Source: Clostridium ljungdahlii (lineage in GTDB: Bacteria > Bacillota > Clostridia > Clostridiales > Clostridiaceae). From it: a DNA stretch of 64,000 bases. Positions 1 through 64,000 of the stretch are shown piece after piece. The position numbers and the translations under genes are program-made. The notes below the pieces were generated by a model. That model did no database searches. It was not told the origin of the DNA and saw only the letters and a list, made by a program, of their open reading frames with translations. Location of the stretch: assembly GCF_001636845.1 (NCBI RefSeq), contig NZ_LITT01000002.1, positions 1 to 64,000 on the forward strand, in the 5' to 3' direction. How positions within the stretch are numbered: position 1 is the first letter of the stretch; each line of letters begins with the position of its first letter.

Positions 1-126
1 CCACCAAGGGTGGTTGCTGGAAATGTTTTGCGATTGGCGGTCTATTCAGGGCGCGAGTAGCGCTTGCCAGTACCATGCCCTTATAGGGCTTAATCAAGCC
101 ACCAGCTTAGCTGGTGGTACTTGACT
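1..126 (+). mobile_element. Possible right end of an IS200/IS605-type element (omegaRNA-like), left part outside window
   Basis: This stretch is clearly GC-richer than the rest of the window and has no convincing reading frame. It folds into consecutive small hairpins: GCGC-GAGTA-GCGC near 51-63, GCCC-TTATA-GGGC at 77-89, and an 8-bp perfect hairpin CCACCAGC-TTA-GCTGGTGG at 99-117, followed by a few bases and TTGAC. A terminal hairpin just inside the right end, preceded by structured RNA, is the known layout of IS200/IS605 elements and their TnpB guide RNA. No tnpA or tnpB is visible because the window starts here, so the assignment is inferred from composition and structure. Confidence 0.45.
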
Positions 127-145
127 TATATGAAAGGTTTTGCGG

Positions 146-154
146 TGGTATAAT
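146..154 (+). promoter_or_regulatory. Extended -10 promoter of the SIR2-like gene
   Basis: TGGTATAAT matches an extended -10 (TG-N-TATAAT). The TTGACT at 121-126 is 22 bases upstream, too far for a normal -35, so the extended -10 probably carries recognition. The downstream gene has a strong AAGGAGGG at 196-203, 10 bases before its ATG. Confidence 0.5.
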
Positions 155-213
155 ATATATATTTGAAAAATAGTAATTAATTAAAATTGAATTAAAAGGA
201 GGGAGATGGGTTT

Positions 214-1731
214 ATGCCTGAAAAGTATTGGCCTGAAACGGTAGTATTATGGGGAGCTGGTGCTACTAAAAATTTGGGACTTCACCCTACAAGTGAGTTA
301 ATACAATTGGTCTTAAAAATCAGTAAAAATGACTTTTCTTTTTTAGAAGGTAAAGACCAAAAACTAGCAAGTGCTTTTAAAAAATTAGTAACAGAAGATC
401 TGGTTAAGGATTCTAAATTGTCAAAAATTTATGACTTTAAGGCTCTTGAAACTATAATAAGTACAAATACTAAGTTTAATATGCATGAATTATTTACTAT
501 GCTGGATCAGCTTATTGATAATAACATGGGCTTTAATGCATTTTGTGATGGAAAAAGGAAATTTTTAAGAGTTGAGAGAGTACAGGCAGCTAAAAGATGT
601 CTTATACTTCTTATTGAAGAATTAGAAAGATTGAGTATACAAAAGGTACCGGGATATATGGATGAAGAAAAAATGAAACCTTATTATCAATTTGGAAAAA
701 TTCTTTCCGAGCTTATGGTAGAGGAGGCAAAAACATTTGAAAGCAGAGGATATAAAATGGATACAAGGAGGTTTTACCTTTATTCCTATGCTATAATATC
801 TTTTAATTGGGATCCTGTAATACTTTGGAACATATTTAATGTGCACAAAGAAGAGAATAGGGATCCTACCTATCTAGAAAATGGATTAAAGCTTCAGCTA
901 TATGATGATTTTGGAACTCAAATAGCTTCTGCTGGATTAGACGGAAATGAATGCGAAATACGGTATACTACTAATGAATCCCAGTGCAAGGTCATAAATG
1001 ATTATAGCTATCCTTCTAGAACAATGAGAATAGGTAAAGTATTATTTCCTCATGGAATGTTTGGATCAAGGATTTGCCCTGAATGTGGGAAATCTATAGT
1101 AACCTTTGCAGAAAAATGGGATAGATTATCTTCAGAAATTTTTGGACCATCTATTTTAAAACCTCTACAAAAAAATTGGAAGTATAGGACACCTAAGGAA
1201 AAGTTAAATAAAAGAGGAGCAATAGAATGTCCTTATTGTGGACAGATAACCTATCCCTATGATATGACACTTATAATACAGAGTCTTTCTAAAAAAAAGA
1301 ATATACCTGCTTTAGAAGAGTTAAAAACCGAGATGGGACTTCTTATAAAGAATGCAAAACATATAATTTTTGCAGGATATAGTTTGCCTATAGATGATAT
1401 TATGGTTAAAACTTTTTTTATGTCATCTATATCGGGAAATGATAAAGAAAAATTAAAATGTACTGTTATAAACTATGATGAGAAATATAAAGGGCCTGAT
1501 TGGCTAAAGGGAGGAAAAATAGACGAGTACATAAGGAAATCTAAAAATAATTCTGTTGTAGAATGTATAAAAAATGTATGTGATATATTTCCTAAAGAAA
1601 ATGTACGGGTTTATTTGAAAGGAATACCTGACGTATTTATGAAAGATGGAAAATGCAGTAAGGAAAAGGTAATAAATTTACTGTATCCTAAGGAATGTTT
1701 TAAAGATGGCTTTCCAATAAAACGAGATTAA
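214..1731 (+). CDS. SIR2-like protein with zinc ribbon (candidate NAD-consuming enzyme)
   Basis: A 505-residue cytosolic protein with sirtuin hallmarks in the right order. A GAGA nucleotide-binding loop lies at residues 14-17, and ISFNWDP near 195-201 has the Asn/Asp of the usual TNYD/NID region (N198, D200). H280-G281 sits in the catalytic His position and is followed directly by two CPxC pairs (C288/C291 and C339/C342), a zinc ribbon. AGYSLP near 387-392 resembles the late GxSL motif. It is much longer than deacetylase sirtuins (~250 aa), with a large helical insert between residues 40 and 190, as in SIR2-like NADases of antiviral systems. It stands alone beside a possible transposon end. 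The family is clear; the reaction (NAD hydrolysis versus deacylation) and any defence role are inference. Confidence 0.7.
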   Translation: MPEKYWPETVVLWGAGATKNLGLHPTSELIQLVLKISKNDFSFLEGKDQKLASAFKKLVTEDLVKDSKLSKIYDFKALETIISTNTKFNMHELFTMLDQLIDNNMGFNAFCDGKRKFLRVERVQAAKRCLILLIEELERLSIQKVPGYMDEEKMKPYYQFGKILSELMVEEAKTFESRGYKMDTRRFYLYSYAIISFNWDPVILWNIFNVHKEENRDPTYLENGLKLQLYDDFGTQIASAGLDGNECEIRYTTNESQCKVINDYSYPSRTMRIGKVLFPHGMFGSRICPECGKSIVTFAEKWDRLSSEIFGPSILKPLQKNWKYRTPKEKLNKRGAIECPYCGQITYPYDMTLIIQSLSKKKNIPALEELKTEMGLLIKNAKHIIFAGYSLPIDDIMVKTFFMSSISGNDKEKLKCTVINYDEKYKGPDWLKGGKIDEYIRKSKNNSVVECIKNVCDIFPKENVRVYLKGIPDVFMKDGKCSKEKVINLLYPKECFKDGFPIKRD

Positions 1732-1841
1732 ATTCTATATTTATAATTTATATATTGAACTTTTGGTTAAACATGATAGAATTAAATCGTCAGTATTTAT
1801 TAAAATAAAACTGAACTAAATTTTATAAAGGAGGGTCCGTG

Positions 1842-2489
1842 TTGTATCTACATAAGGCATTTTTTTTCAAATGCCTAAGAACAACAACGGGAAAAATTAT
1901 GGAAAGACAAATAAAAAGTCATTCAAAGTTTGGAATTAGGCAGATTACTTTAATTGGAATGCTGTCTGGTATTTCTATTGTACTTGGAATTACAGGACTG
2001 GGTTTTATACCTATTCCACCGGTGAAAGCCACTATAATGCATGTACCTGTTATAATAGGTTCTATTTTAGAAGGACCTATAGTTGGTGCCTCAGTAGGGC
2101 TTATTTTCGGCATATTTAGTATGATTCAGTCTATAACTGCACCTACACCAGTTTCTTTTGTATTTATGAATCCACTGGTATCAGTTATACCTAGAGTACT
2201 CATAGGTATAATACCTTATTATGTATACAGGTGCTTGAGTATGAAGAAAAAAATTATTCCTATAGGAATAGCTTCAGCAGTAGGTTCATTGATGAATACT
2301 ATTGGGGTTTTAGGAATGATATACATTATATATCTTGGATCTTATGCAAAGGCTTTGAATATAAGTTCAAGTGCTGCCCAAAAGGGAATTATGGCTATAG
2401 GTGTTACACATGGTATACCTGAAATGATTTTATGTATACTTATTACAATATCTGTAGTTACTGCAGTTACTAAGATAAAACACAAATAG
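1842..2489 (+). CDS. ECF transporter S component (vitamin uptake)
   Basis: A hydrophobic protein with about six membrane segments and the S-component pattern: a leading helix with ITLIGMLSGIS, then IPPVKATIMHVPVIIG and the GPIVGASVGLIFG turn. This is the ECF substrate-binding superfamily, which borrows a shared EcfAT module to import vitamins. No ATPase or T gene is adjacent, as is usual for group II ECF systems. The substrate is not readable; pantothenate or another vitamin is possible. The strong AAGGAGGG at 1828-1835 favours a TTG start at 1842, placing a small hairpin inside the first codons. The first internal ATG is at 1899 but has only a weak ribosome binding site. Confidence 0.75.
   Translation: MYLHKAFFFKCLRTTTGKIMERQIKSHSKFGIRQITLIGMLSGISIVLGITGLGFIPIPPVKATIMHVPVIIGSILEGPIVGASVGLIFGIFSMIQSITAPTPVSFVFMNPLVSVIPRVLIGIIPYYVYRCLSMKKKIIPIGIASAVGSLMNTIGVLGMIYIIYLGSYAKALNISSSAAQKGIMAIGVTHGIPEMILCILITISVVTAVTKIKHK
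1852..1878 (+). repeat. Small dispersed hairpin, copy 1
   Basis: AGGCATTT and AAATGCCT form a hairpin with a T-rich loop. Nearly the same 27-base sequence recurs at 49515-49541, also just ahead of a start codon. Here it lies between the ribosome binding site and the first internal ATG of the ECF gene. Confidence 0.5.
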
Positions 2490-2528
2490 ATGCAATTATG
2501 TTTTATCTTAAATTGATAATATAGAAAT

Positions 2529-2556
2529 AAACCCTAAGCTTTTAGCTTAGGGTTTT
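2529..2556 (+). terminator. Intrinsic terminator after the ECF S component
   Basis: An 11-bp perfect stem (AAACCCTAAGC and its complement) with a 5-base loop ends in TTTT. It lies between the ECF gene and the peptidase gene, whose ATG follows 18 bases later, so it could also attenuate readthrough. Confidence 0.8.
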
Positions 2557-2573
2557 GATATAGGAGGAAAAAA

Positions 2574-3533
2574 ATGAAGGAAATAACATTTAATAGCATA
2601 GAGGGAATGAGAATAGGAAATTCTCAAAAATTAAATGGACCTACAGGTTGTACTGTACTTGTGTTTGAAGAAGGAGCAGCTGCTGGAGTTGATGTAAGGG
2701 GAGGTTCTCCAGGTACAAGGGAAACCGATCTTTTAAATCCCGTAAACTTAGTAGACAAAATTCATGCTGTAGTACTTGCAGGAGGAAGTGCTTTTGGGCT
2801 TGATGCAGCAGGAGGAGTAATGCAGTACTTAGAAGAAAATAGTATTGGTTTTGATGTATCAGTTACAAAAGTGCCTATAGTTTGTGGAGCTGTTTTATTT
2901 GATTTGAATATAGGAGATTTTAGAGTAAGACCAGATAAAGCTATGGGATATGAAGCCTGTAAAAATTCAGAATTAAATCTATGTGAAAATGGAAATGTGG
3001 GTGCTGGAGCAGGTGCAACTGTAGGAAAGATACTTGGAAATGAACATGCTATGAAGGGTGGACTTGGAAGTTTTGCAATTCAGGTTGGAGAGCTTAAGGT
3101 AGGAGCTGTAGTTGCAGTTAATTGTCTTGGGGATGTAATAGATAGCAAGAGCCAGCGTATAATTGCAGGAGCCTTAAATAGGGATGGAAAATCTTTTGCA
3201 GGCACTGAAAAAGTAATGCTTGAAAGATATGCTGAAAAGAAAAATTTATTTAGTGGAAATACTACCATTGGGGCTGTGGTAACCAATGGAAATTTTACAA
3301 AAACACAAATGAATAAAATTGCTTCAATGGCACATAATGGCTATGGAAGAGCAATAAGACCTGCCCACTCTATGTTTGATGGAGATACTATTTTTGCTGC
3401 ATCATGTGGAAAAATAGAAGCTGATTTAAGTGTAGTTGGATTTTTAGCTGCTGAAGTTATGGAAAAAGCTATTGTAAGAGCTGTAAAAAGTGCAGATTCA
3501 ATTTTACAGTATAAAAGTTATAAAGACCTTTAA
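2574..3533 (+). CDS. P1 family (S58, DmpA-like) peptidase
   Basis: A 319-residue cytosolic protein of the Ntn-hydrolase-like P1/S58 aminopeptidase family, typical in length and without a signal peptide. Visible family features are the N-terminal GPTGCTVLV strand, the conserved RGGSPGTRETDLL segment, LAGGSAFGLDAAGG, and GNTTIGAVVTN near residue 228. At the last motif these enzymes self-cleave to expose a catalytic Thr or Ser. Family members release N-terminal residues, including D- or beta-amino acids. The natural substrate cannot be read from the sequence. An AGGAGG ribosome binding site sits 8 bases before the ATG. Confidence 0.85.
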   Translation: MKEITFNSIEGMRIGNSQKLNGPTGCTVLVFEEGAAAGVDVRGGSPGTRETDLLNPVNLVDKIHAVVLAGGSAFGLDAAGGVMQYLEENSIGFDVSVTKVPIVCGAVLFDLNIGDFRVRPDKAMGYEACKNSELNLCENGNVGAGAGATVGKILGNEHAMKGGLGSFAIQVGELKVGAVVAVNCLGDVIDSKSQRIIAGALNRDGKSFAGTEKVMLERYAEKKNLFSGNTTIGAVVTNGNFTKTQMNKIASMAHNGYGRAIRPAHSMFDGDTIFAASCGKIEADLSVVGFLAAEVMEKAIVRAVKSADSILQYKSYKDL

Positions 3534-3657
3534 GTATGTTTAGCTAGGTAAATGTAACTTTATATAGCATTTGTGATAAAATATAATTATTAAAATGGTA
3601 TAGTGATTTTAAGTAAAAATTAAACTATAACTATAACAGAATGGGAGATGGAATTTA

Positions 3658-4836
3658 ATGGATAATGATAATGAATTAAATTCAATGAATGAAGTTATGG
3701 ATCAAATTGATTCATCTATGAAAAATGTGAGAAATGGAGAAGTAGTAAAAGGTAAAGTAATTTCTGTAACCGATGAACAGGCTACGATAAATATTGGCTA
3801 CATAGTTGATGGAATATTACCTAAAAGTGAAGTATGTAAAGATGAAAATGCAAATATGGATGAAGTCCTAAAAGTTGGGGATGAGGTATACGTTTATGTA
3901 ATTAAAACAAATGATGAAGATGGAAATGTACTGTTGTCAAAAATTAAAGCAGATAGGGAGATATCCTGGGACAGGCTTACTAAGTTGTTAAAGGATGACA
4001 AAGCATTTGAAATAGATGTAAAACAAGTGGTAAAAGGTGGAGTAATCGCCAATTTATATGGCCTTAGAGCATTTATACCGGCTTCACAACTTTCAGTTAA
4101 ATATGTTAGCGATTTAAACGAATTTTTAGGAAAAACTCTTCTGGTGAAGATAATAGAACTGGATAAAAGTAAATCAAGAATTGTGTTATCTAGAAAAGAA
4201 GTAGAAAAACTAGAGGTTGAAAAGAAAAAAGAAAAACTTTGGAGCAGCATATCTAAAGGAGATAAGGTGAAAGGAGTAGTAAGCAGGCTAACTGGATTTG
4301 GAGCTTTTATTGATTTAGGTGGTGTAGAAGGACTTGCACATATTTCAGAACTTTCTTGGAGAAGAATAAAAAATCCTTCTGAAGTAGTGTCTGTTGGGGA
4401 TTGTGTAGAGGCATATGTGCTGAACGCAGATAAAGATAAAAATAGAATATCACTTTCCTTAAAGGATACAAAAAAAAATCCATGGGATAATATGGATGAG
4501 AAGTATAACGTAAATGATATAATAGATGGAACTGTAAGCAAGATTATAAATATAGGTGCATTTGTAGAAATTGAAACAGGAGTAGAAGGACTTGTCCATA
4601 TTTCAGAAATATCTGAAGAACATATTGCAAAACCATCTGATGTATTAAAAGTAGGTGATAGAGTAAAAGTAAGAATATTGGATATAAATACAAAAGACAG
4701 CAGAATATCCCTTAGTATAAAAGATGCAGTGGATAATCCTAAAGATAATTTTAAACAGTATTTAGATGAGGATGAAAGTGGAGTTACCCTTGGAGATTTA
4801 CTAAAAGATAAATTAAAAAACATAAAATTTGAATAA
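3658..4836 (+). CDS. rpsA: S1-domain RNA-binding protein (30S ribosomal protein S1 homologue)
   Basis: A 392-residue protein with four consecutive S1/OB-fold repeats, roughly at residues 24-92, 110-175, 193-263 and 280-350. Each has the GxV and G(A/L)FV(D/E)-(L)HxSE pattern, for example [20 protein letters not shown] in the third. The first two repeats are more divergent. This four-domain layout is that of the short S1 proteins of Firmicutes, which bind mRNA and may assist translation or turnover rather than being an essential ribosome component as in E. coli. A GGGAGATGG ribosome binding site precedes the ATG. It is monocistronic. Confidence 0.85.
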
Positions 4837-4978
4837 AAGTATTTTCAAAATCATGAAATGATTATATAATTTAAAGACAATATGCAAATTTATTAACACT
4901 TTCAAGTAAAGCTTTGCAATATGATTATGATAGTAACAATTTAAATAGTAAAATACACTTTATAATTTCTGTAAATAA

Positions 4979-5695
4979 ATGAGAATGAAAGTTGGTGCCC
5001 ATATGGCCTTTGTATTAGCTGATATGATAAATATATCCGAACTTAAAAATTTAATGGAAAGATTTTATTCTATAACTTCAATAGCCTGTTATGTAAAAGA
5101 TATAAGTGGAGAAGTACTTAATATAAATTCACAAAAATACATACATATATTTGATAAATTAGGTGATAACAAAAAAGAAGAATATATATTAAATCAAATT
5201 AGAAACGAAAGGAAAATAGGAGTTTTCGAAGGATATGGTAATTTAGTTTACATAGGTATACCAATTACCATAAATGAAGATCATATTGGCACGATTTTTT
5301 TAAACCCTGTCTTTCTTGAAAAGTCTGATAAAGATTGTTTTAAAGTTAAATTTGAAGAACCTAACTATGATGAAGGAAAATATAAGCTTCTAATAAAAAA
5401 TACACCTGTTATTTCGGAAAGGTACATTGAAAAAATTACCCAGTTTTTTCATTATGGGTTGATATTAGCACAAAAGACGGAAAATGGATTTATCACGGAT
5501 TTGGATACAAATAAAAAGCTAAATCAAAGTTATGTAGAACTTTTTGGTATATATGAACGATTATGTGCATCAGAACGGCAGCTTAGATCTAAATATTATG
5601 GGATAAAAAAATTAGCCTATTATGATCAATTAACTAACTTACCTAATTGGAATCTTTTCAAAAAGGAAGTTGAAAAGAGAATAGAAAAAAATTAG
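4979..5695 (+). CDS. PocR-type sensor plus start of a GGDEF domain (5' part of a frameshifted PocR-GGDEF-EAL gene)
   Basis: 238 residues. The N-terminal ~150 resemble a PocR sensory domain: a start of ADMINISELKNLMERFYSI type, then a central GVFEGYGNLVYIGIPI strand. A linker follows, and then the opening of a GGDEF domain, LAYYDQLTNLPNWNLF. The frame stops at TAG 5693-5695, inside the GGDEF fold. The rest of the domain continues in the -1 frame, so this is half of one protein of about 630 residues. The break lies in a run of seven A (5685-5691). No good ribosome binding site is visible before ATG 4979 or the later ATG 5003, so the start is uncertain. Confidence 0.75.
   Translation: MRMKVGAHMAFVLADMINISELKNLMERFYSITSIACYVKDISGEVLNINSQKYIHIFDKLGDNKKEEYILNQIRNERKIGVFEGYGNLVYIGIPITINEDHIGTIFLNPVFLEKSDKDCFKVKFEEPNYDEGKYKLLIKNTPVISERYIEKITQFFHYGLILAQKTENGFITDLDTNKKLNQSYVELFGIYERLCASERQLRSKYYGIKKLAYYDQLTNLPNWNLFKKEVEKRIEKN
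5685..5695 (+). other. A7 homopolymer / A-AAA-AAT slippery site directly before a TAG stop
   Basis: Reading in the upstream frame gives GAA AAA AAT TAG. A -1 slip on A-AAA-AAT (5686-5692) gives AAA AAA TTA GAG GAT and joins the two halves of the GGDEF-EAL protein with a perfectly conserved junction. One extra A in the run would do the same. It may be a sequencing error, a phase-variable tract, transcriptional slippage or programmed frameshifting; the sequence alone does not decide. Confidence 0.65.
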
Positions 5696-5724
5696 AGGAT
5701 AATTTTTCTATATTCCAAATAGAC

Positions 5725-6885
5725 TTGGATAATTTTAAAAATATAAACGATATCTTTGGATATGAGTATGGAGATAAACTGTTAAGAAAAACAGGAGAGG
5801 TTTTAAGCCAATTGCATTTGGGTATGGTTGCAAGGATGGGCGGAAGTGAGTTTTTAATTTTAAAAAATGGATATGATAATAAACAGCAGTTGGAAAGCAT
5901 AGCTCAGTGTATGATAAATACCATAAGTGGACTTTGGAATATAGATGGAACGGAAACCTTAATATCGGTTACTGTGGGAATAACTGTATATCCTAGAGAC
6001 GGAGAAGAAGTTGCCACTTTACTTAGAAATGCAGATATAGCGTTAAATAGAACTAAATTGCTAGGTAAAAATTCTTATAAATTGTTTGAAAAATCCATGT
6101 ACAATGAAATTTTGAAAAAAGTTGAGATGGAAAAAGAACTGAGAAAGGCAATAAAAAATAATGAATTTATTCTATACTATCAACCTCAAGTGGATATGGA
6201 AAATACAAAAGTAGTAGGGTTTGAAGCCTTAATTAGATGGAATAGTCCTAAGCTAGGATGGGTTATGCCTTTAGAATTTATAAATTTAGCAGAGGAAACA
6301 GGACTTATAATACCTATAGGAGAATGGGTTTTGAAAACTGCTTGTTCTCAAAATAAAATGTGGAAGGATAATGGATATTCTTATGATTTTATATCTATAA
6401 ATGTATCACCAATACAACTTAAAGATGATAATTTTGTATATACGGTAAAGAAAGTTCTGGAGGAAACCGAATTAAAACCAGAATACTTGGAAATAGAAAT
6501 AACTGAAAGTGTGATGATGGAATCTCTTGAAGGTAACTTAAAGGTCATAAATGAACTTAAAAACATGGGAGTAAAAGTGGCATTAGATGATTTTGGAAGT
6601 GGGTATTCTTCTTTGAACTATTTAAAAAGTATTCCAATAAATACACTTAAGATTGACAAAACTTTTATAGATGGTATATGCAGTGATTATTATGAAGGTA
6701 TTATAACGGAAGAGATAATAAAACTTGCTCATAGAATGAAATTGGAAGTAGTAGCAGAAGGTGTTGAAGAAGAGGATCAGATTAAATCTTTAAAAGGTAA
6801 AAAATGTAATAAAATTCAAGGATATTATTTTGGAAAACCAATGCCTTCAGAAGATATAAAAGATTTTTTAAAAAAACAGCTTTAA
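5725..6885 (+). CDS. GGDEF (degenerate)-EAL protein, 3' part of a frameshifted gene; likely c-di-GMP phosphodiesterase
   Basis: This is the remainder of the split PocR-GGDEF-EAL protein. Homology already begins in this frame at about 5692 (LEDNFSIFQIDLDNFKNIND), so the TTG at 5725 is only a nominal start. The GGDEF signature reads GGSEF, with the catalytic Asp replaced by Ser, so cyclase activity is doubtful. The EAL domain looks complete: EALIRW, the Asn of SINVSP, EIEITES, the DDFGSGYSS pair, LKIDK, AEGVE and QGYYFGKP. The inferred activity is therefore hydrolysis of c-di-GMP, controlled by the N-terminal PocR sensor if both halves are made as one chain. No clear independent ribosome binding site is seen. 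Confidence 0.8.
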   Translation: MDNFKNINDIFGYEYGDKLLRKTGEVLSQLHLGMVARMGGSEFLILKNGYDNKQQLESIAQCMINTISGLWNIDGTETLISVTVGITVYPRDGEEVATLLRNADIALNRTKLLGKNSYKLFEKSMYNEILKKVEMEKELRKAIKNNEFILYYQPQVDMENTKVVGFEALIRWNSPKLGWVMPLEFINLAEETGLIIPIGEWVLKTACSQNKMWKDNGYSYDFISINVSPIQLKDDNFVYTVKKVLEETELKPEYLEIEITESVMMESLEGNLKVINELKNMGVKVALDDFGSGYSSLNYLKSIPINTLKIDKTFIDGICSDYYEGIITEEIIKLAHRMKLEVVAEGVEEEDQIKSLKGKKCNKIQGYYFGKPMPSEDIKDFLKKQL

Positions 6886-6922
6886 TGTAATAAATACATT
6901 TGTATTTATTACATTAAAGCTG
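6877..6922. terminator. 22-bp perfect palindrome, bidirectional terminator at a convergent junction
   Basis: A perfect 22-bp inverted repeat (6877-6898 with 6901-6922) has a 2-base centre. It starts within the last codons of the EAL gene and overlaps its stop. A second small hairpin CTTACC-TTCT-GGTAAG follows at 6925-6940. The convergent radical SAM gene ends at 6961, so it probably serves both strands. Confidence 0.7.
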
Positions 6923-6960
6923 GCTTACCTTCTGGTAAGTTAATGATTTAACGTAGATTT

Positions 6961-7662
6961 TTAACTGTCACAAATAGTTCCAACACCAAAATCAGTATTA
7001 TTCCAAAGCACTTCTATATTTTTTTCTCCATCTAAAAAGGAATAATTTTTTTTAAACCAATTTATTAATTTTTCATCTCTTTTTATGTTTGTTGAATTTT
7101 GTGTAAATATATTTACGCATCCGTATTGAAAATATTTAATCAGGTACTCTATATCTTTTTTTATCATTTCAGTAGTCTGTCCTTTTATGCCAACTAAAAG
7201 ACATATGGATTTAAAATATTTGGCAACTTCAGCTGGACCGGAAAAAACAGCACCTTTACGTAATACCTTATTTCTAAAATTATCGTCAAAGGTTTCGATA
7301 CCACATTTGAATATTATAGGTACTTTAAAAAAATTTTCCATTTCATGAAGCCTGTCTTTGTAAAGCCAGTGGCTTTCAAAAAATAACTTTTTTATGCCTT
7401 TTGAAACTACTACGGATTTAATGTATTCCAGTGTTTCAATGGGTAATTCAAAGCAGCTTCCTGAATTTATGATCTCTAGAGTTTTATATTTTCCTGTAAC
7501 TTTTTTGAGAATGTTCTCATTAAAAATTATATTTGAATTAGTGTCTGTGCTGTTGTCATCTATGTAATCACAAAAACTGCAGTGTCCCCATATGCAAGGA
7601 GAGGCTTTAAGTAAAACAATCTCTCTGGGATTTTTTTGTGTTACTAAGCTGTATCTTATCAT
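6961..7662 (-). CDS. Radical SAM protein with CX4CX2C cluster motif
   Basis: 233 residues, short for the superfamily. Near residues 23-31 the motif CIWGHCSFC supplies three Cys spaced CX4CX2C, not the classic CX3CX2C, presumably binding a 4Fe-4S cluster. The rest fits a partial TIM barrel: a SGSCFELP strand-turn, FESHWLY, CGIETFDDNFR (the ExxxD segment common in radical SAM enzymes), and LLVGIKGQT. The substrate is not recognisable and no partner gene is adjacent. An AGGAGG ribosome binding site precedes the ATG. The spacing variant and the short length are noteworthy. Confidence 0.7.
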   Translation of the reverse strand: MIRYSLVTQKNPREIVLLKASPCIWGHCSFCDYIDDNSTDTNSNIIFNENILKKVTGKYKTLEIINSGSCFELPIETLEYIKSVVVSKGIKKLFFESHWLYKDRLHEMENFFKVPIIFKCGIETFDDNFRNKVLRKGAVFSGPAEVAKYFKSICLLVGIKGQTTEMIKKDIEYLIKYFQYGCVNIFTQNSTNIKRDEKLINWFKKNYSFLDGEKNIEVLWNNTDFGVGTICDS

Positions 7663-7987
7663 ATTAAAATCCTCCTTATTTAGTGTATTTATCTAAAATA
7701 TGTTCAGTTATTTTATTAGAATTTTTTATTTGTTCTCTAGTTTAAAGATTTGCGTGTCTATAATACTACAAAATTAATAAGAATGTAAAGAAGGGTTATT
7801 TGTGTAATTAGAAATCTGCTAATTGCAAAGTTTTTTAGATATGTTTTAAGTAATATTTATGCAAAAAAATGATTTTTTATATAAATGTTACTTTTTTATA
7901 AGTTGAGGAAGGAAAAAACAATATATTGTAGAATATATAAAATGGGCTATATAATTACAAAATTTTTATTAAGGAGTGTAGTATAAA
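7663..7987. other. 325-bp intergenic region between divergent genes
   Basis: It is A+T rich with no reading frame of note. It must hold the promoters of the radical SAM gene (reverse) and of the agr module (forward). TTGAGG near 7905 with TAGAAT near 7931 is a poorly spaced candidate for the latter. The AAGGAG at 7971-7976 is the ribosome binding site of agrD. I see no convincing AgrA-type direct repeats. Confidence 0.5.
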
Positions 7988-8131
7988 ATGAAAAATTTGA
8001 AAAAATCTTTATTAAGTAAGACAATGAAGGCAGTAGGTTCATTATCTCTATTTTTGGCAGCAATAGTTATAACTCCTACTTCATTGGGCATGGGACATCA
8101 ACCAAAGTGTTCTGAAGATCTTTTAAAATAA
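7988..8131 (+). CDS. agrD: AgrD-like autoinducer peptide precursor (47 aa)
   Basis: A short gene encoding a 47-residue peptide with three parts typical of AgrD. There is an amphipathic basic N-terminus (MKNLKKSLLSKTMK), a hydrophobic stretch (SLFLAAIVI), and a C-terminal tail GHQPKCSEDLLK that matches the QPKxPEELxK tail of clostridial AgrD peptides. It lies directly before agrC and agrB homologues, which supports the call. In most AgrD peptides a Cys four residues before the processing point forms a thiolactone. Here that position lacks Cys and the sequence reads TSLGMGHQPK, so S32 could form a lactone instead; the only Cys (C41) falls in the tail. Ring structure is inference. Confidence 0.75.
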   Translation: MKNLKKSLLSKTMKAVGSLSLFLAAIVITPTSLGMGHQPKCSEDLLK

Positions 8132-8148
8132 TGAAGTAGAATATTTAT

Positions 8149-8200
8149 AAATATTGGGGTTAAAATTTTAACATGATATTAATTTTTAACTTCAATATTT
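8149..8200 (+). terminator. Imperfect hairpin between agrD and agrC
   Basis: AATATTGGGGTTAAAA can pair imperfectly with TTTTTAACTTCAATATT around a 14-base loop. It may reduce readthrough from agrD into agrC or stabilise the agrD message. There is no clean T-run, so the role is uncertain. Confidence 0.35.
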
Positions 8201-8231
8201 ATTAGAAGGACATAAATAGAGGAGATGGCAT

Positions 8232-9551
8232 ATGAATGTGGTAAAAGAAATAATATTAGATGAAATCGAAGCTTTACTTTTTTTGGGTGTCTTTGAAGCA
8301 CTTTATAATGAAAAAAGATTTATGATGAACAATAAAATTAGAATCACTTTATTTTCTATAGCATATATTTCTGTAACTTGTTGGAGTACATTTTATATTC
8401 CAAATGTTTATCATACACTTTTTCTTTCAGCAGTTAATATTTTACTATTATCCTGCATTATAAAAATAAAAATATATGATTCAACGGTCGTGTATTGTTT
8501 ATTTGTTACAGTAATTTTGGCTACTGAAACTTTTGTTGAAATTATCGAAATGTTTATATTTAACGTAAATATAAATCAAGTTTTTCTAAAACCTCAACAT
8601 GTGTGGATATTTTTGTCATTCTCTAAAATTCTACAAATAACCGTTGTAGTTATACTTTTGAAATTTAATTTCTATTTTACAAAGCTCAAATTATTTGAAA
8701 AAGAAGGTCGTATTTTTTCAAATTTAATAATTGAAATTGGAACAGTTACTTTATTTGTATATAGTGTTAATTTAAGTATTCTTGATATAAAAAATATACA
8801 AACCTATAATATATTAATTTTCACCGTATACTTCATATTTCTGATTTTGAAGTTCAAGAACTTAAAAGAGAAAGAAACTCTCGTAGACATAAATGCTAAG
8901 TATAAAGTTCAAGAAAGCCAAATTAAAAACATGGAGGAAATAATTAGTATAATAAGGCAGGAAAAACATGATTTTGCCAATCATATAAATGTCATACAAG
9001 GACTATGCATGTTAAATAAGCCTAACACTGTTGAAAGAATAAACGATTATGTGTTAAAAATTTCAGATACCGTGCATTCTTCTTTTAAGTACTTGGATAC
9101 AGGAAATGATTACATAGATGGAATATTGTCTATCAAAAATAACTATGCTATGAAAAATAATATAGATTTTGAAGTGATGATCGATGAACCTTTTGACTTG
9201 ATAAAAATTAGGCAGGATGAGTTGATAAGCATTATAAGTAATCTAGTAGACAATGCTTTTGAGGCCTTCCAATCTAAATCATATACAGATTATAAAGAGA
9301 TAGCTGTCAGTACCTTCAGAGAGCATGAGGATTTTTGCATTGAAGTAGCTGACAATGGAGATGTTATTTCAGAAAATACGAAAAAAAAGATTTTTGATAA
9401 AGGCTTCTCTACGAAAACCAGCAAAAAAAGTGATCATGGTTTTGGACTATATATTATTAAACAGCTAGTTGAAAAAAACGATGGAAGTATATATGTGGAA
9501 AGTAATCCTGAAATTACTAAATTTACAATAAGATTTAAGATAGAAGGATAG
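8232..9551 (+). CDS. agrC: AgrC-like sensor histidine kinase (HPK10 type)
   Basis: A 439-residue membrane kinase. About six hydrophobic segments span residues 10-210. A coiled linker follows, then the HPK10 phospho-acceptor box EKHDFANHINVI with H246, the N-box LVDNAFEAF near 332, and the ATP-lid glycines FSTKTSK-DHGFGL near 398. The GHKL domain is complete. By family knowledge it senses the cyclic peptide made from AgrD by AgrB. Four bases separate it from agrB. No AgrA-type response regulator is adjacent, so its phosphotransfer partner must lie elsewhere or has been lost. Confidence 0.88.
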   Translation: MNVVKEIILDEIEALLFLGVFEALYNEKRFMMNNKIRITLFSIAYISVTCWSTFYIPNVYHTLFLSAVNILLLSCIIKIKIYDSTVVYCLFVTVILATETFVEIIEMFIFNVNINQVFLKPQHVWIFLSFSKILQITVVVILLKFNFYFTKLKLFEKEGRIFSNLIIEIGTVTLFVYSVNLSILDIKNIQTYNILIFTVYFIFLILKFKNLKEKETLVDINAKYKVQESQIKNMEEIISIIRQEKHDFANHINVIQGLCMLNKPNTVERINDYVLKISDTVHSSFKYLDTGNDYIDGILSIKNNYAMKNNIDFEVMIDEPFDLIKIRQDELISIISNLVDNAFEAFQSKSYTDYKEIAVSTFREHEDFCIEVADNGDVISENTKKKIFDKGFSTKTSKKSDHGFGLYIIKQLVEKNDGSIYVESNPEITKFTIRFKIEG

Positions 9552-9555
9552 ATAA

Positions 9556-10107
9556 ATGGATGAACTTATAGGAGCTATAGTAAAAAAAATTTCTGAAACA
9601 AATCCTGAATTTTCTGATTTGGAACTAAAAAAGATGGAATATGGATTGCTTTGTATTTTTGATGAGATAACAAAGATTATTCCATATTTTATTATATTTT
9701 GGTTGTTCTCATTGCAGCAGTATTATATAGTTATTCTCATATTTTTTTGCCCAATTAGGATATTCTCAGGAGGGTATCATGCAAAAACCTATTGGGGATG
9801 TTTTTTCATTAGTTTTATTGCATTTTTATCTATAATAATTGTTGGAAAATATGTTTCATTTAATACGTACATATTGTTGATGCTGGAGGCTATTTCGTTT
9901 GTACTTATTTGTATTTTTTCTCCTGTAGATAATATTAATAAAAGAATAAAAAGTAAAGAACGTAAAATGAAGCTTAAATATACTTCTATAATAATTACGT
10001 CCTTTTTAATTATATTATGCTATTTTTTACCACATAAATTTTTAAATACTGCAGTAATATCTATTACTAGTGCAGCAGTATTTATGATTGCTGGTAAATT
10101 TAAATAA
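9556..10107 (+). CDS. agrB: AgrB-like accessory gene regulator protein (peptide-processing membrane protease)
   Basis: A 183-residue integral membrane protein of the AgrB family. The conserved IRIFSGGYHAKTYWGC segment carries the catalytic His (H75) and Cys (C82) known to cleave the AgrD C-terminus and help form the ring. About five hydrophobic helices surround it. It follows agrC with a 4-base gap and is the last gene before a terminator. The order D-C-B differs from the common B-D-C-A arrangement. Confidence 0.9.
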   Translation: MDELIGAIVKKISETNPEFSDLELKKMEYGLLCIFDEITKIIPYFIIFWLFSLQQYYIVILIFFCPIRIFSGGYHAKTYWGCFFISFIAFLSIIIVGKYVSFNTYILLMLEAISFVLICIFSPVDNINKRIKSKERKMKLKYTSIIITSFLIILCYFLPHKFLNTAVISITSAAVFMIAGKFK

Positions 10108-10122
10108 TTGATAATTTTGTTT

Positions 10123-10150
10123 AGAACTGGTATTTACCAGTTCTTATTTT
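10123..10150 (+). terminator. Intrinsic terminator of the agr module
   Basis: A 9-bp stem (AGAACTGGT with ACCAGTTCT), a 4-base loop, and a T-rich tail TATTTTTG. It follows agrB closely. Confidence 0.8.
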
Positions 10151-10255
10151 TGTATTTAAATACAATTAATCAATACTATGGTAGTATTTCCAATAAACTA
10201 ATATTTATAAGAATTTCCTTCCTTTCTATACTAATTTGAGAGAGGAGGGAATAAT

Positions 10256-10429
10256 ATGGATGAAATTGAAGGAATATTTCAAAAAATAGCTGAATTAAGA
10301 AAAGAACTAGAAAATTTAATTGAGCAAAAGAAAAATTTGCTTGATCCAGAAGTAATTGTTGCAAGTCAAATGTTGGATTCAATTTTAAATGAATACAATA
10401 AAATAATTAAAAACAAAACAGGCAATTAA
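10256..10429 (+). CDS. Spo0E-like aspartyl-phosphate phosphatase (57 aa)
   Basis: A small gene with an AGGAGGG ribosome binding site 6 bases before the ATG. The 57-residue product is predicted to be a helical hairpin and carries VASQMLDSILNEY, a match to the Spo0E-family SQxLDxxLxxY motif. Family members dephosphorylate Spo0A~P and delay sporulation. It lies between the agr module and an insertion sequence, a suggestive but unproven link between quorum sensing and sporulation timing. Confidence 0.85.
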   Translation: MDEIEGIFQKIAELRKELENLIEQKKNLLDPEVIVASQMLDSILNEYNKIIKNKTGN

Positions 10430-10701
10430 CAAAAGAGAGAGACAAAATGTCTGTCTTATACATATAAAAGTTGACATACTAGAGAAATAATAAAGGAGAA
10501 TGAATTATTAAAACCAGAAGTTTAGCACTTAAAAAATTTTTAGGACGATAGTCCTTTGTATTATAAAGCCTTATGAATATTTATAGTAGAATTAATAGAT
10601 TCCGATTTTTACTGGAAATTATATGAGTAAAATTTGCATAATAAAAGCATCCTTTTTATAATGGTTTTGCTGAAAACTAAAAATAAAAGGATGCTGATAA
10701 A

Positions 10702-11955
10702 ATGAGTAAAAGTTATTTAAAACAGTTTCTCACTTATATTAACAGGGTATATGATATAGGTGAAAAAATCAATACCTTGAAAGATAAAATGGTAAGATCT
10801 CCAGTAAAAGTTTCAACAATAGCTTTCGTAGTATTATTTGGATTCATGCTTCAAATAAGAAGTTTCAATAGATTAGAACATTGGATTAAAAAGAATAAAT
10901 TTAAAAAGGTATTACCTAAAAATACTAAAATGCTGCGCATTGACGCCGTTAGACGTTGCTTGAGTGATTTTGATCTTGATGGCTTAAAAAACATGAACAA
11001 ACACATAATAAAAACTACTATGAAGAATAAAGTATTTAGAAATGGAACTATAGACGGTTTAAAAGTAGCCGCCATAGATGGTGTAGAATTATTTGATAGC
11101 ATTAAAAAATCTTGTAAAAACTGTCTTACAAGGATTGATAAAAATGGTATAACTCATTATTTCCACAGGTCAGTAGTTTGTGCAATGGTTGGTTCTGATC
11201 CACATGTTGTCTTAGGTCAGGAAATGCTTGAACCTAAAAAGGATAGCTCTAATAAAGATGAAGGCGAAATTACAAGTGGTAAACGACTAATTAAAAAACT
11301 ATATAAGGAATATCATCACTTTGCAGATATTATTGTAGCTGATGCTTTATATTGTAAGTCCACATGGGTAAAGGAAGTCCTTTCCATAGGAATGGATGTA
11401 GTAGTTAGAGTAAAAGATCACAGACTTAATATTGTAAAAGATGCGTTAGCCCTATTTAAATGTCGTGAGGCAGATAAATGTTGGACTGTAAAGAAAAACA
11501 TAAATGCTTATAGAAATATTAAAGCTTGGGATGATGATAATTTCCAAATGTCCAATTCAGATATAGAAGTAAGATTTATAAAATTTATAGAAGAAATTCA
11601 TACTGGAGATAAAATAGAAATTAAAGAAGGGTGGATCATAACAACAGATAAATTTACATCAGTAGAAACCTTGTGGAAGATAATGCATAAAAGATGGGAC
11701 ATTGAGAATAATGTCTTTCACCAACTGAAAACGGAATGGCATTTAGACCACTGTTTTCTTCATAGCCCTACGGGCGTGGAGACAGTTTTAATGTTTATAA
11801 TAATAGCATTCAATCTAATGCAGTTATACTTTTTTAGATGTTTAAGAGGTTTTAGAGAGAAGAATATGCTTCAAATAGATGTTATTGAAGATATAAAAGA
11901 TGAAAGATTTACTATAGAAGATGATTGGTATAATCCACTATTTATAAAGACCTAA
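10702..11955 (+). CDS. IS4-type DDE transposase
   Basis: 417 residues, intact. The DDE triad is visible: AAIDGVELF near residue 123 (first Asp), IIVADALYC near 213 (second Asp), and KRWDIENNVFHQLKTEW near 330, the IS4-family signature with catalytic Glu and downstream Lys. Length is normal for the family. An AAAGGATG ribosome binding site precedes the ATG. The gene appears functional and its composition is like that of its neighbours. Confidence 0.88.
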   Translation: MSKSYLKQFLTYINRVYDIGEKINTLKDKMVRSPVKVSTIAFVVLFGFMLQIRSFNRLEHWIKKNKFKKVLPKNTKMLRIDAVRRCLSDFDLDGLKNMNKHIIKTTMKNKVFRNGTIDGLKVAAIDGVELFDSIKKSCKNCLTRIDKNGITHYFHRSVVCAMVGSDPHVVLGQEMLEPKKDSSNKDEGEITSGKRLIKKLYKEYHHFADIIVADALYCKSTWVKEVLSIGMDVVVRVKDHRLNIVKDALALFKCREADKCWTVKKNINAYRNIKAWDDDNFQMSNSDIEVRFIKFIEEIHTGDKIEIKEGWIITTDKFTSVETLWKIMHKRWDIENNVFHQLKTEWHLDHCFLHSPTGVETVLMFIIIAFNLMQLYFFRCLRGFREKNMLQIDVIEDIKDERFTIEDDWYNPLFIKT

Positions 11956-12074
11956 GTTGAAAGTAAAACTGGAAATTAATTTTTAAGATTTCTTGGGTTA
12001 AGGGAATTGTACATATTTTTACGACCTATCGGTCTAAAAACTTACCATTACTTAAAATAAGTGTAAAAAGATAC

Positions 12075-12107
12075 AATTCCAGTAAAAATAAAATTTTTAC
12101 TGGAATT
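12075..12107 (+). terminator. Hairpin near the right end of the IS
   Basis: A 15-bp perfect stem (AATTCCAGTAAAAAT and its complement) with a 3-base loop, just inside the right terminal repeat. It may stop transposase transcription or impinging transcription, a common feature of IS ends. Confidence 0.5.
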
Positions 12108-12141
12108 TAGGTGCTAAATCTCTGTATTTATGAAGATAATG

Positions 12142-12170
12142 TTGACTTTTCAAAAAATATGTACTACACT
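12142..12170 (+). promoter_or_regulatory. Promoter of the cobalamin-uptake locus
   Basis: TTGACT (12142-12147), a 17-base spacer, and TACACT (12165-12170). It starts transcription about 25 bases before the cobalamin riboswitch and lies outside the IS, so it does not depend on the element. Confidence 0.55.
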
Positions 12171-12204
12171 TAATATAAAAGTAATGAAAATTTAATATTT
12201 AGTA

Positions 12205-12402
12205 TTAGGTGCTGTCAAATATGACAGTTAAAAGGAAAAGTGCAAGAAACACTGCAGCCCACCGTTACTGTATGGAGGATGAAACCCTAATTATGTCACT
12301 GGATTTATATCTGGGAAGACAGGGAAGTAAGATGACTCTGAGCCAGGAAGCCTGCCTGATATGTTGTTAATTCTTTCGGAGGGGAAGATATGTTGCATGT
12401 AA
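12205..12402 (+). promoter_or_regulatory. Cobalamin riboswitch 1 (controls the surface-protein/ECF locus)
   Basis: Core cobalamin-riboswitch elements are visible in order: AGGTGCTGTC at the 5' side, a CAGCCCACCG-TTACTG loop (L5 region), TGTCACTGG (B12-box-like), GGGAAGACAGG, GAGCCAGGAAGCCTGCCTG, and a distal TTCTTT-CGGAGGG-GAAGA hairpin. The CGGAGGG loop can pair with the CCCACCG of L5, the kissing interaction that defines this class. A terminator follows at 12448. Cobalamin binding is expected to turn the downstream genes off. Confidence 0.9.
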
Positions 12403-12447
12403 AAATGTACGTTTACGACGTAAGTAAACAGTTACATTTGAAATAAG

Positions 12448-12470
12448 AGGACCCTCAGGGGTCCTTTTTA
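12448..12470 (+). terminator. Riboswitch 1 expression-platform terminator
   Basis: AGGACC(C) pairs with GGGTCCT and is followed by TTTTTA. It is placed as the ligand-controlled terminator of riboswitch 1. Confidence 0.8.
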
Positions 12471-12488
12471 TTTATTTCGTTGTATTTT

Positions 12489-12516
12489 CGTCTCCTAAAA
12501 AGGGAGGCGTTTTTTA
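12489..12516 (+). terminator. Second terminator in tandem after riboswitch 1
   Basis: CGTCTCCT pairs with AGGGAGGCG (one or two G-U pairs) and is followed by six T. Two terminators in series before the first gene suggest tight silencing when cobalamin is plentiful. Confidence 0.6.
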
Positions 12517-12608
12517 ATTACATCAAGATACTATAAAAAGAATATTCTAAATTTCAATAATATATAGGCAATTCTAGAAATATTACATTAATTTGAAGGA
12601 GGGATAAT

Positions 12609-14573
12609 ATGCAAAAAGTTATAAGTAAATGTACTACATTTTTATTTATGATAGGTATTGCATTATCTGCTTTTGGAAATCAGGTGAATGCAGATACAAA
12701 TGTAAGCAAAAATAGAATTTATGGAAATGACAGAATTGAAACTTCATTAAAAATAAGCCAAGATGGCTGGAAAGATGGCTCAAGTACTGTAGTTATAGCT
12801 CAGGGTTATGGTTATGCTGATGCCCTTTGTGCAGGATCACTTGCTAAAAAATACAATGCACCTATAATACTTTCCAAGCAAGATGGATTAAGTGATGAGA
12901 CTATAAATGAGTTAAAAAGGCTTAAGGCAAGTAAAGCTTTTGTAATTGGAGGTAAGGCCTCACTATCTGATGGTGTGGAATCTGAGCTGAAGAATATTGG
13001 TATAAATGATGTGGAAAGGCTTGGAGGTGCAACAAGATATGAAACTTCTGTTAAAATAGCTGAAAGTCTAGGAAGTGTAGATAGTATTGTAGTTGCATCT
13101 GGCAGTGGTTATGCAGATAGTCTTTCTATAGCACCTATAGCATCTAAAAAAGGAATGCCAATACTTTTATCAGAAAAGGACAGCCTTCCTGATGTAGACA
13201 CTGAATACATAAAAAAAGTAAATGCAAACAAAAGTTATGTAATAGGTGGAGAAAGTGTTATATCAGATAATATAAAAAATTCTCTTCCAAATGCACAGAG
13301 AATTGGAGGAAGTACTAGATTTGAAACAAACTTAGCTGTACTTGAAAATTTCAAGTCTGATCTTGACTTTAGCAATGTGTATATAGCTGAAGGAGATGGA
13401 CCTAATGGAAATGAATTTGCAGATGCTCTTTCAGGGTCAGCTCTTGCAGCACAGAAATCAGCTCCTTTAGTACTTATGTATAACAGCTTAAACTCAAATG
13501 TGGAGGATTTTATAAAGTCTAATATTTCTAATAAGACAGTATTTACGGCATTAGGAGGAACTAAAGTAGTTCCAGATGATGCTATAGATAATATTATAAC
13601 TGCATATAACCAAGCAAATAGTGGGAAAAACACTAATATCTCAGGGGGTCCTTCAGGAGGATCTAGTGGAGGATATACTCCAGTTCAGCCATCAGGTGAT
13701 TTAAGTTTAAATTCAGCAAATCAAACTTATGATGGAAATACTTCTGGAAATAAGAACGAAATAACAGGAAATGTAAATATATCAGCAGATAAAGTTTCTC
13801 TTCAAAATGTAAAAATTGATGGCACACTTACAATAGATCCAGGTGCAAGTGGAGTTAGCACTATAACGAATGTTACAGCTGGTAATATAGTAGTAAAATC
13901 TGGGGCAGATCACAGTATTTATTTGAATAACGTGAAGTCTGATTCACTCCTGGTTAATAGCAGTAACAGCGTAAAGGTTGAGATAAGCAGTGGAACTCAA
14001 ATAGTAGATACACAAATAGCAAGTAGTTCAACACTAGTGGCTCCAGATGATGCTAAATCAACTTTTGGACAAGTTGTTGTGGATTCAACTTCAAATCCAC
14101 AAATAACACTTACAGGTGGATTTGAAAATGTTAATGTAAAAAATAAAGCTGCCATAAATTTAACAGGAGCCAATGTATCAGCAATAAATGCTTCTGAAAG
14201 CTTTACTTTAAATATAAATGATGACACATCTACTGTAGCTGCACTAAAGGTGCTAGAAGGTTGCGCTGTTGATGGAAACAAAAAAATAACACAAACAACT
14301 GTAAAAAACATCGTAAATGTAAATAAGGATGGAATTAACTTAAATATAATTGAAAATACTTCAGATGATATAGATATAAGTGCAGCTAGTAAAAATGATA
14401 ACGATAAAATTGCCTTAACTTTATATGATAGCCAGGGGAACTTGAGTTACATAAATCAATCTGAAAATGGTAACTTACAGGTTAAAACTGCTCTTAAGTC
14501 CGGAAAATATCATGGCTTTATCAAATCTTCAAGTACTGAGGTAGTTGATATAAATGAATTTGAAATTAAGTAA
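12609..14573 (+). CDS. Cell-wall-anchored CWB2 protein with predicted beta-solenoid domain
   Basis: 654 residues. A signal peptide (basic start, hydrophobic core, cleavage near residue 29) precedes three CWB2 repeats (about 35-330). Each has the RIYGNDRIETS/RLGGATRYETS/RIGGSTRFETN opening and a (V/L)IGG or ALGGT core. Triple CWB2 modules bind wall polymers in clostridial surface proteins. After a Gly/Ser/Pro linker (~340-365) the C-terminal half is a series of short Val/Ile/Asn-rich beta repeats (NVKIDGTLTI, NVTAGNIVVK, NVKSDSLLVN), suggesting a right-handed beta-helix. It has no toroid or DUF4430 domain, unlike its paralogues. It is first after riboswitch 1. A role in corrinoid capture or as scaffold is inferred from position only. 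Confidence 0.82.
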   Translation: MQKVISKCTTFLFMIGIALSAFGNQVNADTNVSKNRIYGNDRIETSLKISQDGWKDGSSTVVIAQGYGYADALCAGSLAKKYNAPIILSKQDGLSDETINELKRLKASKAFVIGGKASLSDGVESELKNIGINDVERLGGATRYETSVKIAESLGSVDSIVVASGSGYADSLSIAPIASKKGMPILLSEKDSLPDVDTEYIKKVNANKSYVIGGESVISDNIKNSLPNAQRIGGSTRFETNLAVLENFKSDLDFSNVYIAEGDGPNGNEFADALSGSALAAQKSAPLVLMYNSLNSNVEDFIKSNISNKTVFTALGGTKVVPDDAIDNIITAYNQANSGKNTNISGGPSGGSSGGYTPVQPSGDLSLNSANQTYDGNTSGNKNEITGNVNISADKVSLQNVKIDGTLTIDPGASGVSTITNVTAGNIVVKSGADHSIYLNNVKSDSLLVNSSNSVKVEISSGTQIVDTQIASSSTLVAPDDAKSTFGQVVVDSTSNPQITLTGGFENVNVKNKAAINLTGANVSAINASESFTLNINDDTSTVAALKVLEGCAVDGNKKITQTTVKNIVNVNKDGINLNIIENTSDDIDISAASKNDNDKIALTLYDSQGNLSYINQSENGNLQVKTALKSGKYHGFIKSSSTEVVDINEFEIK

Positions 14574-14614
14574 TAGGGTTATTACCAATTATGATGTATG
14601 AAAGGAGAGAGTAT

Positions 14615-17600
14615 ATGAAGAATTTTAAAGTTAATCTGATGTCATTTATTATGACATTTGTAATGATGATTGGCTTATTAGGAACTGGTACAGTTCAAGT
14701 ATTTGCAGATGGAACTGGATATTCATCTCAAATAAATAGTCTTATAAATTCAATGAGTCCATCTATTACACAAAACATGGGTGATTGGCAGACTTTGGAT
14801 TTAAATAAGGCAGGAAAAGAAGTACCGGGAAGTTATTTAACAAATCTTGAAAGTAATATAAAAAGTGGTTCAGATTCCTTATCTTTACCTACAGATTATG
14901 AGAGAACTTCTTTGGGAATACTTGCAGCTGGTGGAGATCCAACAAACTTTGCTGGAATGAATTTAATAGAAAAAATATATAACAATGAGGGCATCAAAGA
15001 TCAAGGCATAAATGCCTATGTATTTGCACTTATAGCTCTTGATGCGGGGAAATTTAATATACCTGATGGCTCAAAATGGACTAGGGATAGTTTGATTCAG
15101 GGAATATTAGATAATAGGACTACAGATGGTGGCTGGAGTTATAGTGGTGGTTCAGCAGATCCTGATATGACAGGAATGGCACTTTCAGCTTTAGCTCCAT
15201 ATTATGGCACTAACGCAAATGTAAAATCAGCTGTGGATGGAGCAGTTGAAATACTTGCAAATATTGAGAAGAATGATGGTGGATTTGCATCATGGAGCCC
15301 TAAAGATGGCGGGGGCGACGAAAATGCAAACAGTGTAGCTATGGTAATAATAGGATTATGTGATAGTAACGTAGATCCAACTACAGATAGTAGATTTACG
15401 AAGAATGGCAAAAACCCTTTAGATGCATTATTGAGCTATACAGTAAGTGACAATAGTGGATTTGGATATACAGATAATAAATCAGTTAATGGTATGGCAA
15501 CAGAACAGGGATTTAGAGCACTAGCTGCATACAATCTTTTTAAAGAAAGCAAAGGATCAGTATATAAGAATTTTGCAGCAAATACTTCAGATACTAAGGT
15601 AACTGGAATAAGCCTGGATAAAACAAGTGCAAATCTTACAGAAGGGGATTCATTGCAGCTTACACCAACGATAACACCAAAAGATGCCACTAACACGAAG
15701 GTAGATTGGTCAAGCAGTGATAAAACTATAGCAGCAGTAGATGGAAATGGAAAGGTAACAGCAGTAAAGGCAGGAACAGCAACTATAACAGCAACTACAG
15801 AAGATGGACAGAAAACAGCAGTTTGTGCTATAACAATTATTGCCAAAACCGTACCTGACAAAACTATACACGTATCAATGATTATTGATGGATATAAGGG
15901 AAATATGTTAACTGATGAAAATATAGAAGCTGCAGAAGGACAAACAGTTTACAGTATGTTTAAAAATGAACTTGCAGCCAAAGGAATAACTTATAAAAAT
16001 CCTGATGGTGATTTCTCACCATATATATCTGATATAGCAGGTGAAACGGAAAAAGATAGAGGAGCACAAAGTGGCTGGAAATACAGCGTAAATGGGGTAT
16101 TCCCTAATGTAGGCTGTGGAAGTGTTAACCTTAAAGATGGAGATAAAGTGCACTGGATATATGTAGAAGGTGCCTGGGATGAATTCCAGTTTAGAGATGT
16201 AGATTCAATTAGCTTAGATAAACAAAGTTTGAACTTAAATGTAAATGGTACAGAGAAGCTTACAGCTACAATTGATCCAGATAATGCTACAGATAAAGAT
16301 GTAACCTGGAAAAGCAGTGACCCTACAGTGGCAGCAGTAGATAAAAATGGAACTGTAACAGCAGTAAAAGCAGGGACAGCAACAATAACAGCAGCATCAG
16401 TGGACAATGATAGAACAGATTTCAATCAAAAAAAATATGTGGCTAAAACAGCTCAATGTACAGTTATAGTAAATTCACAACAGCCACAGACAGTAAAGGT
16501 AACAGGAGTAAGTCTTGACAAAACAAGTGCAAACTTGACAACAGGAGATACATTGCAGCTTACACCAACGATAACACCAAAAGATGCCACTAACACGAAG
16601 GTAGATTGGTCAAACAGTGATAAAACTATAGTAGCAGTAGATGAAAATGGAAAAATAACAGCAGTAAAGGCAGGAACAGCAACTATAACAGCAGTATCTG
16701 AAGACAATAAAGATGCAAAAGCACAGTGCACAGTTACAGTATCAGATAAAAAGCAAGCTGTTCAGGTAGATTTAAGTGTTACAGGCTATAAGGGAAGTAT
16801 ATTAGATGCTAAATCTATTGAAGTAGAAGATGGAAAAACAGTAGAACAAGTTGTAAAGCAGGTATTAGATGATAAAAAAATAGAATATACCGACGATAAT
16901 GGATACTTTTCTATGATAGGTAATGAGTCAGAGCGTGATAGAGGAGCGATTAGCGGATGGATGTATGATGTTAATGGCATACAACCAAGTGTAGGAATGA
17001 AAGATTATAAAGTTAAAAAGGGAGATAAAATAGGATTATTTTTCACAAGCGATTTTGGAAAAACTATGTTTAGAGACATAGACAAAATTAGTTTGGACAA
17101 TACAAAAATGGGCTTAAATGTAGGTGATATACAAACTATTCGAGCAAATGTATCTCCTATAACAGCTACAGAAACGGTGAATTGGTCAAGTAGTGACCCA
17201 ACAATAGCGGCGGTAGACAGCAATGGAAAGGTAATGGCAGTAAAGACAGGAACGGCAACTATAACGGCCTCAGGTAAATATAATAAAACTATAACGGCAC
17301 AGTGTGCAGTTACAATAGTTCAGCCATTGGTAATAACTAATTTGACAACAGAAGATTCATTTAAATTAGGTGATGATGCAAAGATATCTGTAAAAACTGA
17401 AAATAATTCAGGTAAAGACCAGGATGCGTCATTAATAGTAGCATTATATGATGAAGGTGGTAAATTTATCAATTATGTATGTGGAAGACAAACAATAAAA
17501 AATGGTGATTCATCCATCTTAACAACTATGATGAAACTTCCAGAAGAAGGAGCATACAAATTGAAAGCATTTATTTGGGACAGTTTAGAAAGTATGAATA

Positions 17601-17641
17601 TTATTTCTGATAGTATAGATATACCCGTCCAATCAAAATAA
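14615..17641 (+). CDS. Secreted transcobalamin-like protein: toroid, two DUF4430 and four Big2 domains
   Basis: About 1008 residues from ATG 14615 (GGAGAG ribosome binding site; an upstream ATG at 14591 has none). Order: signal peptide; alpha/alpha-toroid (~25-330) with paired-helix repeats such as TDYERTSLGILAAGGDP, DGGWSYSGGSADPDMTGMAL and NDGGFASW; Big2 Ig-like domain; DUF4430 domain (~420-525) with QSGWKYSVNGVFPNVGCG; two Big2 domains; a second DUF4430-like domain with ISGWMYDVNGIQPSVG; Big2; C-terminal beta-sandwich. Toroid plus DUF4430 is the domain pair of animal transcobalamin and intrinsic factor. With the cobalamin riboswitch, this suggests an extracellular corrinoid-binding protein. 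No CWB2 or LPXTG anchor is seen, so it may be released or held by partners. Confidence 0.82.
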   Translation: MKNFKVNLMSFIMTFVMMIGLLGTGTVQVFADGTGYSSQINSLINSMSPSITQNMGDWQTLDLNKAGKEVPGSYLTNLESNIKSGSDSLSLPTDYERTSLGILAAGGDPTNFAGMNLIEKIYNNEGIKDQGINAYVFALIALDAGKFNIPDGSKWTRDSLIQGILDNRTTDGGWSYSGGSADPDMTGMALSALAPYYGTNANVKSAVDGAVEILANIEKNDGGFASWSPKDGGGDENANSVAMVIIGLCDSNVDPTTDSRFTKNGKNPLDALLSYTVSDNSGFGYTDNKSVNGMATEQGFRALAAYNLFKESKGSVYKNFAANTSDTKVTGISLDKTSANLTEGDSLQLTPTITPKDATNTKVDWSSSDKTIAAVDGNGKVTAVKAGTATITATTEDGQKTAVCAITIIAKTVPDKTIHVSMIIDGYKGNMLTDENIEAAEGQTVYSMFKNELAAKGITYKNPDGDFSPYISDIAGETEKDRGAQSGWKYSVNGVFPNVGCGSVNLKDGDKVHWIYVEGAWDEFQFRDVDSISLDKQSLNLNVNGTEKLTATIDPDNATDKDVTWKSSDPTVAAVDKNGTVTAVKAGTATITAASVDNDRTDFNQKKYVAKTAQCTVIVNSQQPQTVKVTGVSLDKTSANLTTGDTLQLTPTITPKDATNTKVDWSNSDKTIVAVDENGKITAVKAGTATITAVSEDNKDAKAQCTVTVSDKKQAVQVDLSVTGYKGSILDAKSIEVEDGKTVEQVVKQVLDDKKIEYTDDNGYFSMIGNESERDRGAISGWMYDVNGIQPSVGMKDYKVKKGDKIGLFFTSDFGKTMFRDIDKISLDNTKMGLNVGDIQTIRANVSPITATETVNWSSSDPTIAAVDSNGKVMAVKTGTATITASGKYNKTITAQCAVTIVQPLVITNLTTEDSFKLGDDAKISVKTENNSGKDQDASLIVALYDEGGKFINYVCGRQTIKNGDSSILTTMMKLPEEGAYKLKAFIWDSLESMNIISDSIDIPVQSK
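15651..15813 (+). repeat. Near-identical Big2-encoding repeat, copy 1
   Basis: About 160 bases encoding most of a Big2 domain recur almost unchanged exactly 900 bases downstream. Long identical stretches at both codon-third positions and protein level indicate recent duplication or gene conversion within the gene. Confidence 0.8.
16551..16713 (+). repeat. Near-identical Big2-encoding repeat, copy 2
   Basis: Second copy of the Big2 segment at 15651, differing by only a few bases over the shared stretch. It marks a recombination-prone region that could change domain number. Confidence 0.8.
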
Positions 17642-17661
17642 ATAAATTTAAAATATGTTTT

Positions 17662-17695
17662 AAAGGATGGCTTCTCTTACTCAGCCATTCTTTAA
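17662..17695 (+). terminator. Intra-locus hairpin after the secreted toroid protein
   Basis: AAAGGATGGCT pairs with AGCCATTCTTT (one G-U pair) around a 10-base loop, with only three T after it. A similar hairpin (GAGAATGGCTTA...GTCATTCTC) overlaps the end of the next gene near 20637-20668. Both may attenuate transcription or protect message ends within the long locus. Confidence 0.5.
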
Positions 17696-17740
17696 GCAGT
17701 TTTAAACAATTAAAACTTATAGGTTCTTAGGGGGGATACT

Positions 17741-20638
17741 ATGAAAAAAATTATAACTAAGATTATTATGTTTTTGTTTATAGTAGGCATTGGGATGTCT
17801 GGTTTTAGTGGCAGTGTACATGCAGAAGCAAGTACAAATGAAGTATCTGCGCAGCAAAGTGTAAATATAAATAAAGACAGGATTTATGGAAATGATAGAA
17901 TTGAAACTTCACTGAAAATAAGTCAAAGTGGTTGGAAAAATGGTTCAAGTACTGTAGTTATAGCCCAGGGTTATGGATATGCAGATGCCCTTTGTGCAGG
18001 ACCACTTGCTAAAAAATATAATGCACCTATAATACTTTCAAAGCAAGATGGATTAAGTGATGAGACTGTAAGTGAATTAAAAAGACTTAAGGCAAGTAAA
18101 GCTTTTGTAATTGGAGGTAAAGCTTCATTATCTGATAATGTGGAATCTGAACTAAAAAATATTGGTATAAATGATGTAGAGAGGCTCGAAGGTGCAACAA
18201 GATATGAAACTTCTGTGAAAATAGCTGAAAGTTTAGGAAATAGTGTAAATAGTATTGTAATTGCATCTGGAAACGGCTATGCAGACAGTCTTTCTATAGC
18301 ACCTATAGCTTCAAAAAAAGGAATGCCAATACTTTTATCACAAAAGGATAGTCTTCCTGATGTAGTTAAAAATTATATAAAAAAAGTAAACGTGAACAAA
18401 AGTTATGTAATAGGTGGAACAAATTCTATATCTGATAATATAACAAATTCTCTCTCAAATGTGCAGAGAATTGGAGGAAGTAATAGATTTGAAACAAATT
18501 TAGCTGTACTTCAAAATTTTAAATCTGATTTTGATTTTAGCAATGTGTATATAGCTGAGGGAAATGGAACAAGTGGAAATGAATTTGCAGATGCTCTTTC
18601 AGGTTCAGCTCTTGCAGCAGAAAAATCTGCTCCTGTTGTACTTGTTTATAATACAATATCTACCGACACTGCAAATTTTATAAAGTCTAATATGTCTAAA
18701 GATACTGTTCTTACAGCTTTAGGTGGAACATTAGTGGTACCTAATACAATTTTAAATGGAATTGAAGATTTGTTTAATGGCAAAACTCCTGACAGTGGTA
18801 TAGGAAATCCAACAGCACCAACAACACCAACAAATCCAATAACACCAACAAACCCTACTTCAGATCAATTACATGTGTCGCTTGTAATTGATGGTTATAA
18901 AGGGAATATAATCAATGAAACAAATTTGGAGGCTTCCAAAGGAGAGTCAGTTTATGACTTGCTAAAAAGCACTCTTGATAGTAAGGGAATAAAATTTGTA
19001 AATAAGGGAACTGGTGGTAGTACTACGGGTGCAAGTGTATATATATCAAGTATAGATGGAGAAACGGAATTTGATAGGCCAAGAGGAAATGGACAGACAA
19101 ATCAGAGTGGATGGAAATACAGTGTGGATGGCACTTTCCCAAATCATGGCTGTGGGGTGGAATACATTAACAATGATAATGAGAAAATACACTGGATTTA
19201 TGTTGTTGGAGCTTGGGATGAGACTCAATTTAGAGATGTAGATTCAATTACTCTTAACAAAACTGATTTAACTTTAAATGCAAATCAAACTGAAAGCCTT
19301 ACAGCTACCGTTAGCCCTTCTAATGCTACTGATAAAAATGTAACATGGGAAAGCAGTGATAAAACTGTAGCTACAGTAGACAGCAATGGTAAAGTAACAG
19401 CCATAAATTCAGGTACAGCGACAATAACTGCAAGTTCAATAGATAATACAAAAGGGTTTCGTAATTATACACCACAATCTGATTCTTGCAAGGTTACTGT
19501 TAAATCAAATGGAAATATTCCATCTTCTATTTCTGTAACAGGAATAACTTTAGATAAAACAGGGACTGTGGCAGTAGGAGGTACACTCCAGTTAAAGGCA
19601 TTAGTACAACCAGATAATGCTACTGATAAAAATGTAAATTGGTCAAGCAGTGACAAGACTATAGCAGCAGTAGATGGAAAAGGACTGGTAACAGGAATAA
19701 AAGAAGGAACAGCAACTATAACAGCAGCTACGGAAGATGAAAATAAAACAGCAGCTTGCACTATAACGGTAAAAAACTCCCAGACAAAAGATTATACATC
19801 ATCTATAAATAATCTTATAAATGGGATAAGTTCAATCATTACAAGTGATAATTGTGATGACTGGATTGCCCTTGGATTAAATAAAACAGGCAATCAGGTA
19901 CCGAAAGATTATTTATCAAAATTACAGGACAGAATAACAAGCAATACAAAAGGAGGAGTACTGGATTTAGGACGGCCTACGGAGTATGAAAGAACTACTC
20001 TTGCAGTACTTGCAGCTGGAGGAGACCCTACAAATATATCAGGTCAGAACCTTATAGAAAAAATGTGCAACAGTGATATGGACAGCCAGGGGATAAATGC
20101 CTATGTGTTTGGACTTATAGCCCTTGACTCAAAAAATTTCAAGGTACCGGATAATGCAAAATGGACTAGAGATGCTTTAATTAAAGTCATATTAAATAAT
20201 AAAACCAAAGACGGCGGGTGGAGTTATGCTGGTGATTCAGCAGATCCTGACATGACTGGTATGGCAATTTCTGCACTAGCTCCATATTACAGCACTAATT
20301 CAGATGTAAAATCAGCTGTTGATGTGGCAGTTAATACACTTTCCAAAATACAAAAAGATGACGGTGGATTTGTATCCTGTGGCATTGAAAATAGTGAGAG
20401 TTCAGCTCAAGTTATAATAGGTCTGTGTGCAAATGGTATAGATCCAACTACAGACAGCAGATTTGTAAGAAATGGTAAAAACCCAATGGATTCACTATTG
20501 AGTTTTGCCACAAGTGACAACAAAGGTTTTGGACATACAGATACTTCATTGAATGGTATGTCTACAGAACAGGGATTGGAAGCTGTGGCAGCATATAATC
20601 TTTTTAAGAGTAAAGGAGGATCTCTATATAAATTTTAG
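17741..20638 (+). CDS. Cell-wall-anchored transcobalamin-like protein: CWB2 x3, DUF4430, Big2 x2, toroid
   Basis: 965 residues. Signal peptide (~1-29); three CWB2 repeats (~45-345), very similar to those of the gene at 12609; a Thr/Pro/Asn linker (PTAPTTPTNPITPTNPTS); DUF4430 domain (~385-500) with NQSGWKYSVDGTFPNHGCG and IHWIYVVGAWDETQF; two Big2 domains (~505-675); and a C-terminal alpha/alpha-toroid (~685-965) with RPTEYERTTLAVLAAGGDP and TKDGGWSYAGDSADPDMTG. It carries both transcobalamin-type halves, in reverse order from the animal proteins, on a wall-binding module. A strong ribosome binding site (GGGGGG) precedes the ATG. Corrinoid capture at the wall is the favoured inference; other small ligands cannot be excluded. 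Confidence 0.84.
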   Translation: MKKIITKIIMFLFIVGIGMSGFSGSVHAEASTNEVSAQQSVNINKDRIYGNDRIETSLKISQSGWKNGSSTVVIAQGYGYADALCAGPLAKKYNAPIILSKQDGLSDETVSELKRLKASKAFVIGGKASLSDNVESELKNIGINDVERLEGATRYETSVKIAESLGNSVNSIVIASGNGYADSLSIAPIASKKGMPILLSQKDSLPDVVKNYIKKVNVNKSYVIGGTNSISDNITNSLSNVQRIGGSNRFETNLAVLQNFKSDFDFSNVYIAEGNGTSGNEFADALSGSALAAEKSAPVVLVYNTISTDTANFIKSNMSKDTVLTALGGTLVVPNTILNGIEDLFNGKTPDSGIGNPTAPTTPTNPITPTNPTSDQLHVSLVIDGYKGNIINETNLEASKGESVYDLLKSTLDSKGIKFVNKGTGGSTTGASVYISSIDGETEFDRPRGNGQTNQSGWKYSVDGTFPNHGCGVEYINNDNEKIHWIYVVGAWDETQFRDVDSITLNKTDLTLNANQTESLTATVSPSNATDKNVTWESSDKTVATVDSNGKVTAINSGTATITASSIDNTKGFRNYTPQSDSCKVTVKSNGNIPSSISVTGITLDKTGTVAVGGTLQLKALVQPDNATDKNVNWSSSDKTIAAVDGKGLVTGIKEGTATITAATEDENKTAACTITVKNSQTKDYTSSINNLINGISSIITSDNCDDWIALGLNKTGNQVPKDYLSKLQDRITSNTKGGVLDLGRPTEYERTTLAVLAAGGDPTNISGQNLIEKMCNSDMDSQGINAYVFGLIALDSKNFKVPDNAKWTRDALIKVILNNKTKDGGWSYAGDSADPDMTGMAISALAPYYSTNSDVKSAVDVAVNTLSKIQKDDGGFVSCGIENSESSAQVIIGLCANGIDPTTDSRFVRNGKNPMDSLLSFATSDNKGFGHTDTSLNGMSTEQGLEAVAAYNLFKSKGGSLYKF

Positions 20639-20700
20639 AGAATGGCTTACTTTTATTAAGTCATTCTCCAGTTAGTTTTAAGGAAGTGAGAATTAATATA

Positions 20701-21639
20701 ATGAGTGAAGGAGTAAAAGCAGTATCTTTGCCAAAATCACGGAATAAGGAAAAGGTTAGACATTTTATTGATTTTAAACAGTATCATGTTCTTACTGCAT
20801 CACTGGTATTTATGTCTATGATGATTATAATATTTTCTAATGACAATCCAGTAATACTTGGATCTGTGTACATATTTATTATAGGAATGATAATATTTTC
20901 AAAGGAAAAACAAAAGTTTAAAACCGGATTCTATTATTTTATTCCAATTGCTATTTTGATAATAGTTATAAATATGCTTTTTGTAAGTTCAGGAAGCACT
21001 ACCCTTTTTTATCTTTTTCACAAGCGTTTTACATTAGAAGCTGTAATTTATGCAGTAGTTATGTGTTTTAAATTTTTAGCTGTCATATACCTTTTTTTAA
21101 TACTTGAAATCATGATTGATACGGATAAAGCAGTTTCCTATTTTTCATCTATAATGCCAAAATCCACTCTAATGCTTATGATAAGTTTTAAACTTATTCC
21201 GACTATGAAGGACAGATTTAAGAATTTAAAAGAAATATATGAAATAAGGGGAGTTATATTTAACAAGAAAAAAGCAAAGGAAAAAGCGCACAGCTATATT
21301 CCCGTAATGTCTGTCCTACTAGAGGATTCTATGGAAGGTTCTTTTAGCATAGGTGAATCTGCCTATGTAAGGGGATTTTTAAGTGGCAGCAGGAGCGTTT
21401 ATGATAGACAAAAATTTAAAAATAAGGACTGGGAAGTTATAGTTTTAAGTGTAGCTCTCATGATATTTTATGTTGTTGCACAGTTTAAGAAATGGGTGGA
21501 GTTTAACATATATGATGGTGTGACTGCTGTTAATTTTTTTAATATTGGTATAGCCATAATGATTGCATTTATAGTAGTAATTACTTTAACCATAATTTTT
21601 AATAGTGAGGAGAAGGAATATGTCGTATATAGAGATTAG
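20701..21639 (+). CDS. ecfT: ECF transporter T component (EcfT)
   Basis: About 312 residues, polytopic (hydrophobic helices near 35-75, 85-145 and in the last third). The two Arg-containing coupling motifs of EcfT proteins are visible as EIYEIRGV near residue 181 and ESAYVRGF near 223; by family knowledge these helices dock into grooves of the two ATPase subunits. ATG 20701 is preferred over an upstream GTG that lies inside the AAGGAAGTGAG ribosome binding site. The 3' end overlaps the ATPase gene by 20 bases, indicating translational coupling in a dedicated T-A-S operon. Confidence 0.86.
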   Translation: MSEGVKAVSLPKSRNKEKVRHFIDFKQYHVLTASLVFMSMMIIIFSNDNPVILGSVYIFIIGMIIFSKEKQKFKTGFYYFIPIAILIIVINMLFVSSGSTTLFYLFHKRFTLEAVIYAVVMCFKFLAVIYLFLILEIMIDTDKAVSYFSSIMPKSTLMLMISFKLIPTMKDRFKNLKEIYEIRGVIFNKKKAKEKAHSYIPVMSVLLEDSMEGSFSIGESAYVRGFLSGSRSVYDRQKFKNKDWEVIVLSVALMIFYVVAQFKKWVEFNIYDGVTAVNFFNIGIAIMIAFIVVITLTIIFNSEEKEYVVYRD

Positions 21640-23248
21640 CAATTTAAATTTCACTTATCCCCTTGAGAAACATAGGTCGCTAAAAGGCATAAATTTGTCT
21701 CTAGAGAAAAATGATTTTCTTCTCATAGCAGGTAGATCAGGCTCTGGGAAATCTACACTTGCAAGGGCTATAGTAGGAACAGTACCTAATTTTTATGGAG
21801 GTACTATAGGTGGAGAAATAAAAATAGATGGTGAATTGGTAAACAAAATGAGCCATAAAGAAAGGGCAAAAAAAATAACTATGGTTTTTCAAGATCCAGA
21901 AAAGCAGCTTGTTATGAACAAAGTACACAGAGAAATAGCTTTTGGACTTGAAAATATAGGAGCGGATGAAGGAGTGATAAAAAGGAGAGTTTATGAAGCT
22001 CTTCAGTTTTCGGGTATACTTCATCTGGCAGAAAGGGATGTAACTTCTCTCTCAGGAGGAGAAAAACAAAAGGTAGCAGTGGCTTCTGCCCTTGTATATA
22101 TGCCAAGCTGCATAATATTAGATGAGCCTACCTCCCAGCTTGACCCTTCATCAGCAGAGGAAATGTTAAATCTAGTAAAGAAAATAAATCAAGAGCTTGG
22201 AATAACGGTTATAGTTATTGAGCAGAGAGTAAACAGATGGTTTGATACTGTTGACTCCATAGCAATTATGAACGATGGAACTTTAGAATTGTTTAAAGAT
22301 AAAAAGGATTTTTATGATAATTGCAATGAAAGACAATATATGTTTATGCCAGATTATCTAAAATTTTTTAAAAAATTGGATTTTAATACTATGCCCCAGG
22401 ATTTTAAAGATGCCAGGGTTAAGATTTTAAGCAGCTCTTTAAAATTAAAAGAAAAGGATAAAAGTGTTTTTCAGGAAAATGATGAAGCCGAGGTACTTTC
22501 TGTAAAGAAAATGGGTTGTAAATATGGCTCAAAAAAAGTTTTGAATAATTTAAATTTTAATGTAAAAAAAGGTGAATTTATAAGCATAATGGGGGCTAAT
22601 GGTGCAGGGAAAAGTACTCTTTTAAAATGTGTTATGGGGCTTAAGAATTACGAAGGAATAATAAAACTTTATGGGAAAGACACATCTAAGATGAATATAC
22701 GTCAAATAGCAAAGCATATAGGATATGTATCTCAAAATCCTAATGACTATTTGTCTAAGGAAAGTGTATATGAAGAAGTAAAATTTACTATGGATAACTA
22801 TGGTATATATGATGAGAAGGTTATAGAAAATATTTTAAAAGAACTTGAAATATATGGCTTGAGAGAAAAAAATCCAAGAGATTTAAGTGGTGGACAGCGT
22901 CAAAGGGTAGCAATTGCTACTATACTTGTTTTGCAGCCGGATATAATCTTACTTGATGAACCTACTAGGGGACTGGAAAGTGGACTTAAATATAAGTTAG
23001 GCAAATTACTGGAAAGATTAAATAAAAAAGGCACATCTATTGTGCTTATAACCCATGATACTGATTTTGCCAGTAATTTTTGTAAGAGGTACATGATTAT
23101 GTTTAACGGTGCCATAGTAGCAGACGGGGATAAAAAACAGGTATTAGGAGATGGAATATTTTATACTACTTCCATGAATAAACTGCTTAGAGATAGGGAA
23201 GACAGTATATTTACATTGGAAGAAGCGCTTGGAAGGTGTGAGGTATGA
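21620..23248 (+). CDS. ECF transporter ATPase with two fused ABC domains
   Basis: About 542 residues with two complete nucleotide-binding domains in one chain, replacing separate EcfA1 and EcfA2. The first has GRSGSGKST, LSGGEKQKV and IILDEPTSQLDP; the second has GANGAGKST, LSGGQRQRV and IILLDEPTRGLESG. It powers vitamin import with the T and S subunits on either side. The start at 21620 follows GAGGAGAAGG; the gene overlaps ecfT by 20 bases and the S gene by 4 (ATGA), a tightly coupled operon. Fused ATPases are known in dedicated ECF systems such as CbrU-type cobalamin importers. Confidence 0.9.
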   Translation: MSYIEISNLNFTYPLEKHRSLKGINLSLEKNDFLLIAGRSGSGKSTLARAIVGTVPNFYGGTIGGEIKIDGELVNKMSHKERAKKITMVFQDPEKQLVMNKVHREIAFGLENIGADEGVIKRRVYEALQFSGILHLAERDVTSLSGGEKQKVAVASALVYMPSCIILDEPTSQLDPSSAEEMLNLVKKINQELGITVIVIEQRVNRWFDTVDSIAIMNDGTLELFKDKKDFYDNCNERQYMFMPDYLKFFKKLDFNTMPQDFKDARVKILSSSLKLKEKDKSVFQENDEAEVLSVKKMGCKYGSKKVLNNLNFNVKKGEFISIMGANGAGKSTLLKCVMGLKNYEGIIKLYGKDTSKMNIRQIAKHIGYVSQNPNDYLSKESVYEEVKFTMDNYGIYDEKVIENILKELEIYGLREKNPRDLSGGQRQRVAIATILVLQPDIILLDEPTRGLESGLKYKLGKLLERLNKKGTSIVLITHDTDFASNFCKRYMIMFNGAIVADGDKKQVLGDGIFYTTSMNKLLRDREDSIFTLEEALGRCEV

Positions 23249-23934
23249 AAAAATTAATAATTGCAATTACAGCTGCCATAATTATAGTATTAATGGCCCT
23301 TACAGTAAAGAGTGATTTTCAAACTGGAGTTTCAGTTATGTGTATGGTTGGTGTTTTTGCAATTCTATTCATGAGTTATTTTTATTTTGAAAAAAGTAAT
23401 GCGGGAACAAAAGAAATAGCAATTATAGCTACGTTGAGTGCTTTTGCGACTGTTGGCAGAATAGCTTTTGCACCTATTCCAAATGTAAAACCTGTAACTT
23501 TTTTAGTTGCTTTGACTGGATTTGTGTTTGGACCTTATGAGGGATTTCTAGTTGGAAGTACTACAGCTTTTTTATCCAATATATTCTTTGGACAGGGTCC
23601 TTGGACACCATGGCAGATGTTTTGTTGGGGACTTGTGGGAATTATAGCAGGTTTTTGGGGTAAAAAAGGAAAAAAAGTATCAGCCTTTAATTTTTCAGTA
23701 GTATGTTTCTTATTTGGTTTTATGTTTGATTGGATTATGGATCTTCAATATATAATTGGATTTGTAAAACCTTTAAATTTCTGGACATTTATAGGAGGAT
23801 ATGTATCGGGGCTTACTTTTGATGTTTTACATGGAGGAAGTTCATTTATATTTTCAATTATATTTTATGATAGCTTTTTACCTGTATTCAAGCGGTATAA
23901 GCGAAAACTCATTATAAGTTATATTAGGCAATAA
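23245..23934 (+). CDS. ECF transporter S component, CbrT-like (predicted cobalamin)
   Basis: 229 residues, six predicted membrane helices. Features shared with predicted cobalamin-type S components are the IATLSAFATVGRIAF helix, PNVKPVTFLVALTGFVFGP, and the FFGQGPWTPWQMFCWGLVGI loop. The start overlaps the ATPase stop by 4 bases (ATGA). Cobalamin as substrate is inferred from the sequence type, the upstream cobalamin riboswitch and the transcobalamin-like neighbours. Other group members transport unknown vitamins, so the substrate is probable rather than certain. Confidence 0.78.
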   Translation: MKKLIIAITAAIIIVLMALTVKSDFQTGVSVMCMVGVFAILFMSYFYFEKSNAGTKEIAIIATLSAFATVGRIAFAPIPNVKPVTFLVALTGFVFGPYEGFLVGSTTAFLSNIFFGQGPWTPWQMFCWGLVGIIAGFWGKKGKKVSAFNFSVVCFLFGFMFDWIMDLQYIIGFVKPLNFWTFIGGYVSGLTFDVLHGGSSFIFSIIFYDSFLPVFKRYKRKLIISYIRQ

Positions 23935-23956
23935 ATAAAGGAGGTAATGTGTATTT

Positions 23957-24721
23957 ATGAATATTAAGAAGAACAAAAAGAAGTATGTTATAGCAATTGC
24001 TGCTTTTGTTATATTTGCAATTATGTTTACTTTTGGCTTAAAAGCTGAAAAAATGTATGCTAATACGCTGACAAATAAGCAGATGAGTGCTGAAAATTCT
24101 CAAAGCAAATCCAGCCATAAAAATACTGCAGGTAATGCTGCAGAAAATAAAAATGATTCTACTTCAAAGCCTTCTGAAAATGTTAGTAAATCTTCTGGTT
24201 CTGGTGGATCTTCTTCTGCAAGTAGTAAGTCTTCTTTAGATTATCCATCAAATACTGAATCTAAAAATGGATCAAAATCAAGTAATCCTTCTACTGTTAC
24301 CTCAAAAGGAAGTGTAAAGGTTACTTCTACAGATCCAGAGAGTAAGTGTACTTTTCAGGTTATTGATACGGTCCACGGCAATAAAATGGTTGTTTCAAAA
24401 GATGTGGACAAAAGCATGGAGGGTGAAACAGTAGGCTATATAACGGAAAGAATTTTGGATGATGCTAAGATAAATTATAGATGCACAGGTTCTGTTTCTA
24501 CACTTTATTTTGCAGCTATAGATGGACTTGAAGAGAAAAAAGCTGGAAAACTTTCAGGATGGTGTTATTATATCAGAAAAAATGGAGACAACGTATTTCA
24601 CAAACCTAATATAGGCAGTGGACAGTGGACATGGCACAGTGGTGATGTAATAGTTTGGAGGTACCTTGCTGATGGAATTCATGATGGTTACGAAGGTGAC
24701 TGGGGGAAGAGCAGTTTTTAA
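23957..24721 (+). CDS. Membrane-anchored DUF4430 protein (transcobalamin C-terminal-like half)
   Basis: 254 residues. One N-terminal membrane helix (about 9-27) with no lipobox, then a Ser/Lys/Asn-rich low-complexity stretch (~35-115) long enough to cross part of the wall, then a single DUF4430 domain (~120-250) with YITERILDDAKINY, LSGWCYYIRKNG and GSGQWTWHSGDVIVWRYL. DUF4430 is the family of the transcobalamin C-terminal domain. The Trp-rich loop near the end resembles a ligand-lid region, though binding residues cannot be verified. It directly follows the CbrT-like S gene, so it would sit at the membrane beside the importer. Confidence 0.78.
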   Translation: MNIKKNKKKYVIAIAAFVIFAIMFTFGLKAEKMYANTLTNKQMSAENSQSKSSHKNTAGNAAENKNDSTSKPSENVSKSSGSGGSSSASSKSSLDYPSNTESKNGSKSSNPSTVTSKGSVKVTSTDPESKCTFQVIDTVHGNKMVVSKDVDKSMEGETVGYITERILDDAKINYRCTGSVSTLYFAAIDGLEEKKAGKLSGWCYYIRKNGDNVFHKPNIGSGQWTWHSGDVIVWRYLADGIHDGYEGDWGKSSF

Positions 24722-24753
24722 AATAAAATAAAAGAGAAGGGAATGAAAATAAT

Positions 24754-26643
24754 ATGAAAAAGAATATGAATAAGTTTATTGTATTTTTATGTACACTAGG
24801 TATTACAATATCTGGGCTTGAAGCAAATGTAAATGCTGATGCAGAAAGTAAAAATTCTGCTGATAATACTATAACTAGAGATAGAATTTATGGAAGCGAC
24901 AGAATTGGAACTTCACTTAAAATAAGTCAAAATGGGTGGAAAGATGGGTCTAGTACTGTAGTTATAGCTCAGGGATATGGTTATGCAGATGCTCTTTGTG
25001 CAGCTCCTCTTGCAAAAAAGTTCAATGCACCTATAATTCTTTCAAGACAGGGTGCATTAAACGATAATACTATAAGTGAAATTAAAAGACTTAAAGCAAG
25101 TAAGGTATTTTTAATTGGAGGAACAGCTTCATTATCTGACAATATAGTAACTCAACTAAAAGGTCTTGGAATAAGTGATATACAAAGACTTGGAGGTACA
25201 AATAGATATGAAACTTCAGTGAAAGTAGCCCAGAATATTGGCAATGCAGATAGTGCCGTAGTTGCATCAGGAAATGGTTATGCAGATAGCCTTTCTATAG
25301 CACCAATAGCTGCAAGTAAAGGCATGCCAATACTTTTATCAGGAAGTGGAAACTTGCCAGATGTAGTAAGTAACTATATAAAAGGCAGTAATGTAAAAAA
25401 GACTTATGTAGTAGGGGGAACTGCTTCTATAGGAGACAATGTAAAAAATGTACTTCCAAATGCTGAGAGACTAGGAGGTTCTACTAGATTTGAAACAAAT
25501 CTTTCTATACTTCAAAATTTTAAATCAGATCTTAAATTTGACAATGTATATATAGCAGAAGGAGATGGGCCAAGTGGAAATGAATTTGCAGATGCACTTT
25601 CAGGTTCAGCCCTTGCAGCAGAAAAATCTGCTCCTATGGTACTGGTTTATAAAACTATTTCTACTAATACTTCAAATTTTATAAAATCTAATATGTCAGA
25701 TAATACTGTACTTACGGCTTTGGGCAGCAATTTAGTTGTACCTGATTCAATTTTAGATGAAATTGAAGGTATATCTAGTGGAGTTTCTTCTTCTGTAGAC
25801 AATTCATTAAATTCAGCTGTAAGCAAAATACTAAGTAATGCAGAAAAAGAAGGAATAGATGATTGGCAGGCATTGGCAATATCGAGATATGGGGCAGCAG
25901 TTCCTGCAAGCTATCTAAGTAATCTTCAAAATAGCATAAATTCTGTAAATGGAGAATTAACACAACCTACTGATTATGAGAGAACTACTTTGGCACTTAT
26001 GGCCATAGGACAGGATCCTACAAATTTTCAGGCTAGTGATAAAAGTTATAATTTCATAGAAAAGATATATAATAACAAAGATATATCAGAACAGGGAATA
26101 AATGCAGAAGTATTTGCACTTATAGCTCTGGATTCTGGAAATTTTAACGTACCACAGGATTCCGTATGGACAAGGGATAAGTTAATAAGCGAAGTCTTAA
26201 AGAATAGAACAAATGATAAAGGTTGGGATTATGCTGGTGAGAAAGCTGATCCAGATATGACTGGTATGGCACTTACGGCTTTGGCACCTTATAAAGATAA
26301 GGAAGATGTGAAGGCTGCTGTTAGTACAGCTTTTGATAAGCTTTCTTCTATGCAAGATGCAGATGGTGGTTATTCTTCCTGGGGAGTATCTAATAGCGAG
26401 AGTATATCACAGGTCATAATAGCTCTCTGTGCCAACGGAATAGATCCTACAAGTGAAGCTTTTACTAAAAATGGGAAAACCACAATAGATGCCCTTTTAA
26501 GCTATGAAGTAGCAGGTGGAGGATTTTGTCATGTAAAAGGAACAGGATACAATGCCATGGCAACGGAACAGGCAACCCAAGCACTTGAGGCATATAAAAT
26601 GTTTAAGGGAAATGCAGGGAGCGGCATATATAAATTTAAATAG
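24754..26643 (+). CDS. Cell-wall-anchored toroid protein: CWB2 x3 plus alpha/alpha-toroid
   Basis: 629 residues. Signal peptide (~1-29), three CWB2 repeats (~45-335), then an alpha/alpha-toroid (~345-629) with QPTDYERTTLALMAIGQDP, ADPDMTGMALTALAPY, DADGGYSSWG and SISQVIIALCANG. These are the same paired-helix repeats as in the toroids at 14615 and 17741. It has no DUF4430 domain of its own but is flanked on both sides by genes for membrane-anchored DUF4430 proteins. In transcobalamin-type proteins the two domains close over the ligand from either side, so a split two-chain binder is plausible. That assembly is inference. Confidence 0.82.
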   Translation: MKKNMNKFIVFLCTLGITISGLEANVNADAESKNSADNTITRDRIYGSDRIGTSLKISQNGWKDGSSTVVIAQGYGYADALCAAPLAKKFNAPIILSRQGALNDNTISEIKRLKASKVFLIGGTASLSDNIVTQLKGLGISDIQRLGGTNRYETSVKVAQNIGNADSAVVASGNGYADSLSIAPIAASKGMPILLSGSGNLPDVVSNYIKGSNVKKTYVVGGTASIGDNVKNVLPNAERLGGSTRFETNLSILQNFKSDLKFDNVYIAEGDGPSGNEFADALSGSALAAEKSAPMVLVYKTISTNTSNFIKSNMSDNTVLTALGSNLVVPDSILDEIEGISSGVSSSVDNSLNSAVSKILSNAEKEGIDDWQALAISRYGAAVPASYLSNLQNSINSVNGELTQPTDYERTTLALMAIGQDPTNFQASDKSYNFIEKIYNNKDISEQGINAEVFALIALDSGNFNVPQDSVWTRDKLISEVLKNRTNDKGWDYAGEKADPDMTGMALTALAPYKDKEDVKAAVSTAFDKLSSMQDADGGYSSWGVSNSESISQVIIALCANGIDPTSEAFTKNGKTTIDALLSYEVAGGGFCHVKGTGYNAMATEQATQALEAYKMFKGNAGSGIYKFK

Positions 26644-26681
26644 ATTATTAATGTATTAAAAACATTGTGGGGTGCAAGACG

Positions 26682-27425
26682 ATGAATAAAAAGAAAAAAT
26701 ATATTATAGCTGTAGTAGCATTTGTGGTCTGCGCCGTCCTATTTACATTTGCTATAAAGGCTCAAAGAATGTATAGCGATAGCCTTACAAATAAGCAGAC
26801 AAGCTCTCAAGATGCAAATAGTAAATCAAAGGGATTTAGTCAGTCACAGGGTGCTAAAGATAAAGAAAATGGAAAACCAGGAGATGCATCTAAAAACTTC
26901 AGTGGATCACCTTCTTCTGAAACTCAAAAAAATGATAAATCCTCATCTATAAGTTCTACGGGAAGTGGCTCAGGGAGTAATTCCAGCCAGAAAGAAAATA
27001 ATCCTACAGCTTCCCAATCTTCAGGTGAAAATATAGTGGTTAAGTCGGGTGATCCAGAAGAAAATAATTCTTTTCAGTTTATTGATACAGTTAATGGTAA
27101 TAGTGTTTTTTTAAGAAAAGATGTAAACAACATGGACGGTGAAACGGTAGGTTACATAACGGAAAGAATTTTGGATGATGCTAAAATAAATTACAAATGT
27201 ACGGGATCTACTTCTACAGTATATTTTGCAGCTATAAAAGGACTTGAAGAAAAAAAGGCAGGAAGGCTTTCTGGATGGTGTTATTATGTTAGAAAAAAGG
27301 GTGAAAGTAAGTTCGTAAAACCAAATGTGGGAAGTGGACAGTGGATATATCATACTGGGGATATAGTTGTATGGAAATACTTAGCTGATGGCATACACGA
27401 CGGTTATTCAGATGATTGGAAATAA
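26682..27425 (+). CDS. Membrane-anchored DUF4430 protein, paralogue of the gene at 23957
   Basis: About 247 residues from ATG 26682; an upstream in-frame GTG lies inside the GTGGGGTG ribosome binding site. It has the same layout as the gene at 23957: an N-terminal membrane helix, a Ser/Asn/Gly-rich linker, and a DUF4430 domain with the shared segments GETVGYITERILDDAKINY, LSGWCYYVRKKG and SGQWIYHTGD. Linkers differ while the folded domains are close, indicating duplication followed by linker drift. It follows the toroid gene at 24754 by 38 bases. Confidence 0.78.
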   Translation: MNKKKKYIIAVVAFVVCAVLFTFAIKAQRMYSDSLTNKQTSSQDANSKSKGFSQSQGAKDKENGKPGDASKNFSGSPSSETQKNDKSSSISSTGSGSGSNSSQKENNPTASQSSGENIVVKSGDPEENNSFQFIDTVNGNSVFLRKDVNNMDGETVGYITERILDDAKINYKCTGSTSTVYFAAIKGLEEKKAGRLSGWCYYVRKKGESKFVKPNVGSGQWIYHTGDIVVWKYLADGIHDGYSDDWK

Positions 27426-27447
27426 TATGATTCATTGGAGGATGCAG

Positions 27448-28203
27448 ATGAAAAAATCTATTTTATTTTGTTTAGCTATTGGAATATTTTTTAGTGGATG
27501 CAGTTCTACAAATAATATAAATAATACTAAATCTACAAATTTAGATATATCGAATTCTGATACTACCTTTATAATGGGTGGAAAGATTGCAACAAATGAC
27601 AATGTAGATATAACTTCTAATATTTCCGGAAGAGTTTCTGAAATATCAACGGAATTAGGTAAAAAGGTAAATTCAGGAGATATTGTTATCAAATTAGATA
27701 CATCAGATTTACAGAGCAAAGTTGATCAGGCTAAGTCAGCAGTAAATGCAGCACAGACAAACCTATCTAGTGCAACTACTTCGACTTCATCTAATATTGG
27801 TGAATATCAATCTGAGCTGGCTCGGGTTCAAGCTCAATTAAAAACTTCAGAGGCATCTTTAAAAGATGCCTCTATTACAGCACCTATTTCAGGTATAGTA
27901 AGCTCACAAAACATTAATGTAGGAGATATGGTTATTCCAGGTAAACCACTTGTTTCAATAGTTAATGCAGATAATCTCTATGTAAATGTATATGCACCAA
28001 TAAGCGTTTTAAATCAAATTCAAGTTGGGCAGAGTGTAGTGATAAAAGTACCAGATATCTCAGATAATGAGTTTTCAGGAAAGATATCTGTCATAAATTC
28101 AAAAGTGAATTCACAGAGCCAGGATGTTCTTGTGAAGGTAACTTTAAATAGTAAAAATGCACTTTTAAAACCAGGTATGTTTGCAGAGGTTGGATTGAAA
28201 TAA
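27448..28203 (+). CDS. HlyD/RND-type adaptor lipoprotein
   Basis: 251 residues from ATG 27448 (GGAGG six bases upstream). The N-terminal lipobox FFSGC predicts lipidation and anchoring outside the membrane. The rest is a membrane-fusion-protein fold: a biotinyl-lipoyl half (SGRVSEISTELGKKVNSGDIVIKLD), a short coiled hairpin (~85-135) with a Ser/Thr-rich turn, the second half (ITAPISGIVSSQNINVGDMV), then a beta-barrel domain. Such adaptors normally work with MacB-type or RND pumps, but no permease or ATPase accompanies it here. The next gene is a second adaptor. Its role within a cobalamin-regulated locus is unknown. Confidence 0.82.
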   Translation: MKKSILFCLAIGIFFSGCSSTNNINNTKSTNLDISNSDTTFIMGGKIATNDNVDITSNISGRVSEISTELGKKVNSGDIVIKLDTSDLQSKVDQAKSAVNAAQTNLSSATTSTSSNIGEYQSELARVQAQLKTSEASLKDASITAPISGIVSSQNINVGDMVIPGKPLVSIVNADNLYVNVYAPISVLNQIQVGQSVVIKVPDISDNEFSGKISVINSKVNSQSQDVLVKVTLNSKNALLKPGMFAEVGLK

Positions 28204-28221
28204 TGAAAAAGGTGGGTTAAT

Positions 28222-28929
28222 ATGAAACTTGGTATAGTTATTAATACAGTTAAAAATCGCAAAAAATTAATTATAGGAATATTAGCAGCAGTTCTGATAA
28301 TGTTTATTGGTTGGGTTTCCTATTATGTATATGAACACGTGTACTATGTAGCTACTGATGATGCAAAAGTTACGGCAGATGTGATTAAAGTAGGTTCACA
28401 AATTCAAGGAAAAGTACTACAATTTAATGTAAACGAAGGAGATCTAGTTAGTAAAGATGAAATATTGGCACGTCAGGATATGGGTAATCTCCCGGATTCT
28501 AGCATAGATCAATCTTTAATAAAATCACCTATTGATGGCATTGTTGTAAAAAAAGAAGCAGATGCAGGGGAAGTTTTATCTCCAGGAAAAACTGCAGCAC
28601 TTTTAGTGGATTCTGAAAACTTTTATGTTACTGCAAAGATAGATGAAACAAAAATAAGAAGATTAAAGATTGGACAACCTGTTCAAATAACTATAGATGA
28701 GTATGGTTCACAAAAATTTCAAGGAAAAATAAAATCTATAGGTGAAATGACAGAAGATGCGTTAAATCCCACAGCATATTCAACTGATAGAAAGCATAAT
28801 AGAAAAGTTGAAAAAGTACCTGTAAAAATTGTATTTGACAACTCTAAAAAATTAAAAAATCAGCTCACTATGGGTACCAATGCCTCTGTAAAAATTTGTG
28901 TAGTAAACGAAAATACTAAAAGTAAATAG
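28222..28929 (+). CDS. HlyD-family (EmrA-like) membrane-anchored adaptor
   Basis: 235 residues. One N-terminal membrane helix (~13-35), then the EmrA/HlyD start VATDDAKVTADVIKVGSQIQGKV, a very short or absent coiled hairpin (the chain goes directly to SPIDGIVVKKEADAGEVL), and a beta-barrel region. The missing hairpin makes it unlikely to bridge long distances as classic EmrA does. It lies 18 bases after the lipoprotein adaptor and before the TIM-barrel gene, with no efflux permease nearby. The pair may have been repurposed as extracellular scaffold; this is inference. Confidence 0.78.
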   Translation: MKLGIVINTVKNRKKLIIGILAAVLIMFIGWVSYYVYEHVYYVATDDAKVTADVIKVGSQIQGKVLQFNVNEGDLVSKDEILARQDMGNLPDSSIDQSLIKSPIDGIVVKKEADAGEVLSPGKTAALLVDSENFYVTAKIDETKIRRLKIGQPVQITIDEYGSQKFQGKIKSIGEMTEDALNPTAYSTDRKHNRKVEKVPVKIVFDNSKKLKNQLTMGTNASVKICVVNENTKSK

Positions 28930-28942
28930 GAAGTGTGGAAAA

Positions 28943-29911
28943 TTGTTGAAGTTAATGAATTTGTCTACATATAATTATGATGTTGAAAGATTTGATTGTA
29001 ATAAAAATAATATCATAAACTTTTTAAAAAAACATAAAATGAATGGTATTGAACTTTTGCATCCTATAGGGTTAGATGAAAATATTATTCCATGTAACCT
29101 TGTTAAAGGTGTCCATTTAAAGTATTATCCTACATGGCTGGACTTTTGGAATAATAATACACAGGAACTTTTAAAACAATTCAGAAGTTTAGACGTTATT
29201 GAAAAATATTATGGTAGTACTAACAGAGAAATTATGATAGAGCACTACAAAAAAGAGATTAAAATGGCTGATAAAATTGGTGCAGAATATGCTGTTCTTC
29301 ATGTAGCTCATGTGCAAGAAAAACATGTTTTCAATTATGGTTTTACATATACTGATGAAGAAATTATAGATGCTGCTAGCGATCTAATAAATGAAGTTTT
29401 TAAAGGAATGGATACAAACATAAAATTATTATTTGAAAATGAGTGGTGGCCTGGATTTACCATGTTAAGTTATGAAAATGCATATAGGCTATTAAATAAA
29501 GTTAATTATTCAAATAAAGGATTTGTATTGGATACATCACATTTAATGAATACAAATTTGCATCTTAAAAGTGAAAAACAGGGAATTGAATATATAATAA
29601 ATACTGTAAAAAATTTAGGAGAATTAAAAAAATTAATAAAAGGTATACATCTTAATTGTTCTTTATCAGGTGAATACGTAATGAAAAAAATAAATAGCAC
29701 AAGAGGAAAAGAGTTTACTCTACCTCCAATGAGTGAAAAAATATTTATGCATGTTTTTAATATAGACAGCCATAAGCCTTTTACAGACACTTGTGTAAAA
29801 AAACTGCTGGATTTTGTAAAACCGGAGTATCTTGTCTACGAACTTGTTGGAAACTCTATTGGAGAGTTGGAACAATATATCGATACTCAGGATGCAGCTT
29901 GTTTACTATAA
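28943..29911 (+). CDS. AP-endonuclease/xylose-isomerase-type TIM-barrel protein; candidate CbiR-like cobamide remodelling enzyme
   Basis: About 322 residues from a TTG at 28943 (AGGAAG nine bases upstream; the first ATG at 28955 is farther than usual). TIM-barrel strands carry probable metal ligands: MNGIELLHP, AEYAVLHVAHVQEKH, KLLFENEWWPG, NKGFVLDTSHLMN and IKGIHLNCSLSGEY. The Glu/His/Asp set (IELLH, FENE, DTSH, IHLN) fits the AP-endonuclease-2 superfamily. A known member, CbiR, removes the lower ligand of cobamides for remodelling. Placement as the last gene after corrinoid capture and import genes and before a second cobalamin riboswitch supports a similar role. Superfamily is confident; function is inference. 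Confidence 0.65.
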   Translation: MLKLMNLSTYNYDVERFDCNKNNIINFLKKHKMNGIELLHPIGLDENIIPCNLVKGVHLKYYPTWLDFWNNNTQELLKQFRSLDVIEKYYGSTNREIMIEHYKKEIKMADKIGAEYAVLHVAHVQEKHVFNYGFTYTDEEIIDAASDLINEVFKGMDTNIKLLFENEWWPGFTMLSYENAYRLLNKVNYSNKGFVLDTSHLMNTNLHLKSEKQGIEYIINTVKNLGELKKLIKGIHLNCSLSGEYVMKKINSTRGKEFTLPPMSEKIFMHVFNIDSHKPFTDTCVKKLLDFVKPEYLVYELVGNSIGELEQYIDTQDAACLL

Positions 29912-30021
29912 TAGGCACAGTAAAGATCATACTTGACATAAAAGAGAAATTGTGAGAAAATTAACGTAAATAATTACATGGTGTAATTTTACAGTAATTA
30001 TCATAAAAAAATATAAAAAAG

Positions 30022-30220
30022 ATATAGGTGCATGATTATGCTGAAAAGGGAAGCCAGATGAAAAGTCTGCACGGTCCCGCCGCTGTAAAAAAGGAGTCCT
30101 TATTATATGTCACTGGGAAACTGGGAAGGCTATAAGGATGATGATCTTAAGTCAGAAGACCTGCCTATATTGTTTAGAAGCCGTTAAGCTCTACGAGTGA
30201 TAGGGAGGTGACTTAATTTT
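30022..30220 (+). promoter_or_regulatory. Cobalamin riboswitch 2 (upstream of cbiMN)
   Basis: Class features in order: ATAGGTGCATG, GGGAAGCCAG, the GGTCCCGCCGCTGTAA loop, TGTCACTGGG, CTGGGAAGGC, and AGTCAGAAGACCTGCCTAT. The distal segment to about 30220 includes TAGGGAGG, which can pair with the CCCGCCG loop. A terminator follows at 30245 and cbiM at 30335. TTGACA at 29933-29938 may be a -35, but no good -10 is seen at the right spacing. Cobalamin should repress cobalt uptake. Confidence 0.92.
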
Positions 30221-30244
30221 AGTATATTATTTTATTATTATACA

Positions 30245-30280
30245 TTTTAACCCTCCTGGTTTAGTCTAGGAGGGTTAAAA
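30245..30280 (+). terminator. Riboswitch 2 expression-platform hairpin
   Basis: A 13-bp perfect stem (TTTTAACCCTCCT and its complement) with a 10-base loop. The tail is TCGTTT rather than a pure T-run. It is positioned as the conditional terminator. Confidence 0.7.
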
Positions 30281-30334
30281 TCGTTTACGATGCGTAAGAA
30301 GAAGTAACTTATTAAAATTGGAGGTCTTATAAAA

Positions 30335-31009
30335 ATGCATATTGAAGATGGAATTTTATCACCACAGGCCTGGGGTACATGGTATGTAGTAAGTGCCATG
30401 TTTATTGTACCGGGTATTAAAGAGATTAAAAGAAGAGTTAAGGAAAATTTATATTATAAACCTTTTCTTGCTATGATGGGAGTGGCAGTATTTGTTATTT
30501 CTTGTATGCACTTTCCTGTACCTGTAACCGGTTCCTGTTCTCATCCTTGTGGCACACCACTGGCAGCTATTGTAGTGGGACCACTGGCTACTGCTGTAAT
30601 TTCAGCTATTGGATTGTTTTTTCAAGCTATATTTTTGGGACATGGTGGTATTACAACTATAGGTGCCAATGATTTTTCGATGGGTATTGCAGGAGGAATT
30701 TCAGGATATTTTTGCTGGAAGGTTTTAAGGCATTTTAAAAGCCCTATATGGCTTGCAGCTGGAGCCGCAGGTTTTGTTGGAGATATAGTTACATATTTGG
30801 TAGCAGCTTTGGAACTTGCAATAAGTTTGCATGGACATATTCCTATAGTCAAGCAGTGGATGATATTTTTTGCAGGGTTTGGACCTACTCAAATACCTCT
30901 AGCCATAGGCGAGGCAGTATTTACAGCTGTAATTCTGCAGGTTATGGTAAGCAGACGTCCTGATTTAATGCCAGATGTACTTGGACGGAAATATAAGGAG
31001 GCAAGATAG
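30335..31009 (+). CDS. cbiM: Cobalt ECF transporter substrate-specific protein CbiM
   Basis: 224 residues. The N-terminus MHIEDGILSP is the CbiM/NikM signature; the free amine, His2 and the nearby His are known Co2+ ligands, so this ATG is the true start. SCSHPCGTPL and about six to seven membrane segments complete the family pattern. It brings in cobalt for corrin synthesis. It is controlled by cobalamin riboswitch 2 and followed directly by cbiN. No cbiQ or cbiO is present here, so energising subunits must come from elsewhere. Confidence 0.93.
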   Translation: MHIEDGILSPQAWGTWYVVSAMFIVPGIKEIKRRVKENLYYKPFLAMMGVAVFVISCMHFPVPVTGSCSHPCGTPLAAIVVGPLATAVISAIGLFFQAIFLGHGGITTIGANDFSMGIAGGISGYFCWKVLRHFKSPIWLAAGAAGFVGDIVTYLVAALELAISLHGHIPIVKQWMIFFAGFGPTQIPLAIGEAVFTAVILQVMVSRRPDLMPDVLGRKYKEAR

Positions 31010-31011
31010 TG

Positions 31012-31371
31012 ATGAAATCAACTACAAATGCAGTGGATATAGAAAATAAAAAAGGTACAAGTATTAAATTTATAGATGGATTTACTAAATCTATTTTAAC
31101 GGTATTGTTAATTTTGCTGGTTCTTATATTTGGAGCAGGTAAGTATATGAGCAGTCATAACATGGAGGCAGGTGGCACTGATGACAAGGTAAACACCATG
31201 GCTTCAAGCAAAATTAAAGCAGATCACCATCCATTTATTGAATTGCCTGGTGATGCAGAAGTAGGAGCTTTTTCTGTGGCAAATTTTTGTGCAGGATTGA
31301 TAGTTGGACATCATTGGGAGAAAATATTTGGCAAGTCAAAGTCAAATAAAAAATCTTTAGAGGAAGAGTAG
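31012..31371 (+). CDS. cbiN: Cobalt transporter accessory protein CbiN
   Basis: About 119 residues. Two membrane helices (near 22-42 and 78-95) flank an extracytoplasmic loop ending in ELPGDAEVGAFSVANF, as in CbiN, which assists metal loading of CbiM. The ATG at 31012 follows AAGGAGG; an overlapping GTG at 31009 abuts the cbiM stop. The gene ends the short cbiMN unit. Confidence 0.88.
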   Translation: MKSTTNAVDIENKKGTSIKFIDGFTKSILTVLLILLVLIFGAGKYMSSHNMEAGGTDDKVNTMASSKIKADHHPFIELPGDAEVGAFSVANFCAGLIVGHHWEKIFGKSKSNKKSLEEE

Positions 31372-31431
31372 AGTATCAATGAATTATTATTACAGAATTT
31401 TTTTATAATTAAAATATTTGATGCGCTTTAC

Positions 31432-31460
31432 TTGACAAATGAATGTCACAAGTATATAAT
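31432..31460 (+). promoter_or_regulatory. Consensus sigma-A promoter of orphan riboswitch 3
   Basis: TTGACA (31432-31437), a 17-base spacer and TATAAT (31455-31460): both hexamers match consensus exactly, unusual within this window. Transcription would start about 15 bases before cobalamin riboswitch 3. Confidence 0.85.
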
Positions 31461-31482
31461 GTAAACATAATCAAATAGTAAA

Positions 31483-31672
31483 GTATGTGGTTTACGTAGG
31501 TAATTAAAAGGGAAAATGGTGAAATTCCATCACAGCCCCCGCTACTGTATTGGGTGACGATTTTAAATTTCCACTGGAGTATTCCGGGAAGGAATTAAAG
31601 AGGATGACCCTATAGTCAGGAGACCTGCCTATACTTTTGAAATAATCTTTCGGAGGGAAAGATTAATGCATT
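31483..31672 (+). promoter_or_regulatory. Cobalamin riboswitch 3, with no gene downstream
   Basis: All main class elements are present: GTGGTTTACGTAGG, AAAAGGGAAAATGGTGAAATTCC, CAGCCCCCGCTACTG (L5), a CACTGG-containing segment, CCGGGAAGG, AGTCAGGAGACCTGCCTAT, and a distal TAATCTTT-CGGAGGG-AAAGATTA hairpin whose loop can pair with L5. A terminator follows, then a second terminator 46 bases later, then the end of a convergent gene. No reading frame lies between. It looks intact, not decayed. It is either a remnant of a lost target (for example cbiQO) or a cobalamin-responsive small RNA. Confidence 0.9.
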
Positions 31673-31728
31673 AGTAATTTTTAGGCTATGTTGTTACAAG
31701 ATTGATGTAGCTATGTGATGTGTTAATT

Positions 31729-31756
31729 AGGGACTTCCAAAAGAAGTCCCTTTTTA
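31729..31756 (+). terminator. Riboswitch 3 conditional terminator
   Basis: AGGGACTTC pairs with GAAGTCCCT (9 bp, 5-base loop) followed by TTTTTA. Confidence 0.88.
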
Positions 31757-31796
31757 TATATTGGTGTTAACTTAAACATATCTAATCCCTTTAATG

Positions 31797-31832
31797 CTGC
31801 TGTTGCAATGGTGTGCAACAGCAGTTTTTTTA
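31797..31832 (+). terminator. Strong second terminator facing the AICAR transformylase gene
   Basis: An 11-bp perfect stem (CTGCTGTTGCA with TGCAACAGCAG), 6-base loop and seven or more T. It is oriented for forward-strand transcripts from riboswitch 3. In reverse there is no T-run, so it is a poor terminator for the convergent gene. Confidence 0.88.
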
Positions 31833-31876
31833 TATCATTACTTAAAGTTTAAATGTAGCCGCTTAGATAATCTAAA

Positions 31877-33052
31877 TTAATGATGAAATAATCTCAAATT
31901 TGAAAATGCCATTGCTATATTATAGTCGTTACAAGCTTTTATTACAATGTCATCTCTCATAGAGCCACCTGGCTGAACGATATATTTCACACCGCTTTTA
32001 GAAGCTCTGTCTATATTATCTCTAAATGGGAAAAATGCGTCAGATCCTAAAGATACACCTTGAAGTTTTGAAAGCCAATCCTTTTTTTCATCTAAAGTAA
32101 GTCTTTTAGGAATTTCAGTAAATACATCTTTCCATCCCATAGTTTCTTCATGAGTTACATCATCACGGAGATACTGGTCTATTACATTATCCATTTCAGG
32201 TCTTTTAAGTCCTTCTTTAAAAGGAAGGGATAGTACCGTCGGATGTTGTCTTAAAAACCATATATCTGCTTTTGATGCAGCAAGTCTTGTGCAGTGGACT
32301 CTTGACTGCTGGCCTGCTCCAACTCCAATTACCTGACCGTCTACCGCAAAACAAACTGAGTTAGATTGTGTGTATTTTAGGGTGATCATTGAAATTAGAA
32401 GATCTCTTTTAGAGCTTCCTGGCATATTCTTATTATCTGTTACTATGTTTTTTAAAAGATCATCTGTTATAACTGCGTCATCCCTTTTTTGTTCAAAAGT
32501 TACTCCAAATATCTCTCTTTTTTCCATTTCTTCTGGTTCATAATTTGGATCAATTTGAATTATACAGTAGTTTCCTTTTTTCTTTGTCTTTAGAAGCTCT
32601 AGTGCTTCCTTGCTGTAGGATGGGGCAATTATTCCATCTGAAACTGATGTTTTAAGTATTTTAGCAGCAGATAAGTCAACTTCATCACTTATAGCTGCAA
32701 AATCTCCGTAGGAGGACATCCTGTCTGCTCCTCTTGCTCTTGAATAAGCAATAGCTGCAGGGGAGAGTTCTATATCTGAAATTGCATATGCCTTTTTTAA
32801 TACATCATTTAGAGGCACTGCAACTGCAGCACCTGCAGGGCTTACATGCTTAAAAGAAGCAGCACTACAAAGTCCTGTGGTATTTCTAAGTTCCTTTACA
32901 AGTTGCCAGGAATTAAAGGCGTCCATAAGATTGATATATCCTGGTTTTCCGTTTAATATCTTAAAGGGAAGAGGACCTTCTTTCATATAAACTCTTGCAG
33001 GTTTTTGGTGTGGGTTGCACCCATATTTAAGTACAAATTCATTCATTTCCAT
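31877..33052 (-). CDS. purH: AICAR formyltransferase (stand-alone PurH C-terminal domain)
   Basis: 391 residues, corresponding to only the transformylase part of bifunctional PurH; the IMP cyclohydrolase domain is absent. Visible family features are LKYGCNPHQKPARVY at the start, the catalytic Lys-His in AASFKHVSPAGAA (~residue 67), SRARGADRMSSYGDFAAIS, GQQSRVHCTRLA, and QPGGSMRDD near the C-terminus ending in RLFHH. It transfers a formyl group from 10-formyl-tetrahydrofolate to AICAR in purine synthesis. A ZTP riboswitch lies upstream, matching its substrate ZMP/AICAR. Its 3' end faces the orphan cobalamin riboswitch. Confidence 0.9.
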   Translation of the reverse strand: MEMNEFVLKYGCNPHQKPARVYMKEGPLPFKILNGKPGYINLMDAFNSWQLVKELRNTTGLCSAASFKHVSPAGAAVAVPLNDVLKKAYAISDIELSPAAIAYSRARGADRMSSYGDFAAISDEVDLSAAKILKTSVSDGIIAPSYSKEALELLKTKKKGNYCIIQIDPNYEPEEMEKREIFGVTFEQKRDDAVITDDLLKNIVTDNKNMPGSSKRDLLISMITLKYTQSNSVCFAVDGQVIGVGAGQQSRVHCTRLAASKADIWFLRQHPTVLSLPFKEGLKRPEMDNVIDQYLRDDVTHEETMGWKDVFTEIPKRLTLDEKKDWLSKLQGVSLGSDAFFPFRDNIDRASKSGVKYIVQPGGSMRDDIVIKACNDYNIAMAFSNLRLFHH

Positions 33053-33085
33053 TTATAAAATACCTCCATTTTAAATTTAAGCATA

Positions 33086-33118
33086 AAAAACCTGGGCAAA
33101 TTATATAATTTACCCAGG
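33086..33118 (-). terminator. ZTP riboswitch terminator
   Basis: On the reverse strand CCTGGGTAAATT pairs with AATTTGCCCAGG (one G-U pair allowed), followed by six T. The stem begins inside the conserved CCGCCTGGG of the aptamer, so ligand binding and terminator formation compete. Confidence 0.85.
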
Positions 33119-33185
33119 CGGTCGATATCTTTGTTAATCATGCTCCCTATGGTAAACTCCATTTCCGCCAGTTACATGATTATTT
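33112..33185 (-). promoter_or_regulatory. ZTP (pfl) riboswitch
   Basis: The reverse strand has the pfl-motif core: an ACTGGCGGAAATGGAG segment, ACCATAGGGAGCAT, a short linker, then CCGCCTGGG, the hallmark 3' element of ZTP riboswitches. The terminator overlaps its 3' end. This class senses ZMP/ZTP (folate stress) and turns on purine and folate genes, here the AICAR transformylase that consumes ZMP. Confidence 0.88.
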
Positions 33186-33246
33186 TATGCAATTTACTAA
33201 ATTATATTATATTGAAAATGCCATGTCAAACAAATTGTTGAAGAAT

Positions 33247-34179
33247 TTATTTTAAGCTGTTATAAATCATTTGTAAATTATATTTCATACTTTGCATGTA
33301 ATTTTTATTATCTTCGTTTCCTTCTATTGTATATATTTTTTCTACTTTTGCCCCTACTTCCTTTGCAAGGGTATTTGATACCTTAGGGCTTACCATGTCT
33401 TCCACAAAGATAGTTTTTATTTTATTTTGCCTGCAGTAGTTTACAAGTCCCTCTAATTTTTTAGGAGAGGGTTCTCCTTCTGCAAATACATCTTCTACAC
33501 TATTTTGTTTTAAACCAAAATCTCTGCAGAGATATGCAAAAGCAGCATGTCCTGTTACAAAACTTTTATTTGAAACTGTCTGAAATTTTTTGTTATATTC
33601 GTTGTACAAATCATCAAGTTGTTTTGAAAAATCATTATAATTTTTTTCGTAAAAGTTTTTGTTTGACGGATCTGCTTTGATTAAGGCATCTTTTATGTTT
33701 TTAGATTGATTCTTGGCATTTTTTAAACTTAGCCACATATGAGGGTCGTATTGCCCATGCTCTTTTGTTTCATTACTATCAGTATTTTTAATTGGAACTG
33801 AACCTTTTGAAGTATCTACTACAATCAAATTTTTATTATTTATAGATTTTAAAACCTTGTCTTTCCAGGATTCCATATCCAGTCCATTATATATAAACAC
33901 ATTGGCATCACTTAAGTTTTTGAAATCTTTTGCAGTTGGTTCAAAATCGTGAGGTTCTGTGCCAGTAGGTATCATTGTAATAATGTCAATTTTATCCTTT
34001 CCAATAGCTGAAGTAAATTCTCTCATTGCGTTAAAGGATACAACCACTTTTACTTTGGATTTGGATTCTTTAGTATTATTTGAAGCTGTTCCAGCAGTAC
34101 AACCTCCAAAAATGAAAATAATGCAGGTAAAAATAAGGGCTAGTATGGTGAACTTAATTGATGTATTTCTTTTAAGCAT
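33247..34179 (-). CDS. znuA: Zinc/manganese-type ABC transporter binding lipoprotein (ZnuA-like), orphan
   Basis: 310 residues. Lipobox IFGGC after the signal helix. Cluster A-1 metal-binding fold with the expected ligand positions: His in GTEPHDFEP (~77), His in YDPHMWL (~147), His in VTGHAAFAYL (~211), and Asp/Glu in TIFVEDMVSP (~279). The His-rich loop of zinc proteins is minimal (KEHGQYDPH). Neither permease nor ATPase genes are adjacent, so it must supply a transporter encoded elsewhere. A 49-bp palindromic element covers its promoter. Zinc is more likely than manganese, but this is not settled by sequence. Confidence 0.85.
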   Translation of the reverse strand: MLKRNTSIKFTILALIFTCIIFIFGGCTAGTASNNTKESKSKVKVVVSFNAMREFTSAIGKDKIDIITMIPTGTEPHDFEPTAKDFKNLSDANVFIYNGLDMESWKDKVLKSINNKNLIVVDTSKGSVPIKNTDSNETKEHGQYDPHMWLSLKNAKNQSKNIKDALIKADPSNKNFYEKNYNDFSKQLDDLYNEYNKKFQTVSNKSFVTGHAAFAYLCRDFGLKQNSVEDVFAEGEPSPKKLEGLVNYCRQNKIKTIFVEDMVSPKVSNTLAKEVGAKVEKIYTIEGNEDNKNYMQSMKYNLQMIYNSLK

Positions 34180-34193
34180 AAACTTCCTCCTAA

Positions 34194-34242
34194 AATATTA
34201 TATATGCAAATGCAACCTGTTTGCATTTGCATATATAATATT
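34194..34242 (-). promoter_or_regulatory. 22-bp perfect inverted repeat, candidate metal-repressor operator
   Basis: 34194-34215 is the exact complement of 34221-34242 around a 5-base centre CCTGT, with an ATGCAAATGCAA core on each side. It lies 15 bases before the start of the ZnuA-like gene and contains ATTATA, which reads TATAAT on the reverse strand. A metal-sensing repressor of the Zur/Fur or AdcR type is the likely user; the core does not match a box I can name with certainty. Confidence 0.6.
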
Positions 34243-34396
34243 ACTAGCTGAAAAGGAATTTGTCAATAAATACTAGAAACTTAAGATTTTTATCTTTAGG
34301 AATATGATGGTAAAGTTAATATTGACAAGTTATGTTTGAATAGTTTACAGTAAAATTAAATAATTTGTAAAATGTTATAAAGGGGATAATTAGAAA

Positions 34397-34870
34397 ATGA
34401 TAATATTTAATATACCCGGGAGCAGGAGTATTACCATAAAAAATGTTATTTTTGATTTTAATGGTACTCTTGGACAAGACGGGATTTTAATTGATTCTGT
34501 GGGGGATAAATTAAAGGAGTTGGCAGACAAAGGCGTTAATATTTATGTGATTACGGCAGATACTTATGGAACTGTAAAAAAGCAGTGCAGGGATCTTCCG
34601 GTTGAAGTTAAGATATTTAATAAAGAAGATTCATCTAAAGGTAAAAAATATATGGTTGAAAAGTTGGGATGTGATGTTACCGCATCTGTTGGCAATGGAA
34701 GAAATGATTTGGAGATGTTCAAAAATAGTATTATATCTATTTGTGTTATTGGGGGAGAAGGATGTTTTACTAAATCTTTGCTAGAATCTGATATAGCAGT
34801 TACAAACATTTTAGATGCTGTAGATTTATTGTTAAATAATGATAGAATTAGAGCTACACTTAGAACTTAA
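34397..34870 (+). CDS. HAD-family protein, soluble P-type ATPase-like
   Basis: 157 residues forming a bare HAD core: motif I VIFDFNGTLG (~18-27), motif II VITAD (~50), and motif IV VGNGRNDLEMF (~98). Motif I is DxN rather than DxD, so the usual acid/base Asp of HAD phosphatases is missing, as in the phosphorylation loops of P-type ATPases. An N-terminal IPGSRSITIKN strand is typical of this small cytosolic family, whose substrate is unknown. Sixteen bases separate it from the MutS-like gene, suggesting co-transcription. Confidence 0.8.
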   Translation: MIIFNIPGSRSITIKNVIFDFNGTLGQDGILIDSVGDKLKELADKGVNIYVITADTYGTVKKQCRDLPVEVKIFNKEDSSKGKKYMVEKLGCDVTASVGNGRNDLEMFKNSIISICVIGGEGCFTKSLLESDIAVTNILDAVDLLLNNDRIRATLRT

Positions 34871-34886
34871 ATAAGGAGGAATAAAT

Positions 34887-36569
34887 ATGTGGGTTGTACT
34901 CGGATACATAGCTGCTATTATATTAGTAAGCATATTAATATCAGTATTTTCAAACGTCAAGTCAAATAATGAAATTAGGAGAAGAATAGAAAATGATTGG
35001 GGTGCAGAGTCTGAAGAAAAATATACGGAAGATGACCTAAAGAGTACAGCTGAATACTTTAATAATAGAAAAGAAGTGGAAAAAGAAACAGTTTTTATCG
35101 ATGAAATTACCTGGAAAGATCTTGATATGGACAGTATTTTTAAAAAAATAAACAATACAGAAAGTAGTCCTGGAGAACAGTATTTATATAATATATTAAG
35201 AGAACCTATATATGAGGAGGAGAAACTTAAACATAGAGATGAATTGATAAAATTTTTTCAGAATAATGATAAAGAGAGAAAAAGTATACAATATATACTT
35301 GCAAAACTAGGCAAAAATAGGGTTTGTTTTATAACTGATTACTTTTACAATAAGGGTAATAAGAGAAAATCATTACTGCTTTACTATAGAATTTTGTCCT
35401 TGATCCCCTTTGCAGGTGCAGGATTAATATTTTTAAATCCGTATATTGGACTCACTACCATTGTATTGTCCTTTTCCTACAATATATTTTTATATTACAA
35501 AGAAAAGAATAGGATAAAGCATAAATTTGAATCCTTTATGTACATACTTAAAATAGTAAAATATGCTGGAGATATTCTGAAAGAAAATGTAAAAGAGTTT
35601 AAAGATTACAATGAAAAATTAAGGGAGGCTCTTAAAAAGCTAAAATCTATAACAAGACTTTCTTTTGCTTCAAGAAATAATGGCACAGACGTAGGCATAA
35701 TAGCTGAGTATACTAGCATGTTTTTACTTACGGATTTAATTAATTATGAAAAAATGTCAAATGCCCTTATGGAAAGAAACAGTGAGTTCAAAGTAATATT
35801 TGAAGTAATTGGAACTATAGATAGCTGTATGTCTATTGCAGCTTACAGGAAAAGAATAAAAAATTATGTTACTCCAGAGCTCACTAAATCCAGGAGAAAG
35901 CAGGAAAATGTGAATGTGTTTAAAGATATAAGGCATCCCCTTATGAAAAAATCTGTGCCAAACTCCATAGAGATTTCAGATTCCATTTTAATTACAGGGT
36001 CCAATGCATCAGGTAAATCAACTTTTTTAAAAACAGTAGCTATAAATATTATTTTAGCTGAGACAATATATACATGTCTTGCTTCAGAATTTAAATGCTG
36101 TTATTTCAAGATATATACATCTATGGCTTTGAAAGACGATATATTTAGTAATGAGAGTTATTATATAGTAGAAACTAAATCTTTAAAAAGAATTATAGAT
36201 AATTTAAATGAGGATATGCCTACTATATGTTTTGTAGATGAAATTTTACGGGGAACCAATACTGTAGAGAGAATTTCGGCTTCTTCTCAAGTGTTAAAAT
36301 ATTTAACTTTAAATAACTGTATATGCATTGCAGCCACCCATGATGTGGAACTTACTCATATACTTGAAAGATATTTTGAAAATTATCATTTTCAAGAAAG
36401 CATTGAAAATAATGAGATAAAGTTTGATTATAGAATTCATGAGGGAAGGGCTACCACTCAAAATGCAATAAAACTTTTAGGTATTTTAGGATATAGTGAT
36501 GCTATTGTAGAAAAGGCACAGGATAAGGCAAACAAATTTTTAACTGATGGTATATGGGAAGTAGAATAA
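34887..36569 (+). CDS. Membrane-anchored MutS-family ATPase (not a mismatch-repair MutS)
   Basis: 560 residues. Membrane helices at about 2-23 and a pair near 157-200 precede a MutS-type lever region and ATPase domain. Walker A GSNASGKST (~373), Walker B ICFVDEILRGTNTVERISAS (~448), and the dimer-closing ATHDVELT (~483) are intact. The mismatch-recognition and connector domains of true MutS are absent. Such membrane MutS-like proteins occur widely in Firmicutes with unknown function. An AAGGAGG ribosome binding site precedes the ATG. It ends at a good terminator. Confidence 0.85.
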   Translation: MWVVLGYIAAIILVSILISVFSNVKSNNEIRRRIENDWGAESEEKYTEDDLKSTAEYFNNRKEVEKETVFIDEITWKDLDMDSIFKKINNTESSPGEQYLYNILREPIYEEEKLKHRDELIKFFQNNDKERKSIQYILAKLGKNRVCFITDYFYNKGNKRKSLLLYYRILSLIPFAGAGLIFLNPYIGLTTIVLSFSYNIFLYYKEKNRIKHKFESFMYILKIVKYAGDILKENVKEFKDYNEKLREALKKLKSITRLSFASRNNGTDVGIIAEYTSMFLLTDLINYEKMSNALMERNSEFKVIFEVIGTIDSCMSIAAYRKRIKNYVTPELTKSRRKQENVNVFKDIRHPLMKKSVPNSIEISDSILITGSNASGKSTFLKTVAINIILAETIYTCLASEFKCCYFKIYTSMALKDDIFSNESYYIVETKSLKRIIDNLNEDMPTICFVDEILRGTNTVERISASSQVLKYLTLNNCICIAATHDVELTHILERYFENYHFQESIENNEIKFDYRIHEGRATTQNAIKLLGILGYSDAIVEKAQDKANKFLTDGIWEVE

Positions 36570-36600
36570 TTCCAATATCATACATATAATTATAATAATG

Positions 36601-36630
36601 AGCATTCAATTTATAATTGAATGCTTTTTG
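36601..36630 (+). terminator. Intrinsic terminator of the MutS-like gene
   Basis: An 11-bp perfect stem (AGCATTCAATT and its complement) with a 3-base loop and five T. Confidence 0.85.
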
Positions 36631-36694
36631 CATGCATTAATGCTTTTATGTTAAGTATTATTATAACGTTTTTATGACAATGTTTACAAATGGG

Positions 36695-36724
36695 TTGAAT
36701 AATTGTTTAATTAGATGGTATAAT
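36695..36724 (+). promoter_or_regulatory. Promoter of the mod operon
   Basis: TTGAAT (36695-36700), an 18-base spacer and TATAAT (36719-36724), with an extended TGG before the -10. The candidate operator starts about 17 bases downstream. Confidence 0.6.
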
Positions 36725-36740
36725 AAATATATCATATTAA

Positions 36741-36789
36741 AACACTATATTATGAGATAAAAAATTCTTTTATCTAACACTATATAATG
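36741..36789 (+). promoter_or_regulatory. Symmetric operator candidate for molybdate control
   Basis: Two near-identical 14-base boxes, AACACTATATTATG (36741) and AACACTATATAATG (36776), enclose an 8-bp inverted repeat AGATAAAA-AATTC-TTTTATCT. The CTATATA core recalls ModE boxes of other bacteria, but a match to ModE is not certain. The position just after the promoter suits repression by blocking elongation. Confidence 0.5.
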
Positions 36790-36845
36790 TTATGTTATGA
36801 TTTGTTGAAAAATAATATAAGTCTTAAACACTGGGGGGTATTTTA

Positions 36846-37667
36846 ATGAAAAAACTAAAAAAAAGTTTAGCACTTATTCTGATTTTAATTGTCACAACCA
36901 TGGCAGCAGGTTGCGGCGGTAGTCAGAGCTCAAGTGAGAAAAAATCAGATTCATCTGCAAAACAAGAGAAAGCAGTTACTTTAACTGTATCTGCTGCTGC
37001 AAGTTTAAAGGATTCTATGAATGAAATCAAACAGTTATATGCAAAAGATCATCCTAATGTTACCATTACATATAATTTTGGAGCATCAGGAACTCTTCAA
37101 CAGCAAATTGAACAAGGAGCACCAGCAGACATATTTATTTCTGCAGCAACAAAACAGATGGATGCATTAAAAGGTAAAAATTTGCTAGTAAACGATACTA
37201 TAGCTAATCTTTTAAAAAATGATGTAGTTCTTATAGTACCTAAAAATTCATCTTCTAATGTTAAGAGTTTTAACGATTTAGCAAGTGATAAGGTTAAAAA
37301 AGTAGCTCTTGGGGAAGTTAAAAGTGTACCAGTAGGGCAATATTCCCAGGAAATACTTACAAATTTAAAGATAATGGATAAGGTTCAACCAAAGGCTATT
37401 TATGGTAAGGATGTAAAAGAAGTTTTAACCTGGGTTGAAACCGGAAATGCAGATGCTGGTATTGTTTATAAGACAGATGCATTAGTATCAAAGAAAGTAA
37501 ACATTGCAGCTACAGCACCTGAAAACTCTCATAAGGATGTAGTATATCCAGCAGCTGTAATTAAAGCTAGTAAAAATCCTACTCAAGCTAAAGATTTTCT
37601 TAAATTTTTATCAAGTGATAAAGCTAAAGCCGTATTTCAAAAGTATGGATTTAAACTTGGAAAATAA
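36846..37667 (+). CDS. modA: Molybdate ABC transporter binding lipoprotein ModA
   Basis: 273 residues. Lipoprotein signal peptide with lipobox AAGC near residue 23, a Ser/Lys-rich tether, then the ModA fold. VSAAASLKDSMNEIKQLY contributes oxyanion-binding Ser residues, FGASGTLQQQIEQGAPADIFISAA is the family core, and GNADAGIVYKTDA lies near 200. It captures molybdate or tungstate outside the membrane and delivers it to ModB. It is the first gene of modABC; a GGGGGG ribosome binding site precedes the ATG. Confidence 0.93.
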   Translation: MKKLKKSLALILILIVTTMAAGCGGSQSSSEKKSDSSAKQEKAVTLTVSAAASLKDSMNEIKQLYAKDHPNVTITYNFGASGTLQQQIEQGAPADIFISAATKQMDALKGKNLLVNDTIANLLKNDVVLIVPKNSSSNVKSFNDLASDKVKKVALGEVKSVPVGQYSQEILTNLKIMDKVQPKAIYGKDVKEVLTWVETGNADAGIVYKTDALVSKKVNIAATAPENSHKDVVYPAAVIKASKNPTQAKDFLKFLSSDKAKAVFQKYGFKLGK

Positions 37668-37693
37668 TTTATTGTAATGGAGAGGATAAGTTT

Positions 37694-38380
37694 ATGAGTT
37701 TTGATGTTTCGCCTGTATGGATTTCGTTAAAGACTACATTTACGGCTACATTTATAACTTTTTTTATAGGAATTGCAGTAGCTTATTTAATGGTAAATTA
37801 TAATGGAAAGTTAAGAAATATTTTGGATACTATACTTACCCTCCCACTTGTTCTGCCACCTACGGTGGCAGGATTCTTTCTACTCCTTATATTTGGAATA
37901 AATAGTCCTATAGGTAAATCACTTTCTAAAATTGGAATCAATATAATTTTTTCTTGGCCTGCTACAGTAATAGCAGCAGCTGTTGTAGCTTTTCCTCTTA
38001 TGTATAAAACTACAAAGGCAGCTTTTGAACAGATAGATAGAAATATTGTAAGTGCAGCAAGAACATTAGGTGTTTCTGAATGGAAAGTTTTTTGGAAAGT
38101 TGTACTGCCTCTTGCCTGGCCAGGTATAGGGGCAGCTACAGTTCTTTCTTTTGCAAGGGCTCTTGGAGAATTTGGAGCTACTTTAATGATAGCAGGTAAT
38201 ATACCTAACAAAACGGAGACTATTCCTATAGCTATTTATTTTGCAGCTGAAAATGGAGAGATGAATAAGGCTCTTATGTGGGTACTGTTAATAGTTGCAA
38301 TCTCAACTATAGTCATTTTGCTTATGAATTATTGGAATGACTATCAACAGAAAAATATATACGGTGTTAGGAGAAATTAA
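37694..38380 (+). CDS. modB: Molybdate ABC transporter permease ModB
   Basis: 228 residues with about five to six membrane helices. The cytoplasmic EAA-type loop is AARTLGVSEWKVFWKVVLPLAWPG (~116-139), the docking site for ModC; ARALGEFGATLMIAGNIP is conserved in ModB proteins. It follows modA by 26 bases and is two bases from modC. Confidence 0.93.
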   Translation: MSFDVSPVWISLKTTFTATFITFFIGIAVAYLMVNYNGKLRNILDTILTLPLVLPPTVAGFFLLLIFGINSPIGKSLSKIGINIIFSWPATVIAAAVVAFPLMYKTTKAAFEQIDRNIVSAARTLGVSEWKVFWKVVLPLAWPGIGAATVLSFARALGEFGATLMIAGNIPNKTETIPIAIYFAAENGEMNKALMWVLLIVAISTIVILLMNYWNDYQQKNIYGVRRN

Positions 38381-38382
38381 AA

Positions 38383-39447
38383 ATGGGACTGTATGTAGAT
38401 ATTGAAAAGAAGTTATCAGGATTTAGTTTAAAAGTAAAATTCAACAGTGAAAGAAATATAATAGGACTTTTAGGAGCTTCAGGATCTGGTAAAAGTATGA
38501 CACTTAAGTTTATTGCTGGGCTAGATACGCCTGATAGGGGGAAAATAGTATTAAATGAAAAAGTACTATATGATTCTGATAAAAAAATAAATATTCCAAG
38601 TAGAAAACGAAAAGTGGGTTTCTTATTTCAAAATTATGCCCTATTTCCAAACATGACTGTAGAACAAAACATAGGGTTTGGATTGCAAAACATGGATAAA
38701 GATAAGAAAAATAAGATAATTTCTGAAAAAATAAATATGATGAACCTTAAAGGATTGGAAAGAAGATTTCCAAGTCAACTTTCAGGAGGACAGCAGCAGA
38801 GGGCTGCTATTGCCAGGGCTCTTGCAATAGATCCTGAAATACTTCTATTAGATGAACCCTTCTCTGCGTTAGATACTCATCTGAGAAGTAAAATGGAAGA
38901 ACAACTTATACATATATTGTCGAATTATAATGGACATACGGTATTTGTGTCTCATAATAGAGATGAGATATATCGTATTTGCAAAAATATAGCGGTAATT
39001 AATAAAGGTAAAGTAGAAGCTTTTGGAGATAGAGACTATATATTTAAAAATCCTCCCACTGTTTCAGCAGCACAGCTTACAGGGTGTAAAAACATATCTA
39101 AGGTTGAAGTAATAGATGAACATACTATAGAAGCTGTAGATTGGGGATGTACTCTTAAAGTTAAGGATAAGATTGAAGATAAGGTATCCTATGTAGGAAT
39201 TAGAGCACATTACGTTGAATTAGCAGATGATAATAAAAATGAAAACATATTTAAATGCTGTGTAAATCATATAAATGAAAGTCCTTTTACAGTTTCAATT
39301 TATTTGGACAGTGTAGAGGAGAAAACATATACTAAGAATAAAAGTTTACTATGGGAAATTCCAAAGGAAAATTGGATTGCACTGAAAAAAATTCACCAAC
39401 CCTGGAATATATATATAGATAAAAATAACTTTTTCTTAATAAAATAA
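38383..39447 (+). CDS. modC: Molybdate ABC transporter ATPase ModC
   Basis: 354 residues. Walker A GASGSGKSM (Met in place of the usual Thr, seen in other ModC proteins), Q-loop FLFQNYALFP, signature LSGGQQQRAAIARAL, Walker B LLLDEPFSALD, and switch His in VFVSHNRDE. The C-terminal third (~230-354) corresponds to the regulatory TOBE region, recognisable as VSYVGIRAHYVEL but divergent. It energises ModB. The stop lies at the start of a strong terminator that separates it from mop. Confidence 0.92.
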   Translation: MGLYVDIEKKLSGFSLKVKFNSERNIIGLLGASGSGKSMTLKFIAGLDTPDRGKIVLNEKVLYDSDKKINIPSRKRKVGFLFQNYALFPNMTVEQNIGFGLQNMDKDKKNKIISEKINMMNLKGLERRFPSQLSGGQQQRAAIARALAIDPEILLLDEPFSALDTHLRSKMEEQLIHILSNYNGHTVFVSHNRDEIYRICKNIAVINKGKVEAFGDRDYIFKNPPTVSAAQLTGCKNISKVEVIDEHTIEAVDWGCTLKVKDKIEDKVSYVGIRAHYVELADDNKNENIFKCCVNHINESPFTVSIYLDSVEEKTYTKNKSLLWEIPKENWIALKKIHQPWNIYIDKNNFFLIK

Positions 39448-39490
39448 AAACTGCAAGATAGGGATAAACTAAAACTATCTTGCAGTTTTT
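39447..39490 (+). terminator. Intrinsic terminator after modC
   Basis: A 15-bp perfect stem (39447-39461 with 39475-39489), 13-base loop and a T-run. Confidence 0.9.
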
Positions 39491-39543
39491 ATTTTACTGA
39501 AGTAAAAACATTACAAAATACATTAAAAGGAAGGTAATTTAAT

Positions 39544-39750
39544 ATGAAAATCAGTGCAAGAAATCAGTTAAAAGGAAAAGTTTCTGAAATTAAAGAAGGA
39601 GCTGTAAATGGTGAGGTTATAGTAGACTTAGGAAATGGAACAACTATATGCTCAATTATTACAATGGAATCCATTAAGAATTTAGGAATTAAAGTTGGTT
39701 CTGAAGTTACAGCACTTGTTAAAGCTTCTTCAGTAATTCTTATGGCATAA
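39544..39750 (+). CDS. mop: Molbindin-type molybdate-binding protein (Mop)
   Basis: 68 residues forming one Mop/TOBE domain: [25 protein letters not shown], then [13 protein letters not shown], and a final [16 protein letters not shown]. Such proteins assemble into rings that store or buffer molybdate in the cytosol. It has its own AAAGGAAGG ribosome binding site. It lies after the modC terminator, so it is expressed by readthrough or from its own promoter in the short gap. Confidence 0.92.
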
Positions 39751-39779
39751 GACATTTTCAAATAAACAGAGTTCTTGGT

Positions 39780-39808
39780 ATCAGATGGAGTTTTAAACTC
39801 CATCTGAT
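39780..39808 (+). terminator. Hairpin after mop
   Basis: ATCAGATGGAGTT pairs with AACTCCATCTGAT, leaving a tiny loop. There is no T-run, so termination strength is uncertain. Confidence 0.5.
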
Positions 39809-39814
39809 GCTTAG

Positions 39815-39953
39815 AAATCGTTATCCAGGGACATAGCCGCTCTTTACCCCATTTGGAGAAGTGGAGTATTAGAGCGGATAGTCATCGGAGAAATAACCAG
39901 ATTATTTACTAAATTAGCAAGTAATGTTTATTACATAACTTGCTAATTTTTTT
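39815..39953 (+). ncRNA. Unassigned structured RNA with terminator, between mop and cheY
   Basis: An outer stem GTTAT/ATAAC (39820-39824 with 39893-39897) encloses CCGCTCT/AGAGCGG (39837-39843 with 39871-39877), with conserved-looking single-stranded segments CCAGGGACATAG and AGTCATCGGAGAA between them. This is followed by a strong terminator: 12-bp stem 39911-39922 with 39938-39949 and seven T. The layout is that of a riboswitch aptamer plus terminator. I cannot match it to a class I know. It could control the chemotaxis operon 250 bases downstream or respond to molybdenum or tungsten, given its neighbours. The remaining 39954-40206 is A+T-rich leader with no other feature seen. Confidence 0.5.
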
Positions 39954-40206
39954 ATGCATTTATATTTAGGAAGGTAACTTCCTGTACTGTTATATACGAT
40001 GAATTGTATAACAATAATGTAAATTTTAATATATTTATATTTTTTATAATAAGAAAACAAAAAATAAAGGAAAATAGATATAGATGTAGAATTTATAAAC
40101 AAATGGAGATAATATAGAAAGATATAGTTAATAATTAAATTGATTTTAAAATTTAATTATATTTTTAAGATTTAATAAAATATTTAATTATAAGGGGGAC
40201 AAATTT

Positions 40207-40569
40207 ATGTCAAAGGTACTTATTGTTGATGATGCATCTTTTATGAGAATATCTCTAAAGACTATGCTTGCTAAAAATGGATTTGAAGTTATTGGAGAAG
40301 CTAAAAATGGAGTTTCGGCAATTCTTAAATATAAGCAATATAATCCTGATATTGTAACAATGGATATTACAATGCCTGATATGGATGGAATTGAGGCACT
40401 TAAAAAAATCAGAGAATATGATAATAAAGCTAAGGTTGTTATGATAACTGCAATGGGACAAGAAGCTATGGTTAAAAGGGCAATAGTTAGTGGTGCTAGG
40501 TCATTTATTGTTAAACCTTTTAAAGAAGATCAATTGGTTAAAGCACTTAATAAAGTATTATCAGTCTAA
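40207..40569 (+). CDS. cheY: Chemotaxis response regulator CheY
   Basis: 120 residues, a single receiver domain: acidic pair VDDAS (D7-D8), phospho-acceptor Asp in TMDITMPDMDG (~53), Thr in MITAMG (~82) and Lys in IVKPF (~104). No output domain, so it acts by protein contact at the flagellar motor. A GGGGG ribosome binding site precedes the ATG. It heads the run cheY-cheA-cheW-mcp-cheB. Confidence 0.93.
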   Translation: MSKVLIVDDASFMRISLKTMLAKNGFEVIGEAKNGVSAILKYKQYNPDIVTMDITMPDMDGIEALKKIREYDNKAKVVMITAMGQEAMVKRAIVSGARSFIVKPFKEDQLVKALNKVLSV

Positions 40570-40594
40570 ATATTAAAACTGGGGGTGGTAAATT

Positions 40595-42580
40595 GTGTCA
40601 GATAAAAGCTCAGATGATGTCATACTTGAATCCTATATATTTGAAACATCCCAGCTTATTGATCAACTTGAAACATTAATATTAGAAAATGAAAGTGGAA
40701 ATTGCTATTCGGAAGAAACTATCAATGAGATATTTCGCATTATGCATACAATTAAAGGATCTTCCGCTATGATGTCCTATGAATATATTTCAAAGTTAGC
40801 TCACTCTATAGAAGATTTGTTTTATTTTCTCAGAGAAGAGAAGCCTAAAGATGTAGATTACGAAAGTTTATCAGACTTGATTTTAAGATGTGTAGATTTT
40901 ATAAAAGTGGAACTTGAAAAAATAAAAAATGGAGATAAAGTTGACGGCAGCTGTGATTCTATAATAGATAATAATAGGAATTTTCTTATAAAATTAAAAG
41001 ATCGGAACTCTAAGGAGGACGTTAATAAGGAAAATGTAGGTGAGACAAAATTAGCCATTAATGTGTATGAGACAGTTGTATTTTTTGAAGATGACTGTGA
41101 AATGGAAAACTTAAGGGCTTATACTGTAGTGGAAACTTTGAGAGAGTTTTCAGAAGAGGTTAATTATATACCTAAGGATATAATGGAAAATGATGATACC
41201 TGTAAAACAATACATGAAAGCGGTTTTAAAATATTTATAAAATCTCATAAATCTTATGATGAGCTTTCTGAAATTTTAAACCATACAGTTTTCTTGAAAA
41301 CCTTTAAACTTGAAAAAGTGGAAAATGCTGAACAGTTTCATCAATCTACTAAACCCAATCAAAGCACAAACGTATGTGATGAAAATACGAAGGATAAATC
41401 AATTATACAAGATTTTATAAATGTAAAAGTGGACAAGCTAGATAAACTGATGTATTTAGTAGAGGAAATGGTTATTGCTGAAGCTATGGTTACTCAAAAT
41501 CCTGATTTGAGAGGAATGAAACTGAGTAATTTTGAAAAATCCTCAAGGCAGCTTCATAAAATTACAAGCGAGCTTCAGGATGTAATAATGTCTGTAAGGA
41601 TGGTGCCTATATCTATAGTATTTCACAAAATGAATCGTATAGTGCGGGATATGAGTAAAAAATTAAAAAAACAAGTTCACTTAAAATTAATTGGAGAGGA
41701 TACTGAAGTAGATAAAAATATAATTGAACATATATCAGATCCCCTTATGCATTTAGTACGTAATTCTATTGATCACGGAATAGAATCAGTAGAAGATAGA
41801 AAATGTCTTGGAAAAAGTAAAACTGGAACCGTCACATTAGAAGCGAAAAATGAGGGAAATGACATTGTTATAACTGTAAAAGATGATGGTAGTGGATTAG
41901 ATAAAAAAAGCATATTAGAAAAAGCCATTTCAAATGGAATACTTAAGAAGAATCCAGAGGAAGTGAGTGACCAAGAAATTTATAATTTAATTTTTATTCC
42001 AGGATTTTCTACGAACCAAAATGTTACAGAATTTAGCGGCAGAGGGGTTGGAATGGATGTAGTAGTTAAAAATATTCAAGATGTAGGGGGATCAGTTTCA
42101 ATAGATAGTTTGGAGAATGGTGGCTCTACTACAACTATGAAAATACCTCGAACCCTTGCAATTATAGATGGCATGAATATACGGGTAGGAAATTCATATT
42201 ATACTATTCCTATTACATCTATAAAAGAACTTTTTAGTGTGGAAAAAAATAATGTAATTTCTAATATGAATGATGATGAAATGATAATGGTAAGAGGTGA
42301 GTGTTATCCTATCGTTCGTATACAAAGATTATATAATATAACTACTAATGTTAAAAATTTAGAAGATGGAGTAATTGTTATGGTAGAAAAAGACAATAGG
42401 GGACTATGTATATTTGCAGATGAATTAGTTGGACAGCAGCAGGTTGTAGTAAAGTGTTTACCTAATTATATAAAAAAAATAAAAAATATAGATGGAATTG
42501 AAGGATGTACCCTTCTTGGAGATGGGAGTATTAGTTTGATACTTGATGTAGGTGAACTTGTAAATATGCTTGGCAAATAA
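40595..42580 (+). CDS. cheA: Chemotaxis histidine kinase CheA
   Basis: 661 residues from a GTG at 40595 (GGGGGTGG ribosome binding site). Domains in order: Hpt with phospho-His in IMHTIKGSSAMM (~H50), a CheY-binding P2 region (~150-245), dimerisation helices starting near 275 (VKVDKLDKLMYLVEEMVIAE), the GHKL ATPase with HLVRNSIDHGIE and GRGVGMDVV, and a C-terminal CheW-like regulatory domain (~530-661). It phosphorylates CheY and CheB under receptor control. It is complete and of typical length. Confidence 0.93.
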   Translation: MSDKSSDDVILESYIFETSQLIDQLETLILENESGNCYSEETINEIFRIMHTIKGSSAMMSYEYISKLAHSIEDLFYFLREEKPKDVDYESLSDLILRCVDFIKVELEKIKNGDKVDGSCDSIIDNNRNFLIKLKDRNSKEDVNKENVGETKLAINVYETVVFFEDDCEMENLRAYTVVETLREFSEEVNYIPKDIMENDDTCKTIHESGFKIFIKSHKSYDELSEILNHTVFLKTFKLEKVENAEQFHQSTKPNQSTNVCDENTKDKSIIQDFINVKVDKLDKLMYLVEEMVIAEAMVTQNPDLRGMKLSNFEKSSRQLHKITSELQDVIMSVRMVPISIVFHKMNRIVRDMSKKLKKQVHLKLIGEDTEVDKNIIEHISDPLMHLVRNSIDHGIESVEDRKCLGKSKTGTVTLEAKNEGNDIVITVKDDGSGLDKKSILEKAISNGILKKNPEEVSDQEIYNLIFIPGFSTNQNVTEFSGRGVGMDVVVKNIQDVGGSVSIDSLENGGSTTTMKIPRTLAIIDGMNIRVGNSYYTIPITSIKELFSVEKNNVISNMNDDEMIMVRGECYPIVRIQRLYNITTNVKNLEDGVIVMVEKDNRGLCIFADELVGQQQVVVKCLPNYIKKIKNIDGIEGCTLLGDGSISLILDVGELVNMLGK

Positions 42581-42608
42581 AAACTCACAGCGAAAGGAGA
42601 ATGTAAAT

Positions 42609-43097
42609 ATGTCAGAAGTTGTAGTAGATGATTTAATTGAAGAAGAAGATACGCAAAAGAATAAATATCTTACCTTTACTCTTGAAAATGAATTTTATGG
42701 TATAGAAATTAAATACGTTATTGAAATAATAGGAATTCAGCCTATAAGCGAAATACCTGAACTTCCTGAATACATAAAGGGAATTATAAATTTAAGAGGC
42801 AAAATAATACCTGTAATGGATGTTAGGTTAAGATTTAAAAAGGAACCACTTGAATATAACGACAGAACATGTATTATTGTAATTCAGATTGAAGATATTT
42901 CTGTAGGACTTATTGTAGATGGTGTCTCCGAGGTAATAGATATACCTGACTGTCAAATTGTAGAACCTCCAGAAATCAGCAAAATTAAAAATAAGTTTAT
43001 AAAAGGTATAGGAAAGGTTCAAGATAATGTAAAACTACTTTTGGATTGTGATAAGCTGTTAAATCATGAGGACGCAGACAGTTTAAGTAATATTTAA
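42609..43097 (+). CDS. cheW: Chemotaxis coupling protein CheW
   Basis: About 162 residues from ATG 42609 (AAAGGAG 9 bases upstream; longer frames would overlap cheA). It has the SH3-like CheW fold: [22 protein letters not shown], then [29 protein letters not shown], the receptor/CheA-binding signature, and [11 protein letters not shown]-type strand near 105. It links CheA to chemoreceptors. Confidence 0.93.
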
Positions 43098-43117
43098 TAT
43101 CAAAGGAGTGGATAGAT

Positions 43118-44785
43118 GTGAAATTATTTAATAATTTAAAAATAAGTATAAGATTATTTATAGGTTTTACTTTAATTATAGCTATTGCATGTATAATTGG
43201 AATATTTGGATTAACAAGTATAAATAAGATAAATAATTTGGACACTCAATTGTATGAAAATAGGGCAGTTCCGCTAGGAAAGTTGACTGAAATTACTTTA
43301 TCTTCTGGGGATATAAGATCTAATTTAAAGGATGTAATCTTAGAAGATAGCCAATCGGATATAAATCAATCTATAAACAAGGTAAATTCTTTTAGCTCTA
43401 ATTTTGATAGACAATTAGATGAATTTTCAAAGTCAATTTTAACTGATTCTGGGAAAGAGGCAGTTGAAAAGCTTAAATCCTCTAAAGAAAAGTATATGGA
43501 AATAGCTAATGAAATTATGGAAATGTCGAAAAACGGAAATAACAAAAGTGAAATAAATTTACTTAATAGTAAGCTTGCTACGGCACAGAATGATGTGGCA
43601 AATAGCTTAAAAGTGATTATAAGTTTAGAGGAAAATAGTGCGAAAAGTTTTTCAGAGAGCAATGATAAAACGGCAAGTGCAAGTGGAAAACTAATTATAA
43701 TTTTTATAATTATAGGAATTGCTGCTGCTGCATTACTAGGGACAATTATTTCATTATCTATAATAAGGCCTATTAAAGAACTCATGGCATCTGCAAATAA
43801 AATTGCAAGTGGGGATTTAAATGTACATATAAATACTAGTGGAAAAGATGAAGTGGGAATACTTTCAAAGTCATTTAAAAAGATGTCAGATAGTTTAAAT
43901 GAGGTTATAACCAATATTGAAGCTGCAGCAAACCAGGTAGCTGCTGGGGCTAAGCAGGTATCAGATTCAGGTATAGCTCTTTCAGAAGGTTCTACGGAAC
44001 AAGCAAGTTCTGTGGAGGAACTGACAGCTTCTGTGGAAGAGATTTCTTCACAAATAAAACTCAATGCAGATAATGCAGGCAAGGCAAATAAGTTGACTGA
44101 ACACGTGAAAGTTAATGCAGTTAAGGGAAATTCACATATGAAGGAAATGTTAAAAAGTATGGATGATATAAATGCAGCTTCAGGTAATATATCTAAAGTT
44201 ATAAAGGCTATAGATGATATTGCTTTTCAGACAAACATTTTAGCTTTAAATGCTGCTGTTGAGGCTGCAAGGGCAGGTAAATATGGCAAAGGATTTGCAG
44301 TAGTTGCGGAGGAAGTAAGAAATTTAGCTGCAAAATCACGGGATGCTGCAAAAGAAACTACTGCATTAATAGAAGATTCTATTAAAAAAGTGGATACAGG
44401 TACTAAAATTGCAAATGAAACGGCTGAAGCTCTTGGTGAAATTGTAGAAGGAGTTGCAAAAGTAGCAGATTTTGTGGAAAGCATAGCAGAAGCTTCTAAT
44501 GAGCAGGCCACTGGTGCAGAGCAGATTAATAGTGGAATAATGGAGGTATCCCAGGTGATTCAAGAAAATTCTGCTACATCTGAAGAAAGTGCATCAGCAA
44601 GTGAAGAGCTTTCAAGCCAGGCGGATATTATGCTAGAACAAGTTAAGAAATTTAAAATAAGAAGAATAAATTCTAGTTATGATAAAATGGAAAATATAAA
44701 TCCAGAAGTGTTTAATATGTTAAAAGATATGAAGTCAAAAAAGAAATATCATGGAAAAATTGATTTAGGTGATGAAGAATATTAA
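43118..44785 (+). CDS. Methyl-accepting chemotaxis protein
   Basis: 555 residues from a GTG at 43118 (AAAGGAGTGG ribosome binding site). Membrane helices at ~12-32 and ~190-213 flank a four-helix-bundle-type extracytoplasmic sensor (~33-189). A HAMP domain follows (~214-265, [21 protein letters not shown]) and then a long coiled signalling domain with the conserved hairpin tip [23 protein letters not shown] and [17 protein letters not shown]. The ligand is not readable. It is embedded in the che operon, so it may be the main receptor for this signalling set. Confidence 0.92.
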
Positions 44786-44862
44786 ATGTTTCCAATAGGC
44801 AGTTATCTGCGTGCATATTGAGTATTTTTAAATCATTCTATTTACAGAAAGGAAAAGACAAA

Positions 44863-45882
44863 ATGGAGACAAAAAAAATAAGGGTTCTGATTGTCGATGA
44901 CAGTTTAGTATTTAGAGAAGTTATATCCATGGGTATTTCTTCTGAACCATATATAGAAGTAGTAGCTAGAGCGGTTGATCCTTTTGATGCCAGGGATAAA
45001 ATACTTGAATTTCATCCTGATGTGATGATATGTGATGTGCAGATGCCAAAGATGAATGGTATAGAGTTTATAAAAAGATTGCTTCCACAGTATCCACTTC
45101 CTATAATAGTTGTAAGTTCTATAAATGAATCATTAGTAGATGCAATGGAAGCAGGTGCTGTAGATTTTGTTTCAAAGCCAGATGTACAATCTACAAATAG
45201 TGTAAAAGCTTTTATAGGCACTTTGATAGAAAAGATCAATACGTGCTATGGTGTAAATGTAGTATCTGGTAAAAAAAAGAAATCAGTTTTGTTTAATATA
45301 AGTCAGCACATTAATACAAATAAGATAATTGTAATAGGAGCATCTACAGGAGGTACTGAAGCTGTATATAATATACTTAAAACATTTCCTGAAAACATGC
45401 CCGGTATTTTAATTGTACAGCATATACCGCCTGTCTTTTCAAGAATGTTTGCAGAAAGACTTAATAGTCAAACAAAATTACAAGTAAGAGAGGCACAAGG
45501 GGGGGAGTATGTTGAAACTGGAAGGGTATTAATTGCCCCTGGTGATAAACATATGACCATTAAAAAGATTGGAAATAAGTATAAGGTTCAACTATTTCGT
45601 GGTGAAAAAGTCAATGGACATTGTCCTTCTGTAGATGTACTTTTTGAATCGGTAGCAAAGGAAGCCTCTAAAAATGCAATTGGTATTATACTTACTGGTA
45701 TGGGCTATGATGGTGCTAAGGGACTTCGTTATATGAGAAGAAAAGGAGCTCAAACTATTGGACAAGATGAGAAATCATCTGTAGTATATGGCATGCCCAA
45801 AGTTGCCTACGAAATAGGGGCTGTAGAAAAACAAGTATCTCTTGATAATATACCTGAGGTGCTGTTTGGTATGCTGCGCTAA
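44863..45882 (+). CDS. cheB: Chemotaxis protein-glutamate methylesterase CheB
   Basis: 339 residues from ATG 44863 (GAAAGGA upstream). A receiver domain (DDS near residue 11, Asp in MICDVQMPKMNG ~57, Lys in FVSKPD ~107) is followed by the methylesterase: GASTGGTEA with catalytic Ser (~165), VQHIPPVFS with catalytic His (~193), and ILTGMGYDGAKG with catalytic Asp (~286). It demethylates receptors during adaptation. The partner methyltransferase cheR is not in the window. Its stop overlaps the end of the convergent SDR gene by 4 bases. Confidence 0.93.
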   Translation: METKKIRVLIVDDSLVFREVISMGISSEPYIEVVARAVDPFDARDKILEFHPDVMICDVQMPKMNGIEFIKRLLPQYPLPIIVVSSINESLVDAMEAGAVDFVSKPDVQSTNSVKAFIGTLIEKINTCYGVNVVSGKKKKSVLFNISQHINTNKIIVIGASTGGTEAVYNILKTFPENMPGILIVQHIPPVFSRMFAERLNSQTKLQVREAQGGEYVETGRVLIAPGDKHMTIKKIGNKYKVQLFRGEKVNGHCPSVDVLFESVAKEASKNAIGIILTGMGYDGAKGLRYMRRKGAQTIGQDEKSSVVYGMPKVAYEIGAVEKQVSLDNIPEVLFGMLR

Positions 45883-46661
45883 TTATGAGTCCTGTGCTTT
45901 TTTGCCCATATTTTAAATACTAGTGCGTTTATAATATCATATATACCATAAATGAATGGAAAAACACGATTTATGGTGTAGTAACTAAGGGCATATAAAG
46001 GTGAAGGGTAAACGGAATGAAAGTTGAATTTTATACCTATGAGCATACAGAAGGCTACCCATTTAGGTGGATGAATAGGGAATGGAATGGGTGCTTTTTC
46101 ACCTGCATTTTTAAAAAAATTTGATGCAGTTGCTACTGGATAAACAAGAGTGAGTTTCCCTCTGTCATTTTTTTCAAAACGGTATGTGTGAACAAAGTGG
46201 TCTATAGCTGATTTTGTTGAACAATAAAGGGCATAGCCGGGAAGTGGTACATGGCTTACTGCAGAACATGTTATTACTACAGTATAACGCCTTCCTTTAT
46301 TTAGCTCTTTCATTTTTTCAAAGGAGTATATTGGTGAAATTACGTTTGTTTTAAAAATATTTTCTATATGATTCCAATCAGCTTTGTTTAGTTCTTCGCA
46401 ATAGGCAAAACCTGCATTTGCAATGAATAGATCTATACCGCCCATTTTTTTAAAAGCAAAATCAAATAATTTATCTATATTTTCTTTCTGAGATACATCA
46501 CATTTATAGGGAGTTATTTTATTGTTTATATCAGGTATATTTTCTATGCTTCGTCCGACTGCAATAATTGTAGTATCATATTTTGCTAGCATTTTCAGTA
46601 GTTCCCCTCCAATACCAGAAGAAGCACCTGTAATTATAATTCGTTTTCCATTTAAGTTCAT
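45879..46661 (-). CDS. Short-chain dehydrogenase/reductase (SDR), membrane-associated type
   Basis: 260 residues. Rossmann motif TGASSGIG (~11-18), NAG at ~86, catalytic Ser in ITCSAVSH (~134) and YALYCSTK giving Tyr-x3-Lys (~147-151). The C-terminal part (~200-255) is hydrophobic (YALSYYTINRVFPFIYGIYDIINALVFK), suggesting membrane association as in SDRs acting on lipids. Substrate unknown. It has its own ribosome binding site (AGGAGG on the reverse strand). Confidence 0.87.
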   Translation of the reverse strand: MNLNGKRIIITGASSGIGGELLKMLAKYDTTIIAVGRSIENIPDINNKITPYKCDVSQKENIDKLFDFAFKKMGGIDLFIANAGFAYCEELNKADWNHIENIFKTNVISPIYSFEKMKELNKGRRYTVVITCSAVSHVPLPGYALYCSTKSAIDHFVHTYRFEKNDRGKLTLVYPVATASNFFKNAGEKAPIPFPIHPPKWVAFCMLIGIKFNFHSVYPSPLYALSYYTINRVFPFIYGIYDIINALVFKIWAKKHRTHN

Positions 46662-46684
46662 AGTTATCCTCCTTTAACTAATTG

Positions 46685-47015
46685 AACTTTCGCACATATA
46701 AAATTTTGACTTAATATGAAAATAATGCGAAACATTTTTTAGAGGACAATTGACAGAGGACATAGGACAGTGAAGGTAAGTTTCCTTCCTTATGTCAGAA
46801 AACTAATTTATTTTTTTAGGCTTGTTTTGCTAATATAAAAAGCTTCAAATTTATATAAATCAGCAATATTTCGCTTTAGCGAAATGAGTCATTAAAAATT
46901 TAATTAAAGATTTTTCGTAGTGCAGCGGAGGAAAATCCTCCTTCACTGTACTATGTCAATTGTCCTCTGTCCTCTCAAAAATATTGCGACGCAATATTTT
47001 TAAATTGCGAAAGTT
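46685..47015. repeat. Palindromic repeat of the 58.33-kb family, interrupted by a second element
   Basis: 46685-46732 matches 58332-58379 at about 44 of 48 positions. There the element is a short hairpin bounded by AACTTTCGCA and TGCGAAAGTT; here the same outer arms are at 46685-46694 and 47006-47015, more than 300 bases apart. This implies that another sequence was inserted inside. The region also has the palindromes TTTCGCTTTAGCGAAA near 46868 and AAAAATATTGCG-A-CGCAATATTTTT near 46978. No reading frame is present. Confidence 0.6.
46741..46975. mobile_element. MITE-like element nested in the palindromic repeat
   Basis: About 235 bases bounded by imperfect ~32-base terminal inverted repeats, beginning AGAGGACAATTGACAGAGG and ending with the complement of AGAGGACAGAGGACAATTG. 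It contains no gene. Flanking T/A runs could be a target duplication, but this is not clear. It is a small non-autonomous element by structure. Confidence 0.55.
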
Positions 47016-47164
47016 GAGTTACTAATATTATATTATTTTAAAAAGGTATAATAAATACCTGTAAAACTATTAAGACAAAAAAACATAAAAAATTGTAAAA
47101 TTATCATTGACAATAGAAAAAAATAGGTATATATTGAAAGCATAATAAAACTTAATAAAGTTAA

Positions 47165-47273
47165 AACTTTCGGGGCAGGGTGAAATTCCCGATCGGCGGT
47201 ATAGTCCGCGAGCTTTTATAGCATGAACTGGTTTAATTCCAGTACCGACAGTAAAGTCTGGATAAAAGAAAGT
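47165..47273 (+). promoter_or_regulatory. FMN riboswitch (RFN element)
   Basis: An almost textbook RFN element: CTTTCGGGGCAGGGTGAAAT, TCCCGATCGGCGGTATAG, TCCGCGAGC, ACTGGTTTAATTCCAGTACC, GACAGTAAAGTCTGGATAAAAGAAAG. FMN binding should turn off the ribD-ribE-ribBA-ribH operon via the terminator at 47317. Confidence 0.97.
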
Positions 47274-47316
47274 AAAGATATAGTTTAAGCTATGTTTTTA
47301 TGTGTTTTGTAATTTT

Positions 47317-47346
47317 ATTCCCTGAAGGTTGCTTCAGGGAATTTTT
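47317..47346 (+). terminator. FMN riboswitch terminator
   Basis: An 11-bp perfect stem (ATTCCCTGAAG with CTTCAGGGAAT), 4-base loop, then a T-run. Confidence 0.9.
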
Positions 47347-47449
47347 ATATGCAAAATTTCAAGAAAAGTAGGAGTTCTATAAATATTCAATGTTATATTT
47401 TTATAAAAAAGTAAATAAATATATAATTTAAATTATGGAAGTGAATCTT

Positions 47450-48568
47450 ATGGAAAAAGAAAATACAGATGAAAAGTATATGAAAGAAGCTTTAAAACTA
47501 GCTTTATTGGGAAAAGGATTTGTGAATCCAAACCCCCTTGTGGGAGCTGTGATAGTTAAAAATGGAAAGATAATAGGAAAAGGTTATCATAGGTTCTTTG
47601 GAGGGCCTCATGCGGAAGTATATGCACTTAGAGAAGCAGGAGATAATGCAAAAGGTGCAGATTTGTATGTAACGTTAGAACCTTGTTCACATTATGGAAA
47701 AACTCCGCCTTGTGCAAAAGCTATAGTAGAAGCTGGAATAAAAAAGGTAGTAATAGGAAGCGTAGATCCAAATCCTCTTGTATCAGGAAGAGGTGTAAAA
47801 ATTTTAAGAGATGAAAATATAGAAGTAGTTACCGGGGTTATGGAAAGAGAAGCTGTAAAAATAAATGAGATATTTATGAATTATATAAAGTCAAAGTTAC
47901 CTTTTGTAATTTTAAAATCGGGAGTTACTTTAGATGGAAAAATAGCTACAGTTAGTGGTGAATCTAAGTGGATAACAGGTGAAAAATCAAGGTTAAAAGT
48001 TCACAAGATGCGAAATAGAGTTATGGCAATTATGGTTGGAGTAGGTACTGTGATTTTAGATGACCCTCTCTTAACTACAAGGCTTGAAGAAAAGTGTAAA
48101 AGTCCTAAGGCTGTAATTGTAGACTCAAAGCTGAGAGTACCTGTTGAATCTCAAATTTTTAAAACTTCTTGTGAAAGAGAAATAATAATAGCATGTACAG
48201 AAAAATTTGATAAAGACAAGGCAGAGTCTTTAAAATCTATGGGAGTAAATATAGTTGTCTGTCCAGAAAATAAAGAAGGAAGGGTGGATTTAAAATATTT
48301 AACTGAAAAACTTGGAGAAATGGGTATAGATAGTGTACTTGTTGAGGGAGGTGCAGAACTTAATTTTTCTGCACTTAAGTCTGGAATTGTAAATAAAGTT
48401 ATTTATTTTATTGCACCTAAAATACTTGGAGGTAAGAATGCTAAAACTTCAGTTGAAGGATATGGAATTGAAAACCTCTCAGACAGTATAAAATTAAAAG
48501 ATATATGTGCAGAAAATGTGGGAGAGGATATTATGATACAAGCCTATGTAATAAATGCTGAAAATTAG
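47450..48568 (+). CDS. ribD: Riboflavin biosynthesis deaminase/reductase RibD
   Basis: 372 residues from ATG 47450, which has GGAAGTGA five bases upstream; ATG 47435 lacks a ribosome binding site. The N-terminal deaminase has zinc ligands in HAEVYAL (~50) and PCSHYGKTPPC (~75-85). The C-terminal reductase begins near 145 (PFVILKSGVTLDGKIAT) with the NADPH region LVEGGAELNFS near 293. It performs the second and third steps from the GTP-derived pyrimidine. First gene of the FMN-controlled operon. Confidence 0.94.
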   Translation: MEKENTDEKYMKEALKLALLGKGFVNPNPLVGAVIVKNGKIIGKGYHRFFGGPHAEVYALREAGDNAKGADLYVTLEPCSHYGKTPPCAKAIVEAGIKKVVIGSVDPNPLVSGRGVKILRDENIEVVTGVMEREAVKINEIFMNYIKSKLPFVILKSGVTLDGKIATVSGESKWITGEKSRLKVHKMRNRVMAIMVGVGTVILDDPLLTTRLEEKCKSPKAVIVDSKLRVPVESQIFKTSCEREIIIACTEKFDKDKAESLKSMGVNIVVCPENKEGRVDLKYLTEKLGEMGIDSVLVEGGAELNFSALKSGIVNKVIYFIAPKILGGKNAKTSVEGYGIENLSDSIKLKDICAENVGEDIMIQAYVINAEN

Positions 48569-48583
48569 AAAGAAGGGATAAAC

Positions 48584-49237
48584 TTGTTTACTGGTTTGGT
48601 AGAAGAAATAGGAGAAATATTAAAAGTATCAAAGGGAAGAAATTCTTCAAAAGTGTGTATAAAGGCAGAAAGTTTACTGGATGGAGTTAAATTGGGAGAC
48701 AGCATTGCTGTAAATGGAACTTGTGTTACTGTAGTTGATTTAAAAAAAGATTCTTTTACTGTAGATATTATGGCTGAAACTTTGAGAATGAGCAGTTTAA
48801 AAGATTTAAAAATAGGAAGCAAAGTTAACCTGGAAAGGGCTCTAAGGCTTGGAGACAGATTAGGTGGGCATATAGTAAGTGGACATATAGATGGTACTGG
48901 AAAAATTGTAGATGTGAGAGAAGAGGACATCTCAACCTGGATAGACATAGAGGCGTCTTCTGATTTACTTAGATATATAGTACGAAAAGGTTCCGTGACT
49001 ATAGATGGTGTGAGCCTTACTGTAGCAGAATTAAATAAAAATTGTTTTAGTGTGTCCCTTATACCCCATACTAAGATGGAAACTATTTTAGATTATAAAA
49101 AAATAGGGGATTTAGTAAATATAGAGTGTGATTTAATAGGAAAATATGTAGAAAAGATGGTTTTGAATCCAAAAAAAGAGTCAGAAAAGAGCGGCAGTAT
49201 AGATGCCTTAAAACTAAAGGAATATGGCTTTATCTGA
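48584..49237 (+). CDS. ribE: Riboflavin synthase alpha chain RibE
   Basis: 217 residues from a TTG at 48584, preceded by AGAAGGGA; the product begins MFTGLVEEIG, the invariant start of the family. Two lumazine-binding repeats are visible, each with a GDSIAVNGTCVTV/GSVTIDGVSLTV strand, and the second starts near 98 (GHIVSGHIDGTG). It dismutates two lumazines to riboflavin. It follows ribD by 15 bases. Confidence 0.94.
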   Translation: MFTGLVEEIGEILKVSKGRNSSKVCIKAESLLDGVKLGDSIAVNGTCVTVVDLKKDSFTVDIMAETLRMSSLKDLKIGSKVNLERALRLGDRLGGHIVSGHIDGTGKIVDVREEDISTWIDIEASSDLLRYIVRKGSVTIDGVSLTVAELNKNCFSVSLIPHTKMETILDYKKIGDLVNIECDLIGKYVEKMVLNPKKESEKSGSIDALKLKEYGFI

Positions 49238-49238
49238 T

Positions 49239-49513
49239 GGCTACCTACTGTAACACTCCCACGCGCACAGCGAAAGCGACTATCACCAAATCAAAGATTT
49301 GGGATATCTGCTTTTCTATCAAAGCGGGAGCTAACAGTAGCTACGCCCCTAGATAATTCATCTAAACTTAGTGAGAGAAACAAAACTCTAAAGAGAAAGC
49401 GACTATCATCAAATCAAAGATCTGAGATATCTGCTTGCACACAGCGAAAGCGACTATACCAAATCAGAGATTTGGAATATCTGCTTTTCCCACTAAGTAA
49501 GATTCATTGATGC
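49239..49513 (+). repeat. Triple repeat between ribE and ribBA inside two large inverted repeats
   Basis: Three imperfect ~48-base copies lie at about 49265-49315, 49391-49438 and 49437-49491. They share the pattern GCGAAAGCGACTAT, CAAATCAAAGATTTG (itself a hairpin), and GATATCTGCTT. The first copy sits in an outer inverted repeat, GGCTACCTACTGT...CTCCC (49239-49260) with GGGAGCTAACAGTAGCTACGCC (49326-49347). The other two lie between ATTCATCTAAACTTAGTGAG (49357) and its near-complement ending at 49508. This 330-base stretch has no gene and interrupts the rib operon. Confidence 0.75.
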
Positions 49514-49514
49514 A

Positions 49515-49541
49515 ATAAGGCATTTTCTTTCAGATGCCTAA
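49515..49541 (+). repeat. Small dispersed hairpin, copy 2
   Basis: AGGCAT-TTTCTTTCAG-ATGCCT in a 27-base context matching 1852-1878 except for two bases. It lies 30 bases before ribBA. Confidence 0.5.
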
Positions 49542-49570
49542 ACATTTATTTTTGAAGGGAGATAAAAATC

Positions 49571-50776
49571 ATGAATTTTAAATTTGATACTATAGAAGAT
49601 GCAATAAAAGATCTTAAACAAGGGAAAATGATCATAATTGTAGATGATGAAGGAAGAGAAAATGAAGGTGATTTAGTTATACCTGCAGAAAAGGCAACTG
49701 GGGAAAATATTAATTTTATGATCAAATATGCAAAAGGTCTCTTGTGTGCACCAATTGAAGAAGAAATAGCAATAAAACTTGGATTAAATCCTATGGTTCA
49801 GCATAACACAGACAATCATGAAACGGCATTTACTGTAACTGTTGACTATAAAGATACTACAACGGGAATATCAGCTTTTGAAAGGGCTCATACCATAAAT
49901 ATGATAGCTGCTTCAAATTCTAAAGATGACTTTAGGAGACCAGGACACATATTTCCGCTTATAGCTAAAGAAAATGGAGTGTTTGACAGAACTGGGCATA
50001 CGGAAGCTTCAGTTGATCTAGCTAAGCTTGCAGGATTTAAAGGTGCAGCAGCAATATGTGAAATAATAAAAGATGATGGAACTATGGCAAGAAGAGATGA
50101 CTTGATGGAGTTTGCTAAAGAACATAATTTAAAAATTGTTACTATAGTGGACTTAATAGCCTATAGAAAGAAAACAGAGAAATTAGTTAAAAGAGTGGCT
50201 TCTGCTAATCTTCCAACTAGGTTTGGAAAATTTAAAATTATAGGTTATAAAAATATATTAAACGGTGATGAGCATGTGTGCCTTGTAAAGGGAGATAACT
50301 TTGAAAAAGAACCTGTCCTTGTGAGAGTACATTCAGAGTGTCTTACGGGAGATGTTTTTCACTCACTTAGATGCGACTGCGGACAGCAGCTTCAATCTGC
50401 ACTTAAACAGATAGAAAAAGAAGGCAAAGGTGTACTTTTATATATGAGTCAAGAAGGAAGAGGCATAGGAATTTTAAATAAGATAAAAGCTTATAAGCTT
50501 CAAGAAAATGGAATGGATACAGTAGAGGCAAATTTAGCATTGGGATTTCCAGCAGATATGCGTGATTATGGGATAGGAGCACAAATACTTAAAGATATAG
50601 GTATTAAAAAAATAAAACTTCTTACGAATAATCCAAAGAAAATTGAGGGACTTTCAGATTATGGATTGGAAATAGTAGAGAGAGTACCTATTGAAGTAGA
50701 TTGTTCGAAGGAAAGTAAGAGATATATGAAAACTAAACGGGAAAAGATGGGACATTTATTAAAATTATATAAATAA
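49571..50776 (+). CDS. ribBA: Bifunctional DHBP synthase / GTP cyclohydrolase II RibBA
   Basis: 401 residues. The N-terminal DHBP synthase (~1-200) has [17 protein letters not shown] and RPGHIFPL plus GHTEASVDL. The C-terminal GTP cyclohydrolase II has [21 protein letters not shown] with the three zinc Cys, then SQEGRGIG. It makes both riboflavin precursors, from ribulose-5-phosphate and from GTP. It has its own ribosome binding site (GAAGGGAG) after the repeat-filled gap. Confidence 0.95.
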
Positions 50777-50799
50777 AAATAGAAAAGAGAGGATTATTT

Positions 50800-51261
50800 A
50801 TGAAGACATATGAAGGAAAATTAGTTGCAGAAGGTTTAAAATTTGGAATTGTAATTGCAAGATTTAATGAATTTATAGGCACAAAATTGCTAGAGGGTGC
50901 GTTAGACTGCTTAAAAAGACATGGAGCATGTGAAGAAGACATTGAGGTAGCTTGGGTTCCAGGAGCTTTTGAAATACCAGTGATTTCAAAGAAAATGGCT
51001 TTTTCTAAAAAGTATGATGCAGTTATTTGTCTGGGAGCAGTAATAAGAGGACAGACGCCTCATTTTGATTATGTAGCAAATGAAGTGTCAAAGGGAGTAG
51101 CAAGTGTTTCCCTTGAAAGCGGTATGCCAGTTATATTCAGTGTTCTTACCACAGATAATATAGAGCAAGCTGTAGAAAGAGCAGGAACTAAAGGTGGAAA
51201 TAAAGGGTATGATGGAGCTATGTCAGCTATAGAAATGGCAAATTTAATGAAACAGTTTTAA
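50800..51261 (+). CDS. ribH: 6,7-dimethyl-8-ribityllumazine synthase RibH
   Basis: 153 residues. Family features: [28 protein letters not shown] near 56, [21 protein letters not shown] with catalytic His (~88), and [25 protein letters not shown]. It condenses the two RibBA/RibD-derived precursors to lumazine and normally forms a 60-mer with RibE. Last gene of the rib operon. Confidence 0.96.
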
Positions 51262-51278
51262 AGATAATAAACGCTAAA

Positions 51279-51361
51279 TCAATTCACAATGAATGATGTA
51301 CAATTCACAATTAAGGATGATTTTCTGTTACCACAGAAAATCTACCGAAATTGTGAATTGA
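51279..51361. repeat. Small palindromic repeat after ribH
   Basis: Two direct copies of CAATTCACAAT (51280, 51301) face an inverted copy ATTGTGAATTG (51350-51360), with an inner hairpin ATTTTCTG-TTACCA-CAGAAAAT. This is the structure of short clostridial intergenic repeats. It abuts the end of the convergent flippase gene. Confidence 0.6.
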
Positions 51362-52699
51362 TTATAGAATATGACAGCAGCTCCTGCTGCTTTTTTTTAT
51401 TTCTTTCATATTTAAAATTAAAGTGGTAGATGAAGTTATTATTAAACTTATTGCAGTACTGTATATATTTATCCATGATATACCTGCAAGTATGTATATT
51501 AATATGACTTCTAAGATGGCAGAAATCAAGGAGTTTTTTAATAGTATATTTTGTTTGCCAATGCCATTTAAAATACCAGAAGTAGAAAAGGAGACAAAGG
51601 TAACAGGAGCAGCTAGTGAAGCAAATTTTATATAATTTCCCAGGTCATTTCTATTATAAAATAATTTTCCTAAGTAATCTCCAGTGGAAAGGCAAATTAC
51701 CATGGTACAGATACCTAAAAATAAAGATATTTTTATAATCTGATGAATTCTTTTTTCTATAGACCAGTAATTTTTACGGCTCATCTTTTCTGATAAATCT
51801 GGAATGAGAACCATGGATATGGAATTTATAATTGTAATTGGAAAAAATATTATATTTAAAGCCATGCCGTCAAATTTACCTATCATAGCTAGGGCTAAGT
51901 TGTACTCTATGCCAGATGCTACAAGCCTTCTTGGGGTTATAAGTGTAGAGACAGCACCAAGTGCAGTAGACAAAAATCCATTTAAACAAAGGGGAAAAGA
52001 TAGTACCAGTATATTGAATAAAAGCTGAAGTTTGTCTTCGGGATTTGAAAAACTAGATCTAAATTTTCTCCTTCTAGTTTTATACATGATGTAAAGTAAT
52101 ATAAAACTTATAAATTCTCCTATAGTTAAAGTTGTATAAGCTGCTGTTACAGTGCTGCTTACATCTTTCAAGGAAAATATAGTTATTATGCTAATTATTA
52201 TGACAATGCGGAGAAATTTTTCTGATATATCTATAATTGCAGGTATTTTAACCTGAGATATTCCATAAAAATATCCTTTTAGTATGGAAGACAAAGCTAT
52301 GAAGAACATAGCTGGGCACATAGCCTGCAGGGCATGTATCGATCTAGGGTCATCTACTATTTTAGTACCTATGTAAGGAGCATTTATAAAGACGGTACAG
52401 ACTATAAGTAAAGCAAAGAGTGAATTAAAAGTTAGAGATGCATCTATGGAATTATTTAAATTATTAAAATCATCTTTGCTAAAATATACGGCAGCTATTT
52501 TGGAAATGGCTGCTACCATACCTCCCGATATAAGGCATATGAACAAATCATATATAGGCATTATTAGTCCATAGAGACCTATTCCTTCAGCTCCAAGTTC
52601 TCTAGATAATATTATGGGAAATATAAATGCAAATATAGAAGTAATTAAATTTGAACAAATTAAAATAAGTGAATTTTTTAAAAACCTGTCTCTTTTCAT
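51362..52699 (-). CDS. SpoVB-like polysaccharide/lipid flippase (MOP superfamily)
   Basis: 445 residues with about 12-14 membrane helices and almost no soluble part. Features are FLKNSLILICSNLITSIFAFIFPIILSRELGAEGIG, a typical first helix of SpoVB/Wzx-type proteins, plus YGLIMPIYDLFICLISGGM and LKGYFYGISQ. Relatives move lipid-linked precursors during cortex or wall synthesis. Which one is not fixed by sequence; several paralogues are common in clostridia. The C-terminus (SRSCCHIL) runs into the rib terminator. Confidence 0.8.
   Translation of the reverse strand: MKRDRFLKNSLILICSNLITSIFAFIFPIILSRELGAEGIGLYGLIMPIYDLFICLISGGMVAAISKIAAVYFSKDDFNNLNNSIDASLTFNSLFALLIVCTVFINAPYIGTKIVDDPRSIHALQAMCPAMFFIALSSILKGYFYGISQVKIPAIIDISEKFLRIVIIISIITIFSLKDVSSTVTAAYTTLTIGEFISFILLYIMYKTRRRKFRSSFSNPEDKLQLLFNILVLSFPLCLNGFLSTALGAVSTLITPRRLVASGIEYNLALAMIGKFDGMALNIIFFPITIINSISMVLIPDLSEKMSRKNYWSIEKRIHQIIKISLFLGICTMVICLSTGDYLGKLFYNRNDLGNYIKFASLAAPVTFVSFSTSGILNGIGKQNILLKNSLISAILEVILIYILAGISWINIYSTAISLIITSSTTLILNMKEIKKSSRSCCHIL
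51375..51398 (+). terminator. Terminator of the rib operon
   Basis: CAGCAG-CTC-CTGCTG followed by C and eight T. It lies inside the last codons of the convergent flippase gene. Confidence 0.75.
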
Positions 52700-52860
52700 A
52701 AAAACTCCCGTAATTAAAATTAGAATTAATATTAATAATTATGATAAGGATTTAAAGTATATTCTTTTTACTCATAAAAGTTTCTATTAGGCATTTTGTG
52801 ATATACTAAACTTAAATTGTAAAGTTATATGAAAATTCATGATAGAAAGGATTGTTTTTG

Positions 52861-53424
52861 ATGAATAAATTAATTTGCAGCATCTGTGGTATGATTATAG
52901 ATGATAAAAATTATTTTTTCAATAAGGAGGCTTTTCTTATAAAAAACACTTCGGAAAATATAATGTTTTGCCCTTTTTGTGGAGCTCCTGTAAGATATTT
53001 AGTTGAAGATGAACATAAAATCAAAACTTCAGGACACAATTTGGATGAAGGGCATTTAAAAATAGTGAATAATGCATTTAAGCTGGAAGTATTTAATGGA
53101 GATTTTTATAAAGAAGCTTCAAAATTAGCTGAAGATTCAAAGATAAAAGATATGTTTAAGGCACTTTCTAGAATAGAGTATATGCATGCTTCAGTGCACA
53201 AGAAAATAGGAGGATTTACATCTGAACCTAATCTCAAAAAATTAGATTACTCTAAATACGCAAGTAATGATAAATTACTTGAAATGGCATGTAAAAGGGA
53301 AAAACATGCAGTGGAATACTATGAAAAGTATGCTAACCGTATGGAAGATAATAAAATTAGAGATGTATTTAATGTACTAGCATATGTAGAAAAAATACAT
53401 ATACAACTTACAGATAAAAAATAA
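52861..53424 (+). CDS. Ferritin-like/rubrerythrin-type protein with N-terminal zinc ribbon
   Basis: About 187 residues. Two CxxC pairs (CSICG near 6 and CPFCG near 39) form an N-terminal ribbon, the reverse of rubrerythrin, where rubredoxin is C-terminal. A four-helix bundle (~60-187) carries diiron-type ligands: EVFNGDFYKEASK, RIEYMHASVHKK (ExxH), CKREKHAVEYYEKY and YVEKIHIQ (ExxH). It may detoxify peroxide or store iron; this is inferred. ATG 52861 has AAAGGA nine bases upstream. Confidence 0.75.
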   Translation: MNKLICSICGMIIDDKNYFFNKEAFLIKNTSENIMFCPFCGAPVRYLVEDEHKIKTSGHNLDEGHLKIVNNAFKLEVFNGDFYKEASKLAEDSKIKDMFKALSRIEYMHASVHKKIGGFTSEPNLKKLDYSKYASNDKLLEMACKREKHAVEYYEKYANRMEDNKIRDVFNVLAYVEKIHIQLTDKK

Positions 53425-53458
53425 GCTAAAAATTCATAAGCCATATATTAAAATTAAA

Positions 53459-53499
53459 AGAACTCTGCATTTAGTTATTCATATGCAGGGTTCTTTTTT
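53459..53499 (+). terminator. Intrinsic terminator of the ferritin-like gene
   Basis: AGAACTCTGCAT pairs with ATGCAGGGTTCT (12 bp, one G-U), 12-base loop, then six T. Confidence 0.88.
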
Positions 53500-53544
53500 A
53501 ATATATATATTCTAGGATCTATAATTTTGAGGAGAGTAGTGTAT

Positions 53545-54852
53545 ATGAAAAAAATTATAAAAATTTTATTTACAATTACAGTTGTATTTGTGTTAACCTT
53601 TGTAATTGTAAATTATTTTTCTAAAACTCATTATAAAGTTGAAGTTCAAATGAAGGACAATACTCTAAGTTATGATTTAAAGTATTCCAGATTAAAAGGC
53701 GCAGTTGACTTTACAAAAGATGAAAAGCAAAATTATTACATAGCATATAGTAATAGAATACAGATTATAAAAGATAATGGGAAAAGTTATGACATATTGA
53801 AGAATTCAGATTTGAATATTCACAGCATGGACTATTATAAGGGAAATCTATATTATTCTTCAGGAGATAGTATATATTGCTATAATATGAATGAAGGTAA
53901 AAATACAATTTTAATAAAGGGATTGCCTAATTATGGTGATTATAAGGATAGCTTAGTAAAAGTAAGCAATGCATGCTTATATATTTCCGTAGGTTCTGCT
54001 ACTAATTCAGGTGTAGTAGGAAGTGATAATAAATGGGTAAATGGCAATCTTTATGCCCATGATATGAGCCCAGAGAATATAACTCTTGGGGGAATAAATT
54101 TTGGAAAGAGTAAGACAGGTGCTTTTCAAAGCTATAATACTAAAAGTATAAAAGGTCAAATAGTTCCAGCACATTTCCCAGGAAATGCTTGTATTATAAT
54201 ATATAATTTGGAAAGCGGAGCAAGTGATACTTTTGCTTGGGGAATAAGGAATGTTACAGGAATGGATTTTACAGACAGCAGTAAATTAATATGTGCTGTA
54301 GGGGGAATGGAAAATAGAGGCAGCAGGCCTGTTATTGGGGATACAGATTATATATATGAAGTAAAAAAGGGAAGGTGGTATGGATGGCCAGATTATAGTG
54401 GGGGAGATCCAGTTACTTCGCCTAAGTTTAAAAGTGTGAAGAACTCTCCGCTGCAATTTATACTGGACAATCACCCTACGACAAATCCACAAGCTCCTAT
54501 ATATCAGCATAAAACGGTAAGCAGTATTGGAACTCTTGCAGTGGATTCAAAAGGTGACTTAAACAATAGAAATTGTATATTTTTTTATGATAATATTGAT
54601 AATATAATATATAGCTTTCGAGGAACAGGTTTACCGGAGGAAAAAGTTAAATTTAGTGAAAGAACTAAAATTTCAAGTATAAAAATATATGATAAATCTT
54701 TATTATTACTTGACGGTAAAGAAGGTTATTTATATAGTATAAAAAGAGGTAAGCTTAAAAAGGTTTCAGAAATAAATAAAAATATTTATCCATACATACT
54801 TATGACAACAGTACTTGGAATAATATTAATTTTAAAAGTTCAAGGACGTTGA
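53545..54852 (+). CDS. Membrane-anchored beta-propeller protein (glucose/sorbosone dehydrogenase-like)
   Basis: 435 residues from ATG 53545 (GAGGAGAG upstream). Membrane helix at ~8-27, an extracytoplasmic body (~30-410), and a second hydrophobic helix at the end (~413-430). The body has beta-propeller repeats with signatures of the sorbosone dehydrogenase family: LVKVSNACLYISVGSATNSG, FAWGIRNVTGMDF, and KGRWYGWPDYSGGDPV. Whether it binds PQQ or oxidises a sugar is unknown; clostridial members are uncharacterised. Confidence 0.72.
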   Translation: MKKIIKILFTITVVFVLTFVIVNYFSKTHYKVEVQMKDNTLSYDLKYSRLKGAVDFTKDEKQNYYIAYSNRIQIIKDNGKSYDILKNSDLNIHSMDYYKGNLYYSSGDSIYCYNMNEGKNTILIKGLPNYGDYKDSLVKVSNACLYISVGSATNSGVVGSDNKWVNGNLYAHDMSPENITLGGINFGKSKTGAFQSYNTKSIKGQIVPAHFPGNACIIIYNLESGASDTFAWGIRNVTGMDFTDSSKLICAVGGMENRGSRPVIGDTDYIYEVKKGRWYGWPDYSGGDPVTSPKFKSVKNSPLQFILDNHPTTNPQAPIYQHKTVSSIGTLAVDSKGDLNNRNCIFFYDNIDNIIYSFRGTGLPEEKVKFSERTKISSIKIYDKSLLLLDGKEGYLYSIKRGKLKKVSEINKNIYPYILMTTVLGIILILKVQGR

Positions 54853-54892
54853 TTTAAGTATATATTTAAATTAAAGAGGAGATTGTAATTAG

Positions 54893-55597
54893 ATGAAACA
54901 AGAAATTGAAAAAACCTATGGAAGTGCTGTAAGAAAAATATTTTTCGCAGTTAACCCACTTAAGAAAAAAATTATGAAAACTAACTGTACTGTTCACAAG
55001 TTTATAATCATACGTGCTATTGAAATATTAAAAAATGATAATTATATGGAAGAGTATGAGTTTTTTAGAAAACATGTTAAAAGGTTAAATGCAGGAGTTA
55101 CATGGGCAGATCAGGACTTTAAAAGTTCAAATCATTTCTACCATGTGAGTAAAGGAAAAGGGTTATATGGATTTTCGGATGCACTTACAGAATGTGAGAA
55201 ATATTATGATAAGTCAATACAATTTCTAAAGAATAAAGAAGAGGAAAGAGCTCTATTTTATTTTGGTGCATCCTGCCACCTCATTCAAGATGTAACAGTC
55301 CCTCATCACGTAAATAACAAACTTTTGAGTAGTCATAGAAGATTTGAGCTGTGGATAATAGGAAGGCTTATGACAGATTATTCTTTTGTAGCTGAAGAGG
55401 GTGCTATAATATATGATAAAGTGGAAGACTTTGTAAAAAACAATGCAATAATGGCCAATAGTGTATATATGAAGAATATAAATATACAATCTAGAGAGGA
55501 AAGATATTCTAAAGTAGCTGCAACTATTATAAAAGAAGCTGAGAGAACCACAGCAGGCTTTATGATTAAATACTATTGTGAACTAAAAAAACTTTAA
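54893..55597 (+). CDS. Zinc-dependent phospholipase C-like protein, no signal peptide
   Basis: 234 residues resembling the alpha-helical zinc phospholipase C / alpha-toxin N-terminal domain. Likely zinc ligands: NCTVHKFIIIRAIEIL, GVTWADQDFKSSNHFYH, and FGASCHLIQDVTVPHHVNN (His, Asp and His-His). Unlike secreted toxins it has no signal peptide and no C-terminal lipid-binding C2-like domain. It may hydrolyse phospholipid-like phosphodiesters inside the cell or be exported in another way. This is a fold-based assignment. Confidence 0.75.
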   Translation: MKQEIEKTYGSAVRKIFFAVNPLKKKIMKTNCTVHKFIIIRAIEILKNDNYMEEYEFFRKHVKRLNAGVTWADQDFKSSNHFYHVSKGKGLYGFSDALTECEKYYDKSIQFLKNKEEERALFYFGASCHLIQDVTVPHHVNNKLLSSHRRFELWIIGRLMTDYSFVAEEGAIIYDKVEDFVKNNAIMANSVYMKNINIQSREERYSKVAATIIKEAERTTAGFMIKYYCELKKL

Positions 55598-55688
55598 TAT
55601 TTTTCCATAAAATGGAGGATTTTTTCCTGCTTTTACAGAACATATATAATAAAGATTTAACTCTGTTTATATATGTTGGTAAAGGATA

Positions 55689-56216
55689 GTGATTAAATTG
55701 AGTAAGAATATATTTATAAATATGGAAAAAGAAATATTCAAAGGAAATTTATTGGATATAGGTATGGATAATCAAGGCATAATTTATAATATATATAAGG
55801 AATTTAATGATAATGTAAACGTGGAATATGTAAGTGGAAAAGAAGAAGGCAAAAATATAAAAGAAGATTATTATAATAATTGTATATTATTATTTTCCTT
55901 TAATAAATTATGGGTAAAATTTAAAAAGAAAAATTTTATAAAAGATATATACAGCCATTTAGGAAAAAATGGGATTATCCATATATGGGATATTGATAAA
56001 GGGTATAGAAAAATCTTTAATGCAGATATAAAGATATTAATACCTGGAGGAAAACTGAGAAAAATAAAAATAAGGGATTTTAATATTTTAAAAGATAATT
56101 CTAAGGAAAGTACTATACGACTACTAGATAATTATTTTAAAATTTTAGAATGTAGAAATTCTGACGGACTTTATTATATAAAGGCTGAAAAGAAGAACTT
56201 GGTTTGTAAAAGCTAG
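55689..56216 (+). CDS. Methyltransferase-like protein, degenerate
   Basis: About 172-175 residues. A GTG at 55689 is only two bases from AAAGGA, so the TTG at 55698 is a better start. GNLLDIGMDNQGIIYNIY resembles motif I of class I SAM-dependent methyltransferases but lacks the full GxGxG. SHLGKNGIIHIWDIDKG resembles the later motif IV-VI region. The protein is short and probably a divergent or inactive member. It lies 31 bases before the radical SAM gene and may be co-transcribed with it. Confidence 0.55.
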   Translation: MIKLSKNIFINMEKEIFKGNLLDIGMDNQGIIYNIYKEFNDNVNVEYVSGKEEGKNIKEDYYNNCILLFSFNKLWVKFKKKNFIKDIYSHLGKNGIIHIWDIDKGYRKIFNADIKILIPGGKLRKIKIRDFNILKDNSKESTIRLLDNYFKILECRNSDGLYYIKAEKKNLVCKS

Positions 56217-56247
56217 GACAACTAAAAAAGGACGGGAGACTCATATT

Positions 56248-57960
56248 ATGAAGGTACTATTAGCAGCACTTAATTCAAAATTTATTCACAGCAATTTAGC
56301 AGTGAGATATTTAAAGGCTTATACAAAAAAACTCAATTATAATTGTACTATAAAGGAATTTACTATAAATGATAGAAGGGAAAAAGTATTAGAAGAAATT
56401 ATAGGGGAGAAACCAGATGTAGTGGCTTTCTCCTGTTACATATGGAATATAGAATACATAAAATCTTTAGCGGTACTCATTAAGCTTATAAATCCTAAAG
56501 TGGAAATTTTGTATGGGGGACCTGAGGTGTCTTATGATAGTGATAGCTTTTTAAAAAATATGCCAGGAGAGTATGTAATAGTAGGTGAAGGAGAAGAAAC
56601 TTATTATGAATTTGTAAAACTCAGGATTAAATATTTTGAGGCTTCAGGAAAAGTTGATAATAAAGAGTTTTTCTCAGAATTGAGAGATATAAAGGGTCTT
56701 TGCTTCAAACAAAATGGAAATGTAATTTTAAATGAACAAAGGCAGTCAATGGATATGAACAAGATAGTATTTCCCTATACAAAAGAAGATAATTTGAAAA
56801 ATAAAATTGTGTATTATGAAGCCAGCAGAGGATGTCCCTTTAAATGTAAATACTGCCTTTCTTCTGCGAGTTTTGAAGTAAGGTTTTTGAATATAGAGAG
56901 AGTAAAAAAAGAACTTAAATTTTTAATGGACAAGGATATAAAGCTAATAAAATTTGTAGATAGAACTTTTAATTGTAATTATGAATTTGCTATGGAAATT
57001 TGGAAATTTGTAATAAATGCAAATACAGATGCTACATTTCACTTTGAGATTTCTGCAGATGTTTTAAAAGATGAAGAAATAAAACTTCTTAATACAGCTC
57101 CTAAAGGAAGAATCCAACTTGAAGTAGGAGTACAAACTACAAATGATACTGTGCTAAATAATATAAATAGATATGTTAAATTTAATTATATATATGACAG
57201 GGTGAAGAAAGTTCAAAAGTATCACAACATAAATCAGCATCTTGATTTAATAGCAGGACTTCCTGGAGAAGATTTTGAATCCTTTAAAAAATCTTTTAAT
57301 GATGTATATTCTATAAAACCAGAGGCTCTTCAACTTGGATTTTTAAAGTTATTGAAAGGTTCATCTATGATAGAAGAAGTCTCCAAATGGGGAATGGTGT
57401 ATTCACCCTATGCCCCTTATGAGATATTAAAGACAGATAGTATAAGTTATGATGAAATTGTTATATTGAAAAGAATAGAGGAAGTCTTTGATAAATACTA
57501 TAATTCTGGCAAATTTAAAAATATACTAAATTATTTTGTACCTAAATTTAAAACAGCTTTTGATTTTTACTATAAACTTGGAAAGTTTTTTTATGATAAA
57601 GGATATTTAAATAAAAATATATCTTCATCAGATTACTATAAGGTATTTATAGAATTTGAAAATGAGTGTTTAAATGAAAAAAATATTGCATTAGAAGAGA
57701 TAATAAAGTATGATTACTTGAAATTTAATAAGAAAAAATGGCTTCCAGATTTTTTAATGAGAGAAAGAAATAAAGAAGAAGAAAAATCTATAAAAACTAA
57801 AATTAAGGATGGACTCATAGAGGTATCCGAAAAATATCATATAGAAAAGTTTTTTATAAATATACAAAGATTTTTAAATGATTCTGTATTGGAGAAAAAG
57901 GAAGGGTATGTAATATTTGATATTGAAAATGATAAAGAGATATATTTATTTCACAAATAA
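56248..57960 (+). CDS. B12-binding-domain radical SAM protein with DUF4080-type C-terminus
   Basis: 570 residues. The N-terminal Rossmann domain (~1-140) is of the cobalamin-binding type (KPDVVAFSCYIWNIEYI, EILYGGPEVSYD, VGEGEETYYEF), but no DxHxxG base-off His motif is seen. Radical SAM core: ASRGCPFKCKYC with CX3CX2C (~192-203), FVDRTFNCN, and GRIQLEVGVQTTND. The C-terminal ~200 residues match the DUF4080 type. The substrate is unknown; tRNA, lipid or peptide methylation or rearrangement are all possible. It would be a consumer of corrinoid if the domain truly binds it. Confidence 0.82.
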   Translation: MKVLLAALNSKFIHSNLAVRYLKAYTKKLNYNCTIKEFTINDRREKVLEEIIGEKPDVVAFSCYIWNIEYIKSLAVLIKLINPKVEILYGGPEVSYDSDSFLKNMPGEYVIVGEGEETYYEFVKLRIKYFEASGKVDNKEFFSELRDIKGLCFKQNGNVILNEQRQSMDMNKIVFPYTKEDNLKNKIVYYEASRGCPFKCKYCLSSASFEVRFLNIERVKKELKFLMDKDIKLIKFVDRTFNCNYEFAMEIWKFVINANTDATFHFEISADVLKDEEIKLLNTAPKGRIQLEVGVQTTNDTVLNNINRYVKFNYIYDRVKKVQKYHNINQHLDLIAGLPGEDFESFKKSFNDVYSIKPEALQLGFLKLLKGSSMIEEVSKWGMVYSPYAPYEILKTDSISYDEIVILKRIEEVFDKYYNSGKFKNILNYFVPKFKTAFDFYYKLGKFFYDKGYLNKNISSSDYYKVFIEFENECLNEKNIALEEIIKYDYLKFNKKKWLPDFLMRERNKEEEKSIKTKIKDGLIEVSEKYHIEKFFINIQRFLNDSVLEKKEGYVIFDIENDKEIYLFHK

Positions 57961-57985
57961 ATATATCTAAAAAGGAGTCGGTATT

Positions 57986-58294
57986 TTGAATATAACTATT
58001 GAAAATAAAGCATTAAGTTATGCAAAGGAAAAAGAAGGGGATTTTGTAGTAAGGAGCATTTCTGCATCAGGAGGATGTTTTTCTATGGATGTAAGGGAAA
58101 TAACTGTAGAACTTATAAAAGATTTTAAAGTAAATGAAAAGATATTTAACAGTTACAGTTATAAAGAAATAAATATATTTATAGAAAAAGGTCTGGAAAT
58201 AAAAGATGATGAGGTACTTATATATCAAAAAGCCAAATTACCTTTTATAGGAGAAAGATTTGGAAGCAAAGGGGTCTCTGTAAGGTACCTTTAA
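57986..58294 (+). CDS. Small HesB/IscA-like protein, function uncertain
   Basis: 102 residues from a TTG at 57986 (AAAAAGGAG nine bases upstream). The pattern of beta strands with SASGGCFSMDV near 26-36 recalls HesB/IscA-like or the clostridial single-Cys/Se-motif small proteins, but the two C-terminal Cys of IscA are absent. The C-terminal FGSKGVSVRYL is strand-like. It lies 25 bases after the radical SAM gene. I do not assign a function. Confidence 0.5.
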   Translation: MNITIENKALSYAKEKEGDFVVRSISASGGCFSMDVREITVELIKDFKVNEKIFNSYSYKEINIFIEKGLEIKDDEVLIYQKAKLPFIGERFGSKGVSVRYL

Positions 58295-58328
58295 GGGTTT
58301 TAAACGAAAAATAAACTTAATCTATTAA

Positions 58329-58385
58329 CTCAACTTTCGCACATACAAAATCTTGACTTAATATAAAAATATTGCGAAAGTTGAG
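58329..58385. repeat. 57-bp palindromic repeat (same family as 46.69 kb)
   Basis: Perfect 13-bp terminal arms CTCAACTTTCGCA and TGCGAAAGTTGAG around a 31-base centre. The uninterrupted form of the element at 46685. It lies between two convergent genes and could also act as a terminator. Confidence 0.7.
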
Positions 58386-58418
58386 CTCTCAATTTTTGAT
58401 TAGGTCTTAAGGGTTTAA

Positions 58419-58889
58419 TTAGAACTCATCTACTTTGTATATTTTCTTTGCTTTATCTGTATATAAAACACCATCTAGATGATCTATTTCATGACAAAAA
58501 GCTCTGGCAAATAGTCCTTCTGCATTGTATCTAACTCCATTTCCATTTGCATCTTCACCTACTACAATTACTTTTTTAGGTCTAACTACAATGCCCTCAT
58601 GACCATTATAACTTAGGCAGCCTTCTGGACCTTCATTTCTACCCATTTTTTTTACTATTTTAGGGTTTATTAAGACTACAGGATTGGTATTTTCTTTTCC
58701 CAAATCAATAAATATTATTCTCTTGAGAATCCCTATCTGTGGGGCAGATAATCCAACTCCAGAACTAGCATATAAAGTATCCTTTAAATCTTGTACAATA
58801 CCTAAAGTTTCTTCATCTATATTTTTGACTTTTCTGCTGACTTTCCTAAGTAATTTATCGCCAAACTTCAATATTTCTCTTACGGCCAA
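58419..58889 (-). CDS. def: Peptide deformylase
   Basis: 156 residues with all three signatures: GVGLSAPQIG (~40), EGCLS with metal-binding Cys (~93), and HEIDHLDG with two His and catalytic Glu (~134). It removes the N-formyl group from nascent proteins using Fe2+. Typical length. An AGGAGG ribosome binding site lies upstream on the reverse strand. No fmt or other partner is adjacent. Confidence 0.95.
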   Translation of the reverse strand: MAVREILKFGDKLLRKVSRKVKNIDEETLGIVQDLKDTLYASSGVGLSAPQIGILKRIIFIDLGKENTNPVVLINPKIVKKMGRNEGPEGCLSYNGHEGIVVRPKKVIVVGEDANGNGVRYNAEGLFARAFCHEIDHLDGVLYTDKAKKIYKVDEF

Positions 58890-58994
58890 ATGTATTACCT
58901 CCTCTAAGTAAGTATATTTAAATTATACAGTTATTTGCTTAAACAATCAATAAAGGAAATTTTTGGATAAGGCATAAAGTAAGGTCTTCTTATC

Positions 58995-59023
58995 TTGACA
59001 TATGGTGTTATTAAATATAAAAT
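58995..59023 (+). promoter_or_regulatory. Promoter of the helD gene
   Basis: TTGACA (58995-59000), a 17-base spacer and TAAAAT (59018-59023). Confidence 0.6.
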
Positions 59024-59090
59024 TTACTTTTGTACTTGTATATTTATTGTAAAAACTATAGACTTCTATAGTATATGGGAGGGAAGAGAT

Positions 59091-61388
59091 ATGGCTATAA
59101 ATGTTATGGATATGGAAAATGAAAAAGGACATTTAGAAGAAACCTTGAATTGGATAGATACTCAGATTAAAAACGTAAATTCGGAAGATGAAAAGTTAAA
59201 AATAATTATAGATGGACTTAGAAAACAATCTAGAGGTAAATATAATGAAGAATTGGAAACAAAAGAAAAGTTATATAATATAACTCATAAGAATCTTGAA
59301 AAATATATTGAAAGTAAGAATAAACCTTATTTTGGAAGAGTAGATTTTAGAGAATACAAGGGAGAAGAAGAGACTTTCTATATAGGAAAATTTGGACTTG
59401 GAGATATGGAAAAAGGCGATGAAAAGGTAATTGACTGGAGGGCTCCTCTAGCAGATCTTTATTATAGTGGAGTTTCAGGAGAAACTTTTTATAGATCTCC
59501 TCAAGGTATAATAAATGGAGAACTTAATCTAAAGAGAAAATTCTTGATTGAAGATGGAAAATTAAAGGATGCTTTTGATGAAGGAATAAATGAAATAATA
59601 CTTCAGTCTGCGGATGAAAGTGAAAATGTCTTAGTAGATGAATTTTTAAAAATAAATTTGGAACAAAGTGCAAATAGTAAACTTAAGGATGTAGTTGCTA
59701 CCATACAAAAGGAGCAAAACAATATAATAAGAACTGAAAAAAATATTTCACTTGTAGTTCAAGGATCTGCAGGTTCTGGAAAAACTACAGTAGCACTTCA
59801 TAGGCTTGCCTACCTACTTTATAGATATAAAGGTAAAATTCAAGGGGAAGATATTGTAGTTGTAGCCCCTAATAAGTTGTTTTTAAATTATATTTCAGAT
59901 GTACTTCCAAATTTAGGCATAGAAAAAGTCAAACAGGTAACCTTTGAAAAAATGTGCTGCCAGATGTTGAATTTAAAAAGCAAAGTATATACTAAAGATA
60001 AAAAGCTGTCCAGCATAATAGAAAGTAAAAAATACAGTGGGGTAGAAAACACACTTGAATCCAGTCGTGTTAAGGGAAGCATTTTATATAAAAATTTAAT
60101 TGATAGGTATATAGAATATATAGAAGAAAGAGATGTAAATATTGATGATATAAAGATAGATAATTATATCCTGTTTAATAAAGAAGAAATATGTAGATTG
60201 TATTCAAGTGATATGAAACATTTGCCTATAAATAATAGGAAGCACGAGATAAAGAGGTATTTTCTGCTGAAGATAGATGATAAGATAAATAAAATAATGG
60301 ACAAAATAGATTTCTATTATGAATATATGATTGCAAGACTAAAGAAAAGTATGGAGGATGGTCCAGATAGGAGAAAGGCACTCACAATTGTATACAATGA
60401 AAGAGATAAAAAGAAAGAAGACACTAAAAATAGGGCAATACAGGCTTTCGAATGTTATTTTAATAAATGGAGTGAGATTGATACAGAAAATCTCTATGAA
60501 GAGTTTTTAAATGACAAAGAAGTATTTGATAGAATTATAAAGGGAAATATTTCGAACAACACATGGAATAATATAAGACAGGAAGTAAAGGAAAATAGAG
60601 AAAAAAAAGTAATAGATAGTGATGATTTGGCTCCTCTTTGCTACTTGAAATTTAAAATAGAAGGAGTTTCTAAAAAGTTTAAATATAAGCACATTGTAGT
60701 GGATGAGGCACAGGATTATAGTGCTTTTCAGATGACCATTTTAAAGGAAATTAGCATAAATGATTCCATGACTATAGTTGGAGATTTAGGACAGGGTATA
60801 TACTATTATAAAGGAATAACTAGTTGGAAAGATTTAATAGAAGATGTATTTGATTCTAATGCAAAATATACTCAACTTGAACACAGTTATCGTTCTACGA
60901 TGGAAATAATAAAATTTGCAAATAAGGTTCTTAAGCTTCAGCAAAACAATCTAAAACCTGCAGTACCAGTGCTCAGGCATGGTAAAGTACCACAAGTAAT
61001 AGAATTTAAAAACAATAGAGAATTTGGTGATGCTTTAGATAGAATTGTAGAGGAAGTTTACAGTGTGGGCAAGAAAAGCATAGCTGTTATAGGTAAAACC
61101 TATGATCAGTGTAAGAAAATCAGAGAGTATTTAAAAAAGTACAGTTCTTATAATTGGAGTCTGGTAAGGGAAAATGACAATAAGTTAAGTCTTGAAAACA
61201 TAATAATTCCATCTTATATGACAAAGGGATTGGAGTTTGACTGCAGTGTAATTTACAATTGCAGCGAAGAAAATTATGGTGAAAATGAACTTGATAGAAA
61301 GATATTATATGTAGTTCTTACAAGGGCACTTCATATGGAATATATATTTTATTCAGGTAAAAAGTCTAAACTTATTAAGAATATTTAG
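59091..61388 (+). CDS. helD: HelD-type RNA polymerase-recycling helicase/ATPase
   Basis: About 765 residues from ATG 59091 (GGGAGG upstream; the longer frame starting at 58995 begins inside the promoter). An N-terminal coiled arm (~5-80) is followed by the HelD-specific segment YFGRVDFREYKGEEETFYIGK and VIDWRAPLADLYYSG. The UvrD-like ATPase has Walker A VVQGSAGSGKTTVALHRL (~225), Walker B HIVVDEAQDYSAFQ (~535), and motif III VGDLGQGIYYY. HelD removes RNA polymerase from DNA and is linked to rifamycin tolerance in some Firmicutes and actinobacteria. Confidence 0.88.
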   Translation: MAINVMDMENEKGHLEETLNWIDTQIKNVNSEDEKLKIIIDGLRKQSRGKYNEELETKEKLYNITHKNLEKYIESKNKPYFGRVDFREYKGEEETFYIGKFGLGDMEKGDEKVIDWRAPLADLYYSGVSGETFYRSPQGIINGELNLKRKFLIEDGKLKDAFDEGINEIILQSADESENVLVDEFLKINLEQSANSKLKDVVATIQKEQNNIIRTEKNISLVVQGSAGSGKTTVALHRLAYLLYRYKGKIQGEDIVVVAPNKLFLNYISDVLPNLGIEKVKQVTFEKMCCQMLNLKSKVYTKDKKLSSIIESKKYSGVENTLESSRVKGSILYKNLIDRYIEYIEERDVNIDDIKIDNYILFNKEEICRLYSSDMKHLPINNRKHEIKRYFLLKIDDKINKIMDKIDFYYEYMIARLKKSMEDGPDRRKALTIVYNERDKKKEDTKNRAIQAFECYFNKWSEIDTENLYEEFLNDKEVFDRIIKGNISNNTWNNIRQEVKENREKKVIDSDDLAPLCYLKFKIEGVSKKFKYKHIVVDEAQDYSAFQMTILKEISINDSMTIVGDLGQGIYYYKGITSWKDLIEDVFDSNAKYTQLEHSYRSTMEIIKFANKVLKLQQNNLKPAVPVLRHGKVPQVIEFKNNREFGDALDRIVEEVYSVGKKSIAVIGKTYDQCKKIREYLKKYSSYNWSLVRENDNKLSLENIIIPSYMTKGLEFDCSVIYNCSEENYGENELDRKILYVVLTRALHMEYIFYSGKKSKLIKNI

Positions 61389-61550
61389 TTATAATTTCAA
61401 TTTCGTCAATACAACACTATGTATAAGTTAAGATTAAAACAATAATTATTATTACCAAATATTTAGTTTTACATTTTTAAAATTATGTGATAGAATATTA
61501 ATAGTTAGATAAAATATAAATGTATTCATATTAAAAAAATAGGATGGTGA

Positions 61551-62726
61551 ATGACTATGGAAAATGTAAAATTAAAAGAAAATATTTATTGGATTGGTGT
61601 AAAAGATCCTGAACTTAAAGTTTTTGACATAATAATGAATACTAAAGAAGGAAGCACTTATAATTCTTATTTAATTGATGATGAAAAAGTAGCAGTAATA
61701 GATACTGTAAAGGATAAAGGTGTTTTCTTTGAAAAATATGTATCAAATATAAAAGGTATAATAGGTAAAAGGAATATTGACTACATAATAGTACAGCATA
61801 CAGAACTTGATCATAGTGGATCACTTGCAAAGCTCATTGACTTATATCCTGAAGCTGTTGTAGTAGGTACTAAAGCAGCCTTGATGTATTTAAAGGATAT
61901 AACAAATAAAGAATTTAAGAGCATGGAAGCCCCAAAGGAATTGAGTCTTGGAAAGACTAATTTGCAATTTATAAAGTCACCAAATTTACACTGGCCTGAT
62001 ACAATGTTTACTTATATACAAAATAAGAAAGTATTATTTACCTGTGATTTTCTAGGATGTCACTATTGCCCTAAAGGTTCAATTACTGATAATTCAGCTG
62101 ATTATGATCATGAGATGAAGTATTATTTTGATGTAATAATGGGACCATTTAAAAAATTTGTACTTATGGGACTTGATAAAATTAAGAATTTAGATTTTGA
62201 TATGGTATGCCCAAGCCATGGACCTGTCCATATAGATGATATAAAGAAATCTATTGAATCCTATAGAAAGTGGGCTCTTACAGAATCTAAAGAAAAAAAT
62301 GTTCAAATATTTTATATATCAGCTTATGGAAATACAGAAAAAGTTGCCAGATATATAGAAAATGTAATTAATTCAAGGGGAATAAAGGCTGAAGCACATG
62401 AAATAACTTCTATTCCTATGGAACAGGCTATTTCTCTCATTGAAGGAGCTTCAGGTATATTAGTTGGATCACCTACTATAAATCAGGATGCAGTGAAACC
62501 TGCATGGGATATGCTTTCACTTGTATGTGCTATAACAAATAGAGGAAAGGCAGCTGGTGCATTTGGTTCTTATGGATGGAGCGGTGAAGGTGTACCTATG
62601 CTCACAGAGAGATTAAAGTCATTGAAATTTAAGGTAGCTAGTGGCTTTAGATTCAAATTTGTACCTAATGAGAAAAAGCTAAAAGAAGCAGACGAGTTTA
62701 TAAATGAATTTTTAAATTTACTTTAA
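61551..62726 (+). CDS. fprA: A-type flavodiiron protein FprA (O2/NO reductase)
   Basis: 391 residues. The metallo-beta-lactamase diiron domain has [11 protein letters not shown] (HxExDH, ~80-90), [11 protein letters not shown], and DFLGCHYC. The C-terminal flavodoxin domain (~255-391) has the FMN loop [14 protein letters not shown]. It reduces O2 to water (or NO), protecting the anaerobe, with electrons from rubredoxin or a reductase not found here. ATG 61551 and 61557 are both possible; AGGATGG precedes them. Confidence 0.93.
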
Positions 62727-62762
62727 AATAAGGAAGGGCATATGTCCCTTCCTTATTTTAAA
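62722..62762. terminator. Bidirectional terminator between fprA and arginase genes
   Basis: A 17-bp perfect inverted repeat (62722-62738 with 62746-62762) and a 7-base loop, with A/T runs on both sides. It overlaps the stop codons of both convergent genes. Confidence 0.88.
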
Positions 62763-63652
62763 TGCTGAAAAGTCCAGGAAAGCAAGTCTATACATAAATC
62801 AGAAGTCTTATCATTTTCATCTAACTTAGGATTTAATTCTACCATATCCATGGATTTTACTAGACCAGTTTCCATTAAATATTTCAATATATACTTAACT
62901 TCTATAACATTTATGCCTTTTTTTACTGGGGTGCCTGTTCCAGGAACTAATTGAGGGCTTAAAACATCTATGTCGAAACTAAAATGAAGAGATTGTACGC
63001 CGTTTCTTTTTAGTTTTGAACCAATCTCTTCCATTACATTTTTTATGCTCATTGCATGTATATCACGAGTTGAGTATATGTTTATATTTTGTTCTTTTAA
63101 AAAATCCAGCTCTCCTTTATCTAACGACCTAGCACCTAGTATAAATACATTTTGTGGTTTTACTTTAGGACCTTTGTAATAAAGGTCAGAAAGCTTATCA
63201 TATCCAAAGCCCATAGCAGCTGAAAGGGGCATTCCATGAACATTACCTGATGGAGAAGTCTTATCTGTATTTATATCGCCGTGAGCATCTAACCATACAA
63301 CTGCAATATTTTTGTTATATTTGCTTGTACCTGAAAGACTTCCAAGTCCTATAGAATGATCACCTCCTATAGTTAAAGGAAAACTATGAGCACATAGTGA
63401 ACTGTAAACCTGATGAGCTAAATTTTTGTTTGCATTTAGTATAGGTTTTAAATATTTCATATGGGAATTATATGTGTATTTTTCGCTCTCAGGGATATCT
63501 AAAACGGGGATATCTCCCGTATCATAAATTGTATGACCACTTTTATTTAAAATATATATTAATTTTTTTTGCCTTAATTTTCTGGGACCGTATTCTGTAC
63601 CCTTTCTGTCAGAACCAAAAAAGATAGGTACACCTATTACACTAACGTCCAT
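62753..63652 (-). CDS. rocF: Arginase
   Basis: 299 residues of the ureohydrolase family with all manganese-binding motifs: GGDHSIGLG (~94), WLDAHGDINT (~120), and SFDIDVLSPQLVPGTGTPV (~227-245), plus DMVELNP near 273. The GNVHGMPL segment (~135) and the KSMDMVELNP end favour arginase over agmatinase. It converts arginine to ornithine and urea. No other arginine genes are near. An AGGTAAC-type weak ribosome binding site lies upstream. Confidence 0.9.
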   Translation of the reverse strand: MDVSVIGVPIFFGSDRKGTEYGPRKLRQKKLIYILNKSGHTIYDTGDIPVLDIPESEKYTYNSHMKYLKPILNANKNLAHQVYSSLCAHSFPLTIGGDHSIGLGSLSGTSKYNKNIAVVWLDAHGDINTDKTSPSGNVHGMPLSAAMGFGYDKLSDLYYKGPKVKPQNVFILGARSLDKGELDFLKEQNINIYSTRDIHAMSIKNVMEEIGSKLKRNGVQSLHFSFDIDVLSPQLVPGTGTPVKKGINVIEVKYILKYLMETGLVKSMDMVELNPKLDENDKTSDLCIDLLSWTFQHLK

Positions 63653-63876
63653 TTAAGTTACCTCCCTAATTTAACTTTTGGTAAAATGAAAATTTAAGTT
63701 CAATGTTATTTTTAGAATTTATTTTAAGCATTATTCTATTTTAATTTTACATATATGGTTCAAATATCTATACTTTAAAATTCAAATGAAATGTAATGAT
63801 TTTAAGTCTATTGAGAAGAATAAATTTGAGAAGAAAAAACAAATAGAAAGAAAAAATAAAATTCAGTTAAAATAAA

Positions 63877-64000
63877 TTAACTAAATTTATTTTCCTTTTG
63901 GTATTGTAGAATTAGCTTGTCTAACTTTTCACTGCATTTGACAACAATTTCATCCGTAAGACTACTAGTTTTCATTAATAGATATAAAGTTTCCTTTAGA
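63877..64000 (-). CDS. Spo0E-like aspartyl-phosphate phosphatase, C-terminal part (start beyond window)
   Basis: The last 40 codons of a reverse-strand gene read through to the window edge. The peptide has LYLLMKTSSLTDEIVVKCSE and then KLDKLILQYQK, matching the second helix of Spo0E-family proteins, with SE in place of the SQ of the usual SQxLD motif. The N-terminus lies outside the window. It would be the second Spo0E-like gene in 64 kb. The 63653-63876 gap before it shows only A+T-rich sequence. Confidence 0.75.
   Translation of the reverse strand, partial: LKETLYLLMKTSSLTDEIVVKCSEKLDKLILQYQKENKFS

Follow-up and report, generated by a model that had tools for sequence, protein, structure and literature searches.

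A cobalamin-riboswitch operon of Clostridium ljungdahlii predicted to encode surface capture and ECF import of corrinoids

A run of twelve same-strand genes in a 64,000-nucleotide stretch of Clostridium ljungdahlii DNA (the window) very probably encodes, to judge from its sequence, a riboswitch-controlled system for capturing corrinoids (B12-type cofactors) at the cell surface and importing them through an ECF transporter. A cobalamin riboswitch and terminators precede genes whose domain content, wall anchors and membrane tethers were established by computation, as were the kinship of the S protein to CbrT and of the DUF4430 domains to transcobalamin and the conservation of the operon in relatives. 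The core idea is not new as a concept, having been published in 2007, when Burroughs, Balaji, Iyer and Aravind predicted that transcobalamin-like SLBB surface proteins of Gram-positives act in B12 scavenging (PMC1796856, used here, like the other papers cited, in excerpts). What is added here is the riboswitch link, the CbrT identity, the differing anchors, the tether, the split between toroid and DUF4430 proteins, and the coexistence with a corrinoid synthesis operon.

Operon layout and regulatory region

The twelve ORFs are tightly packed on the + strand (12609-29911; Table 1), neighbouring genes being spaced by -38 to +99 nt. An earlier note on this DNA had counted eleven genes; its main observation of a riboswitch, tandem terminators, surface proteins and a T-A-S importer is borne out. 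The aptamer at the head of the operon is one of 12 RF00174 riboswitches in the host genome and would act as an off-switch, and the tandem terminators described in that note were recovered downstream of it, where they likely form the expression platform of the riboswitch (12445..12509). Terminator-like sites in that search number 4 (both strands together) against a mean of 0.1 in shuffles. A weak promoter-like hexamer pair, TTGACT..TACACT (9/12), lies at 12142, where the locus of the earlier note begins (6 such sites against 3.7 in shuffles), and a + strand terminator-like hairpin with a weak T tail is positioned between genes at 20638-20668 (11 sites on both strands against 6.2 expected), an uncertain candidate for a terminator that would divide the operon.

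Table 1. Features of the operon and of the operon that follows it in the window
Feature	Position	Strand	Description
Cobalamin riboswitch aptamer	12190..12373	+	RF00174, 91.8 bits, E 1.8e-21, gathering score 31.5
Two tandem terminator hairpins	12445-12468, 12489-12509	+	terminator scan of the sequence
P1	12609..14573	+	secreted wall protein, CWB2 x3 (PF04122, E 1.8e-60, three stretches)
P2	14591..17641	+	secreted; toroid - Big_2 - DUF4430 - Big_2 x2 - DUF4430 - Big_2; no CWB2
P3	17741..20638	+	wall protein, CWB2 x3 - DUF4430 - Big_2 x2 - toroid
EcfT-like transmembrane subunit	20686..21639	+	CbiQ, PF02361, E 2.7e-8
EcfA	21605..23248	+	one chain with two ABC ATPase domains (ABC_tran, two stretches)
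EcfS	23245..23934	+	CbrT-type substrate-binding membrane protein
D1	23957..24721	+	DUF4430, membrane-anchored, low-complexity tether of ~127 aa
P8	24754..26643	+	wall protein, CWB2 x3 - toroid; no DUF4430
D2	26667..27425	+	D1 paralogue: DUF4430, membrane-anchored, tether of ~124 aa
M1	27388..28203	+	HlyD-type adaptor (HlyD_D23, E 1.6e-29)
M2	28222..28929	+	HlyD-type adaptor (HlyD_D23, E 6.4e-17)
TIM-barrel protein	28943..29911	+	AP_endonuc_2
Second cobalamin riboswitch	30009..30182	+	RF00174, 110.4 bits; heads cbiM and the CbiN-like gene
cbiM and CbiN-like gene	30335-31371	+	next operon; CbiM E 6.5e-57, CbiN only E 0.17

Four of the gene products are secreted or wall-bound, as had been proposed: P1, P3 and P8 each carry three CW_binding_2 repeats by Pfam, and P2, the fourth secreted protein, has none. 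The remaining ~300 residues of P1 match no Pfam family at E 1e-3. NCBIfam matches below cut-off, to SlpA (CWB2 parts), an ocin family (Ig repeats) and a virulence-protein subfamily (the low-complexity part of D1), were set aside. The Pfam matches of the last three genes agree with the two adaptors and TIM barrel expected at the end of the run, and we read the start of M1 as lipobox-like. The TIM-barrel gene adjoins corrinoid or cobalt genes (CbiQ, CbiJ or CobN) in some relatives.

Relationships of the importer, DUF4430 and toroid domains

The EcfT, EcfA and EcfS genes uphold the earlier reading of a T-A-S importer with a CbrT-like S protein. A profile of the EcfS family (23 relatives) matched chain A of 6fnp (ECF-CbrT) in the PDB at E 7.1e-27 over residues 6-175 of 182, and the next-best match among S proteins with solved structures was 4hzu at 2.6e-4; by Pfam alone EcfS belongs to the riboflavin S family PF07155 (43.9 bits, cut-off 26.7). 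EcfA scores 372.7 bits against TIGR04520 (cut-off 315), and both the EcfT and the two ATPase domains found in ECF-CbrT are present. C. ragsdalei (G008) has an additional S gene, located after P8 and directly before D2.

DUF4430 had been assigned to two surface and two membrane proteins, and these are P2 (two copies by Pfam) and P3 (one), all well over cut-off, D1 at 24.3 bits, just above it, and D2, which is borderline at 21.7 bits, under the cut-off of 23.8, and at 23.9 in a search with its neighbours. The host genome has 5 Pfam DUF4430 matches at E<=0.001, all within the operon; a sixth domain, found on contig C37 with our own iterated profile, receives no support from Pfam. A profile of 53 rows, comprising the P2 and P3 domains and their relatives and excluding D1 and D2, was compared with the PDB, and the best four kinds of match were transcobalamin-1 (8.6e-6), transcobalamin-2 (1.5e-5), RUMGNA_00854 (1.4e-4) and intrinsic factor (2.9e-4). 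A tryptophan invariant across the 53 rows is aligned to a tryptophan in both transcobalamin alignments. We equate the SLBB domain of the transcobalamin clade with DUF4430, and the Pfam matches, together with transcobalamin-1, transcobalamin-2 and intrinsic factor among the best PDB matches, place these domains in that beta-grasp clade.

The toroids of P2, P3 and P8 were assigned by their relation to the SQHop_cyclase and Prenyltrans families, which supports the three toroid proteins recognised earlier; the Pfam scan at E 1e-3 listed no toroid family in these proteins. The P3 and P8 toroids are 64% and 51% identical to that of P2. Among the PDB matches listed, the nearest solved relatives of the toroid profile are squalene cyclases (squalene-hopene cyclases being best, at 1.6e-20), then complement/alpha-2-macroglobulin and prenyltransferases, and transcobalamin is absent among those listed for profiles of 3, 50 and 74 rows, the listing for the last covering 60 of its 79 matches. 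The proposed kinship with transcobalamin and intrinsic factor is supported by sequence for the DUF4430 part, and for the toroid part no specific link appeared among the matches listed. In the Pfam searches CWB2 (P1, P3, P8) and DUF4430 (5 genome matches) were found as anticipated, whereas of 50 toroids only 2 gave any match to Cobalamin_bind, with a best E of 0.035. SQHop_cyclase_C matches 45 of the 50 at E<=1. DxDD is the catalytic motif of the cyclases, and a conserved DPDM of the toroids falls over DVDD of cyclase 7xq4 in one weak alignment (1.8 bits). P2 carries its toroid ahead of DUF4430 with Big_2 between them, a gap of 116 aa; the arrangement is compact in several relatives from Paenibacillus, whose toroid-DUF4430 gaps are 26-30 aa.

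Related loci in other genomes

Comparable sets of genes are found repeatedly among Gram-positive bacteria, in many of them, and we found no bench test of such sets. The survey covered 76 named toroid loci from the best 80 of 174 confirmed matches to two conserved peptide patterns, and therefore represents the nearer part of the family; the loci span several Bacillota families. Domains were counted with profiles that started from proteins of the window itself and were then iterated over the loci, Pfam not being the source, and riboswitches with a model (R1) built from the host genome's own riboswitches, whose alignment omits the twelfth (L017, 53.5 bits) and whose matches at E 0.1-1 are generally at chance level. 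The 20 control regions were taken from ten genomes of the order, other than those of the loci, at round coordinates chosen by hand; their E-values cover less sequence and so correspond to a laxer bit threshold.

R1 matched at E<=0.01 on the toroid strand in 49/76 loci, on the other strand in 1/76 and in 0/20 controls, and a DUF4430, toroid or CWB2 ORF starts <=700 nt downstream of 54 of the 62 R1 matches. The operon head has no toroid-strand R1 match even at E<=1 in 9/76 loci, two of which were checked with Rfam and both matched; in one set of 20 regions, five (L151, L153, L154, L156 and L157) gave no R1 match at E<=0.01. DUF4430 occurs in 76/76 loci by our own profiles, EcfT in 60/76 and EcfS in 61/76, always on the toroid strand and each in 0/20 controls; some of the loci in which EcfT (16) or EcfS (15) was not detected are cut. 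EcfA is a poor discriminator, occurring in 66/76 loci but also in 6/20 controls. The earlier note had held that linkage of the homologues to unrelated riboswitches or substrates would count against its reading; the opposite was found, with the cobalamin riboswitch, a CbrT-type S protein and DUF4430 accompanying the toroid in most loci.

A DUF4430 ORF without a toroid was found in 66/76 loci, always on the toroid strand, and in 0/20 controls, though some of the ORFs behind the 66 are wall proteins or are cut. Where the toroid ORFs have no DUF4430, another ORF provides one in 26/26 loci, as follows from the presence of DUF4430 in every locus. In 50/69 cases the marker immediately preceding EcfT is a DUF4430 ORF, and in 14/68 such an ORF immediately follows EcfS; six distant single-toroid loci picked by hand (L158-L163) all show the order riboswitch-T-A-S-[DUF4430-toroid]-DUF4430.

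Toroid ORFs carry anchors of five kinds (SLH, dockerin, CWB2, LPXTG and a membrane segment), counted, like the lipoboxes, with patterns and small profiles of our own. Of eight relatives run through Pfam, seven were assigned a wall or scaffold anchor, one of the seven (L130) having no toroid. The 16 label changes on the anchor tree count 'no anchor recognised' (22/77 rows) as a label. Small DUF4430 ORFs were selected by length (180-420), a single DUF4430 starting after residue 60, and the exclusion of toroid, CWB2 and Big_2; among the resulting 65, two of which are D1 and D2 of the window, 21 have a lipobox, 42 a TM or signal segment and 2 neither, and the low-complexity linker has a median of 148 aa.

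Proposed path of the corrinoid, alternatives and known systems

At low cellular cobalamin the riboswitch would allow readthrough of the two terminators. We infer that the toroid/DUF4430 proteins bind corrinoid; wall-anchored P2, P3 and P8 would do so outside the cell, the corrinoid probably being held between the toroid cup and the DUF4430 lid, as in transcobalamin. D1 and D2, each with a TM helix and a flexible tether of ~125 residues, are predicted to extend into the wall, accept the corrinoid or assume the lid role, and dock the corrinoid on the CbrT-type S protein for passage via EcfT/EcfA; for the wall-to-membrane hand-off step alone, we put the chances slightly below even. A more specific version, which we offer tentatively and regard as doubtful, is a split transcobalamin serving as a relay across the Gram-positive wall, with a wall-fixed toroid cup and a separate, tethered DUF4430 lid. 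The tether of ~120-180 residues would swing out, and the lid would close on the cup-held corrinoid, carry it down and dock it on the S protein; each CbrT-type S protein would have its own dedicated tethered lid, and the anchor of the cup would vary by lineage (CWB2, SLH, LPXTG, or dockerin on a cohesin scaffold).

The toroid/DUF4430 proteins might instead store, hoard or sequester surface corrinoid, as a reservoir or in denial to competitors, with CbrT alone importing and no hand-off. Storage would suit the ratio of three toroid proteins to one importer in the operon, the presence in the host of an operon for corrinoid synthesis and of another likely importer, and the nanomolar affinity for cobalamin that CbrT of Lactobacillus delbrueckii showed in E. 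coli membrane vesicles with no partners of this kind (PMC5997447); however, the placement of the DUF4430 ORF next to EcfT or EcfS and the second S gene directly before D2 in C. ragsdalei point to a working pair with the importer, and we consider storage unlikely. It is very improbable that the toroids are squalene-cyclase/prenyltransferase-class enzymes or scaffolds, with corrinoid handled only by the DUF4430 parts and the ECF importer: the cyclase matches described above favor this, but the toroid proteins of the window are secreted, two of the three with CWB2, and their relatives are anchored, DUF4430 is nearby in every surveyed locus, most of them riboswitch-linked, and DPDM replaces the cyclase motif in the one weak alignment.

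The system may also serve a different riboswitch-linked ligand in place of B12, such as cobalt or a corrinoid that is incomplete or of a special kind (cobinamide or some other cobamide), which we think rather unlikely. EcfT is of the CbiQ family, the next operon encodes cbiM under its own riboswitch, the TIM-barrel gene has the CbiQ, CbiJ or CobN neighbors noted in relatives, and ECF-CbrT also accepts cobinamide (PMC5997447). Free cobalt is a poor fit to the relationship with CbrT and to the DUF4430 match to cobalamin carriers. If the ligand were cobinamide or a special cobamide, the main reading, surface corrinoid capture and ECF import, would be refined.

The operon shares with the SLBB systems secreted toroid-SLBB fusions in either order, Ig-fold companions, several paralogues per operon and CbiO/CbiQ-like genes (PMC1796856), its secreted toroid-DUF4430 proteins being encoded together with genes of the latter kind. 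The CbrT-type S protein, CWB2, dockerin, tether and split arrangement are found here and do not appear in the excerpts of PMC1796856, in whose text the word riboswitch has 0 occurrences. Transcobalamin-1, transcobalamin-2 and intrinsic factor resemble the operon's proteins in combining a toroid with a C-terminal DUF4430 (order as given in PMC1796856); the operon differs in its several DUF4430 and Ig domains, in wall anchoring, in the frequent placement of toroid and DUF4430 on separate proteins, and in a toroid sequence nearer, among the matches listed, to squalene cyclases than to the toroid of the animal carriers. The operon and its relatives are also relevant to the suggestion, made in 2007, that the B12 carriers of animals came from bacteria of this kind (PMC1796856). 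Owners of SLBB systems usually lack key B12 synthesis enzymes (PMC1796856), a usual correlate and not a strict requirement, whereas the present owner encodes them.

The host genome has an operon for corrinoid synthesis and, behind another cobalamin riboswitch, a BtuFCD-like importer, so the need for the capture system described here is not obvious; the case touches on the question of why so large a system for scavenging at the surface is kept alongside genes for making corrinoids. The idea that the system marks B12 auxotrophs found no support in this order, CbiD occurring in 53/86 of its genomes with toroids and 98/139 without them (Fisher p 0.19). Together with its relatives the operon offers a recurrent gene set that is defined, linked to riboswitches and made of testable parts; among its owners are acetogens, which rely on corrinoid proteins for the Wood-Ljungdahl pathway, and Ruminococcus.

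BtuG and BtuH of Bacteroidetes likewise capture B12 at the surface, beside riboswitches and ahead of an importer, but in outer-membrane cells and, so far as those papers describe them, with other protein classes, BtuG being a beta-propeller (PMC6977713, PMC8941943); the likeness to BtuB is loose, as uptake into a Gram-positive cell involves no outer membrane. In L. rhamnosus a DUF4430 protein is encoded near the ribonucleotide reductase gene rtpR, and a separate entry, an 'additional lipoprotein component of putative cobalamin ECF transporter', already links a lipoprotein to such a transporter; in the excerpts of PMC9963975 both are annotations only, without toroid or wall proteins. The S protein is a relative of that in ECF-CbrT of L. 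delbrueckii (PMC5997447), and in the operon T, A and S are encoded together with surface proteins and the two ATPase domains form one chain. EcfA and EcfS are fused in one ORF in 16 loci.

Locus layout and genome setting

In a host genome of 4.36 Mb, the window covers contig C3 from its start to 64 kb. The cobalamin riboswitch at the head of the locus is followed by two terminator hairpins and then by twelve same-strand genes with intergenic gaps of −38 to +99 nt. The earlier note had described this run of surface-protein and ECF importer genes, and the observation is confirmed in its riboswitch, tandem terminators and strand, with the gene number corrected from eleven to twelve. Also as described, four proteins are secreted or carry CWB2 domains, three of them with a toroid; DUF4430 domains occur in two of the four and in two membrane proteins; the T-A-S (EcfT-EcfA-EcfS) operon lies between surface-protein genes; and two adaptors and a TIM barrel end the run. 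All five Pfam DUF4430 matches in the host genome (E ≤ 0.001) fall inside the locus. The best named match to the toroids is Clostridium ragsdalei P11 (97% identity), and the locus DNA is ~95–96% identical to both C. ragsdalei (G008) and a second related genome (G006).

Features of the window and of related loci
Feature	Position	Strand	Details
DDE transposase	window 10702-11955	+	PF01609
Cobalamin riboswitch	window 12190-12373	+	RF00174, 91.8 bits
Gene 1, P1	window 12609-14573	+	CWB2 x3
Gene 2, P2	window 14591-17641	+	toroid, four Big_2, two DUF4430
Gene 3, P3	window 17741-20638	+	CWB2 x3, DUF4430, Big_2 x2, toroid
Gene 4, EcfT	window 20686-21639	+	
Gene 5, EcfA	window 21605-23248	+	two ATPase domains
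Gene 6, EcfS	window 23245-23934	+	
Gene 7, D1	window 23957-24721	+	membrane DUF4430 protein
Gene 8, P8	window 24754-26643	+	CWB2 x3, toroid
Gene 9, D2	window 26667-27425	+	membrane DUF4430 protein
Genes 10-11		+	two HlyD-type adaptors
Gene 12	window 28943-29911	+	TIM barrel
Third cobalamin riboswitch	window 31470-31646	+	108.1 bits
AICARFT/IMPCHase-like gene	window 31877-33052	-	
ZMP/ZTP riboswitch	window 33105-33185	-	
FMN riboswitch	window 47162-47277		
Cobalamin riboswitch	L017 1501-1680		host C12:249080, 53.5 bits
Chemoreceptor-type protein	L017 1990-3147		4HB_MCP_1, E 4.6e-34
Short cobalamin riboswitch	L085 8855-8990		conserved core
EcfA + EcfS open frame	L085 12647	+	
Short cobalamin riboswitch	L139 8656-8788		conserved core
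Toroid/DUF4430 protein, Ruminococcus bromii	L086 9116-11020		Dockerin_1 E 7.9e-11
Second CbrT-type S gene, C. ragsdalei	L147 3476-4207	-	between P8 and D2

A second cobalamin riboswitch after the locus heads cbiM and a CbiN-like gene. Just 3′ of the latter lies the third, strong riboswitch, with no + strand ORF of at least 110 aa close behind it; the next gene, AICARFT/IMPCHase-like, is on the other strand downstream of the ZMP/ZTP riboswitch. The third riboswitch is possibly the leftover head of lost cobalt-transport genes. The transposase directly upstream of the locus riboswitch is preceded by AgrB-like and histidine kinase genes. The TIM-barrel family occurs in 20 of 147 genomes. Among 12 of its loci (4 kb), five contain a cobalamin riboswitch, in three cases that of cbiM, and in four loci (L195, L197, L202 and L203) the barrel adjoins CbiQ, CbiJ, CobN/Mg-chelatase, ChlI-like or radical SAM genes; from this context its function is perhaps in corrinoid or cobalt metabolism.

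Relatives of the S protein, lid and cup

A profile of 23 S-protein sequences, compared with the PDB, ranked the CbrT structure first (6fnp chain A, residues 6–175 of 182, E 7.1e-27; next S protein, 2.6e-4), upholding the CbrT-like assignment; Pfam alone labels EcfS a riboflavin S family member. The DUF4430 domain, here termed the lid, was represented by 53 domains from P2, P3 and relatives, with D1 and D2 left out, and searched against 177,635 distinct PDB sequences. Below E 0.3 the only kinds of match were transcobalamin-1 (8.6e-6), transcobalamin-2 (1.5e-5), RUMGNA_00854 (1.4e-4), described in its entry as a putative metal binding protein, and intrinsic factor (2.9e-4). One tryptophan, invariant across the 53 rows, has a tryptophan opposite it in each of the two transcobalamin alignments printed.

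For the toroid, or cup, profiles of 3, 50 and 74 rows each matched squalene-hopene cyclases best; the wider two also matched complement C3d/C5 or alpha-2-macroglobulin, the 74-row profile added prenyltransferase beta subunits, and transcobalamin was absent among the matches listed. At E ≤ 1, Pfam SQHop_cyclase_C matched 45 of 50 toroids; Cobalamin_bind touched two (best E 0.035). By sequence the lid is thus kin to transcobalamin, in line with the architecture named in the earlier note; for the cup, such kinship did not emerge among the matches listed.

Related loci, anchors and tethers

We surveyed 76 distinct loci from the best 80 of 174 confirmed matches, using custom domain profiles and a riboswitch covariance model (R1) for which 11 of the host's own 12 riboswitches served as input. 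At E ≤ 0.01, R1 hit the toroid strand in 49/76 loci, the other strand in one, and none of 20 control regions, each 20 kb long; in 54 of 62 hits a DUF4430, toroid or CWB2 ORF begins within 700 nt downstream. With the cut-off relaxed to E ≤ 1, twenty loci still lacked a hit on the toroid strand, and 11 of these end at or near the operon head. Of the other nine, two were compared with Rfam, and both matched at the right place, with 36.5 bits (above the gathering score) and 28.9 bits (below it). Among 14 other loci, RF00174 was found in five of the first seven, the remaining two having no match at the gathering score and one of these a sub-threshold match of 27 bits, and in five of the second seven, with none in two. 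DUF4430 was present in 76/76 loci (in a toroid-free ORF in 66), EcfT in 60, EcfS in 61, and T, S and DUF4430 jointly in 58; all EcfT (69), EcfS (68) and DUF4430 (139) ORFs lie on the toroid strand. EcfT, EcfS and DUF4430 were each found in 0/20 controls and an EcfA-like ATPase in 6/20. A cobalamin riboswitch, a CbrT-type S gene and DUF4430 each go with the toroid in most of the 76 loci, the opposite of the link to unrelated riboswitches or substrates that would have spoken against the earlier note. R1 (E ≤ 0.01) also hit 15 of 20 regions from relatives and host contig C37, the five without a hit being L151, L153, L154, L156 and L157. Among these regions the order riboswitch-T-A-S-[DUF4430-toroid]-DUF4430 was seen in 6/6 hand-picked distant single-toroid loci, and the toroid profile matches 86 of 225 Clostridiales genomes.

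Several Oscillospiraceae loci, including L085 and L139, have short cobalamin riboswitches; in that of L085 the peripheral extension is largely missing. The Rfam gathering score is reached by some of these riboswitches and missed by others. In 16 loci EcfA and EcfS domains share a single open frame of ~890–960 aa, so ATPase and substrate subunit seem to be fused.

Across 77 loci (the 76 and the window), the anchors recognised on toroid ORFs are SLH (24), dockerin (16), a C-terminal membrane segment (11), CWB2 (4) and LPXTG (3), with at least one in 56 loci. Eight relatives were run against Pfam, which names an anchor in all but one; one of the seven so labelled has no toroid. On a tree of the 77 toroids the anchor labels, counting 'none recognised' as one, need 16 changes (minimum possible, 5). 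Surface attachment is recurrent and its type varies between relatives. The R. bromii protein ends in a dockerin, and a profile grown from it matches toroid ORFs of 16 loci, which suggests B12 catchers mounted on cohesin scaffolds.

By custom patterns, 65 filtered small DUF4430 ORFs comprise 21 with a lipobox, 42 with a TM or signal segment and two with neither; their linkers have a median of 148 residues and a median S/T/K/E/P/N/Q/D/G/A share of 81%. For 50 of 69 EcfT ORFs the marker immediately preceding is a DUF4430 ORF, and for 14 of 68 EcfS ORFs one follows immediately. The second S gene of C. ragsdalei, absent from the window and the aligned G006 region, makes D2 look like the partner of a missing S protein. 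Since all 76 loci have DUF4430, another ORF supplies it in 26/26 loci whose toroid ORFs lack it; cup and lid can sit on separate proteins. Several Paenibacillus have compact toroid-DUF4430 pairs in transcobalamin order, 26–30 residues apart.

A proposed surface relay beside corrinoid synthesis

At the system level, the riboswitch, CbrT and DUF4430 associations across loci support the interpretation as surface corrinoid capture and import. From the varied surface anchors, the tethered lids, their position beside importer genes and the separability of cup and lid, we infer a relay in which a wall-held cup would receive corrinoid outside the cell, a tethered lid would act between cup and S protein, and the S protein would be the last station. 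Corrinoid binding and hand-off by these wall and lid proteins are predictions from sequence.

In 2007 Burroughs and colleagues proposed that Gram-positive surface proteins combining toroid and SLBB domains, encoded together with CbiO/CbiQ, scavenge B12, and that animals gained this architecture from such bacteria (PMC1796856). The ECF-CbrT importer has been characterised (PMC5997447), and PMC9963975, on the L. rhamnosus proteome, uses the label 'additional lipoprotein component of putative cobalamin ECF transporter'. The core concept has thus been known since 2007; what is new here is a variant of it with CWB2 anchors, riboswitch control and a split between cup and tethered lid. Among the papers listed by keyword searches of an open-access library, we recognised no experimental study of bacterial toroid or tethered DUF4430 proteins; with this variant, B12 capture at the Gram-positive surface can be put to a direct test.

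In contrast to the generalisation in Burroughs 2007 that bacteria with such proteins mostly lack important enzymes of B12 synthesis (PMC1796856), synthesis genes coexist here with the surface system. One host operon for corrinoid synthesis has a riboswitch of its own, and the ten proteins tested from it include CbiD, CbiG, CbiK, CobT, CbiB and tetrapyrrole methylases. CobS is encoded elsewhere, and a further riboswitch precedes the genes of a BtuFCD-like importer. Given this operon and the presence of CbiD in 53 of 86 toroid genomes versus 98 of 139 others in the order (Fisher p 0.19), a simple replacement of synthesis does not account for the system. It may be kept to recycle lost corrinoid, to favour certain cobamides, or to economise while the surroundings supply corrinoid.

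On contig C37 the host has another cluster (L144), which encodes a toroid/Big_2 protein and a small secreted protein, the latter matched to DUF4430 by custom profile only, with three cobalamin riboswitches on 9.9 kb. For L017, where a cobalamin riboswitch stands near a chemoreceptor-type gene, a literature search listed a single paper, which concerns a different riboswitch. The L017 riboswitch closely resembles that of the window and lies ~300 nt upstream of the chemoreceptor-type gene, an arrangement that perhaps points to B12-controlled chemotaxis.
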